A stretch of 64,000 bases of DNA from Sulfurivirga caldicuralii (lineage in GTDB: Bacteria; Pseudomonadota; Gammaproteobacteria; Thiomicrospirales; Thiomicrospiraceae), in NCBI RefSeq assembly GCF_900141795.1, contig NZ_FSRE01000001.1, positions 372,001 to 436,000 of the forward strand. Reading direction: 5' to 3'. The position numbers and the translations under genes were made by a program. The notes beneath the pieces were generated by a model, which was not told where the DNA came from, searched no databases, and was given only the letters and a program-made list of their open reading frames with translations. Numbering within the stretch: position 1 is the stretch's first letter; each line of letters begins with the position of its first letter. Shown piece after piece: positions 1-64,000 of the stretch.

Positions 1-1
1 C

Positions 2-127
2 TTTATCGCAGGGCTGGCCTGGCCCGGGGATCCGGCGCTGCTGCAGCAGGCCAAGATGGGAATTCTGCTGGCCTCGCTGATTGCCGGTTTCAGCGGTTAT
101 GCCTGGTTGCGCTGGGTGAGTCGCTGA
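2..127 (+). CDS. nhaA: Na+/H+ antiporter NhaA, C-terminal end only
   Basis: This open frame enters from the left edge and gives 41 codons before TGA at 125-127. The residues (starting FIAGLAW and ending GYAWLRWVSR) match the last transmembrane helix of NhaA, including the motif AKxGIL followed by a hydrophobic stretch and a GYxWLR tail. NhaA exchanges sodium for protons across the inner membrane. The start and almost all of the gene lie outside the window. It converges on gshB and the two 3' ends overlap by 31 bp. The assignment rests on a short tail, so the family is likely but not certain. Confidence 0.75.
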   Translation, partial: FIAGLAWPGDPALLQQAKMGILLASLIAGFSGYAWLRWVSR

Positions 128-1053
128 GCGATATGCTCGATCAGATCGCCGGCGATGTCCAGCCCGAACTGGGCATCCAGTTCGCGAATGCAGGTGGGGC
201 TGGTGACATTGATCTCGGTGATGTAGTCGCCGATGACATCCAGCCCCACAAACACCAGACCCTTTTCCTTGAGCGTTGGTCCCACCTGTGCCGCCAGCCA
301 GCGCTCGCGCTCGCTGAGCGGCATGCCCACGCCTTCGCCGCCTGCGGCCAGATTGCCGCGGGTTTCCCCCTGCGCAGGGATACGCGCCAGTGCATAGGGC
401 ACCGGTTCGCCGTCGATCATGAGAATGCGCTTGTCGCCCTGTGCGATTTCGGGCAGAAAACGCTGCGCCATAATGGGCATCTGTCCCTGTTGCGTCAGCG
501 TTTCGATGATCACGCTGGTGTTGGGGTCGCCGTGGCGTACGCGAAAAATGCCGGCGCCGCCCATGGCGTGCAGTGGCTTGAGAATGGTGTCCTGCTGCGC
601 CGCGATAAAGGCTTTCAACAGGTCGGCCCGGGCGCTGACACGGGTGGGCGGCATGCACTGGGGAAACCAGGCGGTAAACAGCTTTTCATTGCAGTCGCGC
701 ACAGCCTGGGTGGCGTTGATAACCCATACACCCGCCTTTTCCGCCAGGCTCAGCAGGTGGGTGACGGTGAGATAGCGCTGATCGAAGGGCGGGTCCTGTC
801 GCATCAGCACGGCATCGAAATCGGTAAGCGGGCGGTGGGTGAACGTGCCCAGCTGATAGTATTCTTCGCGGCGGTCAAACACTTCCACGGGAGCACAGTG
901 CGCCATGGGCGTGGCCTGATCGAGCCACAGATCCGCTGGCGTGGTGTAGTGGACCCTATGATCGCGCGCCTGCGCCGCCAGCATCATGGCAAAGGTGGAG
1001 TCCTTCCACGGCTTGATGGACGCGATGGGATCCATCACCACCAGCAGCTTCAT
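97..1053 (-). CDS. gshB: Glutathione synthetase
   Basis: This 318-residue ATP-grasp enzyme joins gamma-glutamylcysteine to glycine in the cytoplasm, the second step of glutathione synthesis. The N-terminus MKLLVVMDPIASIKPWKDST is the standard GshB start (the E. coli enzyme has MDPI..INI.KDSS). ATP-grasp features include ILKPLHAMGGAGIFR and the C-terminal GLDVIGDYITEINVTSPTC, which carries the metal-binding Asn. An open frame continues upstream, but the ATG at 1053 is chosen because it overlaps the gshA stop codon as ATGA and matches family length. It is translationally coupled to gshA and was probably inherited with it. The 3' end overlaps that of nhaA on the other strand. Confidence 0.96.
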   Translation of the reverse strand: MKLLVVMDPIASIKPWKDSTFAMMLAAQARDHRVHYTTPADLWLDQATPMAHCAPVEVFDRREEYYQLGTFTHRPLTDFDAVLMRQDPPFDQRYLTVTHLLSLAEKAGVWVINATQAVRDCNEKLFTAWFPQCMPPTRVSARADLLKAFIAAQQDTILKPLHAMGGAGIFRVRHGDPNTSVIIETLTQQGQMPIMAQRFLPEIAQGDKRILMIDGEPVPYALARIPAQGETRGNLAAGGEGVGMPLSERERWLAAQVGPTLKEKGLVFVGLDVIGDYITEINVTSPTCIRELDAQFGLDIAGDLIEHIAQRLTQRNQA

Positions 1054-2357
1054 TCGGCCGCTCCGTTGCACTCCGGCTTGGTTTCGCAGATTTCCCGCGC
1101 AGCAGCCACCAGCGCCAGGCGCGCCACCACGCCGTAGGCATAGAAGCGGTTGGGCGCGGCATCCGGGTCGGCCTGATGGTTGGGCAGGGCACAGGGCTCG
1201 GCAAAGGAGATGGGCTCGAAGTGCATGCCGGGAGAGTTCAGGTTGTCGGTGGCACTCTTGCCGGTGTGAACGCGGTAGAAGCCGCCCACCACGCGGGCAC
1301 CGATCATGTACACCACCGGTTCCGCCACGGCGCCGTCGATTTCCTCGAAGGTATAGACGCCCTCCTGAACCAGCATATGCTGCGCCACTAGACCTTCCTT
1401 GCCGGAACTCATCTTGTTGCGCTGCTTCTTGTTGAGGGCGAGCACTTCTTCCGGGTCCTGCACGCTCATGATGGCCATGCCGTAGGTGCCACGGTCCGAT
1501 TTGACCACCGCAAAGGGCTGATCGGCTACCCCGTGGGCGGCATAGGTGCGCGCGGTCTCTTCCAGCACCTGATTGACGGCACCGGCGAGGCATTCCAGCC
1601 CTTGGCGCTTCTTGAAGTTCACTGGCCCACACTGCACGGACAGGGGGGTAATGGTCCAGGGATCGATATCGATCAGTTCGGAAAACTCCTGCGCCACCCG
1701 GGTGTAATGGGCAAAGTGATGGGTTTTGTAGCGGTCGACCCAGCCCATGTCCAGCGGCGGCATGAGCGTCTGATCGATGTTTTCAAGGATTTCGGGACGG
1801 CCGCTGGAGAGGTCATTGTTGAGCAGTACCGCGCAGGGAAAGAAGTTATCGACGCCGACGCGATCGCCCTTGCGCACCAGCGGCTCCAGCGTAACGGACT
1901 GCCCCGAGGGCAGGTCGATGGTGAGCGGCTCTTTCAGGTCAGGAATGAGCGAGCCGATGCGGGTTTCATAGCCCGCCGCACAGAGGATGTTCTGCAGGGC
2001 GCGCAGGTTTTCCAGATAGAACAGGTTGCGGGTATGGTTTTCCGGAATGATCAGAACCCCGTCCGTGACCGGGCAGGCCTGCGTCACCGCCGCCTGGGCC
2101 GCCTGCACCGCCAGCGGCATGAGTTCAGGTGCCAGATTGTTGAAGCCGGCAGGAAAGAGGTTGGTGTCCACGGGCGCCAGCTTGTAGCCGGCGTTGCGCA
2201 GGTCCACCGACGCATAGAAGGGGGCCGGCGTGGCGCGAAACTGCTGGCGGAACCAGGCTTCGATTTTGGCCTGATTGTCCAGCAAATGCTGTTCAAGCGC
2301 CAGCAGGGGGCCGGTGAGGGTTGTCTGTAGATGGGGAACGCTGTGTGTAGAGGGCAT
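1050..2357 (-). CDS. gshA: Glutamate-cysteine ligase, short GshA type
   Basis: The 435-residue product is the glutamate-cysteine ligase of the PF08886 type, distinct from the ~520-residue E. coli GshA. It makes gamma-glutamylcysteine from glutamate and cysteine with ATP. Recognisable stretches are FRQQFRATPAPFYASVDLRN near the N-terminus, KSDRGTYGMAIM and VVGGFYRVHTGKS in the C-terminal half, the last resembling ATP-grasp substrate-binding segments. Start ATG 2357 follows an AAGGGA ribosome site. It is the first gene of a two-gene operon with gshB (4-nt overlap), so the glutathione pathway is complete here. The gene type is common in betaproteobacteria, Acidithiobacillus and some gammaproteobacteria. 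Confidence 0.93.
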   Translation of the reverse strand: MPSTHSVPHLQTTLTGPLLALEQHLLDNQAKIEAWFRQQFRATPAPFYASVDLRNAGYKLAPVDTNLFPAGFNNLAPELMPLAVQAAQAAVTQACPVTDGVLIIPENHTRNLFYLENLRALQNILCAAGYETRIGSLIPDLKEPLTIDLPSGQSVTLEPLVRKGDRVGVDNFFPCAVLLNNDLSSGRPEILENIDQTLMPPLDMGWVDRYKTHHFAHYTRVAQEFSELIDIDPWTITPLSVQCGPVNFKKRQGLECLAGAVNQVLEETARTYAAHGVADQPFAVVKSDRGTYGMAIMSVQDPEEVLALNKKQRNKMSSGKEGLVAQHMLVQEGVYTFEEIDGAVAEPVVYMIGARVVGGFYRVHTGKSATDNLNSPGMHFEPISFAEPCALPNHQADPDAAPNRFYAYGVVARLALVAAAREICETKPECNGAAE

Positions 2358-2411
2358 GATCGTCCCTTGAGTTGCAATTTGGCAATTTTACCATTGAGGA
2401 GGAATTGATAA

Positions 2412-2430
2412 GAAAAACCCGCCGGCAGGT
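2412..2430 (-). terminator. Weak candidate terminator after the small membrane gene
   Basis: Read on the minus strand, ACCT-GCCGGC-GGGT forms a short stem-loop followed directly by TTTTTC, just downstream of the stop codon at 2439. The stem is only 4 bp unless the loop partly pairs, so efficiency is doubtful. The same 80 bp must also hold the gshA promoter. Confidence 0.35.
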
Positions 2431-2438
2431 CGGATGGA

Positions 2439-2744
2439 TCAAGCTAAGCGCCCGCTCATGATGTGAATCAGCAGCTCGGAATTAACCACGAAGGTGGCAG
2501 CGAGCATGGCGAGATTGAGTGTGGCAAACAGCTTGTTTTCGCCCTGTCGCCACGCTTCGATGGTCAGCCCAATGGCGATGAGCAGGCCGAACCAGGTGAT
2601 GTAGTAGATATGGCTCAGCAGCGAGACGGTCACCAGCCCCTGTGGTGTAGGATCAATGGTATTCAGCGCCACCGCGGTGACCGCGATGATGATCAGGGCC
2701 GCTGCGCCCATCAGAAAGGCGAGAAAATTGCGTGTTACGTTCAT
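2439..2744 (-). CDS. Small three-helix membrane protein of unknown function
   Basis: I do not recognise this 101-residue protein. It starts MNVTRNFLAFLMG and contains three hydrophobic segments: about residues 7-28, 43-63 (HIYYITWFGLLIAIGLTIEA) and 75-95 (LNLAMLAATFVVNSELLIHI), separated by short polar loops. There is no signal-peptidase site, so it is probably an inner-membrane protein. The frame could start five codons earlier, but the ATG at 2744 has a strong GGAGG 8 nt upstream. That GGAGG lies inside a long inverted repeat (2748-2809), so translation may be conditional. It sits downstream of metK-metF-rsmE on the same strand, and read-through from that operon is possible. Confidence 0.7.
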   Translation of the reverse strand: MNVTRNFLAFLMGAAALIIIAVTAVALNTIDPTPQGLVTVSLLSHIYYITWFGLLIAIGLTIEAWRQGENKLFATLNLAMLAATFVVNSELLIHIMSGRLA

Positions 2745-2747
2745 ATG

Positions 2748-2809
2748 GGGTTCCTCCATAAAAAGATTGAATTGATGTGGCCAGCTCTTTTATGGTGATG
2801 GAGGAACCC
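2748..2809 (-). promoter_or_regulatory. Inverted repeat that can mask the ribosome-binding site of the membrane gene
   Basis: On the minus strand, GGGTTCCTCCAT (2809-2798) is perfectly complementary to ATGGAGGAACCC (2759-2748), which contains the GGAGG of the 2439-2744 gene. Inside it, CCATAAAA (2795-2788) pairs with TTTTATGG (2764-2757). The two pairings can be combined into a 16-bp stem with a 6-nt bulge and a ~23-nt loop, leaving the Shine-Dalgarno site double-stranded a few nt before the start codon. No uridine run follows, so it does not look like a terminator. A protein-binding dyad is the alternative. Confidence 0.6.
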
Positions 2810-2817
2810 TGTTCAAG

Positions 2818-3540
2818 TCAGAAGTCGCCCCAGCGGCTCTGCGCCGCCGCCAGCAGCGCACAACCGGCCGTTTCCGTGCGCAGGATGCGAGGGCCGAGAC
2901 GCACGGCGGTGAGGCCCGCATCCCGTGCCTGAATGACTTCCTCGGGCGTCAGGCCGCCTTCGGGCCCGACGAGAATGTTCAGAGGTTCAGGTGGCTGCCG
3001 GATGGCAGAAAAGGGCTGCTCGGCGTAGGGATCGAGCACCAGTCCGGGGCGAAACTGGCGCAGCCATTCGCCGAGGGTGAGAGGCGGCAAAACCTGCGGC
3101 ACCAGGTTGCGGCCGCTCTGCTCACAGGCGGAAATCACCACCTGCTGCCAGTGCTGCAGCTTCTTGCCCAGCTTGTCGCCCTTGAGCTTGACCTCAACGC
3201 GTTCGGTAAACAGCGGCTGAATGGTGGATACGCCCAGTTCGCTGGCTTTTTGCAGCGTCCAGTCCATGCGCTCGCCGCGGCTGATGCCCTGGGCGAGACA
3301 GGTGGTAAGCGGCGATTCGGTCTGTGGCGCTTCTGGCAGAGCAATGATGCGCACGGTGGCACTGCGTTTGCCAGTATCGATCAGCTTGGCATGGGCGACG
3401 CCTCCCTGCCCGTCGAACACTTCGAGGGTGTCGTCCCGTTTCAGACGCAGCACGCGGGTGAGGTAATGGGCTGCCTCGGGCGGCAGCGGCAGCTCGGCGT
3501 GCAGAACGTAGGCTTCGGGCAGGTAGAGGCGCGTTTTCAT
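2818..3540 (-). CDS. rsmE: 16S rRNA m3U1498 methyltransferase RsmE
   Basis: The product of 240 residues belongs to the SPOUT methyltransferases and methylates N3 of U1498 in 16S rRNA using S-adenosylmethionine. An N-terminal PUA-like RNA-binding part (TRVLRLKRDDTLEVFDGQGG) is followed by the SPOUT knot with the signatures LVGPEGGLTPEE and LGPRILRTETA that form the SAM pocket. Start ATG 3540 overlaps the metF stop as ATGA and the family length fits; longer in-frame extensions run into metF. It is the third gene of metK-metF-rsmE, so the SAM-making enzyme and a SAM user are transcribed together. Confidence 0.95.
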   Translation of the reverse strand: MKTRLYLPEAYVLHAELPLPPEAAHYLTRVLRLKRDDTLEVFDGQGGVAHAKLIDTGKRSATVRIIALPEAPQTESPLTTCLAQGISRGERMDWTLQKASELGVSTIQPLFTERVEVKLKGDKLGKKLQHWQQVVISACEQSGRNLVPQVLPPLTLGEWLRQFRPGLVLDPYAEQPFSAIRQPPEPLNILVGPEGGLTPEEVIQARDAGLTAVRLGPRILRTETAGCALLAAAQSRWGDF

Positions 3541-4403
3541 GCCGGGTGGTGGATGGTGAGATTGCGGGCGATGCTCAGGGTGGGCTCCACCTGGTTCATG
3601 GTGTAGAAGTGCAATCCGGGCGCGCCGGCGTCCAGCAGGCGCTGACACAGGGTGGTGACAAAGTCACGCCCGAAGGCAATCAGCCCTTCCATGTCACCGC
3701 GGTCAGAGAAGCTTTCCAGCCGGCAGCGCAGCCAGCGGGGCACTTCGGCACCGCACATGCTGGAGAAGCGGATCAGCTGATCGTAATTGGTAATGGGCAT
3801 GATGCCGGGCACGATGGGCAGGTCGATACCAGCCTGCTCGCAGCTGTCGATAAAGTAGAGGTAGCTGTCCACATTGTAGAAGTACTGGGTGATGGCCTCG
3901 TCGGCGCCCTGATCCACCTTGTACTTGAACCACTTGATGCCTTCGTCGCAGTTTTTTGCCTGCGGGTGGGTTTCCGGATAGGCGGCCACTTCCAGGGTGA
4001 AGCGATCGCCGGTTTCCTCGCGGATAAAGCGCACCAGATCGGAGGCGTACTTGAATTCGCCCGGATCGAGCATGCCGGAGGGGAGATCGCCGCGCAGGGC
4101 GACGATGCGGTTGACACCCAGCTGGTCGTAGGTGTGCAGCAGTTGCAGCACGCTTTCGCGCGTCTGGCCGATGCAGGTAAGGTGCGGCGCGGCATCGTGC
4201 GGGGTCTGTGTCTGGATGTATTCCACCGTCTCCACCGTGCGTGCCTGCGTGGTGCCGCCGGCACCATAGGTGACGGAAATATATTGCGGCTTGAGCGCCC
4301 CCAGCGCGTCGATGGTGCCTTTCAGCTTTTCGAAGCCGGCATCGGTGCGCGGCGGGAAGAATTCCAGACTCAGCGGTTGCGGATATTTCTGTTGGGACTG
4401 CAT
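3537..4403 (-). CDS. metF: 5,10-methylenetetrahydrofolate reductase
   Basis: This 288-residue FAD-dependent TIM-barrel enzyme reduces methylene-THF to methyl-THF for methionine synthesis. Typical stretches are LSLEFFPPRTDAGFEKL at the N-terminus, ISVTYGAGGTTQARTVE, NRIVALRGDLP and GIMPITNYDQLIRFSS. Length equals the bacterial norm (~290). It follows metK after a 41-bp gap that contains a GGGCGCC-CC-GGCGCCC hairpin, and it overlaps rsmE by 4 nt. Together with metK the locus supplies methyl groups. I saw no SAH or SAM riboswitch consensus in the metK-metF gap. Confidence 0.96.
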   Translation of the reverse strand: MQSQQKYPQPLSLEFFPPRTDAGFEKLKGTIDALGALKPQYISVTYGAGGTTQARTVETVEYIQTQTPHDAAPHLTCIGQTRESVLQLLHTYDQLGVNRIVALRGDLPSGMLDPGEFKYASDLVRFIREETGDRFTLEVAAYPETHPQAKNCDEGIKWFKYKVDQGADEAITQYFYNVDSYLYFIDSCEQAGIDLPIVPGIMPITNYDQLIRFSSMCGAEVPRWLRCRLESFSDRGDMEGLIAFGRDFVTTLCQRLLDAGAPGLHFYTMNQVEPTLSIARNLTIHHPA

Positions 4404-4444
4404 GGTGTGCTCCCTTGTCAGGGGCGCCGGGGCGCCCGCAGTGT

Positions 4445-5602
4445 TTACAGGCCGGCGGCGGCGCGCAGGGCGTCGGCCTTGTCGGTCTTTTCCCAGCTAA
4501 ACTCGGGCAGTTCACGCCCAAAGTGGCCATAGGCGGCCGTCTTGTGGTAGATGGGCCGCTTGAGATCCAGCATGGTGATCAGGCCCTTGGGACGCAGATC
4601 GAAATGCTCGCGTACCAGCTGCTCGATGGTTTCCAGCGGCACCTTTTCCGTGCCGAAGCAGTCGAGACTGATGGAGGTGGGCTTGGCAACGCCGATGGCG
4701 TAGGACACCTGAATTTCACACTTGTCCGCCAGCCCTGCGGCCACAATATTCTTGGCTACATAGCGCCCCGCATAGGCGGCGGAACGGTCCACCTTGGAGG
4801 GGTCCTTTCCGGAAAAGGCGCCACCGCCGTGGCGGGCCATGCCGCCATAGGTGTCCACGATGATCTTGCGGCCGGTAAGACCGGCATCGCCCACAGGCCC
4901 GCCGATGACGAAGCGGCCGGTGGGGTTGATGTGGTATTTGGTGCCCTTGTGCAGCCACTCGGCCGGAATCACCGGCTTGATGATCTCTTCCATCACTGCT
5001 TCGCGAATCACTTCATTGGAAATGTCCGGATCGTGTTGGGTGGAGACCACCACCGCATCCACGGCGACCGGCTTGCCGTCGCGGTAGCGCAGCGTGACCT
5101 GACTTTTGGCGTCGGGGCGCAGCCACGGCAGGTGCTTGGCCTTGCGCAGAAAGGCCTGCCGCTCCATGAGGCGGTGGGCATAGTAGATGGGCGCGGGCAT
5201 CAGCTGCTCGGTTTCGTTGGTGGCGTAGCCAAACATCAGCCCCTGGTCGCCGGCGCCCTGCTCGTGTTCTTCGGACTCGTCCACACCCATGGCAATATCG
5301 GGTGACTGTTTGCCGATGGCGGACAGCACTGCACAGGTGTCGCCGTCAAAGCCGTAGTCGGCCTTGTCGTAGCCGATGTCCTTCACCACGCCGCGGATCA
5401 GCTCTTCCAGGTCCACCCAGGCTTCGGTGGTGATTTCGCCGCCCACCAGCACCATGCCAGTCTTGACGAAGGTTTCGCAGGCGACGCGGGCGTCCTTGTC
5501 CTGTTCGAGGATGGCGTCGAGAATGGCGTCGGAAATCTGGTCGGCAATCTTGTCGGGATGGCCTTCGGAAACGGATTCAGAGGTAAAGATGTACTCGCTC
5601 AT
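4445..5602 (-). CDS. metK: S-adenosylmethionine synthetase
   Basis: The 385-residue cytosolic enzyme makes SAM from methionine and ATP. Family signatures are present: [20 protein letters not shown] at the N-terminus, [12 protein letters not shown] in the middle and the glycine-rich loop [19 protein letters not shown]. Start ATG 5602 fits the E. coli length (384). It heads metK-metF-rsmE behind a strong sigma70-type promoter and a ~125-nt leader able to fold. That leader suggests post-initiation control, but no known riboswitch consensus was recognised. Confidence 0.98.
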
Positions 5603-5727
5603 TTCAATGTTCCTGTTATCGATGGAAAATGAGCGGCCTTGCAGGCGGGAGGGATGGCGATGGGCTGTCCTCTCGCTTTAGCCGCACTTGTTACGCGCCC
5701 GCAAGCTGAGACTCAAATCGGCGCGAA
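5603..5727 (-). promoter_or_regulatory. Potentially structured metK 5' leader
   Basis: The predicted untranslated leader can form a stem of CGCGCC (5725-5720) with GGCGCG (5699-5694), and a long-range stem of GCGGC (5685-5681) with GCCGC (5637-5633) enclosing a purine-rich loop. The length is unusual for this compact genome. It does not match the SAM-I, SAM-II, SAM/SAH or SAH consensus as I know them, so any regulatory role is inference. Confidence 0.35.
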
Positions 5728-5733
5728 TTTTTA

Positions 5734-5763
5734 ATTATAGCGTAGTTGAGTGGCTTGGTTCAA
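5734..5763 (-). promoter_or_regulatory. Sigma70 promoter of metK-metF-rsmE
   Basis: On the minus strand TTGAAC (5763-5758) and TATAAT (5739-5734) are separated by 18 bp. Predicted transcription start is near 5727. This leaves a leader of about 125 nt before the metK ATG. The -35 box overlaps the last codons of the upstream ATPase gene on the same strand. Confidence 0.75.
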
Positions 5764-6947
5764 TACAGAAAACCAAACAGCCACAGCGGAATGCGCTGAC
5801 GGAAGCCCCGTTCGATATCATCCTGCACCACAAAGCCATGCGGATGACCGGCAATCTGGTGAGTGTCCTTGCTGGCCCCGCCAATTTCAAACAGAAATTG
5901 GTCATCCACAAGAAAATCCCCCTGTTTGGCATGGGCCAGGGTGTGATCCTTGTCCAGCATCATGGCAAAAAAGCTTTCGCGGATCGTGCCGCGGTTGGGT
6001 TCCGTGCACAGGATCTGGGACAGATTGGGGTTGTGCAGGTAGAGCTTGTCCGGCTTGGCGATATAGCTGTTGCCGCCAACGCGTCCGCCAATACGCCGCA
6101 ACAGGCTGGCCTGTTCCAGGTAATAGAGATAGCGTTTGAGGGTATTGCGGGAAATTTCGGCGCTGGCCGCCAGCTTTTCATAATTGATGGCATAAGGTTT
6201 GCCAGCGCAGAGTACCCGCAGCAGCTTCATCATGGCGTCCAGCTTGTCTGGCTCCACATCGTAAAGGATGGCGATGTCCTCTCGCAGCGTCTTGTTGACC
6301 ACTTCGATCAGCCGCTGCAGATAGCTGACTTCTCCTTCCATGATGTAAGGGTAGGCGCCCTGTTGGAGATACTGACGAAACAGGGGCAGCGGGTGGGGTA
6401 TGGCTTGCAGAATGTCGGCCACCAGCGTTTCGTGGGATTCCAGAATGGTTGCCAGATCCTGCGGCGGCAGGGTAATGGCCTGGGTCAATGCCAGATATTC
6501 GCGGAAGGACAACTCCGGAAGGGTGTAGAGCAGCGCGCGGCGGCTGACATCGGTGCGGGACTGGTAAAGATGCAGCGCAGAAGAGCCGGTAAAGATGACC
6601 TGCACGGAGAGAAAGTCGTAGATATTTTTCAGGTCACGGCTGAAATCCCGCACCTTGTGAATTTCATCAATCACCAGTGTGGCGATGCCTTCGCGCTGCG
6701 CCTGTTCAGCAAATTCGAACAGGCTGATCCCCTGCATAAGCGGGTGATCACAGCTGACATACAGCCTTTGCTTGACCGGTTGTGTGGCCAGATATTGCAG
6801 CGCCAAAGTGGTCTTGCCGGCGCCGCGGGCGCCGATAACGCCAATCAGTTGGGCGTCGAAATCGATCTTCTCATACAGGAAGCGTTTCCAATCGGGCACT
6901 GCCCGTTGCAGGCGGGCTTCGGAGTACTGAAACAGTTGAGTAATCAC
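5760..6947 (-). CDS. AAA+ ATPase with C-terminal DUF4143-like domain
   Basis: This 395-residue protein has an AAA_14-type P-loop domain (Walker A GARGAGKT at residues 39-46, Walker B LVIDE at about 91-95, sensor-like FTGSSAL). A winged-helix-like segment (YEKLAASAEISRNTLKRYLYYL) follows, then a DUF4143-like C-terminus ending near FLFEIGGASKD. Proteins of this family are widespread, often horizontally acquired, and their substrate is unknown. The start is GTG at 6947. The upstream 90 bp carry three 18-bp dyads at a 33-bp period, which suggests dedicated transcriptional control. The gene looks like an insertion between metK and arsJ. Function beyond ATP-driven remodelling cannot be given. Confidence 0.85.
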   Translation of the reverse strand: MITQLFQYSEARLQRAVPDWKRFLYEKIDFDAQLIGVIGARGAGKTTLALQYLATQPVKQRLYVSCDHPLMQGISLFEFAEQAQREGIATLVIDEIHKVRDFSRDLKNIYDFLSVQVIFTGSSALHLYQSRTDVSRRALLYTLPELSFREYLALTQAITLPPQDLATILESHETLVADILQAIPHPLPLFRQYLQQGAYPYIMEGEVSYLQRLIEVVNKTLREDIAILYDVEPDKLDAMMKLLRVLCAGKPYAINYEKLAASAEISRNTLKRYLYYLEQASLLRRIGGRVGGNSYIAKPDKLYLHNPNLSQILCTEPNRGTIRESFFAMMLDKDHTLAHAKQGDFLVDDQFLFEIGGASKDTHQIAGHPHGFVVQDDIERGFRQRIPLWLFGFLY

Positions 6948-6959
6948 AAGATGGCTTTT

Positions 6960-7043
6960 TGATTAACCGGTTGATCAAATTGTACATAAAAATGATCAGT
7001 CTATTGATCAAAGCGGTGTCAAAAGTGGTTAATCGGTTGATCA
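6960..7043. promoter_or_regulatory. Three 18-bp dyads with an exact 33-bp period upstream of the AAA+ ATPase
   Basis: Near-palindromic 18-mers start at 6960 (TGATTAACCGGTTGATCA), 6993 (TGATCAGTCTATTGATCA) and 7026 (TGGTTAATCGGTTGATCA). The outer two share the core AAYCGGTTGATCA and the middle one keeps both TGATCA arms. A 33-bp step is close to three helical turns, so all sites lie on the same DNA face. They fill the gap between the arsJ stop, which the third dyad overlaps, and the ATPase start. This layout is expected for cooperative binding of a dimeric regulator. The regulator is unknown. Confidence 0.75.
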
Positions 7044-8222
7044 TTCTTCCGGCTCCGCCTTGCGCACCAGGATGGCGGCCAGCAGGATAAAGGCGGCGGA
7101 GGTGTAGAGCACGGCGTGCATGCCGCCCAACTGATAGAGCGCGCCGGAGAGCAGTGTGCCGGCCAGACGACCGCCCGCATTGGCCATGTAGTAGAAGCCC
7201 ACGTCCTTGGAGACGCCGTCTTCCGTGGCCATGGCGACAATGAGATACGAGTGCACGGCTGAGTTGAGTGCAAACAAAATTCCGAACAGGGTCAGGCCGA
7301 TCATGAGTACGGCGGTGGGGTTGAGGTCGAACAGCGCCGCCATGGCGAGCGGCACGGCCGCCAGCGCAAATGCCAGCAGGCTGGCCGTGTGTGCGCTGGG
7401 GCGCTCGCCCAACCGTTTGGTGAAAGTCGGTGCCATGCCCTGAATAAAGCCGTAGCCGATCACCCACAGGGCCATGAAGCCGCCGCTCTCCACGAAGCTC
7501 CAGCCCAGTACGCCTTCGAGATAAACGGGCAGGGCGACCACGAACCACACGTCGCGGGCAGCAAACAGGAACAGACGTGCCCCCGAGAGCCAGTTAAGCG
7601 CCGGCGACTTGGAGAAGAGTTCAGTGAATTTCGGTTTGCTTTTCGCCTTGCCGAGATCGGCTTTCAGAAACAAAAGCGAGCCGGTGAGGACCAGCACCAG
7701 CATGCCGGAGAGGATGTAGAGCGCCTCGCGGAAGCCGACCCATTGCAACAGGGCTGCGCCGACAAAAAAGCCCACTCCTTTCAGGGCGTTCTTGGAACCG
7801 GTCAGTGCCGCCACCCAGCGATACAGCTGGCCGGAGGCATCATCTGCCAGCAGCTTGACGCTGGACTTGGCGGACATCTTGTTGAGGTCCTTGGCGATGC
7901 CGGAAAGCATCTGCGCGAACATCACATAGGGCACGGTCAGCCAGGCATCCGGCACGGTGAGCATCATCAGCGCCACGATCTGCAGCGCCAGTCCCACGTT
8001 CATGGTGACATTGAGCCCCCAGCGAGCGCCGAGCCAGCCGCCGATCAGGTTGGTGAACACACCGGCCAGTTCGTAAAGCACGAACAGGGTGGCAATGGCA
8101 AAGGGCGAGTAGCCCAGCTGGTAGAAGTAGAACAGCACCAGCATGCGGATGGCGCCGTCGGTGATGGTAAAGGCCCAGTAGTTGCCGGTGATCAGGGCGT
8201 ATTGGCGCAGATTGGCGTCCAT
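7041..8222 (-). CDS. arsJ: Organoarsenical efflux transporter ArsJ (MFS)
   Basis: This 393-residue, ~12-helix major-facilitator protein closely resembles ArsJ: ALITGNYWAFTITDGAIRML at the N-terminus, LIGGWLGARWGLNVTMN, SGIAKDLNKMSAKSSVKLL and ALTGSKNALKGVGFFVGA, then RLFLFAARDVWFVVALPVYL. ArsJ exports 1-arseno-3-phosphoglycerate, which hydrolyses outside the cell to arsenate and so drives detoxification. The gene encoding the GAPDH that makes this substrate lies directly upstream (8314-9336), as in known gap-arsJ operons. ATG 8222 has CAGGAGAG just before it. The 91-bp gap to gap contains a dispersed repeat and a GAAA-capped hairpin. Confidence 0.93.
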   Translation of the reverse strand: MDANLRQYALITGNYWAFTITDGAIRMLVLFYFYQLGYSPFAIATLFVLYELAGVFTNLIGGWLGARWGLNVTMNVGLALQIVALMMLTVPDAWLTVPYVMFAQMLSGIAKDLNKMSAKSSVKLLADDASGQLYRWVAALTGSKNALKGVGFFVGAALLQWVGFREALYILSGMLVLVLTGSLLFLKADLGKAKSKPKFTELFSKSPALNWLSGARLFLFAARDVWFVVALPVYLEGVLGWSFVESGGFMALWVIGYGFIQGMAPTFTKRLGERPSAHTASLLAFALAAVPLAMAALFDLNPTAVLMIGLTLFGILFALNSAVHSYLIVAMATEDGVSKDVGFYYMANAGGRLAGTLLSGALYQLGGMHAVLYTSAAFILLAAILVRKAEPEE

Positions 8223-8235
8223 GTGCTCTCCTGAA

Positions 8236-8253
8236 GGGGGTCCCCGACTTTTT
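8236..8253 (-). repeat. Dispersed 18-bp repeat, copy 1 (gap-arsJ gap)
   Basis: On the minus strand this reads AAAAAGTCGGGGACCCCC, identical to six other copies in the window. It is oriented along gap-arsJ transcription. It is followed within 25 bp by a CCGGCC-GAAA-GGCCGG hairpin (8277-8292) and a diverged relative, GGGGGTGTCTGGCACC (8294-8309). Confidence 0.85.
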
Positions 8254-8276
8254 TCAAATCACATTTTTTGCCCTTG

Positions 8277-8292
8277 CCGGCCGAAAGGCCGG
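8277..8292. repeat. GAAA-capped hairpin between gap and arsJ
   Basis: CCGGCC (8277-8282) and GGCCGG (8287-8292) enclose GAAA, a very stable 6-bp stem with a GNRA tetraloop when read on the plus strand. On the minus strand it follows gap by about 20 nt without a uridine run. It could stabilise the gap 3' end or partly uncouple arsJ expression. Confidence 0.5.
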
Positions 8293-8313
8293 TGGGGGTG
8301 TCTGGCACCGTTT

Positions 8314-9336
8314 TCAGGCGCTTGCGGCGCGATTGCCCAGTGCGGCGTACTGCGCCAGCTCCATCATGCGGGTGACGTAGCCGATTTCGTTATCGTACCA
8401 GGCGTACACCTTGACCTGGGTGTCGTTCATCACCAGCGTAGAGGGGGCGTCGATGATGGATGAGCGGGTGTCGCCCTTAAAGTCCACCGACACCAACGGA
8501 CGGGTTTCATAGCCCAGAATGTCCTTCAGATAGGTTTGGCTGGCCTCTTCGAACAGGCCGTTCACTTCCTCCACGGTGGTGGGGCGTGCCATCTCCATGG
8601 TCAGGTCGGTGAGAGAGGCATTCATCAGCGGCACGCGCACCGCATGGCCGTTAAGGCGGCCGTTCAGCTCCGGAAAGATGGTTCCGATGGCCTTGGCGGA
8701 GCCGGTGGTGGTGGGGATAAGCGACTCGAAGCACGCCCGGGCGCGGCGCAGGTCCTTGTGGCCGTGGTCCACTACCTTCTGCGTGTTGGTGCGGTCGTGC
8801 AGGGTGGTGATGCTGCCGTGGCGGATGCCGATCTTTTCGTGCAGCACCTTGATCACCGGTGCAATGCAGTTGGTGGTGCAGGAGGCGGCAGTGATGATGG
8901 GATCGTGGCCCGGCTCGAAAGTGCTGTGGTTAATGCCCATGACGATATTCTTGATGCCCTCTTTCATGGGCGCGGCCACGATCACCTGTTTGATGCCCTG
9001 ATCTAGGTAGGGCTGTAGTGCTTCTCGGGTACGGAACTTGCCGGTGGCCTCAATGACCACGTCCACATCCAGCGCACCCCAGTCGGTGTCGGCAATGGCC
9101 GGGATGCTGGAGTAGGTCATGACCTGATCGCCGACACGGATGGTGTCGCTTTCGGCAATGGCTTCGTGCTGCCAGCGGCCGTGCACGGAATCAAAGTTGA
9201 CCAGGTGGGCCGAGCCCGTCGCATCGGTAGCGATTTCGTTGATATGGACAAACTCGATGCCGTCCCAGTCCCACGCCTGACGCAGCGCCAGACGACCCAT
9301 GCGCCCAAAGCCGTTGATTGCAACACGAATGCTCAC
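8314..9336 (-). CDS. gap: ArsJ-associated glyceraldehyde-3-phosphate dehydrogenase
   Basis: The 340-residue NAD(P)-dependent GAPDH has the Rossmann start [16 protein letters not shown], the catalytic Cys in [12 protein letters not shown], the [10 protein letters not shown] segment and the C-terminal [15 protein letters not shown]. In this context it most likely forms 1-arseno-3-phosphoglycerate from glyceraldehyde-3-phosphate and arsenate, the substrate of the adjacent ArsJ. A glycolytic role cannot be excluded by sequence. The start is GTG at 9336 behind AGGGAGAGG. An inverted repeat, ATCCG-N6-CGGAT, lies 16-31 nt upstream and may be an operator. Confidence 0.93.
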
Positions 9337-9351
9337 GTTTCCTCTCCCTGT

Positions 9352-9367
9352 ATCCGTTTATGCGGAT
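9352..9367. promoter_or_regulatory. Inverted repeat upstream of gap-arsJ, candidate operator
   Basis: ATCCG (9352-9356) and CGGAT (9363-9367) form a dyad with a 6-bp spacer. The half-site resembles that of the palindrome ATATCCGGATAT beside arsR (11860-11871), so ArsR control of both is plausible. Spacing differs between the two sites, which weakens the case. Confidence 0.35.
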
Positions 9368-9494
9368 TCAGGATTTTAAGGTGCATGCAAACGGGTTCCA
9401 TGACAGTTTTGTGAATTTCCTCGCAGCCGGCGAATGTCATCCATTTGTCATGTTCCATCACCAAAATGAGAGAGGTTGTGAGACAGGAGGAACC

Positions 9495-11411
9495 ATGAAT
9501 CAGCACGTTGCCAATGCCTGTGTGGGTCAGGGAGAAATATACGATTCGGACTTTGTAGAACAGGCGCGCAAAAAGATCACACTCGACCATGATTTTGCCC
9601 AGGACCTGTATGACATTTTCCAAGGTGATCGTCTGACCACGCTTTACCAGCCGATCGTGGATATCGGTCGTCGGGAAACGGTAGGTTGGGAGTCCCTGAC
9701 GCGGGGGCCTGTGGACAGTTCGCTGCACCGTCCGTTGGATCTGTTCTTTGCTGCGGAAAAGGCGGATGTACTGTTTGAACTGGATGCACTGGCGCGTTTG
9801 CAGGCAATCGAGACCTTCAGCAGACAGCGCATAGATGATAAATGCAAGCTGTTTATCAATGTAATGGTCGGAGCACTGGCTTCCGATGACCACATCATGG
9901 GGCTAACCTCGCAGTGTCTTAGTTCCATGGGCCTTTCGCCGGATCGGGTGGTAATCGAGCTGAGTGAGCTACACCCGGTAGCGGATGACAGGAATCTGGT
10001 GAAGGCGGTCGAGCACTATCGCGCGCAAGGGTTCTCCGTGGCACTGGATGACGTGGGTGCAGGCTATAACGGCCTGCGCATCTGGGCGCAGGTTCAGCCG
10101 GATCTGGTGAAAATCGACCGCTACTTTGTGAGCGAGATCAACAGTATTCCGGAAAAGCGCCGCTTTATGGAAAGCATGATCAATTTGGCCCACAGCTTTG
10201 GGGCCAAGGTGGTGGTAGAAGGAGTGGAAACCGAGGACGAGCTGCGCATTATCGAGCAGATGGGCGCGGACCTGGTGCAGGGCTATCTGCTGGGGCGGCC
10301 GGCGCCGCGTCCGCGCTGCAAGCCGGAGTATGTGTGGCCGCAGGAGGCGTTGACCTCCTTTAGCAGCAGTCATACGGCCGGTGGACTGATAAGCAGCGAT
10401 TATCTCACCCTGCCACCGAGCATGCGTGTGGACGAAGCCATGGAGGTTGTGCTCAAGCAGGCGGAGCAGGATTTTTATCCTGTGGTGAATGAGGCAGGCA
10501 AGGTGGAGGGCATGATCTGGCGCCGGGAGTTCATGCAGAAGCTGCTGCAGCGCTACGGTTATGAGCTCAATTATCGCAAGCCGATTACCGAGCTGATGGA
10601 TGCGCAACCGGTGGTAGTGGATGAGGTCACACCCATCGAAACGCTCTCGCGCATGCTTACGGACGATGCCATGCGCGAACAACGCGATGCGTTTATTGTG
10701 ACCCGAAAGGGATGCTATGCGGGGGTCGGCACCTTTGTGGAGCTGCTGCGGGTTATGACTGACCTGAAGGTCAAGAGCGCACAGTATGCCAATCCGCTCT
10801 CGGGGCTGCCGGGCAACGTGCCGATTCAGGCAGAAATCCAGCGCCGGCTGGAAAAGGGCGAAGCATTCAGCGTGTTGTACATCGACCTGGATCACTTCAA
10901 GCCCTTCAACGACTATTACAGCTATGAGGATGGAGATCGGGTCATTCGTTTTCTGGGGCATTTGCTCACTGACCTGAAAGGGCCAAAGGATTTTGTGGGC
11001 CACATTGGCGGGGATGATTTTGTGGTTATCCTGCCGGAGGGTGAGCTGAATGCGGTGCAGTGGACGCGTAAACTGATTGCGCGTTTTGCACCGGAGATTA
11101 CCCGGTTTTACAAACCGGAAGACCAGGCGCGCGGCGGGATTGAAGCAGTGGATCGTGAGGGCGCATTGCGTTTCTTCCCGCTCATGTCGTTGTCGATTGG
11201 CATTATCGTCGTCGATGGCGGCGCAGTAACCCATCAGCAGATGCTGGCCTCCCTGATGACGCAGGCCAAAAAGCGCGCCAAGGCGGAATCAGGCAATGGC
11301 TATGCGTGCCTGCACGTGAATCGTGCGATGGCAGATCAGCAGCTGAAAGAACCGCTGTTTCAGGGGGAAGGCTATGCGGCCCGATCAACTGAGTCAAATC
11401 GTCAGGGCTGA
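9495..11411 (+). CDS. EAL-CBS-GGDEF cyclic-di-GMP protein
   Basis: This 638-residue cytoplasmic protein has three domains. The EAL phosphodiesterase (about 45-310) keeps all metal and catalytic positions: ESLTR with E66, the Asn of FINV, VIELSEL, ALDDVGAG, VKIDRYF, VEGVET and QGYLLGRP. A CBS pair (about 365-490) could bind a nucleotide. The C-terminal diguanylate cyclase has GGDDF at 505-509 and YIDLDHFKPFND. Both activities could therefore be intact. ATG 9495 has AGGAGG 5 nt upstream and is preferred over an upstream in-frame start at 9318 that overlaps gap. It lies between gap-arsJ and arsR on the opposite strand. No transmembrane segment is visible. Confidence 0.92.
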   Translation: MNQHVANACVGQGEIYDSDFVEQARKKITLDHDFAQDLYDIFQGDRLTTLYQPIVDIGRRETVGWESLTRGPVDSSLHRPLDLFFAAEKADVLFELDALARLQAIETFSRQRIDDKCKLFINVMVGALASDDHIMGLTSQCLSSMGLSPDRVVIELSELHPVADDRNLVKAVEHYRAQGFSVALDDVGAGYNGLRIWAQVQPDLVKIDRYFVSEINSIPEKRRFMESMINLAHSFGAKVVVEGVETEDELRIIEQMGADLVQGYLLGRPAPRPRCKPEYVWPQEALTSFSSSHTAGGLISSDYLTLPPSMRVDEAMEVVLKQAEQDFYPVVNEAGKVEGMIWRREFMQKLLQRYGYELNYRKPITELMDAQPVVVDEVTPIETLSRMLTDDAMREQRDAFIVTRKGCYAGVGTFVELLRVMTDLKVKSAQYANPLSGLPGNVPIQAEIQRRLEKGEAFSVLYIDLDHFKPFNDYYSYEDGDRVIRFLGHLLTDLKGPKDFVGHIGGDDFVVILPEGELNAVQWTRKLIARFAPEITRFYKPEDQARGGIEAVDREGALRFFPLMSLSIGIIVVDGGAVTHQQMLASLMTQAKKRAKAESGNGYACLHVNRAMADQQLKEPLFQGEGYAARSTESNRQG

Positions 11412-11426
11412 GCGTTCCGCTATCGC

Positions 11427-11445
11427 CTGAACCTGGACGGTTCAG
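11427..11445 (+). terminator. Stem-loop after the EAL-CBS-GGDEF gene
   Basis: CTGAACC-TGGAC-GGTTCAG forms a 7-bp perfect stem 15 bp after the stop codon. No uridine run follows, so it may only protect the 3' end. The gene converges on arsR 50 bp further on. Confidence 0.35.
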
Positions 11446-11496
11446 TGGGCCTGAGGGCCTGTTTCAGTCGCTGCTGCTGAGCAGGATGAACAGGGC

Positions 11497-11841
11497 TTAT
11501 TCTTGTGTGATGCTACAAGACGTTGTGTTGAGTCGCTGGAAGTCGGCTATCAGATCGGGGTGGTTTTCAGCCAGCTGATCAATCCCTTGTAGAACGCTGT
11601 GCGCCCAGGACGGCAACTGTGGGCTGATGCTGTAATGCATCCAGGTGCCTTCGCGGCGCGCTTGTACGATGCCTGCCTTTCTCAGGGTGCTCAGATGGCG
11701 CGACACCGTGCTCTGACTGGCACCGAGAATGGCCACCAGGTCACATACGCAGCGCTCGCCCTGGCGCAATAGCGCAACAATGCGCAGGCGCAGTGGCTCG
11801 CCGAGTGCTTTGAAGAAGTCCGTTTCGTTTTGCAGGGTCAT
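11497..11841 (-). CDS. arsR: Arsenic-responsive repressor ArsR
   Basis: A winged-helix repressor of 114 residues from ATG 11841. The metal-binding helix contains ERCVCDLV (C31 and C33), matching the ELCVCDL arsenite site of classical ArsR, and is followed by the recognition helix SQSTVSRHLSTLRKAGIV. Arsenite binding would release it from DNA. An in-frame start 36 nt upstream exists, but it would place the 12-bp palindrome ATATCCGGATAT inside the coding region. It is divergent from the arsP fragment. Its likely targets are the separated gap-arsJ and possibly arsB, which is inference. Confidence 0.93.
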   Translation of the reverse strand: MTLQNETDFFKALGEPLRLRIVALLRQGERCVCDLVAILGASQSTVSRHLSTLRKAGIVQARREGTWMHYSISPQLPSWAHSVLQGIDQLAENHPDLIADFQRLNTTSCSITQE

Positions 11842-11859
11842 ACAGTAAGCTATTTGCTT

Positions 11860-11871
11860 ATATCCGGATAT
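11860..11871. promoter_or_regulatory. Palindrome between arsR and arsP fragment, likely ArsR operator
   Basis: ATATCCGGATAT is a perfect 12-bp palindrome 19 bp upstream of the arsR ATG and 35 bp upstream of the arsP fragment. A TATAAT box on the minus strand (11900-11895) could serve arsR. Position between divergent genes and autoregulation by ArsR proteins make this the natural operator. Confidence 0.55.
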
Positions 11872-11905
11872 TTGCACGCAATGCTTTCAGTTCCATTATA
11901 AGGCA

Positions 11906-12166
11906 ATGGAGGCAAGGGAGTTTCGGGCTTTGGGTGATTGGTTTGCATACGCACTGTTGGGGCTGGATCCGGCCTCCCATCTCGGGCAGGCGGTGCAGTT
12001 CTTTGTCTTTGTCATGGATACCGCCAAGATCTTTTTTCTGCTGGTGGCGATCATTTACGTCATGGGGATGCTGCGCGCCATGGTGTCGCCGGAGCGGGTG
12101 CTGTTCCACCTGCTGAAAAGTGCCCGCAAGCGCCTCACCGGGCCTATGTGGGGCAAAGCGAAATAG
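11906..12166 (+). pseudogene. arsP: N-terminal fragment of an ArsP-type permease
   Basis: The 86-codon frame resembles the start of ArsP/DUF318 permeases, which export trivalent organoarsenicals: a leading FRALGDWFAYALLGLDP, then the first membrane helix in QFFVFVMDTAKIFFLLVAII, then GMLRAMVSPERV. Full-length relatives have about 300-350 residues. Here the frame ends 25 residues after that helix with a basic tail, and nothing downstream resembles the rest, including the PFCSCS motif region. A deletion is more likely than a frameshift. It remains possible that the stub is expressed. It is divergent from arsR, the usual place for an ArsR-controlled gene. Confidence 0.6.
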
Positions 12167-12188
12167 CTTTTGCTGATTGCTGCTTGAT

Positions 12189-12214
12189 AACCCGCCGCTG
12201 GCGGGTTATTTTTT
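12189..12214 (+). terminator. Rho-independent terminator after arsP fragment
   Basis: AACCCGCC-GCT-GGCGGGTT gives an 8-bp stem with a 3-nt loop, followed by ATTTTTTG. It isolates the arsR/arsP region from the next gene. Confidence 0.85.
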
Positions 12215-12241
12215 GTTCATTCGCAATAAGAGGAGAGCGGC

Positions 12242-12799
12242 ATGGTCAGTCTGACGACACCCGTATGTGAATTCGACAAGCCGGCGGTGGATTTTGCCCT
12301 ACCCGGCGTGGATGGCGAAATCTGGACACTGGAAAAGGCCCGCGGCGAAAACGGTCTGCTGGTGATGTTCATCTGCAACCACTGCCCCTATGTGAAGGCG
12401 ATTCTGCCGCGGCTAATCCGCGACACGCGCGAGCTGCGCGACCAGTGGGGCATTAACAGCATTGCCATCATGTCCAATGACCCGAGTCTTTATGAAGAGG
12501 ACTCGTTCGAAAACATGCAGCGCATTGCCCGGGAAATGGACTTTCCGTTCCCCTATGTTTATGACAAAACCCAGGAAGTGGCCAGGGCCTATGGCGCCGT
12601 GTGCACGCCGGATTTCTTCGGCTACAACAGAGATCTGAAGCTGCAGTACCGTGGGCGGCTGGATGCTTCCCGCAAGGAACCGGCCCCGGAAAACGCCCGT
12701 CGCGAGCTGTTTGAGGCCATGGTGCAGGTGGCCAAAACAGGCCGCGGCCCGGAAGAACAGATTCCGTCCATGGGTTGTTCCATCAAGTGGAAGGAGTAG
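12242..12799 (+). CDS. Thioredoxin-fold (AhpC/TSA-like) protein
   Basis: The 185-residue cytoplasmic protein has a redoxin fold (VDFALPGVDGEIWTLE, then VMFICNHCPYVKA). The CNHC pair at residues 45-48 sits where thioredoxin-like proteins hold their active cysteines. This matches the widespread thioredoxin-family protein with CNHCPY, whose substrate is not established. Further features are NDPSLYEEDSFENM, VCTPDFFGYN with the cis-Pro position, and a C-terminal SMGCSIKW that is conserved in the family. ATG 12242 follows AGAGGAGAG. It has its own upstream terminator and a dispersed repeat immediately downstream. Confidence 0.85.
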   Translation: MVSLTTPVCEFDKPAVDFALPGVDGEIWTLEKARGENGLLVMFICNHCPYVKAILPRLIRDTRELRDQWGINSIAIMSNDPSLYEEDSFENMQRIAREMDFPFPYVYDKTQEVARAYGAVCTPDFFGYNRDLKLQYRGRLDASRKEPAPENARRELFEAMVQVAKTGRGPEEQIPSMGCSIKWKE

Positions 12800-12804
12800 T
12801 AGGG

Positions 12805-12822
12805 GGGGGTCCCCGACTTTTT
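12805..12822 (-). repeat. Dispersed 18-bp repeat, copy 2 (upstream of purE)
   Basis: This is the minus-strand copy of AAAAAGTCGGGGACCCCC, 5 bp after the stop of the redoxin gene. Its T-run begins a 9-bp inverted repeat, TTTTTGCGC (12818-12826) with GCGCAAAAA (12844-12852), which abuts the purE -35 box. Confidence 0.85.
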
Positions 12823-12853
12823 GCGCGGCGAAAAATTTGCGCTGCGCAAAAAC

Positions 12854-12882
12854 TTGATTTTATTGGGAAAAATGCCTAAAAT
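12854..12882 (+). promoter_or_regulatory. Sigma70 promoter of purE-purK
   Basis: TTGATT (12854-12859) and TAAAAT (12877-12882) are 17 bp apart, with purE 31 bp downstream. No PurR-type ACGCAAAC palindrome was seen. Confidence 0.65.
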
Positions 12883-12913
12883 CTGCCCCTTTCCCCGAAA
12901 AAGAGACGCTTTC

Positions 12914-13414
12914 ATGAGTGATCAACCCCTTGTGGGCATTATCATGGGGTCCAAGTCCGACTGGCCCACCATGGAGCACGCCGCGCAGATGCTGGATGAG
13001 CTGGGTGTGCCATATGAGGTGCGCGTAGTGTCTGCGCATCGCACCCCGGATCTGATGTTTGAATACGCAGAGCAGGCGGAGCCGCGTGGTCTGAAAGTGA
13101 TCATCGCCGGCGCCGGCGGTGCGGCGCATCTGCCGGGTATGGTGGCGGCGAAGACGCTGGTGCCGGTGCTGGGTGTGCCGGTGAAATCCCGCGCGTTGAA
13201 CGGGCAGGATTCGCTGCTTTCCATCGTGCAGATGCCGGGGGGCGTGCCGGTAGGAACATTGGCTATCGGTGAGGCGGGTGCGAAAAACGCCGGCATTCTG
13301 GCTGCGCAGATTGTGGCCAACGAAAATGAGGCGGTACGCGAACGCCTGCGTGACTGGCGACAGGCGCAGACCGAGGCAGTGCTCAACTGTCCTGATCCAC
13401 GGGTTGAAGCCTGA
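12914..13414 (+). CDS. purE: N5-carboxyaminoimidazole ribonucleotide mutase
   Basis: The 166-residue class I PurE converts N5-CAIR to CAIR in purine synthesis. Signatures are [15 protein letters not shown] near the N-terminus, VVSAHRTPD with the catalytic His, and [14 protein letters not shown]. The ATG at 12914 is chosen over an earlier in-frame start because the upstream part contains the promoter. PurE works with PurK, which is encoded next. A strong stem-loop with a U-run lies between the two genes. Confidence 0.96.
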
Positions 13415-13424
13415 CAGGATAACG

Positions 13425-13446
13425 ACGCCGCCTTGCGGCGTTTTTT
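13425..13446 (+). terminator. Stem-loop with U-run between purE and purK
   Basis: ACGCCGC-CTT-GCGGCGT followed by TTTTT is a good intrinsic terminator by form, yet it lies inside what should be the purEK operon. It may reduce purK expression relative to purE, and no separate purK promoter is obvious in the 15 bp left. Confidence 0.7.
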
Positions 13447-13461
13447 ATTTGAGGAGATGCC

Positions 13462-14577
13462 ATGACCCCCATTACCCACAATATCGGTATTCTCGGTGCC
13501 GGCCAGCTGGGGCGCATGCTGGCCATGGCGGGCTATCCGCTGGGGCAGAAGTTCGGGTTTTACGGCTTTTCGAAGGATGAGCCCTCGGCGCTGCTGGGAC
13601 ACATGTTCACCCACGAGGACGAAACCGACACGCTGGAGGCGCTGATCGACTGGGCCGAGATCGTCACCTATGAAAGTGAGAATACCGATCTGGCCGTGGT
13701 GCGTCGCATTGAAGCGGCCGGGGTACCGGTCTATCCGGGACCGGATTCACTCTACTATAGTCAGCACCGCGGCCGCGAGAAAAGCCTGTTTCGCGAACTG
13801 GACATTCCCACCGCATCGTTTGAAGTGGTGGACAGTCTGGAGGCATTGCAACGGGCGATCAAGGTGATCGGCACGCCCAGCATCCTCAAGACCACGACGG
13901 AAGGCTACGACGGCAAGGGGCAGTATCGTCTGCAATCTCCGGCCGATGCAGAAGCGGCGTGGCAGGCGATTGGTGAACGCGAGGCGATTCTGGAAGGGTT
14001 TGTAGCCTTTCGCCGCGAGCTGTCCATTATTGCCGTTCGGGGCAAGGATGGCGAGATGGTGTTCTACCCACTGGTGGAAAACCAGCATCACAAGGGCATT
14101 CTGCGGCTGACGCTGGCACCGGCCGAAGCGATCGATCCGGCCATTCAGCAGGCTGCACAGGATTACATGCGCCGGCTGATGACGCGGCTTGATCACGTGG
14201 GGGTGCTGACGCTGGAGTTGTTTGAAACCGATGTGGGCCTGGTGGCCAACGAGATGGCACCGCGGGTGCACAACTCTGGCCACTGGACCATCGAAGGCGC
14301 GCAGACGTCCCAGTTCGAAAACCATATCCGTGCCATCACCGGCCTGCCGCTGGGCAGCACGCAGCCGCTGACCAGCTGGTGCGCCATGGTCAATATCATC
14401 GGCGAGACCGGGCACATCAAGGATGCTCTGCGCCTGCCTGGCGTGCATGTGCACCTGTATGACAAGACAGAGCGGCCCGGGCGCAAGCTGGGGCATTTGA
14501 ACGTGGTGGCGCACAGTGCCTGGGCGCGGGAACAGGCGCTGGCGGCGCTGGCGCCCTTTTTGCCAGCAGGCGGGTGA
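13462..14577 (+). CDS. purK: N5-carboxyaminoimidazole ribonucleotide synthase
   Basis: An ATP-grasp enzyme of 371 residues that carboxylates AIR with ATP and bicarbonate. Seen: IGILGAGQLGRMLAMAGYPLG at the N-terminus, the ATP-binding loop KTTTEGYDGKGQYR, EGFVAFRRELSIIAVRG, and ELFETDVGLVANEMAPRVHNSGHWT in the C-terminal half. The ATG at 13462 follows GAGGAG. It makes the substrate of PurE. Beyond it lies a 435-bp stretch with an IS30 relic and the modA promoter. Confidence 0.96.
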   Translation: MTPITHNIGILGAGQLGRMLAMAGYPLGQKFGFYGFSKDEPSALLGHMFTHEDETDTLEALIDWAEIVTYESENTDLAVVRRIEAAGVPVYPGPDSLYYSQHRGREKSLFRELDIPTASFEVVDSLEALQRAIKVIGTPSILKTTTEGYDGKGQYRLQSPADAEAAWQAIGEREAILEGFVAFRRELSIIAVRGKDGEMVFYPLVENQHHKGILRLTLAPAEAIDPAIQQAAQDYMRRLMTRLDHVGVLTLELFETDVGLVANEMAPRVHNSGHWTIEGAQTSQFENHIRAITGLPLGSTQPLTSWCAMVNIIGETGHIKDALRLPGVHVHLYDKTERPGRKLGHLNVVAHSAWAREQALAALAPFLPAGG

Positions 14578-14624
14578 TGAGGCGTTATACAGGTTGGTCC
14601 TGCACAATTTTTATGCGCTTCATT

Positions 14625-14640
14625 CATGTGATTTCACATG
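14625..14640. repeat. Short perfect palindrome after purK
   Basis: CATGTGA-TT-TCACATG is a 7-bp arm inverted repeat 48 bp after the purK stop. It has no T-run. It might be a protein-binding site or an end of the degraded insertion sequence next to it. Confidence 0.35.
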
Positions 14641-14672
14641 ATGGGGGGGCGATTAAGGGGTAGGGGGCGGAC

Positions 14673-14960
14673 TCAACAAGCCAGCGCAGCAGGTGGATCA
14701 ATCCCGAAGAACACCTGCTTAGGCGTCTTCATCCCCAAACATTTCCGAGGTCGGTTGTTTAACCGGGCGCCATAACTGGCTGTTGCAGGGCCTGGGGCCG
14801 TGTCGGCTCTTGCGTTGTTGTGCCAGTCTGTGGGCCTGTTTTGGGCGGTAGCCTTTCAGTCCTGTGTTGCGTCTTAATTCCCGAGTGATGGTGGATGGAT
14901 GTTGAGTTCACAGGCGATTATGCGCTCTGCATCCTCATCTTCTGCCTGATCCCATTGATC
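14673..14960 (-). mobile_element. Relic of an IS30-family transposase gene
   Basis: Read on the minus strand, the left half gives an IS30-like N-terminal region: IIACELNIHP, then after a frameshift TITRELRRNTGLKGYRPKQAHRLAQ. The right half, in another frame, gives the family C-terminus LNNRPRKCLGMKTPKQVFFG and ends at TGA 14675-14673. The whole DDE catalytic core between them is missing, with the junction near 14755-14765. It is therefore a dead fragment of about 0.3 kb in place of a gene of roughly 1 kb. Clear terminal inverted repeats were not found. It marks a past insertion between purK and modA. Confidence 0.75.
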
Positions 14961-15011
14961 TTCGGCCCGGTATTGTCTATAGTTCGCGTTATTTCCCAGC
15001 GGATATAACGC
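14955..15011 (+). promoter_or_regulatory. modABC promoter with ModE-like operator
   Basis: TTGATC (14955-14960) and TATAGT (14978-14983) are 17 bp apart. Immediately downstream GCGTTAT (14986-14992) and ATAACGC (15005-15011) form an inverted repeat of the CGTTAT...ATAACG type known for ModE operators in front of molybdate transport genes. It covers the predicted transcription start and ends one base before the modA ATG, fitting repression by molybdate-bound ModE. No modE gene is in the window. Confidence 0.7.
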
Positions 15012-15012
15012 T

Positions 15013-15765
15013 ATGGTTCGAATTCTGCTTCTCATCGCTTTTGCCCTGTCCACGCTGGCAGCCATACCGGCACGGGCAGAGGTGCTCACTGTTGCGGTGT
15101 CATCCAATTTTGTCGCGCCCATGCAGCAGCTGGTGCGCCTGTGGCAGCAGCGATATCCCGACCAGCCCGTGCGCATTTCCAGTGCCTCCACCGGCAAGCT
15201 GTACGCCCAGATTCTGCATGGTGCGCCATTCGATCTTTTTTTCGCTGCCGATGCCGAAGGACCGCGCTCGCTCTATGCGCAGGGACGTGCGCAGAAGCCC
15301 GCCACCTATGCACTGGGCGAACTGGTGCTGTGGCAGCGCGCGGGTGTACAGTCGCCACTGGCGCGCCTGAAGGCGGGTGACTTCCGCCGTCTGGCGCTGG
15401 CCAATCCGAAAACGGCCCCCTACGGCCGTGCCGCGCAACAGGTGCTGCAGAAGTTGGGCCTGTGGCCGCGCGTGCAGTCAAAACTGGTGCGAGGGGAGAA
15501 TGTGGGGCAGGCGTTTCAGTTTGTGCGCACCGGCAATGCCGAACTGGGCTTTGCCGCCCGCAGTCAGCTGATTCAGACCCACCTGGATGATGACGCCCAC
15601 CGCTGGCTGGTGGATGCCGATCTGTACGACCCCATCGTGCAGCAGGCGGTGGTCATCAAGGGACGCCCCCATGAAGCGGCGGCGCAGCGCTTCCTCGACT
15701 TTGTGTTGCATGATTCCGCCGCCCGTGCCGCCATCGCCCATGCCGGCTATCGGCTGCCGCTGTGA
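15013..15765 (+). CDS. modA: Molybdate ABC transporter, periplasmic binding protein
   Basis: The 250-residue protein has a signal peptide (about residues 1-22, ending PARAEV) and a type II periplasmic binding fold. ModA-typical segments are VAVSSNFVAPMQQLV, SSASTGKLYAQILHGAPFDLFFAADAE (anion site and hinge), and RGENVGQAFQFVRTGNAELGF. It binds molybdate, or tungstate, and delivers it to ModB. It is the first gene of modABC. The next gene starts on the last base of its stop codon. Confidence 0.95.
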   Translation: MVRILLLIAFALSTLAAIPARAEVLTVAVSSNFVAPMQQLVRLWQQRYPDQPVRISSASTGKLYAQILHGAPFDLFFAADAEGPRSLYAQGRAQKPATYALGELVLWQRAGVQSPLARLKAGDFRRLALANPKTAPYGRAAQQVLQKLGLWPRVQSKLVRGENVGQAFQFVRTGNAELGFAARSQLIQTHLDDDAHRWLVDADLYDPIVQQAVVIKGRPHEAAAQRFLDFVLHDSAARAAIAHAGYRLPL

Positions 15766-16442
15766 TGGCACTGGACTGGACACCCCTTTGGCTCACCTTC
15801 AAGGTGGCGGCACTGACCACGGTTATCCTGCTGATCGTGGGTACGCCGCTGGCGCTGTGGCTGGCGTTCAGCAGGAGCCGCTGGCGCTTTCTGTTTGAGG
15901 CATTGATCGCCCTGCCATTGGTGCTGCCGCCGACGGTGTTGGGTTTCTATCTGCTGATTGCCATGGCGCCGGACAGTCCTATCGGTCAGCTTTATGCCGC
16001 GCTGTTTCCCGACAGGACCCTACCGTTCAGCTTTGAGGGCGTGGTGGTGGCATCGGTGCTTTATTCCCTGCCCTTTGCGGTGCAGCCGCTGATGCACGCC
16101 TTTGAGCAGGTGGGGGAGAAGCCGCTGCAGGCTGCTGCAGTGTTGGGCGCGGGGCCGTGGACACGCTTCTGGAAGGTGCTGGTGCCGCTCAGTCGTCATG
16201 GCTTTCTGATAGCGGCCACACTGGCGTTTGCGCATACGGTGGGCGAGTTCGGTGTGGTGCTGATGGTGGGCGGCAATATCCCGGGCGTGACCCAGGTGGC
16301 CAGTATCGCCATCTACGACCATGTGGAAAACATGGAATACACGCAGGCGCACATGCTCTCGGCCGTACTGCTGATTTTCTCTTTCGCCGTGCTGGCGCTG
16401 GTGTATCGGCTCAACCGCAGCTGGGGGCGTCTGGATGGCTAA
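15765..16442 (+). CDS. modB: Molybdate ABC transporter, permease
   Basis: This 225-residue integral membrane protein carries about five hydrophobic helices and the EAA loop region near PLQAAAVLGAGPWTRFWKVLVP, which contacts the ATPase. LPLVLPPTVLGFYLL is a ModB signature. The ATG at 15765 overlaps the modA stop by 1 nt; a GTG one codon earlier is the alternative. The 3' end overlaps modC by 8 nt, so the three subunits are translationally coupled. Confidence 0.95.
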   Translation: MALDWTPLWLTFKVAALTTVILLIVGTPLALWLAFSRSRWRFLFEALIALPLVLPPTVLGFYLLIAMAPDSPIGQLYAALFPDRTLPFSFEGVVVASVLYSLPFAVQPLMHAFEQVGEKPLQAAAVLGAGPWTRFWKVLVPLSRHGFLIAATLAFAHTVGEFGVVLMVGGNIPGVTQVASIAIYDHVENMEYTQAHMLSAVLLIFSFAVLALVYRLNRSWGRLDG

Positions 16443-17505
16443 GTTGCGCTTCGAACTGACCCATCAGCGCGGCGAGTTTGTCCTCAATGCTGCTGCCACG
16501 CTACCGGAGGCGGGCGTGACCATGTTGTTTGGTCCATCCGGCAGCGGCAAGTCCACCCTGCTGATGGCGCTGGCGGGACTGTTGCACGGCGAAGGCGTGG
16601 TGGCGCATGGCGATCAGTGCTGGCAGGCGTCTGCTCGCCGCTGCTTCGTCCCGCCGCACAGGCGCCCGTTGAGCGTGGTGTTTCAGGACGGGCGTCTGTT
16701 CGAGCACATGAGCGTTGAAGAAAATCTGCGCTTTGCGTGGCAGCATGGTCATGGTGCCACGCCCATCGCTTGGGACGTCGTGGTGGACGGGCTGGGCATT
16801 GCACCCTGGCTCAAGCGGCGGCCGCAGCAGCTTTCCGGTGGTCAGCGTCAGCGGGTGGCACTGGCACGCGGGCTGCTTGTCCGACCGGCATGGCTGTTTC
16901 TTGACGAGCCGCTCAGCGCGTTGGATGCACCGGCGCGCTCGGAAATCCTTGCCCTGCTGGAGGGGCTGAAGGCTGACCTCGAATTGCCCATGCTGTGGGT
17001 CACCCATTCCATTGAAGAGGTGGAGCGGCTGGGAGATCAGGTGGTCTTTATGGACAGCGGCCAGCTGCAGCCGCCACAGTCGTTGCAGGCGGCGATCCGT
17101 CAGCCGGGCACGCCGCTGTTCCGTGAAGAGGCACCGGTGGCGCTGCTCACCGGCACGGTGTCGGTGCCGTGCGATGGGTACGGTCTGTCGCAGCTGCAGC
17201 TGGGGGAGAGCCGTCTGTTTGCCCACGCAGTCACTGCGCCAATCGGCACAAATGTTCGTCTTCGTGTGCCCGCGGCCAGTGTGACGCTGAGTCGCGCGCC
17301 CTTGGAGGAAACATCGGCGCTGAATCAGCTGCCGGCGCAGGTGATGTCACTGGGCGAGGTGCAGGGACACCAGCAGCTGGTGACGCTGGCACTGGCAGAC
17401 GGGCAGACGTTGCTGGCGCAGGTGACACGCCGTTCGTTGCAAATGCTGGACCTGCAGCCGGGCGAGCAAATCTGGGCGGTGATCAAGGCGGTGAGCGTGT
17501 TGTAG
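16435..17505 (+). CDS. modC: Molybdate ABC transporter, ATPase
   Basis: The 356-residue ATPase powers molybdate import. Walker A GPSGSGKST is at residues 33-41, the ABC signature is LSGGQRQRVALARGLL, Walker B LFLDEPLSALD, followed by a His-switch in WVTHSIEE. The C-terminal ~70 residues form a TOBE/MOP molybdate-binding domain (ALNQLPAQVMSLGEVQGHQQ) that can sense oxyanion. Length matches E. coli ModC (352). A dispersed repeat starts 3 bp after the stop, before the shared terminator. Confidence 0.96.
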   Translation: MAKLRFELTHQRGEFVLNAAATLPEAGVTMLFGPSGSGKSTLLMALAGLLHGEGVVAHGDQCWQASARRCFVPPHRRPLSVVFQDGRLFEHMSVEENLRFAWQHGHGATPIAWDVVVDGLGIAPWLKRRPQQLSGGQRQRVALARGLLVRPAWLFLDEPLSALDAPARSEILALLEGLKADLELPMLWVTHSIEEVERLGDQVVFMDSGQLQPPQSLQAAIRQPGTPLFREEAPVALLTGTVSVPCDGYGLSQLQLGESRLFAHAVTAPIGTNVRLRVPAASVTLSRAPLEETSALNQLPAQVMSLGEVQGHQQLVTLALADGQTLLAQVTRRSLQMLDLQPGEQIWAVIKAVSVL

Positions 17506-17508
17506 AAG

Positions 17509-17526
17509 GGGGGTCCCCGACTTTTT
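17509..17526 (-). repeat. Dispersed 18-bp repeat, copy 3 (after modC)
   Basis: This minus-strand copy of AAAAAGTCGGGGACCCCC lies between the modC stop and the convergent terminator. It is followed by GGCGG-CGTTTTT-CCGCC, another short hairpin beside a copy of the repeat. Confidence 0.85.
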
Positions 17527-17549
17527 ACGGCGGCGTTTTTCCGCCCGAC

Positions 17550-17577
17550 AAAAAAGCCCGCAGATGCGGGCTTTTTT
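17550..17577. terminator. Bidirectional terminator between modC and the host-attachment gene
   Basis: AAAAAAGCCCGC-AGAT-GCGGGCTTTTTT works in both directions and ends two convergent transcription units. Confidence 0.9.
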
Positions 17578-17596
17578 GCGGCTGAAATGGCGTTTT

Positions 17597-18043
17597 TTAC
17601 AGCTGTGGCAGGTATTCCGGCAGATGCTTGCGGATTTCTTCCGGTTTCTCGGTGGTAAGGTCCTTGGCCAGTTCAAATGACACTACCTTTTTCACATTCT
17701 TGTCCAGTGCATTGCGCAGGTGGCCGAGGAACTTGGGGGCGGCCACCAGAATCAGCTGTTCGTACTTGTGTTCGTGAAACGCCTTGTAAAGTTCCTGTGC
17801 TAGCTCCTTGGCGAAGCGGATGGCTTCTTCTTCCGTGGGCGTGACCTTGGGTTCGTAGCCGTGGGCACCCATGCCGGCATCATTGCTGTGCTTGCCGGGC
17901 AGGTCGGTGGTCAGTTCCTGATCGTGCAGGCGCGCCTGAATGTGCTGCAGGTCTTCCAGTTCCTGCAGGCCGGAGGTGGGGGTTTCTGCGGTAAACAGGC
18001 GAGCTCGGCTGCTGTCTGCGACGACAATCCAGGTCTTTTTCAT
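17597..18043 (-). CDS. Host-attachment family protein (PF10116-like)
   Basis: The 148-residue protein begins KKTWIVVADSSRARLF and continues with a central stretch of the kind in THSPHDAAG-like repeats (here KHSNDAGMG), then QLILVAAPKFLGHLRNAL. These are marks of the family first annotated as required for attachment to host cells, with an eRF1/baeRF-like fold. Most members are in free-living bacteria and the true function is unknown. It stands alone on the minus strand between the modC terminator and pilU. No signal peptide is visible, so it is probably cytoplasmic. Confidence 0.85.
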   Translation of the reverse strand: MKKTWIVVADSSRARLFTAETPTSGLQELEDLQHIQARLHDQELTTDLPGKHSNDAGMGAHGYEPKVTPTEEEAIRFAKELAQELYKAFHEHKYEQLILVAAPKFLGHLRNALDKNVKKVVSFELAKDLTTEKPEEIRKHLPEYLPQL

Positions 18044-18118
18044 GATGCGCTCCTTGTGGTGAAAATAAATTTCCCTTCATTAATAATGATAGGGACGGCT
18101 GAAGGCCCTTTAAAGGGT

Positions 18119-19249
18119 TCAGATAAGTCGTTCGTTTCCTTCCATCTCGGGTGGCAGCTTGCCGCTCAGCTTGATCTGCAGACGCACGTCGTTCGGCGAG
18201 TCGGCAAAGCGTAGTGCGTCTTCGTAACTGATCAGGCCTTCGTTGAAAAGGTCGAACAGGTGCTGGTCGAAGGTTTGCATGCCCACTTCGCGGCTTTCTT
18301 CCATGGTTTTTCTCAGTGAAGTCAATTCTCCTTTGAATATGAGGTCCGCAACTCGTGGGGTACGGATCAGGATTTCAACAGCGGCAACGCGTCCGCCACC
18401 GACTTTAGGTACCAGCCGTTGGGAGACGACTGCCTTCAGGTTGTATGAAAGATCCATGAGCAACTGGGGGCGACGCTCTTCAGGGAAGAAGTTGATAATG
18501 CGGTCAAGGGCCTGGTAGGCGTTGTTGGCGTGCAGTGTGGAGACACACAGATGGCCCGTTTCAGCAAAGGTGACCGCATGTTCCATATTTTCGCGATCGC
18601 GAATTTCCCCGATCATGATCACGTCCGGTGCCTGGCGCAAGGTGTTTTTCAGCGCCATTTCGTAGGAGAGGGTGTCCATACCCACTTCACGCTGGGTGAC
18701 GATGGATTTTTTGTGACGATGCACGAATTCGATGGGGTCTTCGATGGTGATGATGTGCGAAGCGGTGGTGGTGTTGCGGTGATCGATGAGGCTCGCCAGT
18801 GAGGTGGATTTACCTGTGCCTGTACCGCCCACGAACAGGATGAGACCCTGTTTTTCCGTGATCAGTCTCTTGAGTACCGGCGGCAGGCCGAGGCTCTCAA
18901 AAGGAGGGATCTCTGTTTTGATGGTGCGCGCTACCAGGGCCGGCGTGCCACGCTGGATAAAGGCATTGAGACGAAAGCGGGCACGGCCGGGGATGGCATG
19001 GGCGAAGTTAAGCTCGAAGGTTTTGTCAAATTCTTCCTTTTGGTGCGGCAGCATGGCCGCGTAGGTGAGCCCTTTGGCTGTATCTGAGTCTACCTTGTCT
19101 TCCGAAATATAGTGAAGAACGCCGTCCTTGCGCATGGCTACGGGTGAGCCGGCTTCGATATACAGATCAGAGCCGCCCTGCTCCAGCAGAATCAGTAGCA
19201 GTTCATCCAGCAGCTTGGTGTAGTCAATTGAAGCGCTTTCTTCAGTCAT
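18119..19249 (-). CDS. pilU: Type IV pilus retraction ATPase paralogue PilU
   Basis: The 376-residue cytoplasmic hexameric ATPase of the PilT family assists pilus retraction. Walker A is GGTGTGKST, the Asp box HIITIEDPIEF, Walker B PDVIMIGEIRD and the His box TGHLCVSTLHANNA. Differences from PilT that mark PilU are a start with an N-terminal extension, DLYIEAGSPVAMRKDG, and a long C-terminal tail after NDVRLQIKLSG. It follows pilT by 5 bp. The pair stands downstream of holC, not beside yggS or the pilin assembly genes. Confidence 0.93.
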   Translation of the reverse strand: MTEESASIDYTKLLDELLLILLEQGGSDLYIEAGSPVAMRKDGVLHYISEDKVDSDTAKGLTYAAMLPHQKEEFDKTFELNFAHAIPGRARFRLNAFIQRGTPALVARTIKTEIPPFESLGLPPVLKRLITEKQGLILFVGGTGTGKSTSLASLIDHRNTTTASHIITIEDPIEFVHRHKKSIVTQREVGMDTLSYEMALKNTLRQAPDVIMIGEIRDRENMEHAVTFAETGHLCVSTLHANNAYQALDRIINFFPEERRPQLLMDLSYNLKAVVSQRLVPKVGGGRVAAVEILIRTPRVADLIFKGELTSLRKTMEESREVGMQTFDQHLFDLFNEGLISYEDALRFADSPNDVRLQIKLSGKLPPEMEGNERLI

Positions 19250-19254
19250 AGGCG

Positions 19255-20298
19255 TTACGCAGAGAAAAGAGATGGATCGGTTGCTTTTTTACGCGCGTCT
19301 TCCGGTTTGACCAGTCCGCGTTTCACCAGTTGCAGTAACGCTTGATTAAGCGTCTGCATCCCTTCCTGACTATGCGTTTCGATAACAGAGGGAAGTTGTG
19401 CAATCTTGTCTTCCCTTATGAGATTACGCACCGCAGGAATGCCCACCATGATTTCAAATGCGGCGATACGTCCCTTGCCATCGGCACGCTTGACCAGCGT
19501 CTGTGCGATGACCCCCTGCAGAGACTCGGCCAGCATGGTGCGGATGAGCGCTTTTTCGTTGCCGGGAAAGGCGTCGATAATACGGTCTGCCGTTTTCGCA
19601 GCCGAGTTGGTGTGCAGGGTGGCTAACACCAGGTGTCCCGTTTCAGCAGCGGTAAGCGCAAGGCGAATCGTTTCCTGATCCCGCATTTCACCGATCAGGA
19701 TGACATCCGGGTCTTCCCGAAGTGCACTGCGCAGGGCATTGTTATAGCTGAGGGTATCACGGTTAACTTCCCGCTGATTGATACTGCTGCGTTTGGGGCT
19801 GTAAATGAATTCAATCGGGTCTTCAATGGTTAGGATGTGGTAGGGATGCGACTGGTTGATGTGTTCAACCATGGCTGCGAGCGTAGTGGATTTACCAGAG
19901 CCGGTAGGGCCGGTAACTACAACCAGGCCACGAGGCTTGTTGGCCAGCTCTGTCAGAATGGGCGGTGCATTCAGTGCTTGCAGACTCATGACTTTTTCAG
20001 GGATGACCCGAAATACACCGGCGAGGCCTCGGTTCTGATAAAAAATATTGGCACGGAAGCGCGCTACTTTAGGCACTCCGAAGGAAAAGTCCAACTCGCG
20101 ATGTTCCTCGAAGCTGCGGCGTTGCGCATCATTCATGATGTCGTAGAGGAGTGCACGGGCTTCCTCTTTTTGCAGAGGGGGGATATCTATCTTGAGGATG
20201 TCACCGTTCTTGCGGATCATGGGCGGTTCGCCTGCAGAAATGTGCAGATCGGACCCGCCTTCCTGTACGCAGAAGATGAGCAGATCGGTAATGTCCAT
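19255..20298 (-). CDS. pilT: Type IV pilus retraction ATPase PilT
   Basis: The product of 347 residues powers pilus depolymerisation and twitching motility. The start MDITDLL matches the canonical MDITELL, so ATG 20298 is taken over a GTG one codon earlier. Walker A is TGPTGSGKSTT, Asp box HILTIEDPIEFI, Walker B PDVILIGEMRD, His box TGHLVLATLHTNSA, and the C-terminal AIRNLIREDK motif needed for retraction is present. The start overlaps the holC stop by one base, so pilT is coupled to the pepA-holC unit. Confidence 0.96.
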   Translation of the reverse strand: MDITDLLIFCVQEGGSDLHISAGEPPMIRKNGDILKIDIPPLQKEEARALLYDIMNDAQRRSFEEHRELDFSFGVPKVARFRANIFYQNRGLAGVFRVIPEKVMSLQALNAPPILTELANKPRGLVVVTGPTGSGKSTTLAAMVEHINQSHPYHILTIEDPIEFIYSPKRSSINQREVNRDTLSYNNALRSALREDPDVILIGEMRDQETIRLALTAAETGHLVLATLHTNSAAKTADRIIDAFPGNEKALIRTMLAESLQGVIAQTLVKRADGKGRIAAFEIMVGIPAVRNLIREDKIAQLPSVIETHSQEGMQTLNQALLQLVKRGLVKPEDARKKATDPSLFSA

Positions 20299-20765
20299 CA
20301 CGGGTTGAGCATCTCCTCTGTCAGCTTGAGCACCTCCGGCGTGACGGCGTGCGCTTTCTTGAAGGTGCGGTAGCGCTCGCGGCCCCGTTCGATCAGTTCG
20401 GGGGACTGATCGAGCAGCTCAAGGGTGAGCTTAAAGCCTTTGAAGTGTTCGGGCAACTGTGGATGCAGATTGATGAGGATATCCCCCTGCTGAGGACTCG
20501 CGTCGGCCCACAGTCGGATCGGCGTTTCGGGCGCTTCGCTGCCCAGGGCATGGGGAAGAAAGGCGTCGGCGCGATACTGCCACAGCTGGCGATCCAGCGT
20601 GTGCACGGCCTGTTCAGACGGCAGGCGCAGATCGCACTGACGTCCGGCTGCCCAAAGCGCTTCAAGCAGGCGGATGAGGTGCTGCAGGCGGAAGCGAGGT
20701 GCCTGTGTCTGCAACACATGGAAGACCACGCCACGCTGATTCGCGTCAGGCAGCCACGCCGGCAT
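20298..20765 (-). CDS. holC: DNA polymerase III chi subunit
   Basis: This 155-residue protein resembles HolC, which links the clamp loader to single-strand binding protein. Conserved features are the LLEALWAAGRQCDLRL region, the motif TLDRQLWQYRADAFLPHAL and the C-terminal LIERGRERYRTFKK. It starts 3 bp after pepA, the usual pepA-holC arrangement. valS, often next in other gammaproteobacteria, is replaced here by pilT-pilU. Confidence 0.9.
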   Translation of the reverse strand: MPAWLPDANQRGVVFHVLQTQAPRFRLQHLIRLLEALWAAGRQCDLRLPSEQAVHTLDRQLWQYRADAFLPHALGSEAPETPIRLWADASPQQGDILINLHPQLPEHFKGFKLTLELLDQSPELIERGRERYRTFKKAHAVTPEVLKLTEEMLNP

Positions 20766-20768
20766 GAT

Positions 20769-22247
20769 TTACTGACCGGCTTCCTGCAGCAGCCATTGCA
20801 CCAGGGTGGGCACGGGGCGGCCTGTGGCCCCCTTCTTGTCGCCGCTCACCCACGCTGTGCCGGCGATGTCCAGATGCGCCCACGGACGGTCGTCCTCAAT
20901 AAAGCGGGCAAGGAACTGGCCGGCGGTAATGGTGCCGGCAGGACGCCCGCCGATATTGGCCATGTCGGCGAAGTTGGACTTCAGCTGCTCGTCGTATTCT
21001 TCGCTCAGCGGCAGACGCCACAGCCGGTCGTAGGTCCAGTCGCCGGTCTGCTGCAGCGTGTCGGCCAGCGTATCGTCGTTGCTCATCAGTCCGCTGATGT
21101 GATGCCCGAGGGCGATGATGCAAGCGCCGGTCAGCGTGGCCAGATCCACCACCTTGGCAGGCTTGAAGGTACGCTGTGCGTAGGTGAGGGCATCGCACAG
21201 GATCAGGCGGCCTTCCGCATCGGTGTTGAGGATTTCGATGGTCTTGCCGGAGAGGCTACGGATAACGTCGCCGGGGCGCGCCGCCTTGCCGGAGGGCATG
21301 TTTTCGGTGGCGGGGATGACGCCCACCACGTTGATGGCGGGCTTGAGTTCACCCAGCGCCTTGAAGGTGCCGAGCACGGCGGCGGCGCCGCTCATGTCGT
21401 ATTTCATCTCGTCCATGCCTGCGCCCGGCTTGAGGCTGATGCCGCCGGAATCGAAGGTGACGCCCTTGCCCACCAGCGCAATGGGTGCGGCATCGCCAGC
21501 CCCCCTGTAGCTCAGGGTAATGAGCTTGGGCGGGGCCTCGCTGCCGCGGGCGACCGCCAGCAGGGCCCCCATGCCGAGGCGCTCCATGTCTTCCCGTTCC
21601 AGCACATTGACCTCGAAACCGTACTCGTCGGCAAGGAGCCTGGCGGTGTCTGCCAGAAAGGCCGGGGTGCAAAAGTTGGGCGGCATGTTGGCCAGCTCCT
21701 GGGTCAGCGCCATGCCCAGCGCCGTGGCTTGCGCTGCCCTGACGGCTTGCTCGGCGTCTGCGCTGGCTTGTGCCGGATAGACGATGCAGTCCAGCTTCGG
21801 GTCGCGCTGCGGGCGGTCGCCGCGGCTTTCGTGTTCATAGTCATAGAAGCTGCGCTGCAGGTGCAGCGTGTTCTGATACAGCGCCCAGTTCGTATCCTGT
21901 CCTTCAGGGGCGACATTGACCAGTGCATTGAGCGCGCAGCGGGCGCCGCTGTGATCCAGCGCAGCGGTGGTGGCACGAATGCTGTCCTGATACTTTTTCG
22001 GGGTCAGCGCCGCACGCTTGCCCATGCCCACCAGCAGCAGGCGCTGACAGTCCAGGCCTTCCACATCCAGCAACAGACGGGTATTGCCCACCTTGGGTTC
22101 AAAATCGCCATCGGCGAGCAGACCGGTCAGCAGTTCGTCCAGACCGTAGCGTTCGGCGAGTGAATTGTCGTCTTCATCAAATACGGGCAGAACCAGCGTG
22201 TCGAAATAGTCGGCGTCGGCTTCGAAATGGAATCGGATGGCTTTCAT
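20769..22247 (-). CDS. pepA: Leucyl aminopeptidase
   Basis: The 492-residue M17 metallopeptidase removes N-terminal residues from peptides; in some bacteria it also binds DNA in site-specific recombination. The catalytic block GKGVTFDSGGISLKPGAGM supplies a metal ligand and lysine, and NTDAEGRLILCDAL is the family signature with the bicarbonate-site Arg. The ATG at 22247 follows CAGGGAG. It is divergent from lptF with only 59 bp between the start codons. Confidence 0.97.
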   Translation of the reverse strand: MKAIRFHFEADADYFDTLVLPVFDEDDNSLAERYGLDELLTGLLADGDFEPKVGNTRLLLDVEGLDCQRLLLVGMGKRAALTPKKYQDSIRATTAALDHSGARCALNALVNVAPEGQDTNWALYQNTLHLQRSFYDYEHESRGDRPQRDPKLDCIVYPAQASADAEQAVRAAQATALGMALTQELANMPPNFCTPAFLADTARLLADEYGFEVNVLEREDMERLGMGALLAVARGSEAPPKLITLSYRGAGDAAPIALVGKGVTFDSGGISLKPGAGMDEMKYDMSGAAAVLGTFKALGELKPAINVVGVIPATENMPSGKAARPGDVIRSLSGKTIEILNTDAEGRLILCDALTYAQRTFKPAKVVDLATLTGACIIALGHHISGLMSNDDTLADTLQQTGDWTYDRLWRLPLSEEYDEQLKSNFADMANIGGRPAGTITAGQFLARFIEDDRPWAHLDIAGTAWVSGDKKGATGRPVPTLVQWLLQEAGQ

Positions 22248-22306
22248 GTGTGCACTCCCTGATGCAGCTTATAATTTTCCCCATTATAAACAGCGGACCT
22301 TTCCCA
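22248..22306. promoter_or_regulatory. Divergent promoter region of pepA and lptF
   Basis: TATAAT occurs on the plus strand at 22270-22275 and on the minus strand at 22288-22283, but good -35 boxes are not obvious for either. If both are used, the 5' ends of the two transcripts would overlap by a few bases. This position also favours the TTG start at 22307 for lptF. Confidence 0.45.
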
Positions 22307-23368
22307 TTGCGCATCCTTAATCGATATCTCGCCGGCGAGCTGTGGCAGACCTTTGCCGCGGTGCTAGTGGTGCTGTTGCTGATCACCTTTGGTACTCAGG
22401 TGAGCGAATTGCTGGCGCTGGCGGCGCAGGGACGCGTTGCGCCCGAGCTGGTGGGCAAGCTGTTGTTGCTGAAAATCCCGCCGGCGCTGGAAGTGGTGCT
22501 GCCCCTGGTGGTGCTGCTGGCCAGTCAGCTGACATTCGGACGGCTGTATCAGGATCAGGAAATGGTGGTGCTGGCCAGCTGTGGCGTCCCGCCAGCCTAT
22601 TTTCGCGCGCAGGTGATCAAGTTTGCCGTGCCGCTGATGCTTGCAGCACTTGCGGTGAGCGCTTTTCTCACGCCCTGGGCGCAGCAGCAGTCGCGGCTGC
22701 TGTTGATGGCACAACAGCAGCAGTCCCCACTGGCGGCGTTTCAGCCCGGTCGCTTCAATGATCTGGGGGGGGAGGGCGTTTTTTATGCGGCGCGGCAGGA
22801 TGCGGACGGCACGCTGCGTGAATTGTGGCTACAGGTACAGACGCCCGAGGGCAGTGTGCAGATGAGCGCGCCGCGCGGTCGGTTTGAGTGGGTCGAGGGT
22901 CGGCTGGCGCTGGTGCTGGAAGATGCGTGGTCGGTGCAGGGCTACCGTCCCGGCGAGACGGTGGTGACGGTGCGTCACATGGGGCGTTTCGAGGGTTTTG
23001 TGCCGCATCTGTCGGTGCAGGCACCGCCTAGCCGGCAGGAAAAGACCTTGGCGCAGCTCTGGCACAGCGATCAGCCAGGGGATAGGGCACTCCTGCATCA
23101 GCGTCTGATCGTGCCCTTCAGTATTCTGGTCATGGCGCTGCTGGGCTTGAAGCTGGCGAAAACCCGTCCCCGGGAAGGGCGCTTCGGGCGCTTTTTTGTG
23201 GCGCTGGTGGTATATGTGCTCTATGTGCAGCTGCTCACGGCGTTTCAGGACCGGGTGGCTCATGGGGAGGCCGTCTGGATACTGGGCATGTGGGCCGTGC
23301 CCTTGGGCTTTCTGGTATGGTTGTTGTGGCCTGAACGCGTGCGCTACCGCCGGGAGGTGGCCGCGTGA
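22307..23368 (+). CDS. lptF: LPS export ABC permease LptF
   Basis: This inner-membrane permease of 353 residues, with LptG and the LptB ATPase, extracts lipopolysaccharide for transport to the outer membrane. It has three N-terminal helices (from RILNRYLAGELWQTF), a periplasmic beta-jellyroll domain and three C-terminal helices, as LptF requires. The motif GRLYQDQEMVVLASCGV is conserved. I start it at TTG 22307, which gives the usual ILxRYL beginning; an upstream in-frame ATG (22262) precedes the likely promoter. It overlaps lptG by 4 nt. Confidence 0.9.
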   Translation: MRILNRYLAGELWQTFAAVLVVLLLITFGTQVSELLALAAQGRVAPELVGKLLLLKIPPALEVVLPLVVLLASQLTFGRLYQDQEMVVLASCGVPPAYFRAQVIKFAVPLMLAALAVSAFLTPWAQQQSRLLLMAQQQQSPLAAFQPGRFNDLGGEGVFYAARQDADGTLRELWLQVQTPEGSVQMSAPRGRFEWVEGRLALVLEDAWSVQGYRPGETVVTVRHMGRFEGFVPHLSVQAPPSRQEKTLAQLWHSDQPGDRALLHQRLIVPFSILVMALLGLKLAKTRPREGRFGRFFVALVVYVLYVQLLTAFQDRVAHGEAVWILGMWAVPLGFLVWLLWPERVRYRREVAA

Positions 23369-24531
23369 ACCTGCGCGCCGTGTGGACACTGAATCGCATC
23401 GAACGCTATCTGGGGCGCACGGTGGTCGCCTATACGCTCGGCGTGCTCGCCGTGCTGCTGGTGGTGCTGGGCTTTGTGGAGCTGAGCATTCAGCTGGGCA
23501 AGCTCAACGACAGCTACACGCTGGAAAAGGGCGTGCTGTATACGCTGCTGAAGCTGCCTGTGTATGGCTATGAGGTGTTTCCGGTGGCATTGCTGATTGG
23601 CGCGCTCATGGGGCTGGGTGCGCTGGCAAACCGCAGCGAACTGATCGTGATCCGCGCGGCAGGCTGGCCGGTATGGCGCATTTTCGCCGGTGTGCTCAAG
23701 TCGGTGCTGCTGTTTGCCCTGGTGATGGTGGCGCTGGGGGAATGGGTTGCGCCACCCAGCGAGGCGCTGGCGAAAAAGCTGCGTGCGGAAGCGCTGCACA
23801 AGGACTATTCCATCGGCTCTGACAACGGCGTGTGGTTGCGCCAGCGTCTGGGCGGCAAGCCGGCCATGGTGCATGTGCGCACGGTGGTGAATGCGCAGCT
23901 GCTGGCCGGTGTGGAGCTTTTTGTCATGGAAAAGAACCGGTTGGCGCGCTATGTGGCCGCACCACGGGCACGCTGGGATGCTGAAAAGGGTGCCTGGCGG
24001 CTGGAGAGGGCAAAAAGTCGCCAGATTACGGCGCAAAACCGCCTTGTAGACGGCACGCTGCAACCTGCCTTTTCGGTGCGATCCGAAAAAGTCGGGGACC
24101 CCCTTGTCCCGCTGGTGCTCGAGCCGGAGACGCTGACAGTGCTGCAGGTGGATACGCGCTATATGGGCATTCGCGACTTGATGGGTTATATCGATTTTCT
24201 GCACGCCAATGGACTGGATGTGCGGCCCTATCAGCTGGCGCTGGCGCGCAAGCTGTCATTGCCGCTGACCCTGCTGGCCATGCTGGCGATCGTGTTCCCG
24301 CTGGTGTTCGGATCCATTCGGCAGGTGAGCATGGGGCAGCGCATTTTTGTGGGCGTGCTCATCGGGCTGGGCTTTCATTTCGCCAATCAGCTGTTGGGCA
24401 ATCTGGCGCTGGCGTATGGCCTGCCCATCTGGCTGGGTGCTGTGGCGCCTTCATTGATCCTGCTTGCGCTGGCGATGTGGGGGTTTGCGCGTCTGGATCG
24501 GCCGTGGAAACAACGGAGAAAACTTGCGTGA
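23365..24531 (+). CDS. lptG: LPS export ABC permease LptG
   Basis: The 388-residue partner of LptF has three helices, a jellyroll domain and three more helices. Seen are [47 protein letters not shown], and the late [21 protein letters not shown]. The start is GTG at 23365, overlapping the lptF stop. Residues E241-L247 (EKVGDPL) are encoded by a copy of the dispersed 18-bp repeat and fall in the jellyroll domain, next to a surface-loop-like stretch. The stop codon overlaps the arsB start by one base. Confidence 0.95.
24086..24103 (+). repeat. Dispersed 18-bp repeat, copy 4 (inside lptG)
   Basis: AAAAAGTCGGGGACCCCC lies in frame inside lptG, preceded by a G so that the codons read E-K-V-G-D-P-L. 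It is oriented along the gene and in the same reading frame as the copies in murE and in the Nudix gene. Confidence 0.9.
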
Positions 24532-25838
24532 TGGCACTGTTAATTTTCATTGTGACGCTTGTTCTGGTGATCTGGCAGCCGCGCGGGCTGGGCATTGGCA
24601 CCAGTGCCTCGCTGGGTGCTGCTGTGGCGCTGATGTCCGGTGTGGTGGACTGGCAGGATATTCCCATTGTCTGGGACATCGTGTGGGATGCCACCTTTAC
24701 CTTTGTGGCGCTGATCATTATTTCGCTGCTGCTGGATGAGGCAGGCTTTTTCCGCTGGACAGCGATGCACGTGGCCCGCTGGGGACGTGGCAACGGCCAC
24801 CGACTGTTTGTGCTGGTGGTGCTTCTGGGCGCACTGATCAGCGCGGTATTTGCCAATGATGGCGCGGCGCTGCTGCTCACACCGATCGTGCTGGCCATTC
24901 TGTTGCGGCTGGGCATCAGTCATGCCGGGGCGTTTGCATTTGTCATTGCCACCGGCTTTATTGCGGATACGGCAAGTCTTCCCCTGGTGATTTCCAACCT
25001 GGTAAACATTGTCAGTGCCAACTATTTCGGTGTGGGCTTTGACCGCTATGCGCAGGTTATGGTGCCGGTCAATCTGGTCTCGATTGCGGCTACACTACTG
25101 GTGCTATGGCTCTATTTCCGCCATGAAATTCCGGATTACGATATGACCAGTCTGGAAGACCCGGCGCGCAGTATTCATGATCCACTGGTGTTCAGGGCGG
25201 CGTTTCCATTGCTGGCGTTGCTGCTGGTGACGCTGTTCGTCACCGCTGCAATGGAGGTTCAGCTGCCCACCTCCCTGTTTGCCGGCACTACGGCACTGAT
25301 TTTTCTGGCGTTGGCAGGGCGCTGGCACAGAGGTGGGCAGGGGGCGGTCATCCCGGTGCGCATGACCCTAAAGCTGGCGCCCTGGCAGATCGTGATTTTC
25401 AGTCTGGGCATGTATCTGGTTGTGTATGGGCTGCACAAGGCTGGACTGACATTGCTGTTGAGCGACTGGCTGACCCGGTTGGAAGCACACGGGCTGGTGG
25501 CAAGCAGCGTGGGCACGGGGGTACTCAGTGCGTTGCTGTCCGCCGTTATGAACAATATGCCCATGGTGCTGGTGGGCGTTTTGGCTATCGATCATGCGCA
25601 GGTATCGGAACTGACCCGCGAGCTGATGATGTATGCCAATGTTATCGGCTGTGATCTGGGGCCGAAATTCACGCCCATCGGCAGTCTGGCGACTCTGCTG
25701 TGGCTGCACGTGCTGGCGCGCAAGGGCGAGGTCATCAGCTGGGGACAGTACATGAAGGTGGGGCTGATCCTTACACCGCCGGTATTGCTGGCAACCCTGC
25801 TGGCGCTGGCATGGTGGCTGCCAGTTGTCAGTGCCTGA
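24531..25838 (+). CDS. arsB: Arsenite efflux permease ArsB
   Basis: This 435-residue, ~12-helix membrane protein is very close to classical ArsB. Diagnostic stretches are [95 protein letters not shown] and [20 protein letters not shown]. It extrudes arsenite and antimonite using the proton gradient. The ATG at 24531 shares a base with the lptG stop, so it appears to be translated as the third gene of lptF-lptG-arsB, far from arsR. A strong terminator follows. Confidence 0.96.
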
Positions 25839-25877
25839 TGGCAATGCCCTCGCTGCGTCAGGATGCCAGCGGGCATG

Positions 25878-25908
25878 AAAAAAGCCGTCCAGATGGGACG
25901 GCTTTTTT
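25878..25908. terminator. Bidirectional terminator between arsB and purD
   Basis: AAAAAAGCCGTCC-AGAT-GGGACGGCTTTTTT serves both convergent units. Confidence 0.92.
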
Positions 25909-25931
25909 ATGGCTGGCGTGAAACAAGGGGG

Positions 25932-27230
25932 TTATTGCTGGCCCTGTTCCCGTGCAATGGCGCGGTGACCGATGTCGGTGCGGTGATATTCGTCCGGCCA
26001 GTGGATTTTGGCCACCGCTTCATAGGCCTTGCGCTGCGCCTCGGAAACGGTGTCACCCAGTGCGGTGACACACAGCACGCGTCCGCCATTGGTGAGCACC
26101 TTGCCCTCGTCGGACAGTTTTGTGCCCGCGTGGAAGACCTTCACGTCAGGCAGCTGAGCCGCATCCTCCAGTCCCTCGATCACATCGCCCTTGCGGTAGC
26201 TGTCGGGATAGCCGCCGGCGGCCATGACTACACCCAGCGCCGCGCGCGGATCCCACCGGGTTTCGTGCTGGTCCAGCGTGCCGTCGAAAGCAGCTTCGAT
26301 CAGTTCGATCAGGTCAGACTGCATGCGCATCATGATAGGCTGGGTTTCGGGGTCGCCGAAGCGGCAGTTGTACTCCAGCACCTTGGGCGTGCCATCCTCG
26401 GCAATCATCAGGCCGGCATACAGAAAGCCGGTGTAGGGCGCGCCTTCGGCTGCCATGCCGCGCAGGGTGGGCCAGATGACTTCGTTCATGATGCGTTCAT
26501 GGATTTCAGGCGTCACAACCGGGGCGGGAGAGTAGGCGCCCATGCCGCCGGTGTTGGGACCGGTGTCGCCGTTGTCGCGCGCCTTGTGGTCCTGGCTGGT
26601 GGCCATGGCGATGACGTGCTCGCCATCGGCCATGACAATAAAGCTGGCCTCTTCACCGCTCAGAAATTCCTCAATGACCACGCGGGAGCCGGCGTCGCCG
26701 AACTTGTTGCCGGCGAGCATGTCTTCTACCGCGGCGATGGCTTCGTCTTGCGTCTGCGCCAGAATCACGCCCTTGCCGGCGGCCAGACCATCGGCCTTGA
26801 CCACGATGGGTGCGCCCTTCTCGCGGATATAGGCGGTGGCATCAGCGATGTCGGTGAAGACGCCGTACGCAGCAGTGGGAATGTTGTATTTGGCAAGGAA
26901 GTCCTTGGTGAACGCCTTGGAGCCTTCCAGCTGCGCGGCCTTCTGCGTGGGGCCGAAGCACTTGAGCCCGGCGGCCTGAAAGGCATCCACCACGCCCAGC
27001 ACCAGCGGGGCCTCGGGGCCGACGATAGTCAGGTCGATGGCATTGTCCCGTGCGAACTTCACCAGCCCGTCGATATCTGTTGCCTCAATGGCCACGTTTT
27101 CCATGTTGGGTTCCAGTGCGGTGCCGGCGTTGCCCGGCGCCACATAGACCGTATCCACTTTCGGGGATTGCGCCGTTTTCCACGCCAGCGCATGTTCGCG
27201 GCCGCCGCCGCCAATGACGAGTACTTTCAT
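25932..27230 (-). CDS. purD: Phosphoribosylamine-glycine ligase
   Basis: The 432-residue ATP-grasp enzyme forms glycinamide ribonucleotide. Recognised are KVLVIGGGGREHALAWK at the N-terminus, TIVGPEAPLVLGVVD, the ATP-grasp loop VKADGLAAGKGVILA and LEYNCRFGDPETQPIMMRM. It is the last gene of the unit that includes purH and fis, 12 bp after purH, and ends at the terminator shared with arsB. Confidence 0.97.
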   Translation of the reverse strand: MKVLVIGGGGREHALAWKTAQSPKVDTVYVAPGNAGTALEPNMENVAIEATDIDGLVKFARDNAIDLTIVGPEAPLVLGVVDAFQAAGLKCFGPTQKAAQLEGSKAFTKDFLAKYNIPTAAYGVFTDIADATAYIREKGAPIVVKADGLAAGKGVILAQTQDEAIAAVEDMLAGNKFGDAGSRVVIEEFLSGEEASFIVMADGEHVIAMATSQDHKARDNGDTGPNTGGMGAYSPAPVVTPEIHERIMNEVIWPTLRGMAAEGAPYTGFLYAGLMIAEDGTPKVLEYNCRFGDPETQPIMMRMQSDLIELIEAAFDGTLDQHETRWDPRAALGVVMAAGGYPDSYRKGDVIEGLEDAAQLPDVKVFHAGTKLSDEGKVLTNGGRVLCVTALGDTVSEAQRKAYEAVAKIHWPDEYHRTDIGHRAIAREQGQQ

Positions 27231-27242
27231 GCCCGTGTCTCC

Positions 27243-28808
<1,566 letters not shown>

Positions 28809-28810
28809 GG

Positions 28811-29068
28811 TCACTCCTGAATGTGGGTCAGTTGGTAATAGGTGATTTTCTTGAGCAGGGTGTTGCGGTTGATGCCGAGAATGCGTGCCGCGTGGGTGCG
28901 GTTGCCACCGGTGCGCTGCAGGACGACGCGCAGCAGGGGGGGCTCCACCTGCTCGAGCACGGTTTTGTACAGGCGGGTCATGTCCTCTTCGCCCATTGCC
29001 TCGAAATAGGCGCGCACGGCCTGTTCGACGGCGTCGCTGAGGGAAATGGGCTCACAAGGCGAAGGCAT
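28811..29068 (-). CDS. fis: Nucleoid protein Fis
   Basis: The 85-residue DNA-bending protein regulates rRNA promoters, recombination and supercoiling. The C-terminal helix-turn-helix is [21 protein letters not shown], preceded by [19 protein letters not shown], both standard for Fis. ATG 29068 overlaps dusB by 17 nt, reproducing the classic dusB-fis operon; a longer in-frame start lies inside dusB. It is somewhat shorter than the 98-residue E. coli protein at its N-terminus. Confidence 0.95.
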
Positions 29069-30032
29069 GGCTGTATGTCTGTTCGATCCAGTCAAGTTGG
29101 GCCTGAGCATGGCTCAGACGGACAAAGGTGTTGCGAAACGTTTCGCCATTGGGCAGGTGGCGGGCATACCAGCCCGCATGCTTGCGTGCCAGACGTACCC
29201 CTGTCGTTTCACCGTAATAGGCGTGCAGTTCGCGCACATGCCGGTGCAGGGTGGCGACACGCTCCTCAAGGCTGGGCGGGATCCACTCCTCTTCGGTGAG
29301 GGCAGCGCGTATTTCGCCAAAGATCCACGGGTTGCCAAAACTGGCGCGTCCGACCATGACCCCTGCTGCACCGGTGTATTTTAATACATGGCGGGCCTTG
29401 TCGCCGCTGTCGATGTCGCCATTGGCAAGCACCGGTATGGTTAGACGCTGGGCGATTTCGGCGAGGGTATCGTATTCTGCCTCACCCTGAAAGCGCTGGG
29501 ATCGGGTGCGCCCGTGGATGGTGACCAGGGCAAGACCACTTTCCTGAGCAATCCAGGCCAGTTCGGGCGCATTGCGGTGGCCCTCGTCGGTGCCGGTGCG
29601 CATCTTGACGGTGACCGGGACCGGTACGGCCGCCACCACCGCCTCGAAAATGGCCGCCACACGTGCCGGGTCGCTCATTAAGGCAGAGCCAGCTGCCACA
29701 TTGCACACCTTTTTGGCCGGGCAGCCCAGATTGAGATCGATGATATCCGCGCCCTGATCCACGTGCCAGCGTGCGGCATCCGCCAGCAGCTGTGGATCAT
29801 GCCCCAGCAGTTGAACGGCGTGGGGAGCAGGCTCGGCAGAATCGGCCCGACGGGTGAGGGATTTTCTGTGGTTGCGCAGGTCGGGTTTGCTGTGGGTCAT
29901 TTCTGCTACGGCATAGCCTGCACCCTGTTCGCGGCAGAGTGTGCGAAACACCCTGTCCGTCACGCCTGCCATGGGCGCCAGTGCAAGGTTGTTGGGCAGG
30001 CGCCATGACCCGATCTGCAGCGGTTTGAGCAC
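29052..30032 (-). CDS. dusB: tRNA-dihydrouridine synthase DusB
   Basis: The FMN-dependent TIM-barrel enzyme (326 residues) reduces uridine in the tRNA D-loop. Features are LAPMAGVTDRVFRTLCREQG, DLNLGCPAKKVCNVAAGSAL with the catalytic Cys, VTVKMRTG, and GAAGVMVGRASFGNPWIF. The start is GTG at 30032, 7 bp after dolP. It is followed by fis with a 17-nt overlap. Confidence 0.96.
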   Translation of the reverse strand: MLKPLQIGSWRLPNNLALAPMAGVTDRVFRTLCREQGAGYAVAEMTHSKPDLRNHRKSLTRRADSAEPAPHAVQLLGHDPQLLADAARWHVDQGADIIDLNLGCPAKKVCNVAAGSALMSDPARVAAIFEAVVAAVPVPVTVKMRTGTDEGHRNAPELAWIAQESGLALVTIHGRTRSQRFQGEAEYDTLAEIAQRLTIPVLANGDIDSGDKARHVLKYTGAAGVMVGRASFGNPWIFGEIRAALTEEEWIPPSLEERVATLHRHVRELHAYYGETTGVRLARKHAGWYARHLPNGETFRNTFVRLSHAQAQLDWIEQTYSHAFAL

Positions 30033-30039
30033 GGCTCGC

Positions 30040-30615
30040 TCAGAGGCGATCCATGGCGTCCACCACCTTGCGCACGCCCTTGACGCGCGAAGCGGCGGCG
30101 ATGGCTTTCTGGGCTTCCTGTTTGCTGACCAGGCCCATCAGATAAACCGTGCCGTCATAAACGGTATAGCGAATGGCCGCGCTGGTCAGTCCCTTGGTCT
30201 TGACCATTTCTGCCTTGACCTTGGCGGCGATCCAGCCATCTTCACGAGCGCGGTCCGGGGTGCGCGGGGCACCAACACGAACGCGGTTATAGACCTTACG
30301 CACATAGGGCACCTGGCGGGCCAGGCGGTTGAGCAGCTGCAGGTCGGCTTCGGTGGGGACAGCGCCGACCAGCAGCATCTTGTGGTTGTAGGTCATCACC
30401 TCAATGTTGTTGACGTCCAGCCCCGCCTGGCGCATGAGCTCGATCATGCGGGCCTGCGCCTTTTCATCTTCCGTAATGGTGTCCGCGTCGCGGCGCTCGG
30501 CACCGAAATAGTAGCCCAGCGCACCGGCACCGCCTGCAAGGATGAGTGGGGCAGCACATTGGCTGAGGCCCAGTGTCAGGGCCAGCGTTACCAGAATAAG
30601 GCGCAATTTTTTCAC
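30040..30615 (-). CDS. dolP: BON-domain outer-membrane lipoprotein DolP
   Basis: The 191-residue precursor has a lipoprotein signal (KKLRLILVTLALTLGLSQCA, lipidated Cys in the lipobox LSQC) and two BON domains, which bind phospholipid surfaces. One ends near VGAVPTEADLQLLNRLARQV and the other near TVYLMGLVSKQEAQKA. DolP (YraP) maintains the outer membrane at division sites. The start is GTG at 30615 with GGAGA upstream; a longer frame lacks a sensible signal. It overlaps lpoA by 4 nt. yraN and diaA, usually between lpoA and dolP, are absent. Confidence 0.92.
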   Translation of the reverse strand: MKKLRLILVTLALTLGLSQCAAPLILAGGAGALGYYFGAERRDADTITEDEKAQARMIELMRQAGLDVNNIEVMTYNHKMLLVGAVPTEADLQLLNRLARQVPYVRKVYNRVRVGAPRTPDRAREDGWIAAKVKAEMVKTKGLTSAAIRYTVYDGTVYLMGLVSKQEAQKAIAAASRVKGVRKVVDAMDRL

Positions 30616-32051
30616 GGGGTGTCTCCTGTTCGGGTAATGGATCCATCGCTGCTGTATTGTAGCCATATCAGTCGACGCGTCAGGTCGCCGTGTTCATCAA
30701 ATCCAAGACGTCCGGTCAGGCGCTGGGCGCACGTACCTTTGGGAAGGGGGTGAGTGCTCAGCCACAGGGCGTCGGCGCCATAGGCTTCCAGGCGGTTTGC
30801 ATAGGGGTCCGGGTTCAGCAGCACGGGCATGCCCGGAAAGGGAATATGCTTGAGATCCCGCGTGGCAATGGCGGAGGTATGCAGGCTTTCGTGCATGAGC
30901 AGAGAGGTGCCCAGCACGGGTGTTTTCAGGCCATAGAAAGCGCGCAATGGATTGATGACTGCGGCAATTTTGGGGCGCGTGGCAATGACAAGGGCCTGCA
31001 GGTCCTGACGAGGTCGGGGCTGAAAGGCAAGTGGATGGTTAAGTGTGTACTGAAGATTGTTTTTGCGTGCTTTGCTCAGGTCGATATGCAGGAGATGATC
31101 GAATGTATAACGAATCTTGCGCGGATTAAGGTCGTAGTTGGCCGCAATGGCGGTATGGGAGGGGGTTTGCATCCAGGTGTCCATCAGCTCCTGGGTAATG
31201 CGTTGAGCCGAAGGTGTCTGTTCAGAGAAGATGCCGATGCGGCGCGCGCCGAGCGCATGCAGCCATGCTACCAGCATGTCGATTTCGTTGGAACGTGTAT
31301 AGTGCAGACTGTAGCCATAGCCATTTATCCGATCGTTCAAAAGCCATGCGGGCAACATGCCTCGCTGGCTGATCCAGGCAATGTTTTCGGGGAGGAGAGG
31401 GCCGATCACGGCATCAGCAGGTGTGCTGAGAAGTGCGGCGTAGCCTTTTTGCAGACGCTCGCGGCTGCTGGTGTCATGAAAGGTGAGCTGGAGTTGGGGT
31501 ATCCGCTGGCTGTAAAGCTGCTTGATCATGCCGGCGCGAATGCTTTGTGCCACCGGCGCATAACGTCCCTGAAGCGGCAGTAGTACGGCAACGTGTCTGG
31601 GAGCGGTCGGGGCTCTGGTCAGGGCGGGAAGCAGATGATGCCAGTAGATGGCGCGTGGATAAAGCCATTTCAAATCCTGAGCGCGTTGCTGAAGGCAGCA
31701 GGTTTTGGCATTCATGAAATCCACCAGATCAACCCACGCGCGGACCTGCAGATAGGGGCTTTCAGAAAGGTGCGCCCGACTCTCAGGCGGCAATTTTCTC
31801 AACTGTGACCAGATTGCCACTTCAATTGCAGCGCGATCCGCGTCGGAGCTCAATTGCCACAAGGCTTCCGACTGCAGAATGAAGCGCTCCCAATCCCCTC
31901 GCTGACGGGCCTGCTGAATGGCAGTTTGAAGGCTTTGCTGGGGGGGTGCAGCTTCAAGCGGGGGCGGTGAAGTCTGGGGCGCTGGCTTGCGAGGAGGTTG
32001 TGCACACTGGCTGAGGGTCAGCAGGAGCGGAAGAAGCCATAAGAAACGCAT
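30612..32051 (-). CDS. lpoA: Penicillin-binding protein activator LpoA
   Basis: This 479-residue outer-membrane lipoprotein stimulates the peptidoglycan synthase PBP1a. The signal MRFLWLLPLLLTLSQCAQ ends in a lipobox Cys. A Pro-rich linker leads to a helical TPR-like part (about 40-150), and a periplasmic-binding-protein-like fold begins at HVAVLLPLQGRYAPVAQSIR. The ATG at 32051 is chosen because the signal peptide starts there. It is divergent from rsmI as in E. coli, heads a run through purD, and lacks the usual neighbour yraN. Confidence 0.9.
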   Translation of the reverse strand: MRFLWLLPLLLTLSQCAQPPRKPAPQTSPPPLEAAPPQQSLQTAIQQARQRGDWERFILQSEALWQLSSDADRAAIEVAIWSQLRKLPPESRAHLSESPYLQVRAWVDLVDFMNAKTCCLQQRAQDLKWLYPRAIYWHHLLPALTRAPTAPRHVAVLLPLQGRYAPVAQSIRAGMIKQLYSQRIPQLQLTFHDTSSRERLQKGYAALLSTPADAVIGPLLPENIAWISQRGMLPAWLLNDRINGYGYSLHYTRSNEIDMLVAWLHALGARRIGIFSEQTPSAQRITQELMDTWMQTPSHTAIAANYDLNPRKIRYTFDHLLHIDLSKARKNNLQYTLNHPLAFQPRPRQDLQALVIATRPKIAAVINPLRAFYGLKTPVLGTSLLMHESLHTSAIATRDLKHIPFPGMPVLLNPDPYANRLEAYGADALWLSTHPLPKGTCAQRLTGRLGFDEHGDLTRRLIWLQYSSDGSITRTGDTP

Positions 32052-32153
32052 TACAATGTCGACCCTGTTGTTTTGCACATCATCAAGAAACCCCTGCATC
32101 GGCTGGTTAATATGCTTCAGTCGGTGCGCTGAAAAAACTGAAGGAAATTATAA

Positions 32154-33005
32154 ATGTCCGCAGCTTCAGCCGGGACGCTTTATGTGGTCGCGACCCCTAT
32201 TGGCAATCTCCAGGATATTACGCGGCGAGCGCTGGAGGTGCTGAAGCAGGTGGACTGGATCGCTGCAGAAGATACCCGGCATACACGCCAGCTGTTGGCA
32301 CATTACGGAATCAGCCGTCCCTTGATCAGTTTGCATGAACATAACGAGGCGAGCCGTGCTGAACAGCTTCTGGTGCGGTTGCAGAATGGCGAATGTGGCG
32401 CATTGGTGAGTGATGCCGGCACACCCTTGATCAGCGACCCGGGGGCTACGCTGGTTCGACGCTTGCGTGATGCAGGCATTCATGTTCGTGCAGTACCAGG
32501 CCCCTCGGCCCTGATTGCCGCACTCAGCATTGCCGGGTTGCCGACGGATCGCTTCGCCTTTGAAGGCTTTCTTCCGCCCAAGGCCGGTGCACGCCAGCGC
32601 GTCCTCGAGTCGCTAAAGGGTATGGCGCATACGCTTGTTTTTTATGAGGCGCCCCATCGCCTGCTGGCCTCACTTGAAGCCATGCAGGCGGTATGGGGGG
32701 CGGACCATGCCGCTGTGGTGGTGCGTGAACTGACCAAGCGGTTCGAATCGGTACAGGGCGAGACGTTGGGCGAGGTCCTGGCATACTTTGCGGCCCACCC
32801 TGACGAGGTTCGGGGCGAGTGCGTCATTCTGTTGGGCCCGGATGAGCCTCGTTCGGCTTCACCGGCGTTGGACCCGGCGGTGGTGCTGGGCGACCTGTTG
32901 GAAAAGGGGATTTCAGCAAAGGTTGCTGCGCAGCTTGCCAGTCGCTGGCTGGGTCTGCGCCGCAACGCGGCCTACAAGCTGGCCCAGTCATTAAAAAAAG
33001 CGTGA
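32154..33005 (+). CDS. rsmI: 16S rRNA 2'-O-methyltransferase RsmI
   Basis: The 283-residue SAM-dependent enzyme methylates the ribose of C1402 in 16S rRNA. The family signature is complete: TLYVVATPIGNLQDIT, AAEDTRHTRQLLAHYGI, LVSDAGTPLISDPG, PGPSALIAALSIAGLPTDRF and the EAPHRL motif. The C-terminal region with LASRWLGLRRNAAYKLAQSL is the RsmI HTH-like tail. Divergent from lpoA; 213 bp of uncommitted sequence separate it from rnpB. Confidence 0.96.
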   Translation: MSAASAGTLYVVATPIGNLQDITRRALEVLKQVDWIAAEDTRHTRQLLAHYGISRPLISLHEHNEASRAEQLLVRLQNGECGALVSDAGTPLISDPGATLVRRLRDAGIHVRAVPGPSALIAALSIAGLPTDRFAFEGFLPPKAGARQRVLESLKGMAHTLVFYEAPHRLLASLEAMQAVWGADHAAVVVRELTKRFESVQGETLGEVLAYFAAHPDEVRGECVILLGPDEPRSASPALDPAVVLGDLLEKGISAKVAAQLASRWLGLRRNAAYKLAQSLKKA

Positions 33006-33218
33006 GAGTTTGTAGGGTGCACCATTTGTTTTGCATGTGACCGGGTTTGTCTTTCCATCGAGGTAGTTGGGTTTTTGAGTATTGCCCGCAAGCGTAGGGC
33101 AGTCGCCGAGGAGCTTGCAGTAGGTACTGATGCAGTGGCGGCAGCCACGTTTGACACACGCAGGGGCGCTTGAAAAAACGGTTCGCGCCCTTATTTACAA
33201 TAGGCGTATAATGCGCAT
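33006..33218. other. rsmI-rnpB spacer with the rnpB promoter
   Basis: The stretch holds no gene I can support. A stop-free frame (33039-33170, ending TTTGACACACGC) has no start or recognisable family. At its right end TATAAT (33207-33212) stands 7 bp before the predicted 5' end of the RNase P RNA and is its likely -10 box. The -35 region is weak (TTCGCG, 19 bp upstream). Confidence 0.55.
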
Positions 33219-33595
<377 letters not shown>

Positions 33596-33873
33596 AATTC
33601 TTTCCCCACTTCATCCCACCTGTTCAGCAAGCAGTGAATCTGCACTCTCTTCCCCATATATTGTGTCTTGCAGCCTCGCTTTATCTATATGAAGAGGGTT
33701 CTGTTTGTTTCTTTTCTTTTCTCTGTTTATTTTTTTTCTTTGGTTTGATTTTTAACCTGTTGTAATTAAAGCATATTTTTATCTGTGGTCGCATTTTGAT
33801 TGTGGCCTCTCCTCCCTTGTGCTTTGTCCGCTAAGTGCTTGTCAATCAAAGGAAAAATATCCGCTTTTTACGG
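33596..33873. other. AT-rich, pyrimidine-tract region between rnpB and mraZ
   Basis: No gene is supported here. The middle (about 33690-33800) is strikingly T-rich on the plus strand, with runs such as TTTATTTTTTTTCTTTGG, unlike the GC-rich surroundings. It may contain the rnpB terminator and an upstream element for the mraZ promoter. A 74-codon frame crossing from rnpB is an artefact of the RNA gene. Confidence 0.5.
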
Positions 33874-33902
33874 TTGACACGTCTTTTCATCATCAATATA
33901 GT
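33874..33902 (+). promoter_or_regulatory. Sigma70 promoter of the mraZ division cluster
   Basis: A consensus TTGACA (33874-33879) and TATAGT (33897-33902) are 17 bp apart. It is the strongest-looking promoter in the window and lies 40 bp upstream of mraZ. Confidence 0.85.
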
Positions 33903-33940
33903 GGGCACAAGTGGCAAAAAGTGGGGAGTGGTGGTGACGT
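33901..33940 (+). promoter_or_regulatory. Four 10-bp direct repeats, MraZ operator
   Basis: GTGGGCACAA, GTGGCAAAAA, GTGGGGAGTG and GTGGTGACGT follow each other exactly every 10 bp from the -10 box to the base before mraZ. MraZ is known to bind TGGGN direct repeats with 5-bp spacers in its own promoter, so this is the expected autorepression site. Four units are one more than in E. coli; the second and fourth deviate from TGGG. Confidence 0.8.
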
Positions 33941-33941
33941 A

Positions 33942-34397
33942 ATGTTTTTTCGCGGATTGCATCAGGTCAATCTGGACCAGAAGGGACGCCTTGCGATCCC
34001 CAAGCGCATCCGTGACGCCATCGCCCAGAGCGGAAACACCACCCTGGTTGCCACCATTGATCTGCAAAGTCCCTGCCTGTTGCTGTATCCCTTTGAAGAA
34101 TGGAAGCATATCGAACAGAAAATCATGGCGTTGCCCAATATCGATCCCACGGCGCGACGCTATCAGCGTCTGTTTGTCGGGTTTGCCCACGAGCTGGACA
34201 TGGATGGTCAGGGGCGTGTGCTGGTGCCGTCGGTATTGAGAGAGCATGTGGATCTTGAGAAGCAGGCCGTGTTGCTGGGGCAGGGTAACAAGCTGGAGCT
34301 GTGGCCGCAGGCGCGCTGGGATGAAACCTGCCCGGCCATGCTTGAAGATGTGCAAAACGAGCCGGTGCCCGAAGTGCTCACCAATTTGAGTATTTGA
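33942..34397 (+). CDS. mraZ: Transcriptional regulator MraZ
   Basis: This 151-residue protein consists of two AbrB-like SpoVT swapped-hairpin halves ([20 protein letters not shown] and [20 protein letters not shown]), each with the DxxGR(L/V) motif. It forms a ring that binds repeated TGGG boxes and represses the division cluster. The ATG at 33942 gives the usual MFFRGLHQV start; an upstream in-frame start lies before the promoter. rsmH begins one base after its stop. Confidence 0.96.
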
Positions 34398-34398
34398 T

Positions 34399-35322
34399 AT
34401 GACCGACGCCCACTATCCCGTCATGCTGGAGGAGTCGCTGGAGGCGCTGGCGATTCGAGCGGATGGGCGCTATGTGGACGGAACGTTTGGGCGCGGTGGG
34501 CACAGCAGGGCCATTCTGTCACGGCTGGGGCCGGAGGGCCGTCTGCTAGCCATCGATCAGGACCCGGAAGCTGTGGAAGCCGGACGTGCGGCCATTCAGG
34601 ATGCGCGTTTTGAAATCGAGCACGGCAGTTTTGCGCAACTGGAACAGTTTGTTTCTGAACGGGGCTGGACGGGTGCGGTAAACGGCATTCTGCTGGACCT
34701 CGGCGTTTCGTCTCCGCAGCTGGATACGCCTGAGCGTGGCTTCAGCTTTATGCGCGAGGGACCGCTGGACATGCGCATGAACCCGACAACGGGGTTGAGT
34801 GCGCTGGAATGGCTCAAGCAGGTGGATGAAAAAAGCCTGGCGGATGTCATTCGTCGCTATGGCGAGGAACGCTTTGCAGGGCGAATCGCCCGTGCCATCA
34901 AGACGGCACTGGAAGAGGAGGCGCTTAAAACGACACTGGATCTGGCCAATGTCATCAGTGCAGCCGTGCCGCGTAGGGAAATGCATAAGCATCCGGCCAC
35001 ACGAACCTTTCAGGCGATTCGCATTGCCGTGAATGGGGAGCTGGATGCGCTGGAAGCGGTGCTTGAGCAGGCGGAACGGGTGCTTGCCCCGGGAGGCCGA
35101 CTGGTGGTGATCAGTTTTCATTCGCTGGAAGACCGCATTGTCAAGCGCTTTATCCGTGAGCACAGCCGGGCGCGGGATCTCTTTCCGGATTCGCCCGTGC
35201 CGGTGGCCTACAGCGAGCCAACGCTACAGGCCATTGGCAAGGCGCATTTTCCCAGCGAGGCGGAGTGCGCCGAAAACATCCGCTCCCGCAGTGCGGTGAT
35301 GCGGGTGGCAGAAAAGATTTAA
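34399..35322 (+). CDS. rsmH: 16S rRNA m4C1402 methyltransferase RsmH
   Basis: The 307-residue SAM-dependent enzyme methylates N4 of C1402, the same nucleotide as RsmI. It has [13 protein letters not shown], the SAM-binding [40 protein letters not shown] and [16 protein letters not shown]. Normally ftsL follows directly; here ftsZ comes first after a 128-bp leader. Confidence 0.97.
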
Positions 35323-35329
35323 GCGTACG

Positions 35330-35409
35330 TTCTGCCGCGTTGCTCTGGAGGGCGACTCGGCAGAAGGTACAGGTTTGGTCGGCCAGTGCAGTATGAACCC
35401 GCTGCACTG
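35330..35409 (+). promoter_or_regulatory. Two long hairpins in the ftsZ leader
   Basis: TTCTGCCG (35330-35337) pairs perfectly with CGGCAGAA (35358-35365), and CAGTGCAG (35384-35391) with CTGCACTG (35402-35409). Each stem extends imperfectly at its base. No T-run follows either one. They fill the only long gap in the division cluster and suggest control or RNA processing between rsmH and ftsZ. Confidence 0.6.
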
Positions 35410-35450
35410 TCCGCTGGGTAGTCAGGGGTTCAATCAACAGGAGAGTCATC

Positions 35451-36698
35451 ATGAAATTTGAGCTACACGAAGCAGACAGCGTGCGCGACCCTGGCATGCC
35501 GGTCATCAAGGTCGTCGGCCTTGGCGGGGGCGGCGGCAATGCCGTGGATTACATGGTGCGCAATCACGTGGAAGGCGTCGATTTTATCGTTGCCAATACG
35601 GATGCGCAGGCACTTAACAGCCTGCAGGCGCCAATCAAGATCCAGCTGGGCAAGAGCGGCCTGGGTGCCGGTGCGCGTCCCGACAAGGGGCGTGAAGCTG
35701 CGCGGGAAGCGCTGGATGAAATCCGTGAGCAGCTGCGCAATGCAGACATGGTGTTTATCACGGCTGGCATGGGCGGCGGGACCGGTACCGGAGCGGCCCC
35801 CGTTGTAGCGCAGATTGCCCGCGAAATGGGCATCCTGACCGTGGGCGTCGTCTCCAAGCCGTTCAAGTTCGAGCGTCGTGACAAGGTGGCCGAGCAGGGG
35901 ATTGCCGAACTGCGCGATCAGGTTGACTCCCTGATCGTGGTGCCCAACGACAAGCTGATTCAGGTCTTGGGTGGTGACTTCCTGATGGTCAAGGCATTCG
36001 ACTATGCAAATGAGGTGCTGCACGGTGCGGTGCAGGGCATTGCCGAGCTGATCACGCGCCCCGGACTGATCAACGTGGACTTTGAAGACGTGCGCACCGT
36101 CATGTCCCAGCAGGGTTATGCGCTGATGGGTGTCGGCGCCGCTACCGGCGAGAACCGCGCCCGTGCCGCAGCGGAAAAGGCCATTCGCAATCCGCTGCTG
36201 GAAGACGTGAACGTGAAGGGCGCACGCGGTGTGCTGGTCAATGTTACCGCCGGCATGGACTTTACCATGCAGGAATGGGAAGAAGTTGGCAAGCTGGTCG
36301 AGGAAGTGGCCGGCCCGGACAGCGAAGTGATCGTGGGCACTTCCATCGACCCGAATATGGAAAACGAACTGCGCGTCACTGTGGTGGCAACCGGTCTCGA
36401 ATACATTGGCCAGCAGGCTGCCCCGCAGGCGCGTCGTACGCGTCCCCAGCCGCAACCCGATCGTGCCGAGCAGGCTGAGCCGGAAGCAGCCAGTAACAAG
36501 CCCGAGTATGACCTGAAACCCACTGGGGCGCCTGAGCCTGGCGTGGCGCGCATGAAACCGGCCGTCGCGGAACCGGAACCCGTGCGAAATGTGCAGCCTC
36601 AGCGTGCCGCGCGGGTGGCCAATGGTCCCAACGAAGGCTTTATCAGTCCGACGGATATTCTGGATATTCCCACCTTTTTGCGCCGTCAGGCTGACTGA
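35451..36698 (+). CDS. ftsZ: Cell division GTPase FtsZ
   Basis: The tubulin homologue of 415 residues assembles the Z-ring. VIKVVGLGGGGGNAVDYM opens the GTPase domain; the tubulin signature GGGTGTG is at 108-114 and NVDFEDVRTVM carries the T7 loop region. A ~75-residue acidic/Pro-rich linker ends in the conserved C-terminal peptide DILDIPTFLRRQAD, which binds FtsA and ZipA. ATG 35451 has AGGAG upstream. Position between rsmH and ftsL is unusual, since ftsZ normally follows ftsA; here ftsA is followed by lpxC. Nothing in the sequence suggests decay. Confidence 0.98.
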   Translation: MKFELHEADSVRDPGMPVIKVVGLGGGGGNAVDYMVRNHVEGVDFIVANTDAQALNSLQAPIKIQLGKSGLGAGARPDKGREAAREALDEIREQLRNADMVFITAGMGGGTGTGAAPVVAQIAREMGILTVGVVSKPFKFERRDKVAEQGIAELRDQVDSLIVVPNDKLIQVLGGDFLMVKAFDYANEVLHGAVQGIAELITRPGLINVDFEDVRTVMSQQGYALMGVGAATGENRARAAAEKAIRNPLLEDVNVKGARGVLVNVTAGMDFTMQEWEEVGKLVEEVAGPDSEVIVGTSIDPNMENELRVTVVATGLEYIGQQAAPQARRTRPQPQPDRAEQAEPEAASNKPEYDLKPTGAPEPGVARMKPAVAEPEPVRNVQPQRAARVANGPNEGFISPTDILDIPTFLRRQAD

Positions 36699-36717
36699 GG
36701 CGGGATATGCCTGAACG

Positions 36718-37026
36718 ATGATGACTCTTCTCGGGTCCGCGCGTCGCCTGCTGGGTGGCCGCGGACTTTTACTCATTCTGCTGGGCGCGATTCTGCTGGC
36801 AGAAGCCTGGGGCGTGGTGGTCGTACGTCAACAGGTACGGGAAGCATCGACCCACTATGCGCAATTGTTGCAGCAGCAGCGGGAGCAGCAGACTCGCTGG
36901 ACGCAGTTGGTGCTGGAATATAGCCACCTGATTTCACCTCTTAGGGTGGAGCGTGCGGCACGGCAGCAATTGCGCATGGTGCATCAGTCACCGGTTCAAA
37001 CCATTATTCTCCATGAAAATCGCTGA
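36718..37026 (+). CDS. ftsL: Cell division protein FtsL
   Basis: A 102-residue bitopic membrane protein: one helix (about residues 16-36, GLLLILLGAILLAEAWGVVVV) followed by a periplasmic coiled coil (QQVREASTHYAQLLQQQREQ) and an ERAARQQLRM segment typical of FtsL. It forms the FtsQLB complex that activates septal synthesis. Its last 14 nt overlap ftsI. Start is one of two adjacent ATGs. Confidence 0.88.
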   Translation: MMTLLGSARRLLGGRGLLLILLGAILLAEAWGVVVVRQQVREASTHYAQLLQQQREQQTRWTQLVLEYSHLISPLRVERAARQQLRMVHQSPVQTIILHENR

Positions 37027-38686
37027 TCTGCGCGCCGTACTGAAACGCGAGCATTGGGTGCTGGCCGGCCTGATTATCGCCATGCTGGTGCTGACCTGGC
37101 GTGCGTGGAGCGTACAGATCGAACAGGCCGCATTCCTCAAGGCGCAGGCACAGCTGCGCCATGTACGCATGATGGCGCTGCCTGCCAGTCGGGGCGTCAT
37201 CTATGACCGCAATCAACAGGTGCTGGCGCTATCTACCCCGGTTGCGGATGTGTGGGTCGATCCCAAGCTGGCCTGTGCTCGTATTGAGGATTTAAAACCA
37301 CTGGCCAAGCTGCTGGGGCAGAACTGGACCAGTCTGAAAAAACGCATCAGCGGTCGCTGCAGTCAGCGCTTCCTCTATCTGCGTCGACAGGTATTGCCCG
37401 CCCTTGCAGAGCGCATCAAGGCATTAAGCCTGCCCGGCGTGTATGTGAACGAAACCTACAAGCGCTACTACCCCGAAGCCGAAACGGCCGCTCACCTGAT
37501 CGGCTTTACCAATATTGATGATCAGGGTCAGGCGGGACTGGAAAAGAGTTATGACAGCTGGCTGCGCGGCACACCAGGCAAGGTGCGGGTCATCAAGGAT
37601 GTGCGCGGCCGCGTGGTGGATTTCTACGATACCCTGACACCAGTGAAGCCGGGACGGGACATGACCCTGGCGCTGGATCAGCGCATCCAGTATTTCACCT
37701 ACCGGGCGCTCAAGCGCGCCATGGTGATTCATCAGGCGCGTGCCGCCGCAGCGATCGTTCTGGACGCGCGTACCGGCGAGATTCTCGCGCTGGCCAGCCA
37801 GCCCGGCTATAACCCCAACGACCGCAGTCAGCTGAGCCCGAAACGCACCCGTAACCATGCCGTCTCGGACCTGATGGAGCCTGGTTCAACGGTCAAGCCC
37901 TTCATCATGGCCAAGGCGCTGGATCTGGGACTTGTGCAGCCTGAAGAGGTGATCGATACGTCGCCGGGGCGGCTGGTGATCGATGGTGAAGTGGTGCGTG
38001 ACGATCACAACAAGGGGCCGCTGACACCCACCGGCATTATTCAGCACTCCAGCAACGTGGGCATTTCCAAAATCGCCCTGCGAATGGACCCCAAAACCCA
38101 ATGGCAGCTCTATCATCAGCTGGGCTTTGATCAGGACAGCGGTCTGTTTCTGCACGGTGAGGCGCTTGGTCAGCTGAAAACCCCCGATGTATGGAGCCGC
38201 GTGGATCAGGCGTGGACCGCATTCGGCTACGGTTTTCAGGTGACGCTGTTGCAGTTGGCGCGGGCCTACCTGACGCTGGCCAGTGATGGCATGACACGTC
38301 CGTTGCAGCTGTTTCGTCAGGACGGCGTCCTCCCGGAGGGTGAGCGTGTCTTTTCGGTGGATGCGGCCCGGTGTGTGCGTGCCATGATGGAGAAAGTGAC
38401 TGCACGAGGCGGGACGGCGCCCAAGGCACATATTCCGGGCTACAGCGTGGCAGGCAAGACCGGCACGGCCCACAAGCTGGGCGGGGGACAGTACAGCCTG
38501 CAGAAGTACCGCAGTCTGTTTGCCGGCATCGTGCCGGCGGATGACCCTGAATTCGTCATGGTTGTCATGGTGGATGAGCCCAGTCGCGGCGTCTATTATG
38601 GAGGGGCTGTCGCTGCCCCGGTTTTTCAGGAAGTCATGCGTCAGGCGCTGCGGCTGCGCAATGTGCCGCCGGATCGGGAGGAGTAA
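37013..38686 (+). CDS. ftsI: Septal transpeptidase FtsI (PBP3)
   Basis: This class B penicillin-binding protein (557 residues) cross-links septal peptidoglycan. After one N-terminal helix (about 18-35), the dimerisation domain contains RGVIYDRNQQVLA; the transpeptidase has S292-T-V-K, S346-S-N and K482-T-G-T. The ATG at 37013 is inside the ftsL end and fits the length. It abuts murE with a 1-nt overlap. Confidence 0.97.
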   Translation: MKIADLRAVLKREHWVLAGLIIAMLVLTWRAWSVQIEQAAFLKAQAQLRHVRMMALPASRGVIYDRNQQVLALSTPVADVWVDPKLACARIEDLKPLAKLLGQNWTSLKKRISGRCSQRFLYLRRQVLPALAERIKALSLPGVYVNETYKRYYPEAETAAHLIGFTNIDDQGQAGLEKSYDSWLRGTPGKVRVIKDVRGRVVDFYDTLTPVKPGRDMTLALDQRIQYFTYRALKRAMVIHQARAAAAIVLDARTGEILALASQPGYNPNDRSQLSPKRTRNHAVSDLMEPGSTVKPFIMAKALDLGLVQPEEVIDTSPGRLVIDGEVVRDDHNKGPLTPTGIIQHSSNVGISKIALRMDPKTQWQLYHQLGFDQDSGLFLHGEALGQLKTPDVWSRVDQAWTAFGYGFQVTLLQLARAYLTLASDGMTRPLQLFRQDGVLPEGERVFSVDAARCVRAMMEKVTARGGTAPKAHIPGYSVAGKTGTAHKLGGGQYSLQKYRSLFAGIVPADDPEFVMVVMVDEPSRGVYYGGAVAAPVFQEVMRQALRLRNVPPDREE

Positions 38687-40110
38687 TGCGTACTCTGGCA
38701 GAGCTCGCTGCCTGGTGGGGCTTGGATACAGATGCGAGTGGATCGGTCTCACGGGTGGTAGCTGACAGTCGCGAGGTTCGCGCGGGTGATCTCTTTTTGG
38801 CCCTGCCGGGTGCGCACGTGCACGGCAGCCGCTTTGCCCAGCAGGCACTGCAGGCCGGTGCGGTCGCTGTGCTGAGTGACCGCCCGGTGCCGGGCCAGGA
38901 TCGGGTGCTGGTTGTACCCGATCTGGCTGCGCGCCTGGCCGAATTCGTGCGCTGGTTCTACTCGGCGCCTGATGCCAGGCTCAAGGTGGTCGGCGTGACC
39001 GGAACCAATGGCAAGAGTTCCACCGTATGGTATGCGGCGCAGATGCTCACCGCCCTCGACCATCGTGTCGGCGTCATCGGTACCCTCGGCTATGGCCTCT
39101 GGCCACGGCTGCAGGCCGGTGCCAATACGACGCCGGATGTGGTGCGCCTGTATGGCCTGCTGCATGACTTCCTCGAAGCTGGTGTGGATACGGTGCTCAT
39201 GGAAGTCTCTTCCCACGCCATTGCGATGGGCCGGATTGACGGCCTGCAGTTCGAGGGCGTGGCGCTCACGCAGATGACGCGCGATCACCTGGATTTTCAT
39301 GGCACCCTTGAGGCGTATCATGCCACCAAGGCGCGGCTGTTTATCGACTGGCCCAGCTGTTGGCAGGTGCTCAATGTGGACGATGCGCAAGGGGCCGCGC
39401 TGGTGCAGAAGGTTGCGCACCCTGTTACCTATGGCCATCACGCGGCTGACTGGCGTTGCAATGCGTTAAGTGCCGGACAAACGGGCCTGAGCGGCCGTGT
39501 AGCGCATAAAAATAAGGTTTTTGCCTGCAAAACGTCCCTGTATGGCCGCTACAACGCCGAGAATATGCTGTGCGCCAGCGCGATTGTTGAAAAAGTCGGG
39601 GACCCCCCTGTTGGACGGTGGGAAACCCTGTGGCAAATGCTTGAACCAGTGGAGGGACGCATGGAAAGGATCGCCGACAAACCGAATGTATTTATCGACT
39701 ACGCCCATACGCCGGATGCACTGGAGGCGGTATTGAACAGCCTGCGCGAACACTTTCCTGAGCGCACGCTCTGGGTCGTGTTTGGCGCGGGCGGAGGTCG
39801 CGATCAGGGCAAGCGCCCGTTGATGGGGGCGGTGGCTGATCGCCTGGCCGACCGCATCATTCTGACCAGCGACAATCCCCGCTGCGAGGATCCGGAGCAG
39901 ATCATCCATGAGATTGCGGCGGGCATCAAGACACATTCATACAAGACGTTCCCCAATCGGGCGCGCGCCATTCAAACCGCCCTGCAGTGTGCTGGGCCGG
40001 ACGATGTGGTGCTGATTGCCGGCAAGGGGCATGAAAGCTGGCAGGAATTCTGCGGCGAGCGTGTGCCCTTCAGCGACAAGGATGAGGCCCTCAAGTGGGT
40101 GAAGGGCTAA
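38686..40110 (+). CDS. murE: UDP-MurNAc-tripeptide synthetase MurE
   Basis: The 474-residue Mur ligase adds the third amino acid to the UDP-MurNAc peptide. The ATP loop is GTNGKSS from residue 106. D396-N-P-R399 is the motif that selects meso-diaminopimelate, so a DAP-type wall is expected. Residues E302-P308 (EKVGDPP) come from an in-frame copy of the dispersed 18-bp repeat, located just before the conserved VEGRMER segment, where other MurE proteins have a variable stretch. The overlap with murF is 16 nt. Confidence 0.97.
   Translation: MRTLAELAAWWGLDTDASGSVSRVVADSREVRAGDLFLALPGAHVHGSRFAQQALQAGAVAVLSDRPVPGQDRVLVVPDLAARLAEFVRWFYSAPDARLKVVGVTGTNGKSSTVWYAAQMLTALDHRVGVIGTLGYGLWPRLQAGANTTPDVVRLYGLLHDFLEAGVDTVLMEVSSHAIAMGRIDGLQFEGVALTQMTRDHLDFHGTLEAYHATKARLFIDWPSCWQVLNVDDAQGAALVQKVAHPVTYGHHAADWRCNALSAGQTGLSGRVAHKNKVFACKTSLYGRYNAENMLCASAIVEKVGDPPVGRWETLWQMLEPVEGRMERIADKPNVFIDYAHTPDALEAVLNSLREHFPERTLWVVFGAGGGRDQGKRPLMGAVADRLADRIILTSDNPRCEDPEQIIHEIAAGIKTHSYKTFPNRARAIQTALQCAGPDDVVLIAGKGHESWQEFCGERVPFSDKDEALKWVKG
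39590..39607 (+). repeat. Dispersed 18-bp repeat, copy 5 (inside murE)
   Basis: AAAAAGTCGGGGACCCCC is in frame in murE, preceded by G and followed by CT so that it reads E-K-V-G-D-P-P. Same orientation and frame as the lptG and Nudix copies. Confidence 0.9.
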
Positions 40111-41486
40111 ACCTCGATCTGCAGGCGGCCAGCCAGGCCTTTGGCGGCCGCTGGCTGAATGGCCCACCGCAGACGCTGATCCAGCGCGTGCAGACCGACA
40201 GCCGCCAGGTCCAGCCGGGCGATCTGTTTGTGGCGCTGAAGGGCGCGCGCTTTGATGCGCACGCCTTTTTGCCGCAAGTGATGGCGGCCGGGGCCGCGGC
40301 TGCGATGGTTTCAGCCGTGGATCCTGCGCTGCTGTTGCCGCAATGGGTGGTGAAGGATACACGGGCGGGGCTGGGATCCCTTGCCGCCTGGCACGCACAG
40401 CAGCTGAACACCCGTCGGGTGGCGGTCACCGGCAGCAATGGCAAAACCAGCGTCAAGGAGATGCTGGCGCAGGTATTAAGCCGCGTCGGAGACACGCTGG
40501 CGACACAGGGCAATCTCAATAACGACATTGGTGTGCCCCTGACGCTGCTGCGTCTGCGTGCGCACCACCGTTTTGCCGTCATCGAAACCGGTGCCAACCA
40601 CGTGGGCGAGATCGCCCGGCTGGGGCAGTGGGTCAGGCCCGAAGGCGGCATTATTACGCAGGCGGCCCCCGCGCATGTGGGCGAGTTCGGCGGGCTGCAC
40701 GCCATTGTGCGCGCCAAGGGCGAGCTGATCGATACGGTGCAGCCCGGTGGTTGGATCGTGCTCAATCGGGACAGTACCGGGTTTGCCTACTGGTACAGCC
40801 GTGCGCGTCAGCGGAGCCTTGCCATTTACACCTTTGGGCGCCATGCCGATGTGCAGGTGCGCATCGCGTCCGTGCAGCAGAGGCGTGGCGGACTGGAGGG
40901 CGTGTTGGATGTAAGCGGGGAACAATTGCCTTTTTCACTGCCACTGTGGGGCCTGCACCATGCGCACAATCTGGCGGCTGTCGTGGCTGCGGTGAGGGCC
41001 ATGGGCCTTTCGGCTACGGCGGCCATTGAGGCATTAATGGGCTTTCGTGGCGCACCGGGCCGTATGCAACCCATCGCATTGCGCGGTGGCGGTGTGCTGA
41101 TGGACGACAGCTATAATGCCAACCCGGCGTCGGTGCGCGCCGCAGTGGAAACACTGATCCGTACGGGTGCACCGGTGGCAGTGTGTCTTGGTGCACTGGC
41201 CGAGCTTGGCGAGGAGAGTGAGGTGATCCATGCCGAGCTGGGTCGCTGGCTGGCCGAACAGGGTGTGCAGGCACTATGGACATTCGGCCAGGGGGCTGCG
41301 CCTGCCGCAACTGCATTTGGTGCCCATGGCAGCCTGCATGAAGACCACGCGGCGGTGGGCGAGGCGGTGGCAGCCTGGCTGGCAGCGCATCCGCAAGGCA
41401 TGGTGCTGGTGAAAGGATCGCGCAGTGCCGCCATGGAGCGGGTGATCGAATATCTGAGGAGCGAACATGCTGATCTATTTGACTGA
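40095..41486 (+). CDS. murF: UDP-MurNAc-tripeptide-D-Ala-D-Ala ligase MurF
   Basis: This 463-residue ligase completes the cytoplasmic pentapeptide precursor with D-alanyl-D-alanine made by Ddl. Seen: [20 protein letters not shown] loop [37 protein letters not shown] and [17 protein letters not shown]. The start is GTG at 40095 inside the murE end. The 3' end overlaps mraY by 20 nt. Confidence 0.97.
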
Positions 41487-42549
41487 CTGGCTGGCGCAGT
41501 TCGAGCCGTCGTTTCGGGTGTTTCATTACATTACCCTGCGTGCCATTCTCGCCACCCTGACAGCGCTGGTGGTCTCCTTTCTGATCGGTCCGCTGGTAAT
41601 TCGCTGGCTCACGCGGCTGAAAGTCGGGCAGGCAATCCGTGAGGACGGACCGCAGACCCATCTGGTCAAGGCAGGAACGCCTACGATGGGCGGGGTGATG
41701 ATCCTGTTTGCAGTGGGGCTGTCGGTGCTGCTGTGGGGTGAGCTGTCCAATCCCTATCTTTTGATTGCACTGCTGACGACACTGGCGTTTGGGCTGATCG
41801 GCTTCTGGGATGATTACAAGAAGGTGGTGTACCGCGACCCCAACGGCATGAAGGCACGACACAAGTATCTGCTGCAGTCCATCGTGGGGTTGGCGGCAGT
41901 GGTTGCCCTCTATCAGGTGGGACCACAGCCGCAGATGTCGCAGCTGCTGATTCCCTTCATGAAGGATACCTGGATTCCGCTGGGTATCGGCGCGGTCGTG
42001 CTCGGCTATTTTGTCATCGTAGGGACCTCCAATGCGGTCAATCTGACCGATGGTCTGGATGGTCTGGCCATTCTTCCCGCCGCCATGGTGGCCGGGGCAC
42101 TGGGGGTGTTTGCCTATGTAAGTGGCCACGCGGTCTTTTCCAAGTATCTGCACATTCCTTACATTCCGGGTGTGGGCGAGTTGACCATTTTCGCGGGCGC
42201 CATTGTGGGGGCGGGTCTGGGGTTTTTGTGGTTCAACGCCCACCCGGCGCAGGTGTTCATGGGCGATGTGGGCTCGCTGGCGCTGGGCGCTGCGCTGGGG
42301 GTGCTGGCCATTGCCACCCGTCAGGAGCTGGTGCTGTTCATCATGGGGGGGGTGTTCGTGGCGGAAACCATTTCAGTCATACTGCAGGTGGGGTCGTACA
42401 AGCTGCGGCGCAAGCGCATCTTTCTCATGGCCCCCATTCATCACCATTTTGAACAGAAGGGCTGGCACGAGTCGCAGGTCATCGTGCGTTTCTGGATCAT
42501 CACCATCATTCTGGTGCTGATCGGTCTGGCCAGCCTGAAGATTCGCTAG
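41467..42549 (+). CDS. mraY: Phospho-MurNAc-pentapeptide transferase MraY
   Basis: The 360-residue, ten-helix membrane enzyme transfers phospho-MurNAc-pentapeptide to undecaprenyl phosphate, giving lipid I. Conserved signatures are [48 protein letters not shown] and the C-terminal APIHHHFE. Length equals the E. coli protein exactly. Confidence 0.98.
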
Positions 42550-42550
42550 C

Positions 42551-43858
42551 ATGCAAGGGGATACCGCTGTCATCGGCCTGGGCCTGACCGGCCAATCCGT
42601 CCTGCGTCATCTGGCACCCACGGGACGGCTGGCCTGGGCGTTCGATACGCGACCAACACTGGATACCGCCCCTGCTGAGGCGCTGGTCCCCAATCTGCCC
42701 ATTTATATGGGCAGTCTGCCGGAATCCGCCTGGACCGGCATCCAGCGTGTCGTTGTGTCGCCAGGGATTGCGGTATCGTCGCCGGTGCTGGCGCCAGCTC
42801 GTGTTCGCGGTATCGAGATCCTTGGCGATGTCGAGCTGTTTGCCCAGGCCACCGATACGCCGGTGATCGCCATAACCGGCTCCAACGGAAAGAGCACGGT
42901 CACCACGCTGGTGGCGCAGCTGCTGCAGGCCGCTGGGCTGCGAGCGCCGGCCGGTGGCAATCTGGGCACGCCCGCCTTGGATCTGCTGACGCAGCCGGCG
43001 GACGTGTACGTGTTGGAACTGTCCAGTTTTCAGCTGGAAACCACCTTTTCCCTGCGTCCAGCCGCTGCAGCCGTGCTCAACCTGAGCGAAGATCACATGG
43101 ATCGCTATGCGGACCTTGAGGCTTACGCTGCCGCCAAGCGGCGCATTCTTGACGGCGCGGCACTGGCCGTTCTGCCGCCGGAGCTGGCGCACTGGGCCCG
43201 TGCAGATCAGTCGCTGCGCATCTTTGATCCTGCCCCGCCCGAAGACGAGGCAGCTTATGGGGTGCAAGACGGCTGGCTGTGTCGAGGCGGTCAGAAGCTG
43301 GTGCCGGTGTCAGCGCTTGCCCAGCCTACGGCACATATGCTACGCAATGCGCTGGCGGCGCTGGCGCTGGTGGAGCCGCTCAAGTTGACGCCGGCGCAGA
43401 TGACTGCCGCAGTGTCCGCCTTTCAGGGCCTTCCGCACCGCACCGAGCACATTCCCACCCAGGACGGTATCCGCTGGATCAATGACTCCAAGGGCACCAA
43501 TGTGGGCGCCACCCTTGCCGCACTGAACAGCTTTGCGCAACGGCAGCCCGTGATCCTGCTGCTGGGTGGCGTGGGCAAGGGACAGGACTTTTCACCGTTG
43601 GCTCAGGCGGTGCAGACCCAGGCGCGGTCGGTGATCGTGTACGGTCAGGATCGGGATGCCATTGCAGGCGCCCTGGCCGGCCACCCTGATCTGACGGTTG
43701 TGGATTCGTTTGAGGAGGCCATGGCGCTCGCACGCCAGCGAGCACAGGCAGGTGATACGGTGCTGTTTTCACCGGCGTGTGCCAGCTTCGATGAATTTCC
43801 CAACTATGTGGCCCGTGGCGAGGCGTTTAAACGAGTGGTGATGGGCCATGAGCAGTGA
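42551..43858 (+). CDS. murD: UDP-MurNAc-L-alanine-D-glutamate ligase MurD
   Basis: This 435-residue ligase adds D-glutamate. It shows the N-terminal UDP-binding VIGLGLTGQSVLRHL, VVSPGIAVSSPV, ATP loop ITGSNGKSTVTTL, and PHRTEHIPTQDGIRWINDSK. The 3' end overlaps ftsW by 11 nt. Confidence 0.97.
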   Translation: MQGDTAVIGLGLTGQSVLRHLAPTGRLAWAFDTRPTLDTAPAEALVPNLPIYMGSLPESAWTGIQRVVVSPGIAVSSPVLAPARVRGIEILGDVELFAQATDTPVIAITGSNGKSTVTTLVAQLLQAAGLRAPAGGNLGTPALDLLTQPADVYVLELSSFQLETTFSLRPAAAAVLNLSEDHMDRYADLEAYAAAKRRILDGAALAVLPPELAHWARADQSLRIFDPAPPEDEAAYGVQDGWLCRGGQKLVPVSALAQPTAHMLRNALAALALVEPLKLTPAQMTAAVSAFQGLPHRTEHIPTQDGIRWINDSKGTNVGATLAALNSFAQRQPVILLLGGVGKGQDFSPLAQAVQTQARSVIVYGQDRDAIAGALAGHPDLTVVDSFEEAMALARQRAQAGDTVLFSPACASFDEFPNYVARGEAFKRVVMGHEQ

Positions 43859-44969
43859 GCGGCGTTTCCCGGTAGATCCGTGGCTTGTGGGCGCGCTGGT
43901 GGTGCTGGCGGCTCTGGGCTTGACCATGGTGCTGTCGGCGTCCATGGCCATTGCCGAGCGGCGCTTCGATGATCCGTGGCATTATTTTGTGCGCCAGGCG
44001 CTGGCGATGGGGCTGGGAGTGGTGGTCATGGCACTGGTGCTGCGGGTTCCAACGGAATGGTGGATGCGCCACCGCGGCAAGCTGCTGATTGCAGCGCTGG
44101 TGCTGCTGGTACTGGTGCTGGGCATTGGTCGCGAGATCAATGGTGCAAAACGCTGGCTGCCGCTGGGCATCATGAACTTTCAGCCGGCGGAATTCGCCAA
44201 GCTGGCTACCGTCATTTTCATGGCCGGATATCTGGCCCGGCATCAGTCATCGGTGCGGGAAGACTTTGGCGCCATGATGCGTCTCGCCCTGCCATTCGGC
44301 GTAATGGCGCTGCTGCTGCTGGCCGAACCGGATTACGGCTCCACCTTTGTCATCATGGTCGTGATTGCGGCGCTGCTGGTGATCGCTGGTGCGCCGTGGC
44401 GCTACTTCATCATGCTGGTGCTGCCCATCGCCTCCATGCTGGCGGTGCTGGTGGTGATGTCGCCCTATCGCATGGCGCGAGTGACCACCTTTCTGGACCC
44501 GTGGGCGGATCCGTTTGGCAAGGGCTACCAGCTTGTGCAGGCGCTGATCGCACTGGGGAGTGGTGGCGTAGGCGGTGTCGGTCTGGGCGAGAGTGTGCAG
44601 AAGCTGCTTTATCTGCCTGATGCGCACACCGATTTTATCTTCTCCATCTATGGGGAGGAGTTCGGATTTATCGGCGTGCTGTTTCTGATCGCGCTGTACG
44701 GTTTTATCGGTTGGCGGTTGTTCCGGGTAGGGGCGCGTGCCATGGCTGTAGACCGGATCTTCCAGGCGCTGGTGGTGTATGGCGTGGCGGTGTGGTTCAT
44801 GCTGCAGGCGCTGATAAACATGGGCGTTAACCTGGGACTGTTCCCCACCAAGGGGCTGACCTTGCCGCTGTTCAGCTACGGGGGCTCCAGCGTGGTCATT
44901 TTTGCCATGGCGCTGGCGCTGGCGTTGCGGGTTGACTATGAAAACCGCATGGAGGCCACCCATGCTTGA
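43848..44969 (+). CDS. ftsW: Septal peptidoglycan polymerase FtsW
   Basis: A SEDS-family membrane protein of 373 residues with about ten helices, the glycosyltransferase partner of FtsI. Family motifs include LGIGREINGAKRWLPLG, NFQPAEFAKLATV, LLLAEPDYGSTFVIM, and the late FPTKGLTLPLFSYGGSS. Overlaps murG by 8 nt. Confidence 0.97.
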   Translation: MSSERRFPVDPWLVGALVVLAALGLTMVLSASMAIAERRFDDPWHYFVRQALAMGLGVVVMALVLRVPTEWWMRHRGKLLIAALVLLVLVLGIGREINGAKRWLPLGIMNFQPAEFAKLATVIFMAGYLARHQSSVREDFGAMMRLALPFGVMALLLLAEPDYGSTFVIMVVIAALLVIAGAPWRYFIMLVLPIASMLAVLVVMSPYRMARVTTFLDPWADPFGKGYQLVQALIALGSGGVGGVGLGESVQKLLYLPDAHTDFIFSIYGEEFGFIGVLFLIALYGFIGWRLFRVGARAMAVDRIFQALVVYGVAVWFMLQALINMGVNLGLFPTKGLTLPLFSYGGSSVVIFAMALALALRVDYENRMEATHA

Positions 44970-46026
44970 ACGCATGACCATCATGGCAGGCGGAACCGGC
45001 GGGCACGTCTTTCCTGGCCTCGCCATTGCCGAGGTGTTTCGTGAGCGAGGTGTTCAGGTAGCCTGGATCGGCACCGAAGGGGGCATGGAAGCCGAGTGGG
45101 TGCGGCGCGCGGGCATTCCCTTTGACGCCATCGCCATTCGCGGCCTGCGTGGCAAGGGGTTGGCCGGCTGGCTCAAGGCCCCGTGGAACGTGGCGCGTGC
45201 CACCATGCAGGCGCGCCGCATTCTGCAGCAGCAGGGGGCGCAGGCGGTACTGAGTATGGGGGGCTTTGTGTGCGGCCCCGGCGGGCTGGCGGCAAAAACA
45301 CTGGGGCTGCCGCTGTTCATCCATGAACAGAATGCCGTGCCTGGGCTGACGAATCGCCTGCTGGCACCCTTTGCACAGGCCGTGTTTGCCGCGTTCCCCC
45401 TGAAGCACCATTCACTGGGCCAGCGGGTGCAGGTGGTGGGTAATCCCGTGCGCCGCGAGATTGTGGCTGTGCCGCCGCTAACACCGCATGAACCCTGCCA
45501 TCTGCTGGTCGTGGGCGGCAGCCGCGGCGCGCTGGCACTCAATGAGACAGTGCCTGCAGCTTTGGCGCTGTTGCCTGAAGGCAGCCGTCCCGAAGTATGG
45601 CACCAGACAGGCATGGCCACCTATGATGCGGCCGTTGCTGCCTATGCGCGCCACGGGATTCGCGCACGCATCGAGCCTTTCATTGATAATATGGCTCAAG
45701 CCTATGCCTGGGCCGATCTGGTGGTAAGCCGCAGCGGCGCGCTGACGGTCAGCGAGCTGATGGCGGCGGGGCGTCCCGCCATTATGGTGCCGTTTCCCCA
45801 TGCGGTGGATGATCATCAGCGCGCCAATGCCGAAGTCATTGAAGCCATCGGCGCAGGCACCTGTATCGTGCAGCAGGCACTGACACCGGAGCGACTGGCT
45901 GCAGCGCTGCAGGACTGGTGTCAGTCTGACAGACTGATGAGTGCAGCTGAGGCGATGCGCGCCCATGCCCGCACCGATGCGGCGGAGAAAATCGTCGCCA
46001 CGATAATGGAATACCATGCAAGATAG
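44962..46026 (+). CDS. murG: Lipid II synthase MurG
   Basis: The 354-residue GT-B glycosyltransferase adds GlcNAc to lipid I on the inner face of the membrane. Seen: MAGGTGGHVFPGLAIAE, IRGLRGKGL, FIHEQNAVPGLTNR, VVGGSRGALALNE and SRSGALTVSELMAAGRPAI. I take ATG 44962, which has GGAGG 7 nt upstream, over an earlier in-frame start inside ftsW. Confidence 0.97.
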   Translation: MLERMTIMAGGTGGHVFPGLAIAEVFRERGVQVAWIGTEGGMEAEWVRRAGIPFDAIAIRGLRGKGLAGWLKAPWNVARATMQARRILQQQGAQAVLSMGGFVCGPGGLAAKTLGLPLFIHEQNAVPGLTNRLLAPFAQAVFAAFPLKHHSLGQRVQVVGNPVRREIVAVPPLTPHEPCHLLVVGGSRGALALNETVPAALALLPEGSRPEVWHQTGMATYDAAVAAYARHGIRARIEPFIDNMAQAYAWADLVVSRSGALTVSELMAAGRPAIMVPFPHAVDDHQRANAEVIEAIGAGTCIVQQALTPERLAAALQDWCQSDRLMSAAEAMRAHARTDAAEKIVATIMEYHAR

Positions 46027-47401
46027 AATCAGACACATCCACTTTGTCGGCATCGGCGGGGTCGGTATGGCCGGCATCGCCGAGGTATGCCTTAACCTGG
46101 GGTATACCGTCAGCGGTTCGGACATTCAGGAATCGGCCAATACGACTCGGCTGGCGGCGCTGGGTGCCCGTATCTTTATCGGCCACAGCGAGCAGGCGGT
46201 GCAGGGCGCCGACGTGGTGGTGGTGTCGTCTGCCGTGCCGGAACAGAACCCGGAAATCATCCATGCACGCGCGCAGCGCATTCCAGTCATTCCCCGCGCC
46301 ATGATGCTGGCGGAACTGATGCGCATGCGCTACGGCATCGCCATCGCCGGCACCCATGGCAAGACCACGACCACCAGTCTTACGGCAGCCATTCTCACCG
46401 AAGGCGGGCTGGATCCCACCTATGTCATTGGCGGGCGCCTCAATCAGACCGGCAGTCACGCGCGCTTGGGCGCCAGCGAGTATCTGGTGGCGGAAGCGGA
46501 TGAATCGGACGCCTCTTTTCTGCATCTGCTACCGCACATGGCGGTGATTACCAATATCGAACCGGATCACATGGGCACCTATGGCGGTGATTTTGAGCAG
46601 CTGAAGGAAACCTTCGTTCAGTTTGTGCAGCGTCTGCCCTTTTACGGTCAGCTCATCGTGTGCAATGAGGACGAAACCATTCGCCAGCTGCTGCCCCGAT
46701 TCGAGCGCCACACGCTGACCTATGGGCTGGATGATTCGGCGGATCTGTGGGCGGAGTCCATTGAGTTTGCCGGGCTGCGCAGCCACTTTGTGCTGCGCCG
46801 GGGCGATCTTGCGTTGCCGATTACCCTGAATATGCCCGGGGAGCACAATGTGCTCAATGCGCTGGCGGCTGCCGCGGTGGCACTGGAGCTGGGCGTGGCG
46901 CCCGACGCCATTGCCCGTGCGCTGGAGGCATTTCATGGTGTGGGCCGCCGCTTCAACGTCTATCCACAGCGGCGTGTGGGCTCACACTGCGTCACGCTGG
47001 TGGATGACTACGGTCATCATCCCACCGAAGTGGGCGCGACGCTGCAGGCAGCCGTTCAGGCATTCCCGGGGCAGCGCAGGGTGCTGGTGTTTCAGCTGCA
47101 CCGCTACAGTCGCACAGCCGAACAGTTCGACCGCTTTGTGAGTGAGTTGCAGCAGGCGGACTGTGTGATTCTGCCGCCGGTGTATGCGGCGGGCGAGGCA
47201 CCCGTGCCCGGTGCGGACCACCGCGCCATTGCTCAGGCCCTGCGTACGCAGGGGTATGCCAATGTATTTGTAAGCGAGTCGCTGGAAGAGGCGCGCGAAC
47301 TGGCTGAGAAAGTGGTGGAAGACGGCGATATTCTTTTGGTTCTCGGTGCAGGCAATGTAGGCCAGCTTGCACGACAGTGGCAACAGGAGGTGTGTGCATG
47401 A
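46016..47401 (+). CDS. murC: UDP-MurNAc-L-alanine ligase MurC
   Basis: The first Mur ligase (461 residues) joins L-alanine to UDP-MurNAc. It has HFVGIGGVGMAGIAEV, the ATP loop IAGTHGKTTTTSL, VAEADESDASFLHL, ITNIEPDHMGTY and LVDDYGHHPTEV. It overlaps murG by 11 nt and ddl as ATGA. Confidence 0.98.
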   Translation: MQDRIRHIHFVGIGGVGMAGIAEVCLNLGYTVSGSDIQESANTTRLAALGARIFIGHSEQAVQGADVVVVSSAVPEQNPEIIHARAQRIPVIPRAMMLAELMRMRYGIAIAGTHGKTTTTSLTAAILTEGGLDPTYVIGGRLNQTGSHARLGASEYLVAEADESDASFLHLLPHMAVITNIEPDHMGTYGGDFEQLKETFVQFVQRLPFYGQLIVCNEDETIRQLLPRFERHTLTYGLDDSADLWAESIEFAGLRSHFVLRRGDLALPITLNMPGEHNVLNALAAAAVALELGVAPDAIARALEAFHGVGRRFNVYPQRRVGSHCVTLVDDYGHHPTEVGATLQAAVQAFPGQRRVLVFQLHRYSRTAEQFDRFVSELQQADCVILPPVYAAGEAPVPGADHRAIAQALRTQGYANVFVSESLEEARELAEKVVEDGDILLVLGAGNVGQLARQWQQEVCA

Positions 47402-48306
47402 CGTTTGGACGGGTGGCAGTTCTGATGGGGGGCGTATCCGAGGAGCGTCCGATTTCCCTGCGCAGTGGCGAGGCGGTGACTGCGGCATTGCAGCGCCAGG
47501 GCATTGATGCGACCGCCTGCGATGTGCGCACGCTGGACGATCTTATTAAGGTGGCCGACAGCTATGACCTTGCCTTTATCGCCCTGCACGGACGTTGGGG
47601 GGAAGACGGTACGGTTCAGGGTATTCTCGATACGCTCGGCATGCCCTATACCGGCAGCGGCCTGGCCGCCTCGGCGCTGGCGATGGACAAGTTGCGCAGC
47701 AAGCTGGCCTGGCGCGGCGCCGGCTTGCCGACTCCGGCGTTTGATGTAATCACACCGCAGGCGCCGCTGGATCTGACTCAGTACATGCTGGGTTTTCCGG
47801 TAATGGTCAAGCCCGCGCGTGAGGGCTCCAGTATCGGCATCAGCCGGGCGGATACGCCGGAAATGCTGCATGAGGCGGTGGAGATCGCGCTGAAGTATGA
47901 CGATGAGGTGCTGCTGGAACAGTGGATCGATGGCACGGAATACACCGCGGGGATTGTGGGTGAACGGGTGTTGCCGCTGATTCGGCTGGAGACGCCACGG
48001 CAATTCTATGATTACACCGCCAAGTATGAAGCGGGTGACACGCAGTATCACTGTCCCTGCGGCCTGAATGCCGTGCAGGAAGCGGAAATTGCAGAACTGT
48101 GTTTGGAAGCGTTTCATACGCTGGGCGCCCAGGACTGGGGCCGCGTGGACGTGATGGTGGATGGAGAAGGCAAGCCCTGGCTGATCGAGCTCAATACGGT
48201 GCCCGGCATGACCGATCACTCGCTGGTGCCCATGGCCGCGAAGGCGGCCGGCATGGATTTCGATACGCTGGTGCGCACCATTCTTGAGGTGAGCCTGACC
48301 CGGTGA
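47398..48306 (+). CDS. ddlB: D-alanine-D-alanine ligase
   Basis: The 302-residue ATP-grasp enzyme makes the dipeptide used by MurF. Motifs are VLMGGVSEERPISLRSGEAV, ALHGRWGEDGTVQG, VKPAREGSSIGI and IELNTVPGMTDHSLVP. ATG 47398 has AGGAGG 8 nt upstream and forms ATGA with the murC stop. One copy in the cluster, as in E. coli ddlB. Confidence 0.97.
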   Translation: MTFGRVAVLMGGVSEERPISLRSGEAVTAALQRQGIDATACDVRTLDDLIKVADSYDLAFIALHGRWGEDGTVQGILDTLGMPYTGSGLAASALAMDKLRSKLAWRGAGLPTPAFDVITPQAPLDLTQYMLGFPVMVKPAREGSSIGISRADTPEMLHEAVEIALKYDDEVLLEQWIDGTEYTAGIVGERVLPLIRLETPRQFYDYTAKYEAGDTQYHCPCGLNAVQEAEIAELCLEAFHTLGAQDWGRVDVMVDGEGKPWLIELNTVPGMTDHSLVPMAAKAAGMDFDTLVRTILEVSLTR

Positions 48307-49001
48307 AGCGGCTCACCCTGATCTGGACCCTGCTGGCGCTGCTGCTGTTCGCGGGGATCTACACCTATCTGGGTACGCAGCAGATCGAGCGGATTCGCAT
48401 CGAGGTGCAGGGGGAACACCTGTCAGCCGAGGCGCTGCGCCCGCGCGTGGAAGCATGGCATGGGGCGCGTTTCTGGTCGCTGGACCTGCAACAGGTGCGC
48501 GAGGCCGTGATCGCTGATCCTTGGGTAGCCAAGGCGCAGGCATGGCGGGTGTGGCCGCACACCCTGGTGGTGCGTGCCACGGCCGAGGTGCCGGTGGCGC
48601 GCTGGGACAATGCCGCACTGGTGGATCGTCGTGGCCACGTTTTTTACCCCCCGGAGGGGACACAGGCTTTTGCCAATCTGCTGCGGCTGGACGGCCCGGA
48701 TCCCAAGGCGGCGCCTGCACTTCTGGAACTGGCGGTGCGTCTTTCACGGCTGGCGCCGGAATGGGGATTGACACGGCTGGAGGCCGTCCCCGGCGGTTCG
48801 GTGCTGACGTACTGGTCAAAACAGCATCCGATTTGGCTGGAGCAGGCGCAGGCCGGTGTGCAACTACGGCGTCTGCAGCAGACATGGGACGCGGTGAAAC
48901 CGGCGCTGCGCCAAGCCACGGATCATATTGATTTGCGCTATAGTAATGGCTTTGTAATCAAACTGCGGAACGAGCACGATGGCATTGAGAAAACAGAGTG
49001 A
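48303..49001 (+). CDS. ftsQ: Cell division protein FtsQ
   Basis: The 232-residue bitopic protein (helix about residues 5-22) has a POTRA domain (IERIRIEVQGEHLSAEALRP) and a beta domain with PWVAKAQAWRVWPHTLVVRA, the FtsQ signature. It bridges FtsL/FtsB to the divisome. The start is GTG at 48303, overlapping the ddlB stop; the end overlaps ftsA by 23 nt. Confidence 0.93.
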   Translation: MKRLTLIWTLLALLLFAGIYTYLGTQQIERIRIEVQGEHLSAEALRPRVEAWHGARFWSLDLQQVREAVIADPWVAKAQAWRVWPHTLVVRATAEVPVARWDNAALVDRRGHVFYPPEGTQAFANLLRLDGPDPKAAPALLELAVRLSRLAPEWGLTRLEAVPGGSVLTYWSKQHPIWLEQAQAGVQLRRLQQTWDAVKPALRQATDHIDLRYSNGFVIKLRNEHDGIEKTE

Positions 49002-50217
49002 TGACGTCCTTGTCGGACTGGACATCGGCACTTCAAAAGTGGCGGCGGTCATCGCGCGCACCAAGGCGGATGGTTCACTCGAGGTGACCGGCGTCGGCGT
49101 CACGCCATCCCGCGGTTTGAAGAAAGGTGTCGTCGTGGACATCGATGCCACCACCCACGATATTCAGCATGCGGTGGAAGAGGCCGAAAAGATGGCCGGG
49201 ATCAGCGTTGACTCGGTGTTTGTGGGCATCGCTGGTGACCATATCAGGAGCACCAACTCCCACGGCATGGTGGCGGTGCGCGGCAACGAGGTCACCGAGG
49301 AGGATATCCAGCGTGTAGTGGAAGCGGCCAGCACCCGGCCGATTGCCAACACCGAGAAAGTGCTGCACGTGTTGCCGCAGAGCTTTACCATCGACGGACA
49401 GAGCGGCATTCGCCAGCCAGTGGGCATGTCGGGCGTGCGTCTGGAAGCGTGGGTGCATCTGATCACCGGCAGCGTCAGTGGCATTCAGAATCTGGTCAAG
49501 TGCGTGCAGCGCTGCGATCTGGATGTGGAAGACATTGTGCTGGAGCAGCTGGCTTCCAGCGAAGCGGTGCTGTCCGAAGACGAGCGCGAACTGGGCGTGT
49601 GCGTGGTGGACATTGGCGGTGGCACCACCGATATTGCCGTGTTTCATCAGGGCGCCATCCGCCATACGGCGGTGATTCCCGTCGCCGGCGATCAGGTCAC
49701 CAGCGATATCGCCATCGCCTTCCGCACGCCAACGCCGGAAGCGGAGCGCATCAAGTGTCGCTTCGGTGCCTGTCTGCCCACACTGGTGTCTGCCAGCGAG
49801 GAGATCGAAGTGCCCAGCGTGGGTGATCGCCCGGCGCGCTGTCTGAGCCGTCGCACCCTGGCCGAAGTAATCGAGCCTCGGTATGAAGAACTGTTTCAGC
49901 TGATTCAGGACGAACTGCGCAACAGCGGCTTCCTGGATCTGACCGCAGCCGGGGTGGTGCTGACCGGTGGCGGCAGCCGCATTGAAGGTGCGGTGGAGTT
50001 GGCCGAAGAGGTCTTCCACATGCCGGTGCGGTTGGGTGTGCCCCACAACCTGGGCTCGCTCAGCGATCAGCTGGCGGCGCCCCAGTATGCCACCACCGTA
50101 GGACTGCTGGAATATGGCCGCAAGCACCGTCCGCGCAATGGTTCCACACGCCTTGACATCCACAAGGCCGGCAACCTGCTGGCCCGCCTGAAAAATTGGT
50201 TCAAGAGCAGTTTCTGA
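48979..50217 (+). CDS. ftsA: Cell division actin-like protein FtsA
   Basis: An actin-fold ATPase of 412 residues that tethers FtsZ to the membrane. Present are LVGLDIGTSKVAAVIA, the 1C domain, VVDIGGGTTDIAVF, VVLTGGGSRIEGAVELAEEV and a C-terminal amphipathic membrane-targeting helix (LLARLKNWFKSSF). In most relatives ftsZ follows; here lpxC begins 64 bp downstream. Confidence 0.97.
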   Translation: MALRKQSDDVLVGLDIGTSKVAAVIARTKADGSLEVTGVGVTPSRGLKKGVVVDIDATTHDIQHAVEEAEKMAGISVDSVFVGIAGDHIRSTNSHGMVAVRGNEVTEEDIQRVVEAASTRPIANTEKVLHVLPQSFTIDGQSGIRQPVGMSGVRLEAWVHLITGSVSGIQNLVKCVQRCDLDVEDIVLEQLASSEAVLSEDERELGVCVVDIGGGTTDIAVFHQGAIRHTAVIPVAGDQVTSDIAIAFRTPTPEAERIKCRFGACLPTLVSASEEIEVPSVGDRPARCLSRRTLAEVIEPRYEELFQLIQDELRNSGFLDLTAAGVVLTGGGSRIEGAVELAEEVFHMPVRLGVPHNLGSLSDQLAAPQYATTVGLLEYGRKHRPRNGSTRLDIHKAGNLLARLKNWFKSSF

Positions 50218-50242
50218 CCGCAGACTGCAAATACCGGTGCTA

Positions 50243-50265
50243 CAATACGTCTTTAGCCTGTATTG
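50243..50265 (+). promoter_or_regulatory. Inverted repeat in the lpxC leader
   Basis: CAATAC (50243-50248) and GTATTG (50260-50265) form a 6-bp dyad; the first arm overlaps a possible -10 box TACAAT (50241-50246). It may be part of the lpxC promoter or an mRNA hairpin upstream of the GTG start. No convincing -35 was found. Confidence 0.35.
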
Positions 50266-50281
50266 AGAATCCGATTTTCCT

Positions 50282-51187
50282 GTGAATCAGCGCACCATTG
50301 CCAACCCCATCACTGCGCGGGGCGTCGGCCTGCATACCGGCCACGAAGCGCACATGACGCTGCGCCCTGCACCTGCCGACACGGGCATCGTCTTCCGCCG
50401 TACCGACCTCGATCCTGTCGTGGAAATGCCTGTTTCGCCTGAACTGGTGGGTGAAACCACCCTGTGCACCACCATCGTGCGCGACGGTGCCAAGATCGCC
50501 ACCATCGAGCATTTGATGTCGGCGCTGGCGGGTCTGGGCATCGATAACCTCTATATCGATATCGATGCGGATGAAGTGCCCATTATGGATGGCAGTGCAT
50601 CTCACTTCATTTTCCTGCTGCAGTCGGCTGGACTGAAAACCCTTGATGCCCCCAAGAAGTTCGTACGGATCAAGCGCTCGGTGCGCGTGGAAAACGACAA
50701 GGGCGGCTGGGCCGAATTCCACCCCTACGACGGTTTTCGTCTGACCTTTTCCATTGATTTCGACCATCCAGCGTTCAAGCAGACCGCCGAACGCATGACG
50801 TTGGAGTTTTCCTCTACCGCCTACTTCAAGGAAGTCAGCCGGGCGCGCACCTTTGGTTTCGTCAAGGATATCGAGACCCTGCGGCAGCACAATCTGGCGC
50901 TGGGAGCGAGTCTGGATAACGCCATTGGGCTGGATGAGAACGGCGTGATGAACGAGGGCGGCCTGCGCAATCGCGACGAGTTTGTGCGTCACAAGATTCT
51001 CGATGCGGTGGGTGACCTCTACATGCTTGGCCATCCCGTGCTGGGCGAGTTCCGCGCGCACAAGTCCGGCCATGCGCTCAACAATCAGCTGTTGCGAGCA
51101 TTGATGGCGCAGCCGGATGCCTACGAAGTGATTACCGCCACGGATTCGACCCCCATCTCATACGGCAGCAGCAAGATTGTCGTCTGA
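50282..51187 (+). CDS. lpxC: UDP-3-O-acyl-N-acetylglucosamine deacetylase LpxC
   Basis: The 301-residue zinc enzyme commits precursors to lipid A. Zinc and catalytic motifs are [43 protein letters not shown] and [15 protein letters not shown]. The start is GTG at 50282 with NQRTIANPI, equivalent to the usual KQRTLKN start. It closes the division cluster; without ftsZ it lies directly after ftsA. Confidence 0.98.
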
Positions 51188-51232
51188 ATCGGCGCCTTAA
51201 GCCGTTTCCCGCAGGAAAGCCCGGCTTGAAAA

Positions 51233-51250
51233 GGGGGTCCCCGACTTTTT
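51233..51250 (-). repeat. Dispersed 18-bp repeat, copy 6 (lpxC-dciA gap)
   Basis: This minus-strand copy of AAAAAGTCGGGGACCCCC lies between convergent lpxC and dciA. It is followed by a GCGG...CCGC short inverted repeat, as at copies 2 and 3. Confidence 0.85.
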
Positions 51251-51299
51251 GCGGGGCGCATTTTTTGGCCGCTGCAAACGCCACTGCACGCACGGCTTT

Positions 51300-51743
51300 T
51301 TAGCCCTGTTCCTTCCTTTCCCGTGCCTTGCGGGCACTGTCGGCCAGTCGCTGCAGTCGTTTTGCCAGTGCTTCGTCTTCAATCAGGCGGCTCAGGGTTT
51401 CCATCTCTTCGATAGCGCTGGCGGGCGGCAGGCTTGCCGTGCGTTTTTCCACGGGCTGGGGGCGGGGCAGGGGACTGATCTTTACCTTGCACTGTGTCAG
51501 TTTCAGATGGGGAAAGGTGCGAGCAAAGGTGTCGAGCAGCTGTGGTGCCGCGTAGCGCAGCCGTGTCGCCCATACCGCCTGTTCCACCTGCACGATGAGC
51601 GTTTCTCCATCGAGGGAGACGCCGATGACCTGCTCGGCCAGCTCATCTGGCAGGGCCGAGCGGGCGGTTTCCAGCAGGGCGCCATACAGGGCGGCCTGAT
51701 CCAGCAGGCGCTGCAGGCCGGGCTGTTCCAGCAGGGGCTTCAT
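51300..51743 (-). CDS. dciA: DciA-type replicative helicase loader (DUF721)
   Basis: This 147-residue protein matches DciA/DUF721: an N-terminal helical region, then the KH-like part VIGVSLDGETLIVQVEQAVWATRLRYAAPQLL, in which VxxAxWAxxLRxxxxxLL is the family mark. DciA loads DnaB helicase in bacteria without DnaC. A charged C-terminal tail (SARKARERKEQG) is disordered. It lies divergent from secA, the common position of DUF721 genes. Confidence 0.82.
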   Translation of the reverse strand: MKPLLEQPGLQRLLDQAALYGALLETARSALPDELAEQVIGVSLDGETLIVQVEQAVWATRLRYAAPQLLDTFARTFPHLKLTQCKVKISPLPRPQPVEKRTASLPPASAIEEMETLSRLIEDEALAKRLQRLADSARKARERKEQG

Positions 51744-51774
51744 GCCAAGGTCTCCACGGGTGATGTGGTATTAT

Positions 51775-51803
51775 TTGCAGGTTTTTTCATTCCCGGAATT
51801 ATA
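51775..51803 (+). promoter_or_regulatory. Candidate secA promoter
   Basis: TTGCAG (51775-51780) and ATTATA (51798-51803), 17 bp apart, lie 22 bp before the secA start. Both boxes deviate from consensus. Confidence 0.4.
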
Positions 51804-51825
51804 GCGGCAAGGATAGGGCCACCCC

Positions 51826-54564
51826 ATGATTAAGAAACTGTTCCGCAAAGTCATCGGCACCCGCAACGACCGTCTGCTCAAGCGCTACGGCAAGGTGGTC
51901 GAGCAGATCAACGCCCTTGAGCCCAGGATGGAAGCACTCAGCGACGCTGAGCTGCAGGCAAAGACGCCGGAATTCCGTGAGCGTCTGCAAAAGGGTGAAA
52001 CACTGGATGAGCTGTTGCCGGAAGCCTTTGCTGTCGCCCGCGAGGCGAGCAAGCGCGTGCTTGGCATGCGTCATTACGATGTCCAGCTGATCGGCGGGAT
52101 GGCATTGCACGAAGGGAAGATTGCGGAAATGCGCACCGGTGAGGGCAAGACCCTTGTCGCCACGCTGGCGGCCTACCTCAACGCGCTTTCCGGCGAAGGG
52201 GTGCATGTGGTCACCGTCAACGACTATCTGGCGCGCCGCGATGCGGAATGGATGGGGCGCCTTTACGGTTGGCTCGGTCTGGAAACGGGTGTGATCGCCA
52301 GCGGGCAGAGCTTCGAGGAGAAACGTCAGGCTTACGCGGCCGACATCACCTACGGCACCAACAATGAATTCGGTTTCGACTACCTACGCGACAACATGGT
52401 GTTCTCGCCCGATGAGCGGGTCATGCGCGGACTCAACTACGCCATTGTGGATGAGGTGGATTCCATCCTCATTGACGAGGCGCGCACGCCGCTGATCATC
52501 TCCGGCCCCGCCGAGGATCGCGCCGAAGTGTATCTGAAGATCAACGAAATCGTCCCCCATCTGGAGCGGGGTGAAGAGGACGAGGAAAGCAAGACCTCGA
52601 CCGGCGACTTCACCGTGGACGAAAAGGCCAAGAATGTTTACCTCACCGACCAGGGCCACGAAAAGGTGGAGAAGCTGCTGGTGGAAGCCGGGCTGCTGCG
52701 CGAGGGCGAGAGCCTCTATGACGCGAAGAACATTGCGCTGATGCACCATGTGAATGCTGCCCTGCGGGCGCATGTGCTGTTTGAGCGCAACAAGGATTAC
52801 ATCGTCGAGAACAACGAAATCGTCATTATCGACGAATTCACCGGGCGCAAGATGCAGGGGCGGCGCTGGTCCGAGGGGCTGCATCAGGCGGTGGAAGCCA
52901 AGGAAGGCGTACCCATTCAGGCCGAAAGCCAGACGCTGGCCTCCATTACTTTCCAGAACTTCTTCCGCCTGTACAAGAAGCTGTCCGGCATGACCGGCAC
53001 CGCCGACACCGAGGCGGGCGAATTCCTGCAGACCTACGGATTGGAAGTGGTGCAGATTCCGCCCAACAAGCCGACCATCCGCAAGGATCATCCCGATCTT
53101 GTCTTCCTGGATATGCCCAGCAAGCTGGAAGCGGTGGTGCAGGAAGTCAAGGAGAGCCATGAAAAGGGCCAGCCGGTACTGGTGGGCACCGCCTCCATCG
53201 AAATGTCCGAAGTGGTCTCGACCCTGCTGAAGAAGGCGGGAATTGCGCACCATGTGCTCAATGCGAAGCACCACGAACAGGAAGCGAAGATCATCGCCAA
53301 TGCCGGCCGGCCCGGCGCCGTGACCGTGGCCACCAACATGGCGGGTCGCGGTACCGACATCATGCTCGGCGGTAACCTGGAGCAGGAGCTGGCCGAGCTG
53401 GGTGAAGATGCCACGCCGGAGCAGATCGAACAGGTCAAGGCGGACTGGCAGAAACGCAACGAGCAAGCCAAGGCCGCCGGCGGCCTCAAGGTGATCGGTA
53501 CCGAACGCCACGAATCCCGCCGCATCGACAACCAGCTGCGCGGCCGTTCCGGCCGTCAGGGCGATCCGGGCGAGAGCCGCTTCTATCTGTCGCTGGATGA
53601 CGATCTGCTGCGCATGTTCATGTCCGACCGCATCAAGGCGATGATGGAAAAGATGGGCATGCGCCCAGGCGAACCCATCGAGCACCGCATGGTCACCAAC
53701 GCCATCGAAAAGGCGCAGAAAAAGGTGGAGGCGCGCAACCAGGATATCCGCGCGCAGCTACTCAAGTTCGACGATGTGGCCAACGACCAGCGCAAGGTGG
53801 TTTATGCGCAGCGTAATGAACTGCTGGAAGCGGATGACATTTCCGACATCATTCGCGACATGCGCGCTGAAGTGGTGAACGAAACCATCGATGAGTTCAT
53901 TCCGCCCGGCAGTCTGGACGAGCAGTGGGATCTGGACGGTCTGGAAACGGCGCTCAAAGAACGTTTTGCCGTCGAGCTGCCGGTACGCCAGTGGGTGGAG
54001 GAAGACAAGTCGTTGCACGAAAAGGCGCTGCGCGACAAGATCGTTCAAGCAGTGGAAGCCGCCTATCAGGACAAGGTTGCGCAGGTGGGCGAAGAGACCA
54101 TGCGCGCCTTCGAAAAGGCGGTGCTGCTGCAGACCATGGACAGCCTGTGGCGCGAGCATCTGGCGGCCATGGACTACCTGCGCCAAGGCATCCACCTGCG
54201 CGGTTATGCGCAGAAGGATCCCTTCCAGGAGTACAAGCGTGAAGCCTTTGAAATGTTCAAGGGCTATCTGGAAAACGTCAAGCGCGACACCATTGATGTG
54301 CTCTCCAAGGTGACCGTGGCCACAGATGATGACGTGGCCGCCATGGAGGCGAAGCAGCAGGCGCAGCTGATGGATCTGGAGGTCAGCCACGATGAATTCT
54401 CGCTGATGGAACAGACGCCTGGGGAGTTGCCGCAGCCCGCGTTGAACGAGGTGGCTTCCGCGCAGACGCCCTATCGCCGCGAAACCCCCAAGGTGGGCCG
54501 CAACGATCCGTGTCCCTGCGGTTCCGGCAAGAAATACAAGCAGTGCTGTGGCAAGCTGCAGTAA
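51826..54564 (+). CDS. secA: Protein translocase ATPase SecA
   Basis: The 912-residue motor drives preproteins through SecYEG. It contains Walker [33 protein letters not shown], the preprotein cross-linking region, [29 protein letters not shown] and the helical scaffold. The C-terminal zinc finger [15 protein letters not shown], which binds SecB, is intact. Length is typical of proteobacteria. argJ starts 9 bp downstream. Confidence 0.98.
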
Positions 54565-54573
54565 GGAGTAACC

Positions 54574-55800
54574 ATGGCTGTCGGACTGAGTGATCAATTG
54601 CCTCCTATTCACCCCGTGGCGGACTGCTGGCTGGGCTCGACGGCCGCCGGCATCAAGAAAAACGGTAACCCGGATCTGGTCATCATGCAGCTGGGTGAAA
54701 ACGCGCGCACCGCTGCCGTGTTTACCCGCAATGCCTTTTGTGCTGCCCCCGTGACAGTGGCGAAAGCGCACCTGGCCGTTACCCAGCCGCGGGCGCTGGT
54801 GATCAACAGTGGCAACGCCAATGCCGGTACCGGCGAGCAGGGGCTGGCCGATGCCCGTACCACCTGCCGCTGGGTGGCGGAGGAGCTGGGCCTGGAGCCC
54901 GAGCAGGTCCTGCCGTTTTCCACCGGTGTCATTGGCGAAAATCTGCCCATGGGCAGGCTGCAACAGGGCATCCCGGCCGCGTGTGCTGCCCTCAATATCG
55001 AAGGCTGGCAGCAGGCGTGCCGCGGCATCATGACCACCGATACCGTGCCTAAGGTGGTCAGCGAGCGCATTATTCTGCCGTCCGGTGCCGAGATTGTCAT
55101 TACTGGCATGACCAAGGGCTCCGGCATGATCCACCCCAATATGGCCACCATGCTCGCCTACGTAGCCACTGATGCACGCGTCAGCCAGCCGGTGCTGCAG
55201 CAGGTGCTGCAGCAGACCACCGAGCGCTCCTTCAACCGCATTACCGTGGACGGCGATACCTCCACCAACGATGCCTGCACGCTCAGCGCTACCGGTGTGG
55301 CGGACATGGCTGAAATCGACGCCCTGGACAGCGCCGATGGCGAAGTGTTTCTGCGCGCCATGGACGATGTGATGCGGCGTCTGGCACAGATGATCGTGCG
55401 CGACGGCGAGGGCGCCACCAAGTTCGTAACCGTGCAGGTGGACGAGGGCGCCACGGCAGACGACAGCCTTAAAGTGGCCTTTACCATCGCCCATTCACCA
55501 CTGGTAAAGACGGCGCTGTTTGCCTCCGATCCCAACTGGGGCCGCATTCTGGCCGCGGTGGGGCGTGCCGGGGTGGAAAACCTCAATATTGATGCCGTGC
55601 GCATCTGGCTGGATGATGTCTGCATTGTGCGCGATGGGGGGCGTGCGCCCGACTACACCGAAGAAGCGGGCCAGCGGGTCATGAATCAGGATGAAATCAC
55701 CATCCGCGTTGCACTGGGCATGGGCAGCGCACAGGAGACCGTGTGGACCACGGATCTCTCCTACGATTACGTCAAGATCAATGCCGAATACCGTACTTGA
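54574..55800 (+). CDS. argJ: Bifunctional ornithine acetyltransferase / N-acetylglutamate synthase
   Basis: The 408-residue enzyme recycles the acetyl group in arginine synthesis. It is a self-cleaving precursor: the nucleophile is T192 in GMIHPNMATMLAY. Other motifs are NSGNANAGTGEQG, FSTGVIGENLPM, RITVDGDTSTNDA and FASDPNWGRILAA. It follows secA by 9 bp with GGAG upstream of the ATG. Confidence 0.97.
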   Translation: MAVGLSDQLPPIHPVADCWLGSTAAGIKKNGNPDLVIMQLGENARTAAVFTRNAFCAAPVTVAKAHLAVTQPRALVINSGNANAGTGEQGLADARTTCRWVAEELGLEPEQVLPFSTGVIGENLPMGRLQQGIPAACAALNIEGWQQACRGIMTTDTVPKVVSERIILPSGAEIVITGMTKGSGMIHPNMATMLAYVATDARVSQPVLQQVLQQTTERSFNRITVDGDTSTNDACTLSATGVADMAEIDALDSADGEVFLRAMDDVMRRLAQMIVRDGEGATKFVTVQVDEGATADDSLKVAFTIAHSPLVKTALFASDPNWGRILAAVGRAGVENLNIDAVRIWLDDVCIVRDGGRAPDYTEEAGQRVMNQDEITIRVALGMGSAQETVWTTDLSYDYVKINAEYRT

Positions 55801-55905
55801 ACGGCCTGAAGCTGCGCATGGGCTGCCATCTTTCTCGGCAGGCCCTTTCCATGCCGGTTAAGCGCACTTTTACCGTTTTGGACGAACCTGTCGAGGCCCG
55901 CATCC

Positions 55906-56877
55906 GTGGCTGAAAAAAACGCATTTGAAAAAGTCGGGGACCCCCCTGTCGAGGTGGCGGTTGGTGTGCTGCGCCAGGGCGATCAGGTGCTGCTGGAGCA
56001 GCGGTCTGTCGGCCAGCATCAGGGCGGCAAGTGGGCCTTTCCCGGTGGCAAGATCGAGTCGGGTGAGACGCCCGAGGTAGCCTTGCGCCGTGAATTTCAT
56101 GAGGAAACCGGCCTGGATGTAAAAGACTGGAGCCCGTTGATTACCATCCCATGGGATTATGGCGATCGGCAGGTGCGTCTGCATGTGTTCGTGAGCTCGC
56201 AGTTTGCTGGCACGCCTCAGCAACGGGAAGGGCAGCGGCTGACATGGTGGCCTTTAAGTCAGCTTGATCAGCGGGACTTTCCCGCCGCCAATCGCGGCAT
56301 TGTGCGTGCGCTGCGGCTGCCGCTGCGCTACGCCATTACCGGGCGCTGGCACACGCCCAACCAGCTGTATGATCAGGTCGCAGGGCTATTGTCCAAGGGG
56401 TTGCGTCTCATACAGTGGCGCGCGCCCGATCTGCCGCGGGGGGATTATCTGCAGCACGCCAAACAGCTGCAGCATCTTGTGGCGGGGCACGGCGGGCAGC
56501 TGATCCTCAACGGTGATCCTTCGCTGCTGATGCTGTTTCCTCAGGCGGCCGGCCTGCAGCTGCCCAGCCGCTATTTGCCGTATCTGACCACCCGGCCCGT
56601 GCCGCCCGAGCGGCTGCTGGGGATTTCCGTGCATAACGAAAACGAAATGGCTCAGGCGCTGAAGCTGGCGCCGGATTTCCTTGTCCTGTCTCCGGTTCAG
56701 GCTACCTCCAGTCATCCGGATCAGGCGCCGCTGGGGTGGGAGCGCTTTGCAGAGCTTGTTGCGCAAAGTCCGCTGCCGGTGTATGCGCTGGGCGGAGTCG
56801 GCGATGCCGAACTTGCGCAGGCCCGTGAAGCCGGCGCACAGGGCATTGCCGCTATTTCGTCGTGGTGGAATCGATAA
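55906..56877 (+). CDS. Nudix hydrolase fused to a thiamine-phosphate-synthase-like domain
   Basis: The 323-residue fusion has a MutT-type Nudix box GGKIESGETPEVALRREF..EETG (residues about 48-70), which suits hydrolysis of oxidised dGTP. After about residue 150 comes a ThiE-like TIM barrel (LRLIQWRAPDL, LLGISVHNENEMAQA, VYALGGVGDAELAQA). The fusion is known from gammaproteobacteria and is often linked to argJ or secA. The start is GTG at 55906. Codons 8-14 (EKVGDPP) are a copy of the dispersed repeat, so the native start may have been replaced; GTG 55954 is an alternative. Roles of the ThiE part are unproven. Confidence 0.88.
   Translation: MAEKNAFEKVGDPPVEVAVGVLRQGDQVLLEQRSVGQHQGGKWAFPGGKIESGETPEVALRREFHEETGLDVKDWSPLITIPWDYGDRQVRLHVFVSSQFAGTPQQREGQRLTWWPLSQLDQRDFPAANRGIVRALRLPLRYAITGRWHTPNQLYDQVAGLLSKGLRLIQWRAPDLPRGDYLQHAKQLQHLVAGHGGQLILNGDPSLLMLFPQAAGLQLPSRYLPYLTTRPVPPERLLGISVHNENEMAQALKLAPDFLVLSPVQATSSHPDQAPLGWERFAELVAQSPLPVYALGGVGDAELAQAREAGAQGIAAISSWWNR
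55928..55945 (+). repeat. Dispersed 18-bp repeat, copy 7 (start of the Nudix gene)
   Basis: AAAAAGTCGGGGACCCCC is preceded by G and begins at codon 8 of the predicted frame, reading E-K-V-G-D-P-P. Same orientation and frame as the copies in lptG and murE. Confidence 0.9.
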
Positions 56878-56911
56878 GGCTGTTCGGGAGCGGCTTCCCT
56901 GTCTGAAGGGA

Positions 56912-57508
56912 TTACGGCGCAGCGGTCTGCTGCAGGTTTTTCAGCAGGTTATCCACCTGTTGGCGCGTCGCTTTCCAGTCACTGTCGGTGCTAATGATGG
57001 CATCGGCAACGGCTTTGCGGGCATCACGCGTTGTTTGCGCCGCCAGAATGGCGTCGATCGTTTCCGTATCCAGTCCGCGTGCCTGTGCACGGGCGCGTTG
57101 CAATGCTTTCGGGCAGTCGATGACCCACACCTGATCCACGAAGGGTGGTCGGCCGCTTTCTACCAATAAGGGGATTTCCACGAACACAACCGGCGCATCG
57201 GTTGCGTCGATGCGGGTTTGCAGCCACGTGCGTATGGCCGGGTGCGTCATGGCCTCCAGTCGAGCACGTGCTTGCGGATCGCGGAAAACCCGTTCGCGCA
57301 GACGCGCACGGTCAAGGCTGCCGTCGGCGTGAAAGTAATCCGCACCAAACGATTCTCGCAGGGCAGCCCAGGCGGGCTCGCCCGGTGCGACCACTTCGCG
57401 AGCTGCCTCGTCGGCGGAAAAGACCGGATAGCCCTTTTCCTTCAGATATCGGGCCACGGTACTCTTGCCGCTGGCCAGACCACCGGTCAGGGCGATGACG
57501 GTGGGCAT
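56912..57508 (-). CDS. coaE: Dephospho-CoA kinase
   Basis: This 198-residue P-loop kinase performs the last step of coenzyme A synthesis. Walker A is TGGLASGKST (residues 8-17), then SADEAAREVVAPGEPAW, THPAIRTWL and VVFVEIPLLVESG. ATG 57508 gives the canonical start PTVIALTGG; longer upstream frames overlap the next gene. It overlaps the GGDEF-EAL gene by 22 nt. The usual neighbours pilD and yacG are absent. Confidence 0.95.
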   Translation of the reverse strand: MPTVIALTGGLASGKSTVARYLKEKGYPVFSADEAAREVVAPGEPAWAALRESFGADYFHADGSLDRARLRERVFRDPQARARLEAMTHPAIRTWLQTRIDATDAPVVFVEIPLLVESGRPPFVDQVWVIDCPKALQRARAQARGLDTETIDAILAAQTTRDARKAVADAIISTDSDWKATRQQVDNLLKNLQQTAAP

Positions 57509-59775
57509 GGGACATCCACTTGAATGACAGGTTGCGGGACAGGGCGGCTGAAGAGGTAGCCCTGCATGCCGGTAATGGACAGTTGCTGGAGCTGTGCGCA
57601 CTGGGTCGTTGTTTCGACGCCTTCCACAATGACGCGAAACTCTGCTTCCGAGAGCATGTGGCACAGTTGAACGAACAGCTCCCGCTCCCGTTCCACAGGG
57701 CTGTCGAGCATGCTGAGTAGGGCGCGATCCAGCTTGACCGTATTCAGCGGCAGCTGGGCCAGATAGCGGAATGAGGCGTAGCCACTGCCAAAGTCATCCA
57801 ACGCGATGTGGAATCCATGCGCCTGCAGTTGGGTCAACAGATCGCGCACACCTTCCAGCCGCGTCATCAGTACGGATTCCAGTACTTCAATCGTGATTGG
57901 ATGTTTCCCGACATGGGGATGCAAGGGGGCAAGCAGCGCAGCAAGGTTGTCTGCGGACAGCAGCGTCTGTTCGCACAGGTTGAGGCTGATGCCCTGGCCT
58001 GCAGGAATCTGGCCGCTGGCAAGCAGCTCTGCAGCCATGCGTATGACGTGGTGATCCAGCTGGCGGTGCAGGTGGTGACGATTGATCCATTCAAACAGTT
58101 CTGCCGGGTGAATCAGGTGTTCATCTGCCGATTTGGCGCGAACCAGCAGCTCGTGATAGAGGACATGGCCATCCCGGGCTGAGACGATTGGCTGGGCGTG
58201 CAGAACCAGCCCTTTGCCCGTGCGCACTGCGTGGTCGATGAAATTGCCCAGTGCATGATCCAGCAAGGGGGCGCGTACGCTTTCCAGCGCATCGAAATCC
58301 ATCACGGCGTGTTGCTGCTTCTTGGCCGCCAGCAGTGCGGCATCGGCTCGCATCAGGCAGGCGCTGAAGGTGCAGCGCTTTTCATCTTTTTTTTCATGTT
58401 CTTGATTGCGGTCCGCGTCAACATAGACCAGTCCCGCGCGTGACTTGATGTGGCTGAGGTGGCCGGTCAGCGCCTCCAGCGTGAGGGCATGAATGCGCTT
58501 GATCAGGGTTTCGACGCGTTCAATGGCCATCCTTTTGGACAGATTGGGCATCACCAGCACGAACTCATCGCTACCCACCCGGTACACCTGAGCGTCAGGG
58601 ATATCCCCGATGGCATCGCGTAGTATCTCTGCAATCGCATTCAGCAGGGCATCGCCGGTTTCCGAGCCGTAGGTGTCGTTGAAGGCGCGGAAATTGGCGA
58701 TATCAATCAGAACGAAAGCGAAGGGAGGATGCAGTGCGTTCTGCTCAAACTGGCGAATCAATGCGTTGCGGTTTGGCAGGCCGGTAAGGGCATCCTCGAA
58801 CGCGATGCGCTCTAGCTCGCCCACGAGCGCTTTGGCTTTGTTGCGCTGACGCAACCACAGGTGCTGCAGGCGGATGAGGAGATGAAGCAGCTGATTGAGC
58901 TCGCGAATTGGCAGTGATCGGGAAGGGAATGGCAGCGGGCGGTTGGCCTGATGAATGCGTTTCAGGGTGGTCAGAATGGTGTTGTAGCTTCGCCCCTGCA
59001 GCAGATACTGCATGACCCAGAGAAACGCGATCATGGTGAACAGCAGGACCAGCAGCCAGACAAAAGCGCTCTGGAAACGTTCGATCAGAATTTTCGCAAT
59101 GAGATCGGGCTGGACATCCGCTTTCAGCAATGTGTGAATGCGTTCTGTAAGGAAACGGCCCACGCCGACAATCTGAATCTGGTCCGGTTTCAGGTGCTGG
59201 AAGGTGTTGTTGCGGCGCAGGGCGTCAAGAAAATCAAATGCGAATCCGGCATGGCCAAGCGTCTGCCCCGAGTCATCCTGGATGGTAGCGTAGCGGATCA
59301 GCGTGAGATGCTGGCCATCGCTCACCCACAGGATATCCATCGGTGGAAGCACGTCATCCAGGTACTTGAGCGGGTTGCCCACGCCTGCCAGACGATGACG
59401 GTCGGGTCCATAGAGTTCCACTTCCAACAGTGATTGGGGATAGCGTCGCGAGGTAGGCAGGGCCTGTTCGCGCCAGTAGAAATAGTAGCTGGGATCCTGA
59501 AACTGCGCGCGCAGCTCCTGCCAGGCGGTAAGCTTTTCGATCTGCTGGTTCAACAGCTGCAGGGTGTTTTCGACCGCTGCATTCAGCTCGCGCTGTGCAG
59601 CCTTACGCTCCTGTGCTTCCAGTTGTGCATAGAGTTGCACGGTCTGGCTGAGCACGTAGGCTGCATAGAGGGCGGTCATGACTCCAATAAACAGGGTGAT
59701 GACGACGACCCAATCGCGAGTGCGCAGTGGGCGACGAAAGGAGTTAAGGCGCCGCATGCGTTTCAAGAATGTCAC
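57487..59775 (-). CDS. Membrane GGDEF-EAL cyclic-di-GMP phosphodiesterase
   Basis: The 762-residue protein has a helix at about 21-45, a periplasmic sensor domain (~45-235, CHASE4-like by position only) and a second helix (about 237-260, FVWLLVLLFTMIAFLWVM). A GGDEF domain reads GSDEF, and its metal site is altered to DIANF, so it is probably inactive or GTP-sensing. The EAL domain keeps ELLVR, the Asn of SLNL, TIEVLE, ALDDFGSG, VKLDRAL, VEGVET and QGYLFSRP, and should hydrolyse c-di-GMP. The start is GTG at 59775, or ATG 59757. It overlaps both neighbours. Confidence 0.92.
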   Translation of the reverse strand: MTFLKRMRRLNSFRRPLRTRDWVVVITLFIGVMTALYAAYVLSQTVQLYAQLEAQERKAAQRELNAAVENTLQLLNQQIEKLTAWQELRAQFQDPSYYFYWREQALPTSRRYPQSLLEVELYGPDRHRLAGVGNPLKYLDDVLPPMDILWVSDGQHLTLIRYATIQDDSGQTLGHAGFAFDFLDALRRNNTFQHLKPDQIQIVGVGRFLTERIHTLLKADVQPDLIAKILIERFQSAFVWLLVLLFTMIAFLWVMQYLLQGRSYNTILTTLKRIHQANRPLPFPSRSLPIRELNQLLHLLIRLQHLWLRQRNKAKALVGELERIAFEDALTGLPNRNALIRQFEQNALHPPFAFVLIDIANFRAFNDTYGSETGDALLNAIAEILRDAIGDIPDAQVYRVGSDEFVLVMPNLSKRMAIERVETLIKRIHALTLEALTGHLSHIKSRAGLVYVDADRNQEHEKKDEKRCTFSACLMRADAALLAAKKQQHAVMDFDALESVRAPLLDHALGNFIDHAVRTGKGLVLHAQPIVSARDGHVLYHELLVRAKSADEHLIHPAELFEWINRHHLHRQLDHHVIRMAAELLASGQIPAGQGISLNLCEQTLLSADNLAALLAPLHPHVGKHPITIEVLESVLMTRLEGVRDLLTQLQAHGFHIALDDFGSGYASFRYLAQLPLNTVKLDRALLSMLDSPVERERELFVQLCHMLSEAEFRVIVEGVETTTQCAQLQQLSITGMQGYLFSRPVPQPVIQVDVPCPPSSP

Positions 59776-60628
59776 TCAAGGTATCCTGCAGGTCGAATTG
59801 GTGTTCGCTGGAAAAAAAGTGATTGGCCCCGTCGATGACCACCACGTGTGCACCGCTCTGCCGATATTGGTCGAGAATATTGCGTCCCGTGCGCTCATAG
59901 CGCTTGTCGGCACCGCCCATGACCACATAGGTGGGTATCCGGGCACTAATCTCTTTCAATGTCTGGAGGATAAAGGGGCGGGTCAGCTTCGTGTAGCTCA
60001 GATAGCTTTCCGGTGTCGCCAGATAATTGCCACGGCAGAAGACCCAGTGCCATTTCTGTGGCGTACTGTCCGCTTCTTCTATCATGCGTCGCGCCTTGTC
60101 CAGCTCCGCCTGCCGGGTGCCCAGCTCCGGTCCGTTGAGATAGAGCAGGCTGGTCAGGATCAGGCCGCTGACATCCTTGCGCGGTTTTTGCTTCAGGGCG
60201 TACAGAAACAGTTGGCTGGCGGCAGAATGTCCCACCAGAATTACGCTCGGATAGCCCTCCTGACGCAGCCAGTCGATCCAGTCGTGAATCTCTGCCGCTT
60301 CCATGTCGAGCGTATGGCGGTGCAGGCTGGTACACAGGACACTTTCATTGCGCCTGGGAATGGCATAGGTGAGATTGGGGGCGAGCACGCCGAAGCCCAG
60401 CTCCTGCGCGGTTTCCATCATCGCGCGCACCGTATGGAAACGGTTGGTGGTGAGCAGGCCATGTAGAATAAGCACGGCGGGGCGTTTTGTATCGCCCGGT
60501 GTATAGTCAGCCACAGCGACCAGTCCGTTTGAGGGCAGCTTGTATTGAACAACCTCAGCCCGGCTGGTGAAGGTCGTGCCGAGCAGAATAAACAGTAAAA
60601 GAAAGGAAGGCAGATATTTCCGCTGCAT
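59744..60628 (-). CDS. Secreted alpha/beta hydrolase
   Basis: The 294-residue precursor has a signal peptide (MQRKYLPSFLLLFILLGTTF, cut near SRA) and an alpha/beta-hydrolase fold. Oxyanion-hole segment is LILHGLLTT (about 53-61), nucleophile S135 in GHSAASQ, acid D241 in GGADKRY and base H270 in DGANHFF. The substrate is unknown; it resembles DUF3530-free serine hydrolases of esterase type. ATG 60628 is preferred over an earlier frame start since the signal peptide begins there. It overlaps the GGDEF-EAL gene by 32 nt, suggesting joint expression with the phosphodiesterase and coaE. Confidence 0.85.
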   Translation of the reverse strand: MQRKYLPSFLLLFILLGTTFTSRAEVVQYKLPSNGLVAVADYTPGDTKRPAVLILHGLLTTNRFHTVRAMMETAQELGFGVLAPNLTYAIPRRNESVLCTSLHRHTLDMEAAEIHDWIDWLRQEGYPSVILVGHSAASQLFLYALKQKPRKDVSGLILTSLLYLNGPELGTRQAELDKARRMIEEADSTPQKWHWVFCRGNYLATPESYLSYTKLTRPFILQTLKEISARIPTYVVMGGADKRYERTGRNILDQYRQSGAHVVVIDGANHFFSSEHQFDLQDTLSDILETHAAP

Positions 60629-60761
60629 GCCGCTGGTCCAGATGGGTTCGTATGGCCATTTTACAGTGTCTTGTGTCATGTATGCACTTGCCTATCCGAT
60701 GAAATGGCTGGGGATACTCAATGCGTGTGTGGACAGCTTGAATCGAACGAGAGAATGAACA

Positions 60762-62546
60762 ATGTGTGGAATTTGCGGACAGATTCACTGGAACGGTGAA
60801 GCGGTGGATGCAGCCGTGCTGAAACCCATGCTGGCGGAACTTGAACGGCGCGGGCCCGACGATGAGGGCATCTGGCAGCACGATCAGGTGGCGCTCGGGC
60901 ATCGCCGACTGGCTATTATCGATCTGTCGCCAGCCGGGCATCAGCCCATGGTAGATGAGGAGCTGGTGCTGGTTTTCAATGGTTGCATCTATAACTATCG
61001 CGAACTGCGCAGCGAGCTGGAAGCGCTGGGGCATATGTTCCGCTCCCACTCCGACACGGAGGTCATTATCAAGGCGTTTAGACAGTGGGGCATCGACTGT
61101 CTGCAGCGCTTCGATGGCATGTTTGCCTTTGCGCTGTGGGACGACCATCATCAGCAGCTGTGGCTGGCTCGGGATCGCTTTGGCATCAAGCCGCTCTATT
61201 ACGCACCACTTGATAACGGGTTGCGCTTTGCTTCCAATGTCCAGGCGCTGCTGGCAGCGGGCGGCATCGATACGGATATTGACCCGGTCGGCCTGCATCA
61301 CCAGCTGACGCTGCATGGGGTGGTGCCGGCGCCGCATACAATTTTGAAAGGGGTGCGCAAGCTGGCGCCGGCGCACTGGATGCTGATGCAGCCCAATGGC
61401 GAGCTGATTACGCGGCGCTGGTGGTGGCTGAAAGCTGAGCGTCCTGTCCAGGCACGCAGTGAGGACGAGTGGGTCGAGTACATTGGCGAGGGACTGCGGG
61501 ATGCAGTGCGCAAGCGCATGCTGGCGGCCGATGTGCCGGTGGGCGTGCTGTTGTCCGGCGGTATCGATTCCAGTCTCATCGTAGCCATGCTGGCGGAGGC
61601 GGGTCAGCAGGATCTGCGCACCTTTACCATCGGCTTTGAGGATGCCCCGGAAGAGAAGGGCAGCGAGTTCGAGTTTTCCGATGCAGTAGCTGAATATTAC
61701 GGCACACGGCATGAAAAGTATCTGATCCCCAATGCGGCGGCGCTGACCCGCCTGCCCGAGGCAGTGTGCGCCATGAGCGAGCCCATGTTTGGCCAGGACG
61801 CGGTGGGCTTTTATCTGCTATCTGAACAGGTCAGCAAGGCGGTCAAGGTGGTACAGACGGGGCAGGGCGCCGATGAAGTGTTTGGCGGGTACTTCTGGTA
61901 TCCACGCATGCAGGCTGCCACGGGCGCCCCCATTGACCGTTTTGCCCCCCATTATTTCGATCGCGACCACGATGAGTGGCTGCAGGCGGTCAGCGAACGC
62001 TATCACACCGATGATGTGACCCGGGCACTGGTGGCGCAGGCGCTGGAAGAACCCGGTGCGGAGACATTCATGGATCAGGTATTGCGCTTCGATGTCACCA
62101 CCCTGATTGTGGATGATCCGGTCAAGCGGGTGGACAACATGACCATGGCGTGGGGGCTGGAGGCGCGCGTGCCTTTTCTGGATCATCACCTGGTGGAGCG
62201 CGCGTTTGAGCTGCCCCCCGAGCTCAAGCTGAAAAGGGGCGGCAAGTACATTCTGAAGCGTCTCGCCGAAGGACGGCTTCCGGAAAAGGTGATCCATCGT
62301 CCCAAGGTGGCCTTTCCCATGCCGGCGCTGAAATACGTGCGCGGTGAGTTTTATGAATTCATGCGTCAGATTCTGACTTCGGAGCGGGCACGCCAGCGCG
62401 GCCTCTTCAATCCGGCCCATGTGGAGAAGCTGCTGGCTGAGCCGGAGGCTGACTGGTCCTATACGGCTATTCAGGGTAGCAAACTGTGGCAACTGGCATT
62501 GCTGGAGTTGTGGCTGCAGCAGGTTGTGGATGGTATTCGGTGGTAA
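60762..62546 (+). CDS. Asparagine-synthetase-type amidotransferase, probably N-acetylglutaminylglutamine synthesis
   Basis: This 594-residue enzyme has an N-terminal glutaminase with Cys2 (MCGICGQ) and an ATP-pyrophosphatase domain with the PP-loop S265-GGIDSS. It resembles the subfamily that amidates N-acetylglutaminylglutamine (NAGGN), an osmoprotectant dipeptide: FNGCIYNYRELR instead of FNGEIYN, HGVVPAPHTILKGVRKL, and FYLLSEQVSKAVKVVQTGQGADEVFGGY. The partner acetyltransferase/ATP-grasp and peptidase genes that normally accompany it are not in the window. If the subfamily call is wrong it would be a plain asparagine synthase (AsnB). A weakly defined promoter region precedes it. Confidence 0.85.
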   Translation: MCGICGQIHWNGEAVDAAVLKPMLAELERRGPDDEGIWQHDQVALGHRRLAIIDLSPAGHQPMVDEELVLVFNGCIYNYRELRSELEALGHMFRSHSDTEVIIKAFRQWGIDCLQRFDGMFAFALWDDHHQQLWLARDRFGIKPLYYAPLDNGLRFASNVQALLAAGGIDTDIDPVGLHHQLTLHGVVPAPHTILKGVRKLAPAHWMLMQPNGELITRRWWWLKAERPVQARSEDEWVEYIGEGLRDAVRKRMLAADVPVGVLLSGGIDSSLIVAMLAEAGQQDLRTFTIGFEDAPEEKGSEFEFSDAVAEYYGTRHEKYLIPNAAALTRLPEAVCAMSEPMFGQDAVGFYLLSEQVSKAVKVVQTGQGADEVFGGYFWYPRMQAATGAPIDRFAPHYFDRDHDEWLQAVSERYHTDDVTRALVAQALEEPGAETFMDQVLRFDVTTLIVDDPVKRVDNMTMAWGLEARVPFLDHHLVERAFELPPELKLKRGGKYILKRLAEGRLPEKVIHRPKVAFPMPALKYVRGEFYEFMRQILTSERARQRGLFNPAHVEKLLAEPEADWSYTAIQGSKLWQLALLELWLQQVVDGIRW

Positions 62547-62589
62547 AATCTTTTAAATTTACTGATACGGGCTACACAGGAGACAGCAT

Positions 62590-62946
62590 ATGGATACCCA
62601 GCAATTGGAAAAGGAAACACTGGAAAAGATCGATCAGATCGTCAAGAACAATCCGGTCGTTATTTTCATGAAAGGCACACCACAGATGCCGTCGTGCGGC
62701 TTTTCTGCCCGCGCGGCACAGGCGCTGATCGATACCGGTGAAAACTTCGGTTTCGTCAATGTCCTGGCGGATCCGGCCGTATTCGAGTTTCTGCCCAAGT
62801 ATCAGGACTGGCCCACATTCCCGCAGATCTATATCGACGGCGAGCTGGTGGGCGGCTGCGACATCACCCTTGAACTGGCGGAAAGCGGCGAGCTGAAGAA
62901 GATGATGGCCGAAGCCAACGCCAAGCACGCGCAGCAGGACGCCTGA
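62590..62946 (+). CDS. grxD: Monothiol glutaredoxin GrxD
   Basis: The 118-residue Grx4-type glutaredoxin carries CGFS at 36-39 and WPTFPQIYIDGELVGGCDI, the glutathione and Fe-S contact surface. It carries and inserts [2Fe-2S] clusters with bound glutathione, whose biosynthesis genes are at the other end of the window. ATG 62590 has AGGAGA upstream. A TAAAAT box (62543-62548) may be its -10. Confidence 0.96.
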   Translation: MDTQQLEKETLEKIDQIVKNNPVVIFMKGTPQMPSCGFSARAAQALIDTGENFGFVNVLADPAVFEFLPKYQDWPTFPQIYIDGELVGGCDITLELAESGELKKMMAEANAKHAQQDA

Positions 62947-62973
62947 AATCGCTGTCCCTTTGGTTCAGGTGTG

Positions 62974-64000
62974 ATGCGGCCCGACTACAGCGTTATCAAC
63001 CCTGAGCGTATCGAGAAGGCGTTTGAAGCCTTCTACGACTACATGCGCACGTCCCACCATTTTCGCCAGTTCTTCACTTCTCAAGCGCAGATTGATAGCC
63101 TCGTCATCCGTTAGCGCGATGCGTTTATTCGCTCGCCGCAAATGGATGAGGCGGCTTTTCGAGCACACTATTGCGAATTGGGATTCATGCACGCCCAGAT
63201 GAGTATTACCCTTGAAGACATGATGGCGGGCCTGCGCCTGATTCGTGGTCAGCTGCTCAGGTTCAGCGAGATTCCAGCGGCCATGCTGTATCAGCTCATC
63301 GAAGAGATCGAACGGGGTCTTGCCCAGGGGTATTTTAAGTTTGAGTTGGCAGAGAGTGCACAACGCCTTGGTCAGGTGGTGCGGAACACGGAACAGGGCG
63401 AGCTGCCGGATAAGGTGCCGCGAGAAATAATTCGTCCCTTGCAGTGGCTTCTGCCGCAGCTGGAGATTTGGGCAAGCTTCCGTCCAGTGAATGATGCGAC
63501 GCAATTGCAGGATACGCAAGCGTGCTCCCTGACGCCATTACTGAAGGTAACGATAGAGGACGACGAGATTCTCGAGCGCTTTTTGCAGCAGCATGCTGAG
63601 CAGCACACCGCTGCGTTGAGCCTGGATTATTTTGTCCAGCAACAGGGCTGGACACTGGCCAACTCGTTGCTGGAGCGGGTGGTATTTCTATCGCTTTCTC
63701 TCCATGCGGGGTTGCTGGCCTATTTCCTGCAGCGTACGGTGAGTGATTTCCGCCATGATGCGCTGACGGGCTTGCTGTTGCGTCATGATCTGGAAAGTGC
63801 TTTCAGCCGGGCGCTGGCGCAGAGCCTTAAGGCGGGCAAGGGGCTGGCACTGATACTGCTGGATCTCGACCATTTCAAAGCCATCAACGACACCCATGGG
63901 CATGGTGGCGGCGATGCGGTGCTGCAACAGGTGGCAGCAAGAATTCGCGCGCAGTTGCGCGAAGGGGACGTGGCCATGCGTTATGGCGGCGAAGAGATGT
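62974..64000 (+). pseudogene. Globin-coupled-sensor diguanylate cyclase with an in-frame amber codon, cut by the window edge
   Basis: Translated from ATG 62974, the frame shows a globin-coupled sensor (FYDYMRTSHHFRQFFTSQAQ, then ELGFMHAQMSITLEDMMAGL with the likely proximal haem ligand His at codon 73). A middle linker region leads to a GGDEF domain (LILLDLDHFKAINDTHG, ending RYGGEEM at the edge). Codon 47 is TAG (63112-63114), in place of a position often Gln, as a single C-to-T change would give. The fifth signature residue is M instead of F. Reinitiation at ATG 63142 would lose the first globin helices. Relatives such as DosC sense oxygen and make c-di-GMP. Confidence 0.7.

Follow-up and report, generated by a model that had tools for sequence, protein, structure and literature searches.

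A long stem over the ribosome-binding site of a lineage-specific membrane-protein gene downstream of metK-metF-rsmE in Sulfurivirga caldicuralii, possibly a lock on read-through translation

RNA thermometers of the ROSE and FourU types hold the Shine-Dalgarno sequence in weak, mismatched stems or behind U-rich anti-Shine-Dalgarno tracts that melt near the growth temperature. Protection of another kind is described for IS10 (Tn10) and IS200, in which the ribosome-binding site of the transposase gene is guarded against outside transcription, according to PMC2965389, which cites Davis et al. 1985 and Beuzon et al. 1999; PMC3196728 also describes IS200. Here we analyze a stem that spans the Shine-Dalgarno sequence of a small gene, orf101, in a 64,000-nucleotide stretch of S. 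caldicuralii DNA (hereafter the window, whose numbering is used for all positions unless another contig or locus is named). The features described lie on the minus strand.

Geometry and surroundings of the stem

The 5′ (anti-Shine-Dalgarno) arm of the stem, GGGTTCCTCCAT (2798–2809), begins 9 nt after the stop codon of rsmE and is complementary at 12 of 12 positions to the 3′ arm, ATGGAGGAACCC (2748–2759), with 38 nt between the two. The 3′ arm carries the Shine-Dalgarno sequence GGAGG (2757–2753), which stands 8 nt upstream of the orf101 start codon, ATG at 2744–2742. Read along the minus strand, the order is TGA (the rsmE stop), CTTGAACA, GGGTTCCTCCAT, CACCATAAAAGAGCTGGCCACATCAATTCAATCTTTTT, ATGGAGGAACCC, CAT and ATG. 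A second copy of CCAT lies in CCATAAAA (2788–2795), an exact 8/8 complement of TTTTATGG (2763–2756), with which it can pair in a bulge-shifted register. The full predicted hairpin consists of the 12 bp, a 6-nt bulge and 6 further pairs, and the inverted repeat occurs only once in the genome. A first-pass annotation had described perfectly complementary arms, one of them holding the GGAGG of the 2439–2744 gene, and an adjoining second pairing made available by a CCAT duplicated in the upstream arm; both observations are exact. Its statement that the Shine-Dalgarno sequence is buried also stands, as a folding prediction, for any transcript that arrives through rsmE.

By translation, coding score and a structure model, orf101 (2439–2744), a lineage-specific gene, encodes a predicted three-helix membrane protein of 101 aa. 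When the longest reading frame of each strand was scored for coding, that of orf101 reached 78.5 and that of the opposite strand 28.0, and the structure model has three long helices with a mean pLDDT of 80.8. No family match was obtained in Pfam, NCBIfam, PHROGs or PADLOC, the fold search returned nothing at E 0.001, and comparison with PDB sequences gave no significant match.

The minus-strand gene order is metK, metF, rsmE, orf101, gshA. The S-adenosylmethionine synthetase gene metK (4445–5602) is the first gene of a presumed operon and is followed by metF (methylenetetrahydrofolate reductase, 3537–4403) and by rsmE (16S rRNA m3U1498 methyltransferase, 2818–3540, stop codon 2820–2818), which is directly upstream of orf101; downstream lies gshA (TIGR02049 type, 1050–2357). 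A scan of a 3.5-kb stretch listed four terminator-like sites, against 2.8 expected by chance. One of these sequences, a hairpin with a T-rich tail, follows orf101 (2408–2431); none was listed between rsmE and orf101, so that read-through from the upstream genes is to be expected. The 3′ arm of the stem was also considered as a transcription terminator and was rejected, having no T-run after it. Before gshA, at 2385–2401 (minus strand), there is an extended −10-like motif, TG-N-TA(A/G)AAT, common to three Sulfurivirga loci; the relatives have it across the stop codon of rsmE (L004, 2218–2235; L005, 1428–1445), and here it comes after orf101.

Among named relatives, Sulfurivirga MAGs come closest to the locus. 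In the two genus-mates whose sequence covers the end of rsmE, this gene runs directly into gshA, with neither orf101 nor the stem (the contig of the third stops within rsmE), and rsmE followed by gshA is a frequent order across the wider family. Since the two genes adjoin directly in the genus-mates, the orf101 segment and the stem are an addition, one peculiar to S. caldicuralii or to the strain. Searches of 57 relatives, 369 genomes of the class, a species-level genome collection, viral contigs, plasmids and phages yielded nothing homologous to orf101 or to the stem, so that neither conservation nor covariation speaks for a lock; weak matches among the 369 class genomes look like transmembrane segments of the FtsH and NuoM types. 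No other orf101 copy and no transposase were seen.

A SAM-II-like element in the metK leader

At the head of the read-through transcript, in the metK leader (5661–5734), a permissive Rfam search gave a SAM-II-like element, a match to the riboswitch family SAM_alpha (SAM-II, RF00521). The match scores 27.2 bits, with E 2e-4 in a search of 301 bases, and is below the gathering score of 36. In the bacterial family, matches were found in 55 of 59 genomes, the best reaching 34.8 bits and none exceeding the cutoff; weak matches also occurred in 8 of 14 control genomes, so that the 55-genome tally is not itself evidence. The evidence lies in the shared sequence: every one of the 30 loci that were read (L106–L135) has the core GCGCC-GATTTG-A..-AGCTTGC-GGGCGC-...-GCTAAA-GCG, and nearly all of these core-bearing loci lead into a metK start. 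P1 is nearly invariant across loci, and covariation therefore adds nothing. Judged from these sequences, the metK-metF-rsmE operon of this family of Gammaproteobacteria (Sulfurivirga, Thiomicrorhabdus, Hydrogenovibrio and their kin) is probably controlled by a SAM-II-like element, and the whole operon, including any RNA that reads through into orf101, is probably under SAM control.

A possible translation lock or an accidental quasi-palindrome

The explanation that we place first, and hold tentatively, is that the stem is a constitutive lock blocking translation of orf101 from metK-metF-rsmE read-through RNA. In such RNA the sequence just past the rsmE stop codon would fold onto the orf101 ribosome-binding site, and the long RNA would yield little orf101 protein, whatever the growth temperature. 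Expression of orf101 would then need an RNA with its 5′ end downstream of about 2803, generated by an internal promoter or by cleavage. Computed for 37 °C, the cost of opening GGAGG is 12.7–15.2 kcal/mol with the 5′ arm and 5.0–5.9 kcal/mol without it. Taken by the position of the 5′ end, this cost is 14.2 kcal/mol at 2809, 7.5 kcal/mol at 2805 and at most 5.9 kcal/mol from 2803 on, so that past 2803 most of the computed block is lost. A short TATGG/CCATA hairpin still partly covers the site in the short RNA and accounts for 5–6 kcal/mol at 37 °C.

A candidate internal promoter (2787–2816) combines TTGAAC (2816–2811) with either TAAAAG (2792–2787, spacer 18) or CATAAA (2794–2789, spacer 16), and the 5′ arm of the stem coincides with its spacer. 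Promoter geometry would place the RNA start near 2782, leaving out the 5′ arm; such self-started RNA would be translated well, and the metK-metF-rsmE read-through RNA would not. The candidate scores 8.4, a moderate value that falls in the upper 25% of upstream regions and in the upper 3.4% of coding controls, and its TTGAAC hexamer recurs as the −35 element of the strong promoter of metK. The computations show the stem, its dominance over the second register, its stability and the loss of most of the block in the shortened RNA; read-through, a working promoter, a change in protein output and any gain from silencing orf101 are inferred. The complete scenario is a young, species-specific membrane-protein gene at the tail of a SAM-controlled operon, silenced in the operon RNA by a stem with a 5′ arm that also serves as spacer in the gene's own promoter, with only self-started RNA being translated; taken whole, it is unlikely.

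Nearly as likely as the lock is an accidental quasi-palindrome, which template switching (an error of local copying) or plain chance could have produced as the orf101 segment came into being between rsmE and gshA. An accident of this kind may lower translation to some extent, without selection having been involved. Its origin would suit a segment that is young and absent in genus-mates, and the arms do look like an inverted copy, imperfect and with CACCAT inserted. How exceptional the stem is was assessed on the 598-kb contig that holds the window (one of seven contigs), at 555 start sites predicted in this analysis by hexamer score.

By length, the stem stands out. No perfect stem over a Shine-Dalgarno region at the other predicted starts among the 555 matches its 12 bp, the next being 9 bp, and it sits exactly on the Shine-Dalgarno sequence. 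Stems of at least 12 bp arose once in 11,100 shuffled-upstream controls; for 555 genes chance would supply about 0.05 of them, and for the whole genome more. Dinucleotide shuffles of the orf101 upstream stretch itself paired equally strongly in 18 of 40,000 cases (p ~4.5e-4), which speaks against an accident.

Energy gives a different answer, and here the evidence turns against the lock. The duplex energy, −25.0 kcal/mol, ranks 19th of the 555 starts, and 19 such genes are expected from shuffles of all genes; the cost of opening the site ranks 29th of 555, and the z-score of the whole fold is only −1.3. Both ranks make the pairing ordinary for starts in this genome, as an accident would predict. 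The orf101 upstream stretch has a higher A+T content than most, so that the strength of the stem is unusual for that stretch and not for the genome. Nor is there a general enrichment of start-site stems in the genome, stems of at least 7 bp being found at 13 of 555 starts, against 2.5% in controls. We conclude that the stem is unusual for its composition and place, that after the genome-wide look it is still open to doubt, and that it goes modestly beyond chance. Another stem over a Shine-Dalgarno sequence, of 8 bp with a 36-nt loop, precedes a 151-codon gene on contig C7 (start 46021, minus strand); its 5′ arm lies between TTGAAA and CATAAC, a layout like that of orf101, and its length is at chance level.

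Other readings and comparison with known systems

Ribosomes that finish rsmE could perturb the stem, making orf101 output depend on the translation of rsmE. The rsmE stop codon (2820–2818) comes just before the start of the arm at 2809, and a terminating ribosome covers roughly 12–15 nt downstream, far enough to extend to the base of the stem. The computed opening cost, 14.2 kcal/mol with the arm complete, falls to 10.8 kcal/mol once the arm has lost its first two bases and to 7.5 kcal/mol once it has lost four. The footprint would touch only the first few pairs, however, and most of the stem could stay closed; coupling of this kind seems improbable.

A far slighter chance attaches to a thermosensor or ligand switch working through the two registers, as the first-pass annotation had proposed. 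Both registers are present in the sequence, and the idea was a reasonable one for a thermophilic genus and an operon of SAM synthesis. The annotation took the two pairings to be mutually exclusive, as in an RNA switch. In the folds computed here the second, hybrid register (the outer 8 bp plus CCATAAAA/TTTTATGG) is 3.7 kcal/mol worse, has an occupancy of 1–2% and is the same hairpin except that the 6-nt bulge is displaced, all of GGAGG being still paired. Once the outer arm is left unpaired, CCATAAAA/TTTTATGG pairing carries a penalty of 13.7 kcal/mol in constrained folds at 37 °C. Minimum and alternative folds thus gave one dominant closed hairpin and no on/off pair, and in the long RNA no site-exposing fold is, by these predictions, energetically within reach.

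As a thermosensor the stem fares no better. S. caldicuralii is reported to grow at 30–60 °C (PMC4814524). The predicted probability of the 12-bp stem is 1.00 at 20–60 °C and 0.999 at 65–70 °C, and that of a fully open GGAGG is 4e-9 at 30 °C and still only 9e-7 at 60 °C; the stem is therefore predicted to be closed at every growth temperature. Folding was by ViennaRNA, with high-temperature parameters extrapolated and with ions, ribosomes and co-transcriptional folding ignored, so that this evidence against a switch is strong and not final. Neither FourU, ROSE nor any other thermometer family in Rfam matches the stretch, even at E up to 10. Nor does any ligand-binding RNA family match the stretch: Rfam gave no bacterial aptamer above its gathering score at 2700–2830, and a 7.3-bit cobalamin match on the opposite strand was taken as noise. 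SAM control, if there is any, would lie 2.9 kb upstream in the metK leader.

That the arms are inverted regulator binding sites or the end of a mobile element is the least probable reading: a near-perfect inverted repeat does overlap a promoter-like site, and by comparison with relatives the segment counts as an insertion, flanked by the 8-bp direct repeat GAATTGAT (2402–2409 and 2769–2776), but the inverted repeat is single in the genome and neither a transposase nor another orf101 copy was seen. As a target-site duplication GAATTGAT was rejected; the same 521-bp stretch has another 8-bp repeat, which puts it at chance level.

Among described systems, RNA thermometers such as ROSE and FourU share with orf101 a Shine-Dalgarno sequence within a stem; the orf101 stem differs from theirs in being a perfect 12 bp, predicted to remain closed up to 70 °C, and in having no Rfam match. 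With SAM-sensing translational riboswitches (SAM-II and others), the likeness lies in an operon containing metK and metF, and in the output of several of them, sequestering of the Shine-Dalgarno sequence, as in the orf101 stem. Unlike them, the 2700–2830 stretch has no aptamer, and it is the metK leader that carries the SAM-II-like element.

The nearest parallel to the lock that we tentatively prefer is with IS10 and IS200. If the lock is not real, the locus is still a useful negative, a striking Shine-Dalgarno stem that is energetically ordinary for its genome. orf101 departs from these insertion sequences in being a single-copy orphan gene for a membrane protein, in lacking both a transposase and repeat ends, and in having an internal start that is a prediction only. 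It resembles them in the stem that would form over the ribosome-binding site in RNA derived from upstream, in this case by prediction only. Were the lock real, a single inverted repeat would insulate a young orphan gene in a busy operon from the transcription of its neighbours, an insulation otherwise known from insertion sequences.

What the first reader, a model, noticed from the sequence alone, without database searches (positions are those of the whole stretch)
24085..55946. The repeat inside three essential or conserved genes always reads EKVGDP in the same frame
In lptG (codons 241-247), murE (302-308) and the Nudix-ThiE gene (8-14) the repeat has the same orientation and the same reading frame, giving EKVGDPP or EKVGDPL. 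None of the six frames contains a stop, so frame choice is not forced by stops. Three of three in one of six possible readings suggests selection on the peptide or a directional insertion mechanism. The element thus adds short peptides to proteins, recalling the protein-coding repeats of Rickettsia (RPE).
Basis: partly seen in the sequence, partly recalled or inferred. Interest (0 to 1): 0.7.

Follow-up and report, generated by a model that had tools for sequence, protein, structure and literature searches.

The report
Species-specific DNA signal with phased arm
A short DNA signal, repeated about every 12,000 letters across one bacterium's chromosome and spelled differently in its relatives, sits inside conserved genes and shapes both the local DNA helix pattern and the proteins encoded there; it looks most like a self-recognition tag for DNA uptake, but that is not proven.

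Summary
The three EKVGDP copies are real, but they are the visible end of a larger DNA element. The 15-base core occurs 138 times in the 1.67-Mb genome. By my own gene caller, 74 copies lie between genes and 64 inside them: 37 read (E/K/Q)KVGDP, 7 KKSGTP, 10 GVPDF, 8 GGPRLF, 2 GSPTF, 0 KSRGPP. "Always one frame" is false genome-wide, though the preference is strong. Frame use follows how ordinary each peptide is in the proteome, and alignments show no constant-length insertion.

Beside the invariant core lies an arm of AT-rich tracts every ~10.3 bp, mainly on one side, reaching ~126 bp, as strong in genes as between them. On average it imprints a 3.43-residue rhythm on the encoded proteins. 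Congeners carry other "dialects"; in murE of the three species seen, each dialect occupies the same codons. Other genera of the order have further dialects, including the palindrome ACCAGGCCTGGT.

Best reading: a sequence-specific recognition site that works like a DNA uptake sequence. Against it: low density, and congeners without detected ComEC or secretin keep the motif. Main rival: a DNA-wrapping (gyrase or nucleoid) site. Recognition protein and function are untested.

The parts
24086..24102 (+). core AAAAAGTCGGGGACCCC in lptG, frame EKVGDPL (codons 241-247)
23961..24085 (+). phased AT arm of the lptG copy (coding); measured part is -130..-26 from the 12-mer
   Evidence: amplitude 0.114, 99.6th percentile of coding controls
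39590..39606 (+). core in murE, frame EKVGDPP (codons 302-308); G001 and G002 have their own dialect at the same codons
39465..39589 (+). phased AT arm of the murE copy (coding)
   Evidence: amplitude 0.187, percentile printed as 1.000 among 3000 coding controls
55928..55944 (+). core in the Nudix-ThiE gene, frame EKVGDPP (codons 8-14)
55803..55927 (+). phased AT arm of the Nudix-ThiE copy, mostly upstream of the gene
   Evidence: amplitude 0.098, 97.8th percentile of coding controls
8237..8253 (-). core, intergenic, upstream of an MFS transporter gene (7041-8222 -)
   Evidence: arm (8254-8378) not distinct, 73.7th percentile
12806..12822 (-). core, intergenic by my gene caller, between an AhpC/TSA-type gene and an AIR carboxylase gene
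12823..12947 (-). phased AT arm of the 12806 copy
   Evidence: amplitude 0.180 (95th percentile of intergenic controls 0.095)
17510..17526 (-). core, intergenic, after an ABC-transporter ATPase gene (16435-17505 +); a G002 row of copies maps 152-358 bp away
17527..17651 (-). phased AT arm of the 17510 copy
   Evidence: amplitude 0.180 (95th percentile of intergenic controls 0.095)
51234..51250 (-). core, intergenic
51251..51375 (-). arm of the 51234 copy, weakly phased
   Evidence: amplitude 0.088, 95.8th percentile of coding controls but below the intergenic 95th percentile (0.095)

Best explanation
The repeat is a chromosome-wide, sequence-specific DNA recognition site in a lineage-specific dialect. 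It works like the uptake sequences (DUS/USS) of Neisseriaceae and Pasteurellaceae, with an exceptionally long phased arm. Shown here: an exact core; AT tracts at helical spacing, mainly on one side; no strand bias along the longest contig; placement between genes and at position-conserved spots inside genes without a constant insertion; dialects that differ between related species. Inferred: a surface receptor on a type IV pilus-like machine binds the core, the phased AT arm bends or stiffens the DNA so that it can be kinked into the outer-membrane pore, and repeated uptake plus recombination keeps the core exact and spreads it (molecular drive). Protein function then filters which reading frame survives, which gives EKVGDP.
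For: 138 exact copies, 0 for the reversed pattern; on C7 (595 kb) 48 exact and 2 one-mismatch copies of the 17-mer. Spacing more even than random: CV 0.65 against 0.97, 0 of 5000 (131 gaps of C4-C7). Strands 24:24 on C7, which has one GC-skew sign. Intergenic 74 of 138; convergent gaps favoured (31 of 74), divergent avoided (4 of 74). AT tracts mainly on the A-tract side; USS are described as stiff and slightly bent at their AT tracts with a strictly required inner core (PMC7811141, passages). Dialects: 137 copies in G002 and 30 in G003 of AAANNNGGGAGACCCCR; 284, 283 and 337 in G010, G011 and G016 of AATCTRCCAGGYTGGG; ACCAGGCCTGGT at 84-718 copies in 27 of 62 genomes. G002/G003 sites that lie inside a gene aligned to C7: 3 of 3 fall on a G000 site, one of them its one-mismatch copy. 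G000 has ComEC, a prepilin peptidase and an MshL-like secretin. USS/DUS also favour one orientation in reading frames (PMC2346458, abstract and section 3); DUS have dialects and permissive intragenic sites (PMC3630211, passages).
Against: Density is 1 per ~11.7 kb against ~1 per kb for USS (PMC7811141). G002 and G003 have no ComEC match, and G001-G003 no PilQ-model match, although that model did ring weakly on G000's MshL-like secretin; yet they keep the motif and, in the 31 G002/G003 sites examined, a phased wave. They are draft genomes 84-99% complete. G000's pilus set is thin: 3 pilin-type matches. Inverted pairs, common for DUS, are two of 47 bp on C7 among 138 copies. No long wave at 60 sites of G010/G011/G016. 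The exact form does not dominate in the G002, G008 and G010 samples. C7 alone is not significantly even (454 of 5000 nulls as even). In one DUS genome (S. muelleri) no reading-frame preference was obvious (PMC3630211), and PMC2346458 cites work that found USS apparently random along the genome.
Confidence: 0.5

Rival explanations
1. The element is a DNA-wrapping site: a strong gyrase site or the nucleation site of a nucleoid protein, spaced about every 12 kb to manage supercoiling. The core positions the complex and the phased arm is wrapped.
For: Wave over about ten turns, power 0.64 at 10.5 bp (best 0.73 at 10.3) against a jittered-control maximum of 0.31 at 10.5. The wave is also seen in G002/G003, there on both sides, where competence genes were not found and the core is looser in the G002 sample (0, 1, 2 mismatches: 7, 6, 5). 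G002/G003 copies lie in head-to-tail rows; 19 de-duplicated spacings of 60-130 bp cluster at 93, 102-104, 111-113 and 121-123 bp (R 0.84 at 10.3 bp, best 0.89 at 9.65; spacings within a row are not independent). Enriched between convergent genes, depleted between divergent ones. The E. coli gyrase motif is a phased GC/AT pattern, period 10.75 (PMC6379681, passages). The far-arm profile of G000 puts the annotated Mu gyrase cut at rank 9 of 23570.
Against: The E. coli motif is symmetric with arms to -63 and +66; the G000 wave is mainly one-sided, reaches ~126 bp, and beyond the two near tracts peaks at 65-75 bp upstream. The other four profile versions rank the Mu cut 54th, 1415th, 1552nd and 2067th. 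An invariant 17-bp core and different dialects within one genus are not expected of gyrase. No long wave in G010/G011/G016.
Confidence: 0.33
2. A small mobile element (REP, MITE or Rickettsia-type RPE) that inserts copies, including in-frame peptides, into genes.
For: Many copies with an identical core; rows of copies in G002/G003. Two aligned coding sites do show extra residues in G000 (+8 and +4).
Against: No constant insertion in the aligned coding sites. Flanks differ from copy to copy apart from AT phasing and weakly favoured bases. Congeners have a different sequence at the same codons. I did not search for a RAYT or other transposase.
Confidence: 0.06
3. A recombination or segregation signal read in one direction (Chi or KOPS type).
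For: Chromosome-wide, short, lineage-specific.
Against: Strands 24:24 on C7, which has a single GC-skew sign.
Confidence: 0.03

Closest known systems
USS of Pasteurellaceae (Haemophilus influenzae)
   Same: Strictly required inner core plus AT tracts (PMC7811141, passages); both orientations; intergenic and intragenic; one orientation favoured in reading frames (PMC2346458, abstract and section 3).
   Different: About ten times sparser; about ten AT tracts where the USS has two; core exact over 17 bp in G000; uptake untested; congeners without detected ComEC or secretin keep it.
DUS dialects of Neisseriaceae
   Same: Related species carry different spellings; intragenic copies at permissive places (PMC3630211, passages).
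   Different: No evident relation in sequence; several dialects here are palindromes or near-palindromes; inverted pairs are few in G000.
Strong gyrase sites (phage Mu SGS, E. coli gyrase motif)
   Same: Helically phased AT/GC pattern beside a core (PMC6379681, passages).
   Different: Mainly one-sided in G000, longer, with an exact core and species dialects; Mu comparison inconclusive.
Rickettsia palindromic elements (recalled, no call)
   Same: Repeat found in frame inside conserved genes.
   Different: RPE are inserted sequences; here no constant insertion was found in the 12 of 64 sites that could be aligned.

Membership tests
DNA uptake sequence (DUS/USS) | short motif in large excess over chance | tested here: met
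   138 copies, reversed control 0
DNA uptake sequence (DUS/USS) | no orientation bias along the chromosome | tested here: met
   24:24 on C7 with one skew sign
DNA uptake sequence (DUS/USS) | lineage dialects | tested here: met
DNA uptake sequence (DUS/USS) | sharp excess of the exact form over one-mismatch forms | tested here: inconclusive
   exact:one-mismatch G000 48:2, G061 24:2, but G002 7:6, G010 4:9 and G008 12:20 with one fixed consensus each; palindromes are counted on both strands
DNA uptake sequence (DUS/USS) | density near 1 per kb | tested here: not met
   mean gap 11.7 kb; USS spacing ~1,000 bp (PMC7811141)
DNA uptake sequence (DUS/USS) | carrier has competence machinery | tested here: inconclusive
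   ComEC match in 55 of 60 genomes including G000; none in G002, G003, G050, G036, G035; no PilQ-model match in G001-G003
DNA uptake sequence (DUS/USS) | motif raises DNA uptake | not testable with these tools
   needs an uptake assay
strong gyrase site | phased AT/GC arms | tested here: met
   mainly one side in G000; both sides in G002/G003
strong gyrase site | symmetric arms ending near 66 bp from the cut (E. coli motif) | tested here: not met
   mainly one-sided to ~126 bp in G000; description from PMC6379681
strong gyrase site | gyrase binding or cleavage | not testable with these tools
   needs cleavage mapping
inserted element (REP/MITE/RPE) | fixed-length insertion relative to orthologues | tested here: not met
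   12 of 64 coding sites alignable, no constant length
inserted element (REP/MITE/RPE) | cognate transposase (e.g. RAYT) | not tested
   no search made
Chi/KOPS-type oriented signal | orientation follows replication | tested here: not met

The most novel reading that the evidence does not exclude
A bacterial order carries a fast-evolving DNA recognition code whose unknown reader changes specificity between species, and which in one genus recruits a DNA-wrapping arm of about ten helical turns. This structural code is laid over the protein code: averaged over 28 coding copies, AT-rich-codon residues recur every 3.43 residues, the DNA helical repeat, for about 28 residues (-36 to -9) upstream of KVGDP.
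Probability: 0.35. Interest if true: 0.9.

Novelty: new variant of a known kind. Interest (0 to 1): 0.72.

Why it matters
If it is an uptake signal, it adds another bacterial group with uptake dialects and a far stronger case for DNA shape in uptake than the two AT tracts of the USS; because dialects differ within genera, it offers a natural experiment on how such codes switch. If it is a wrapping site, it would be a genome-wide, sequence-defined map of where a chromosome is wrapped. In both cases it shows a DNA-structure signal imprinting a helical-repeat rhythm on proteins, which could mislead protein evolution and structure inference.

Tried and rejected
Insertion of a peptide (rejected). 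Chi/KOPS-like oriented signal (rejected). Transcription terminator: in tandem gaps the orientation shows no preference, 21 same and 18 opposite, and many copies are coding. Naming the organism: the genome-contig scan for a 20-mer returned single matches in a Lachnospiraceae and a Geobacteraceae record (the tool says records of the own genome may be left out); RuBisCO, CsoS2 and BMC genes on C7 point to a carbon-fixing autotroph, but the name stays unknown (look-up of one guessed family name failed). A literature search for six motif strings gave 53 papers; the 20 listed showed no report of such a bacterial motif. Thiomicrospira plus uptake sequence gave 0 papers; Hydrogenovibrio/Thiomicrorhabdus with competence terms gave nothing on those genera among the 10 listed of 1,620. 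Both genus choices are guesses of mine. K-mer screens are not sensitive: G001 (61 kb) and G003 (39 kb) showed no motif by k-mers although patterns then found one in both; G005 (14 kb), G024 (40 kb) and G030 (20 kb) showed none.

Caveats: gene calls come from my own dicodon gene finder; intergenic counts and starts may be off, and one 'coding' copy sits in a 33-residue ORF. In one search, C5_205394 (+7; 35% identity) and C6_361332 (+5, twice; 27-32%) are probably paralogues and are left out of the stated range, and the Nudix-ThiE alignment starts inside the motif, so it tests only its end. Several G002/G003 loci were fetched because they hold the motif, so position conservation was counted only against C7, which was not chosen by its sites; two more cases (C6_174945 with L174, C5_21174 with L188) are chosen by motif on both sides. 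The spacing list was typed by hand and holds some pairs twice; one search repeats it without them, but the place listing was cut. The spacing test used the 100 listed of 138 sites; one search repeats it. A draft of this report put the copy at C6:305908 in the prepilin peptidase gene; rechecking shows that it lies in a cytidylyltransferase gene.
Full report
Observation. The 17-mer AAAAAGTCGGGGACCCC occurs 7 times in the window against 0.08 expected by chance. The other four lie on the - strand between genes.

Genome-wide. The window is C7:372001-436000 of a 1,673,283-base genome of 7 contigs. The 15-mer AAAGTCGGGGACCCC occurs 138 times (76 forward, 62 reverse), and the reversed control pattern 0 times. 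The sequence I then held contains 138 copies of the 12-mer GTCGGGGACCCC, all preceded by AAA. I called genes with a dicodon model of my own. Genes cover 93% of C7, yet 74 of 138 copies are intergenic. Of 64 coding copies, 37 read KVGDP (24 EKVGDP, 9 KKVGDP, 4 QKVGDP), 7 KKSGTP, 0 KSRGPP, 10 GVPDF, 8 GGPRLF and 2 GSPTF. The claim of one frame only is therefore false, but the preference is strong (37 of 64 against 1/6, p = 1e-13; same against opposite strand 44:20, p = 0.004).

Why that frame. Stops explain little: within -42..+18 of 74 intergenic copies, a stop occurs in the KVGDP frame in 19, in the KSRGPP frame in 41 and in the other four in 21-26. Frame use follows how often the frame's tripeptides occur in the proteome of C7: mean counts 41.0, 37.4, 19.2, 37.2, 35.8, 23.0 for 37, 7, 0, 10, 8, 2 copies; Spearman 0.83, p = 0.04, n = 6. 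So protein tolerance acts as a filter.

Not a constant insertion. For 12 of 64 coding sites the congener sequence held gave an alignment through the site. Net length differences around the site are 0 in murE (G001 and G002), -1 to -3 in lptG, and -6, -2, -1, 0, 0, +4 and +8 in seven others of at least 40% identity; the Nudix-ThiE alignment starts inside the motif and shows no gap from there; two sites matched only probable paralogues. In murE, G002 reads EKWGRPH from its own motif, and G001 has AAAAACAGGGGGACCCCC, at the same codons.

The real element. AT content around all 138 sites shows a wave on the A-tract side. Smoothed maxima lie near -18, -33, -44, -54, -65, -75, -85, -95, -106, -115 and -126; power is 0.64 at 10.5 bp (best 0.73 at 10.3), against a jittered control with mean 0.055 and maximum 0.31. 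Downstream there are weak maxima near +15, +28 and +37 and power 0.148 (control maximum 0.142); beyond 130 bp on either side nothing stands out. Site by site, 45 of 64 coding and 38 of 74 intergenic arms exceed the 95th percentile of control windows, with phase coherence 0.83 and 0.77; downstream 4 of 64 and 2 of 74 do so, with coherence 0.32 and 0.27. The murE arm in the window has amplitude 0.187 (coding control mean 0.044), while the 8237 arm is ordinary and the 51234 arm weak. The wave marks proteins too: upstream of the 28 of 37 KVGDP copies with enough sequence, residues K, N, I, F, Y, M recur with period 3.43 residues over positions -36 to -9 (power 0.259; 10,000 random-anchor sets: mean 0.006, maximum 0.057).

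Distribution. Across 131 gaps of contigs C4-C7 the spacing is more even than random (CV 0.65 against 0.97, 0 of 5000); C7 alone is not significant (454 of 5000). A first test on the 100 listed sites agreed. On C7, which has one GC-skew sign, strands are 24:24. Convergent gaps hold 31 of 74 intergenic copies and divergent gaps 4, against 45 and 55 of 242 C7 gaps of 60 bp or more (p = 3e-6 and 5e-5). A 63.6-kb stretch without an exact copy (C7:196311-259929) holds carboxysome and RuBisCO genes and, judged by eye from the translations, ribosomal-protein and RNA-polymerase operons. The exact 17-mer outnumbers its one-mismatch forms 48:2 on C7. Two inverted pairs 47 bp apart occur on C7.

Dialects. 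Among the 62 held genomes of the order the G000 15-mer is found only in G000. G002 has 137 and G003 30 copies of AAANNNGGGAGACCCCR, with 1 chance-like copy in G010. 31 G002/G003 sites show a similar wave (upstream power 0.43, period 10.4), there also downstream, perhaps in part because copies lie in rows. De-duplicated spacings of 60-130 bp in these rows (19) are 93, 102-104, 111-113 and 121-123 bp. G001 has a looser AAAAANNGGGGGACCCC-like form (94 raw overlapping matches of a generic pattern, reversed control 5). In other genera the excess motif is ACCAGGCCTGGT, present in 41 of 62 genomes and at 84-718 copies in 27 of them, with zero or near-zero counts in some sister species. In genus g3, G010, G011 and G016 instead have 284, 283 and 337 copies of AATCTRCCAGGYTGGG, with AT tracts near -10 and -20 but no long wave (60 sites). 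Sites inside genes stay in place: of 31 G002/G003 sites, 16 had an aligned C7 segment within 600 bp; 3 lay inside the aligned gene, and all 3 fall on a G000 site, two exact (1 and 11 bp off) and one about 10 bp from the one-mismatch copy. Of the other 13, none lies within 150 bp of an exact G000 site; the nearest, 152 bp off, belongs to the G002 row beside the window's 17510 copy (chance of being within 150 bp 2.4%).

Mechanism. Core strictness, AT tracts, both orientations, favoured reading frame and dialects are features described for uptake sequences: PMC7811141 (passages), PMC2346458 (abstract and section 3), PMC1939737 (passages, which cites even spacing and a sharp drop from exact to one-mismatch forms), PMC3630211 (passages). 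Not all agrees: PMC2346458 cites a finding of apparently random USS placement, and PMC3630211 saw no frame preference in one species. ComEC is found in 55 of 60 genomes searched; G000 also has a prepilin peptidase gene, with an intergenic copy of the motif 69 bp before its start (C6:309831), and an MshL-like secretin just under its cut-off (248.9 of 250.2 bits). Against uptake: ten-fold lower density; G002 and G003 without a ComEC match; G001-G003 without a PilQ-model match; few pilins. The looser core of G001 and G002 would fit decay after loss of uptake, but their persisting rows and wave (seen in G002/G003) would not. The wrapping rival rests on the wave and on the rows. Its gyrase form is weakly backed by Mu: the far-arm profile ranks the annotated cut 9th of 23,570, the other four versions 54th to 2067th, and the E. 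coli motif is symmetric and shorter (PMC6379681, passages). I put the uptake-like reading at 0.5 and wrapping at 0.33. Membership in the DUS/USS family is not claimed, since density was not met and uptake is untested.

Noticed in passing
G002 contig C8, about 154-680 (locus L148): Row of motif copies with three successive 103-bp gaps and one of 205 bp whose units seem to alternate between two spacer types; similar rows elsewhere in G002 and G003.
   Followed up: partly
C7:196311-259929 (loci L040-L043): 63.6 kb without any exact motif copy: RuBisCO, CsoS2 and BMC carboxysome genes followed by ribosomal-protein and rpo operons.
   Followed up: partly
C6:305908 and C6:309831 (locus L118): One motif copy lies inside a cytidylyltransferase (KdsB-like) gene, read as GVPDFL; another lies 69 bp before the start of the prepilin peptidase gene.
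   Followed up: no
window 18524-18628 and 19606-19710: Two 105-nt direct repeats 72% alike, perhaps paralogous gene segments.
   Followed up: no
C7:2-6193 and C7:8631-12044 (locus L031): Very long predicted proteins; the second has an RTX repeat match and a pilin-type start.
   Followed up: no
C6:480159 and C6:480510 (locus L129): Two copies of the motif 351 bp apart in one 758-residue ORF, both read as EKVGDP.
   Followed up: no
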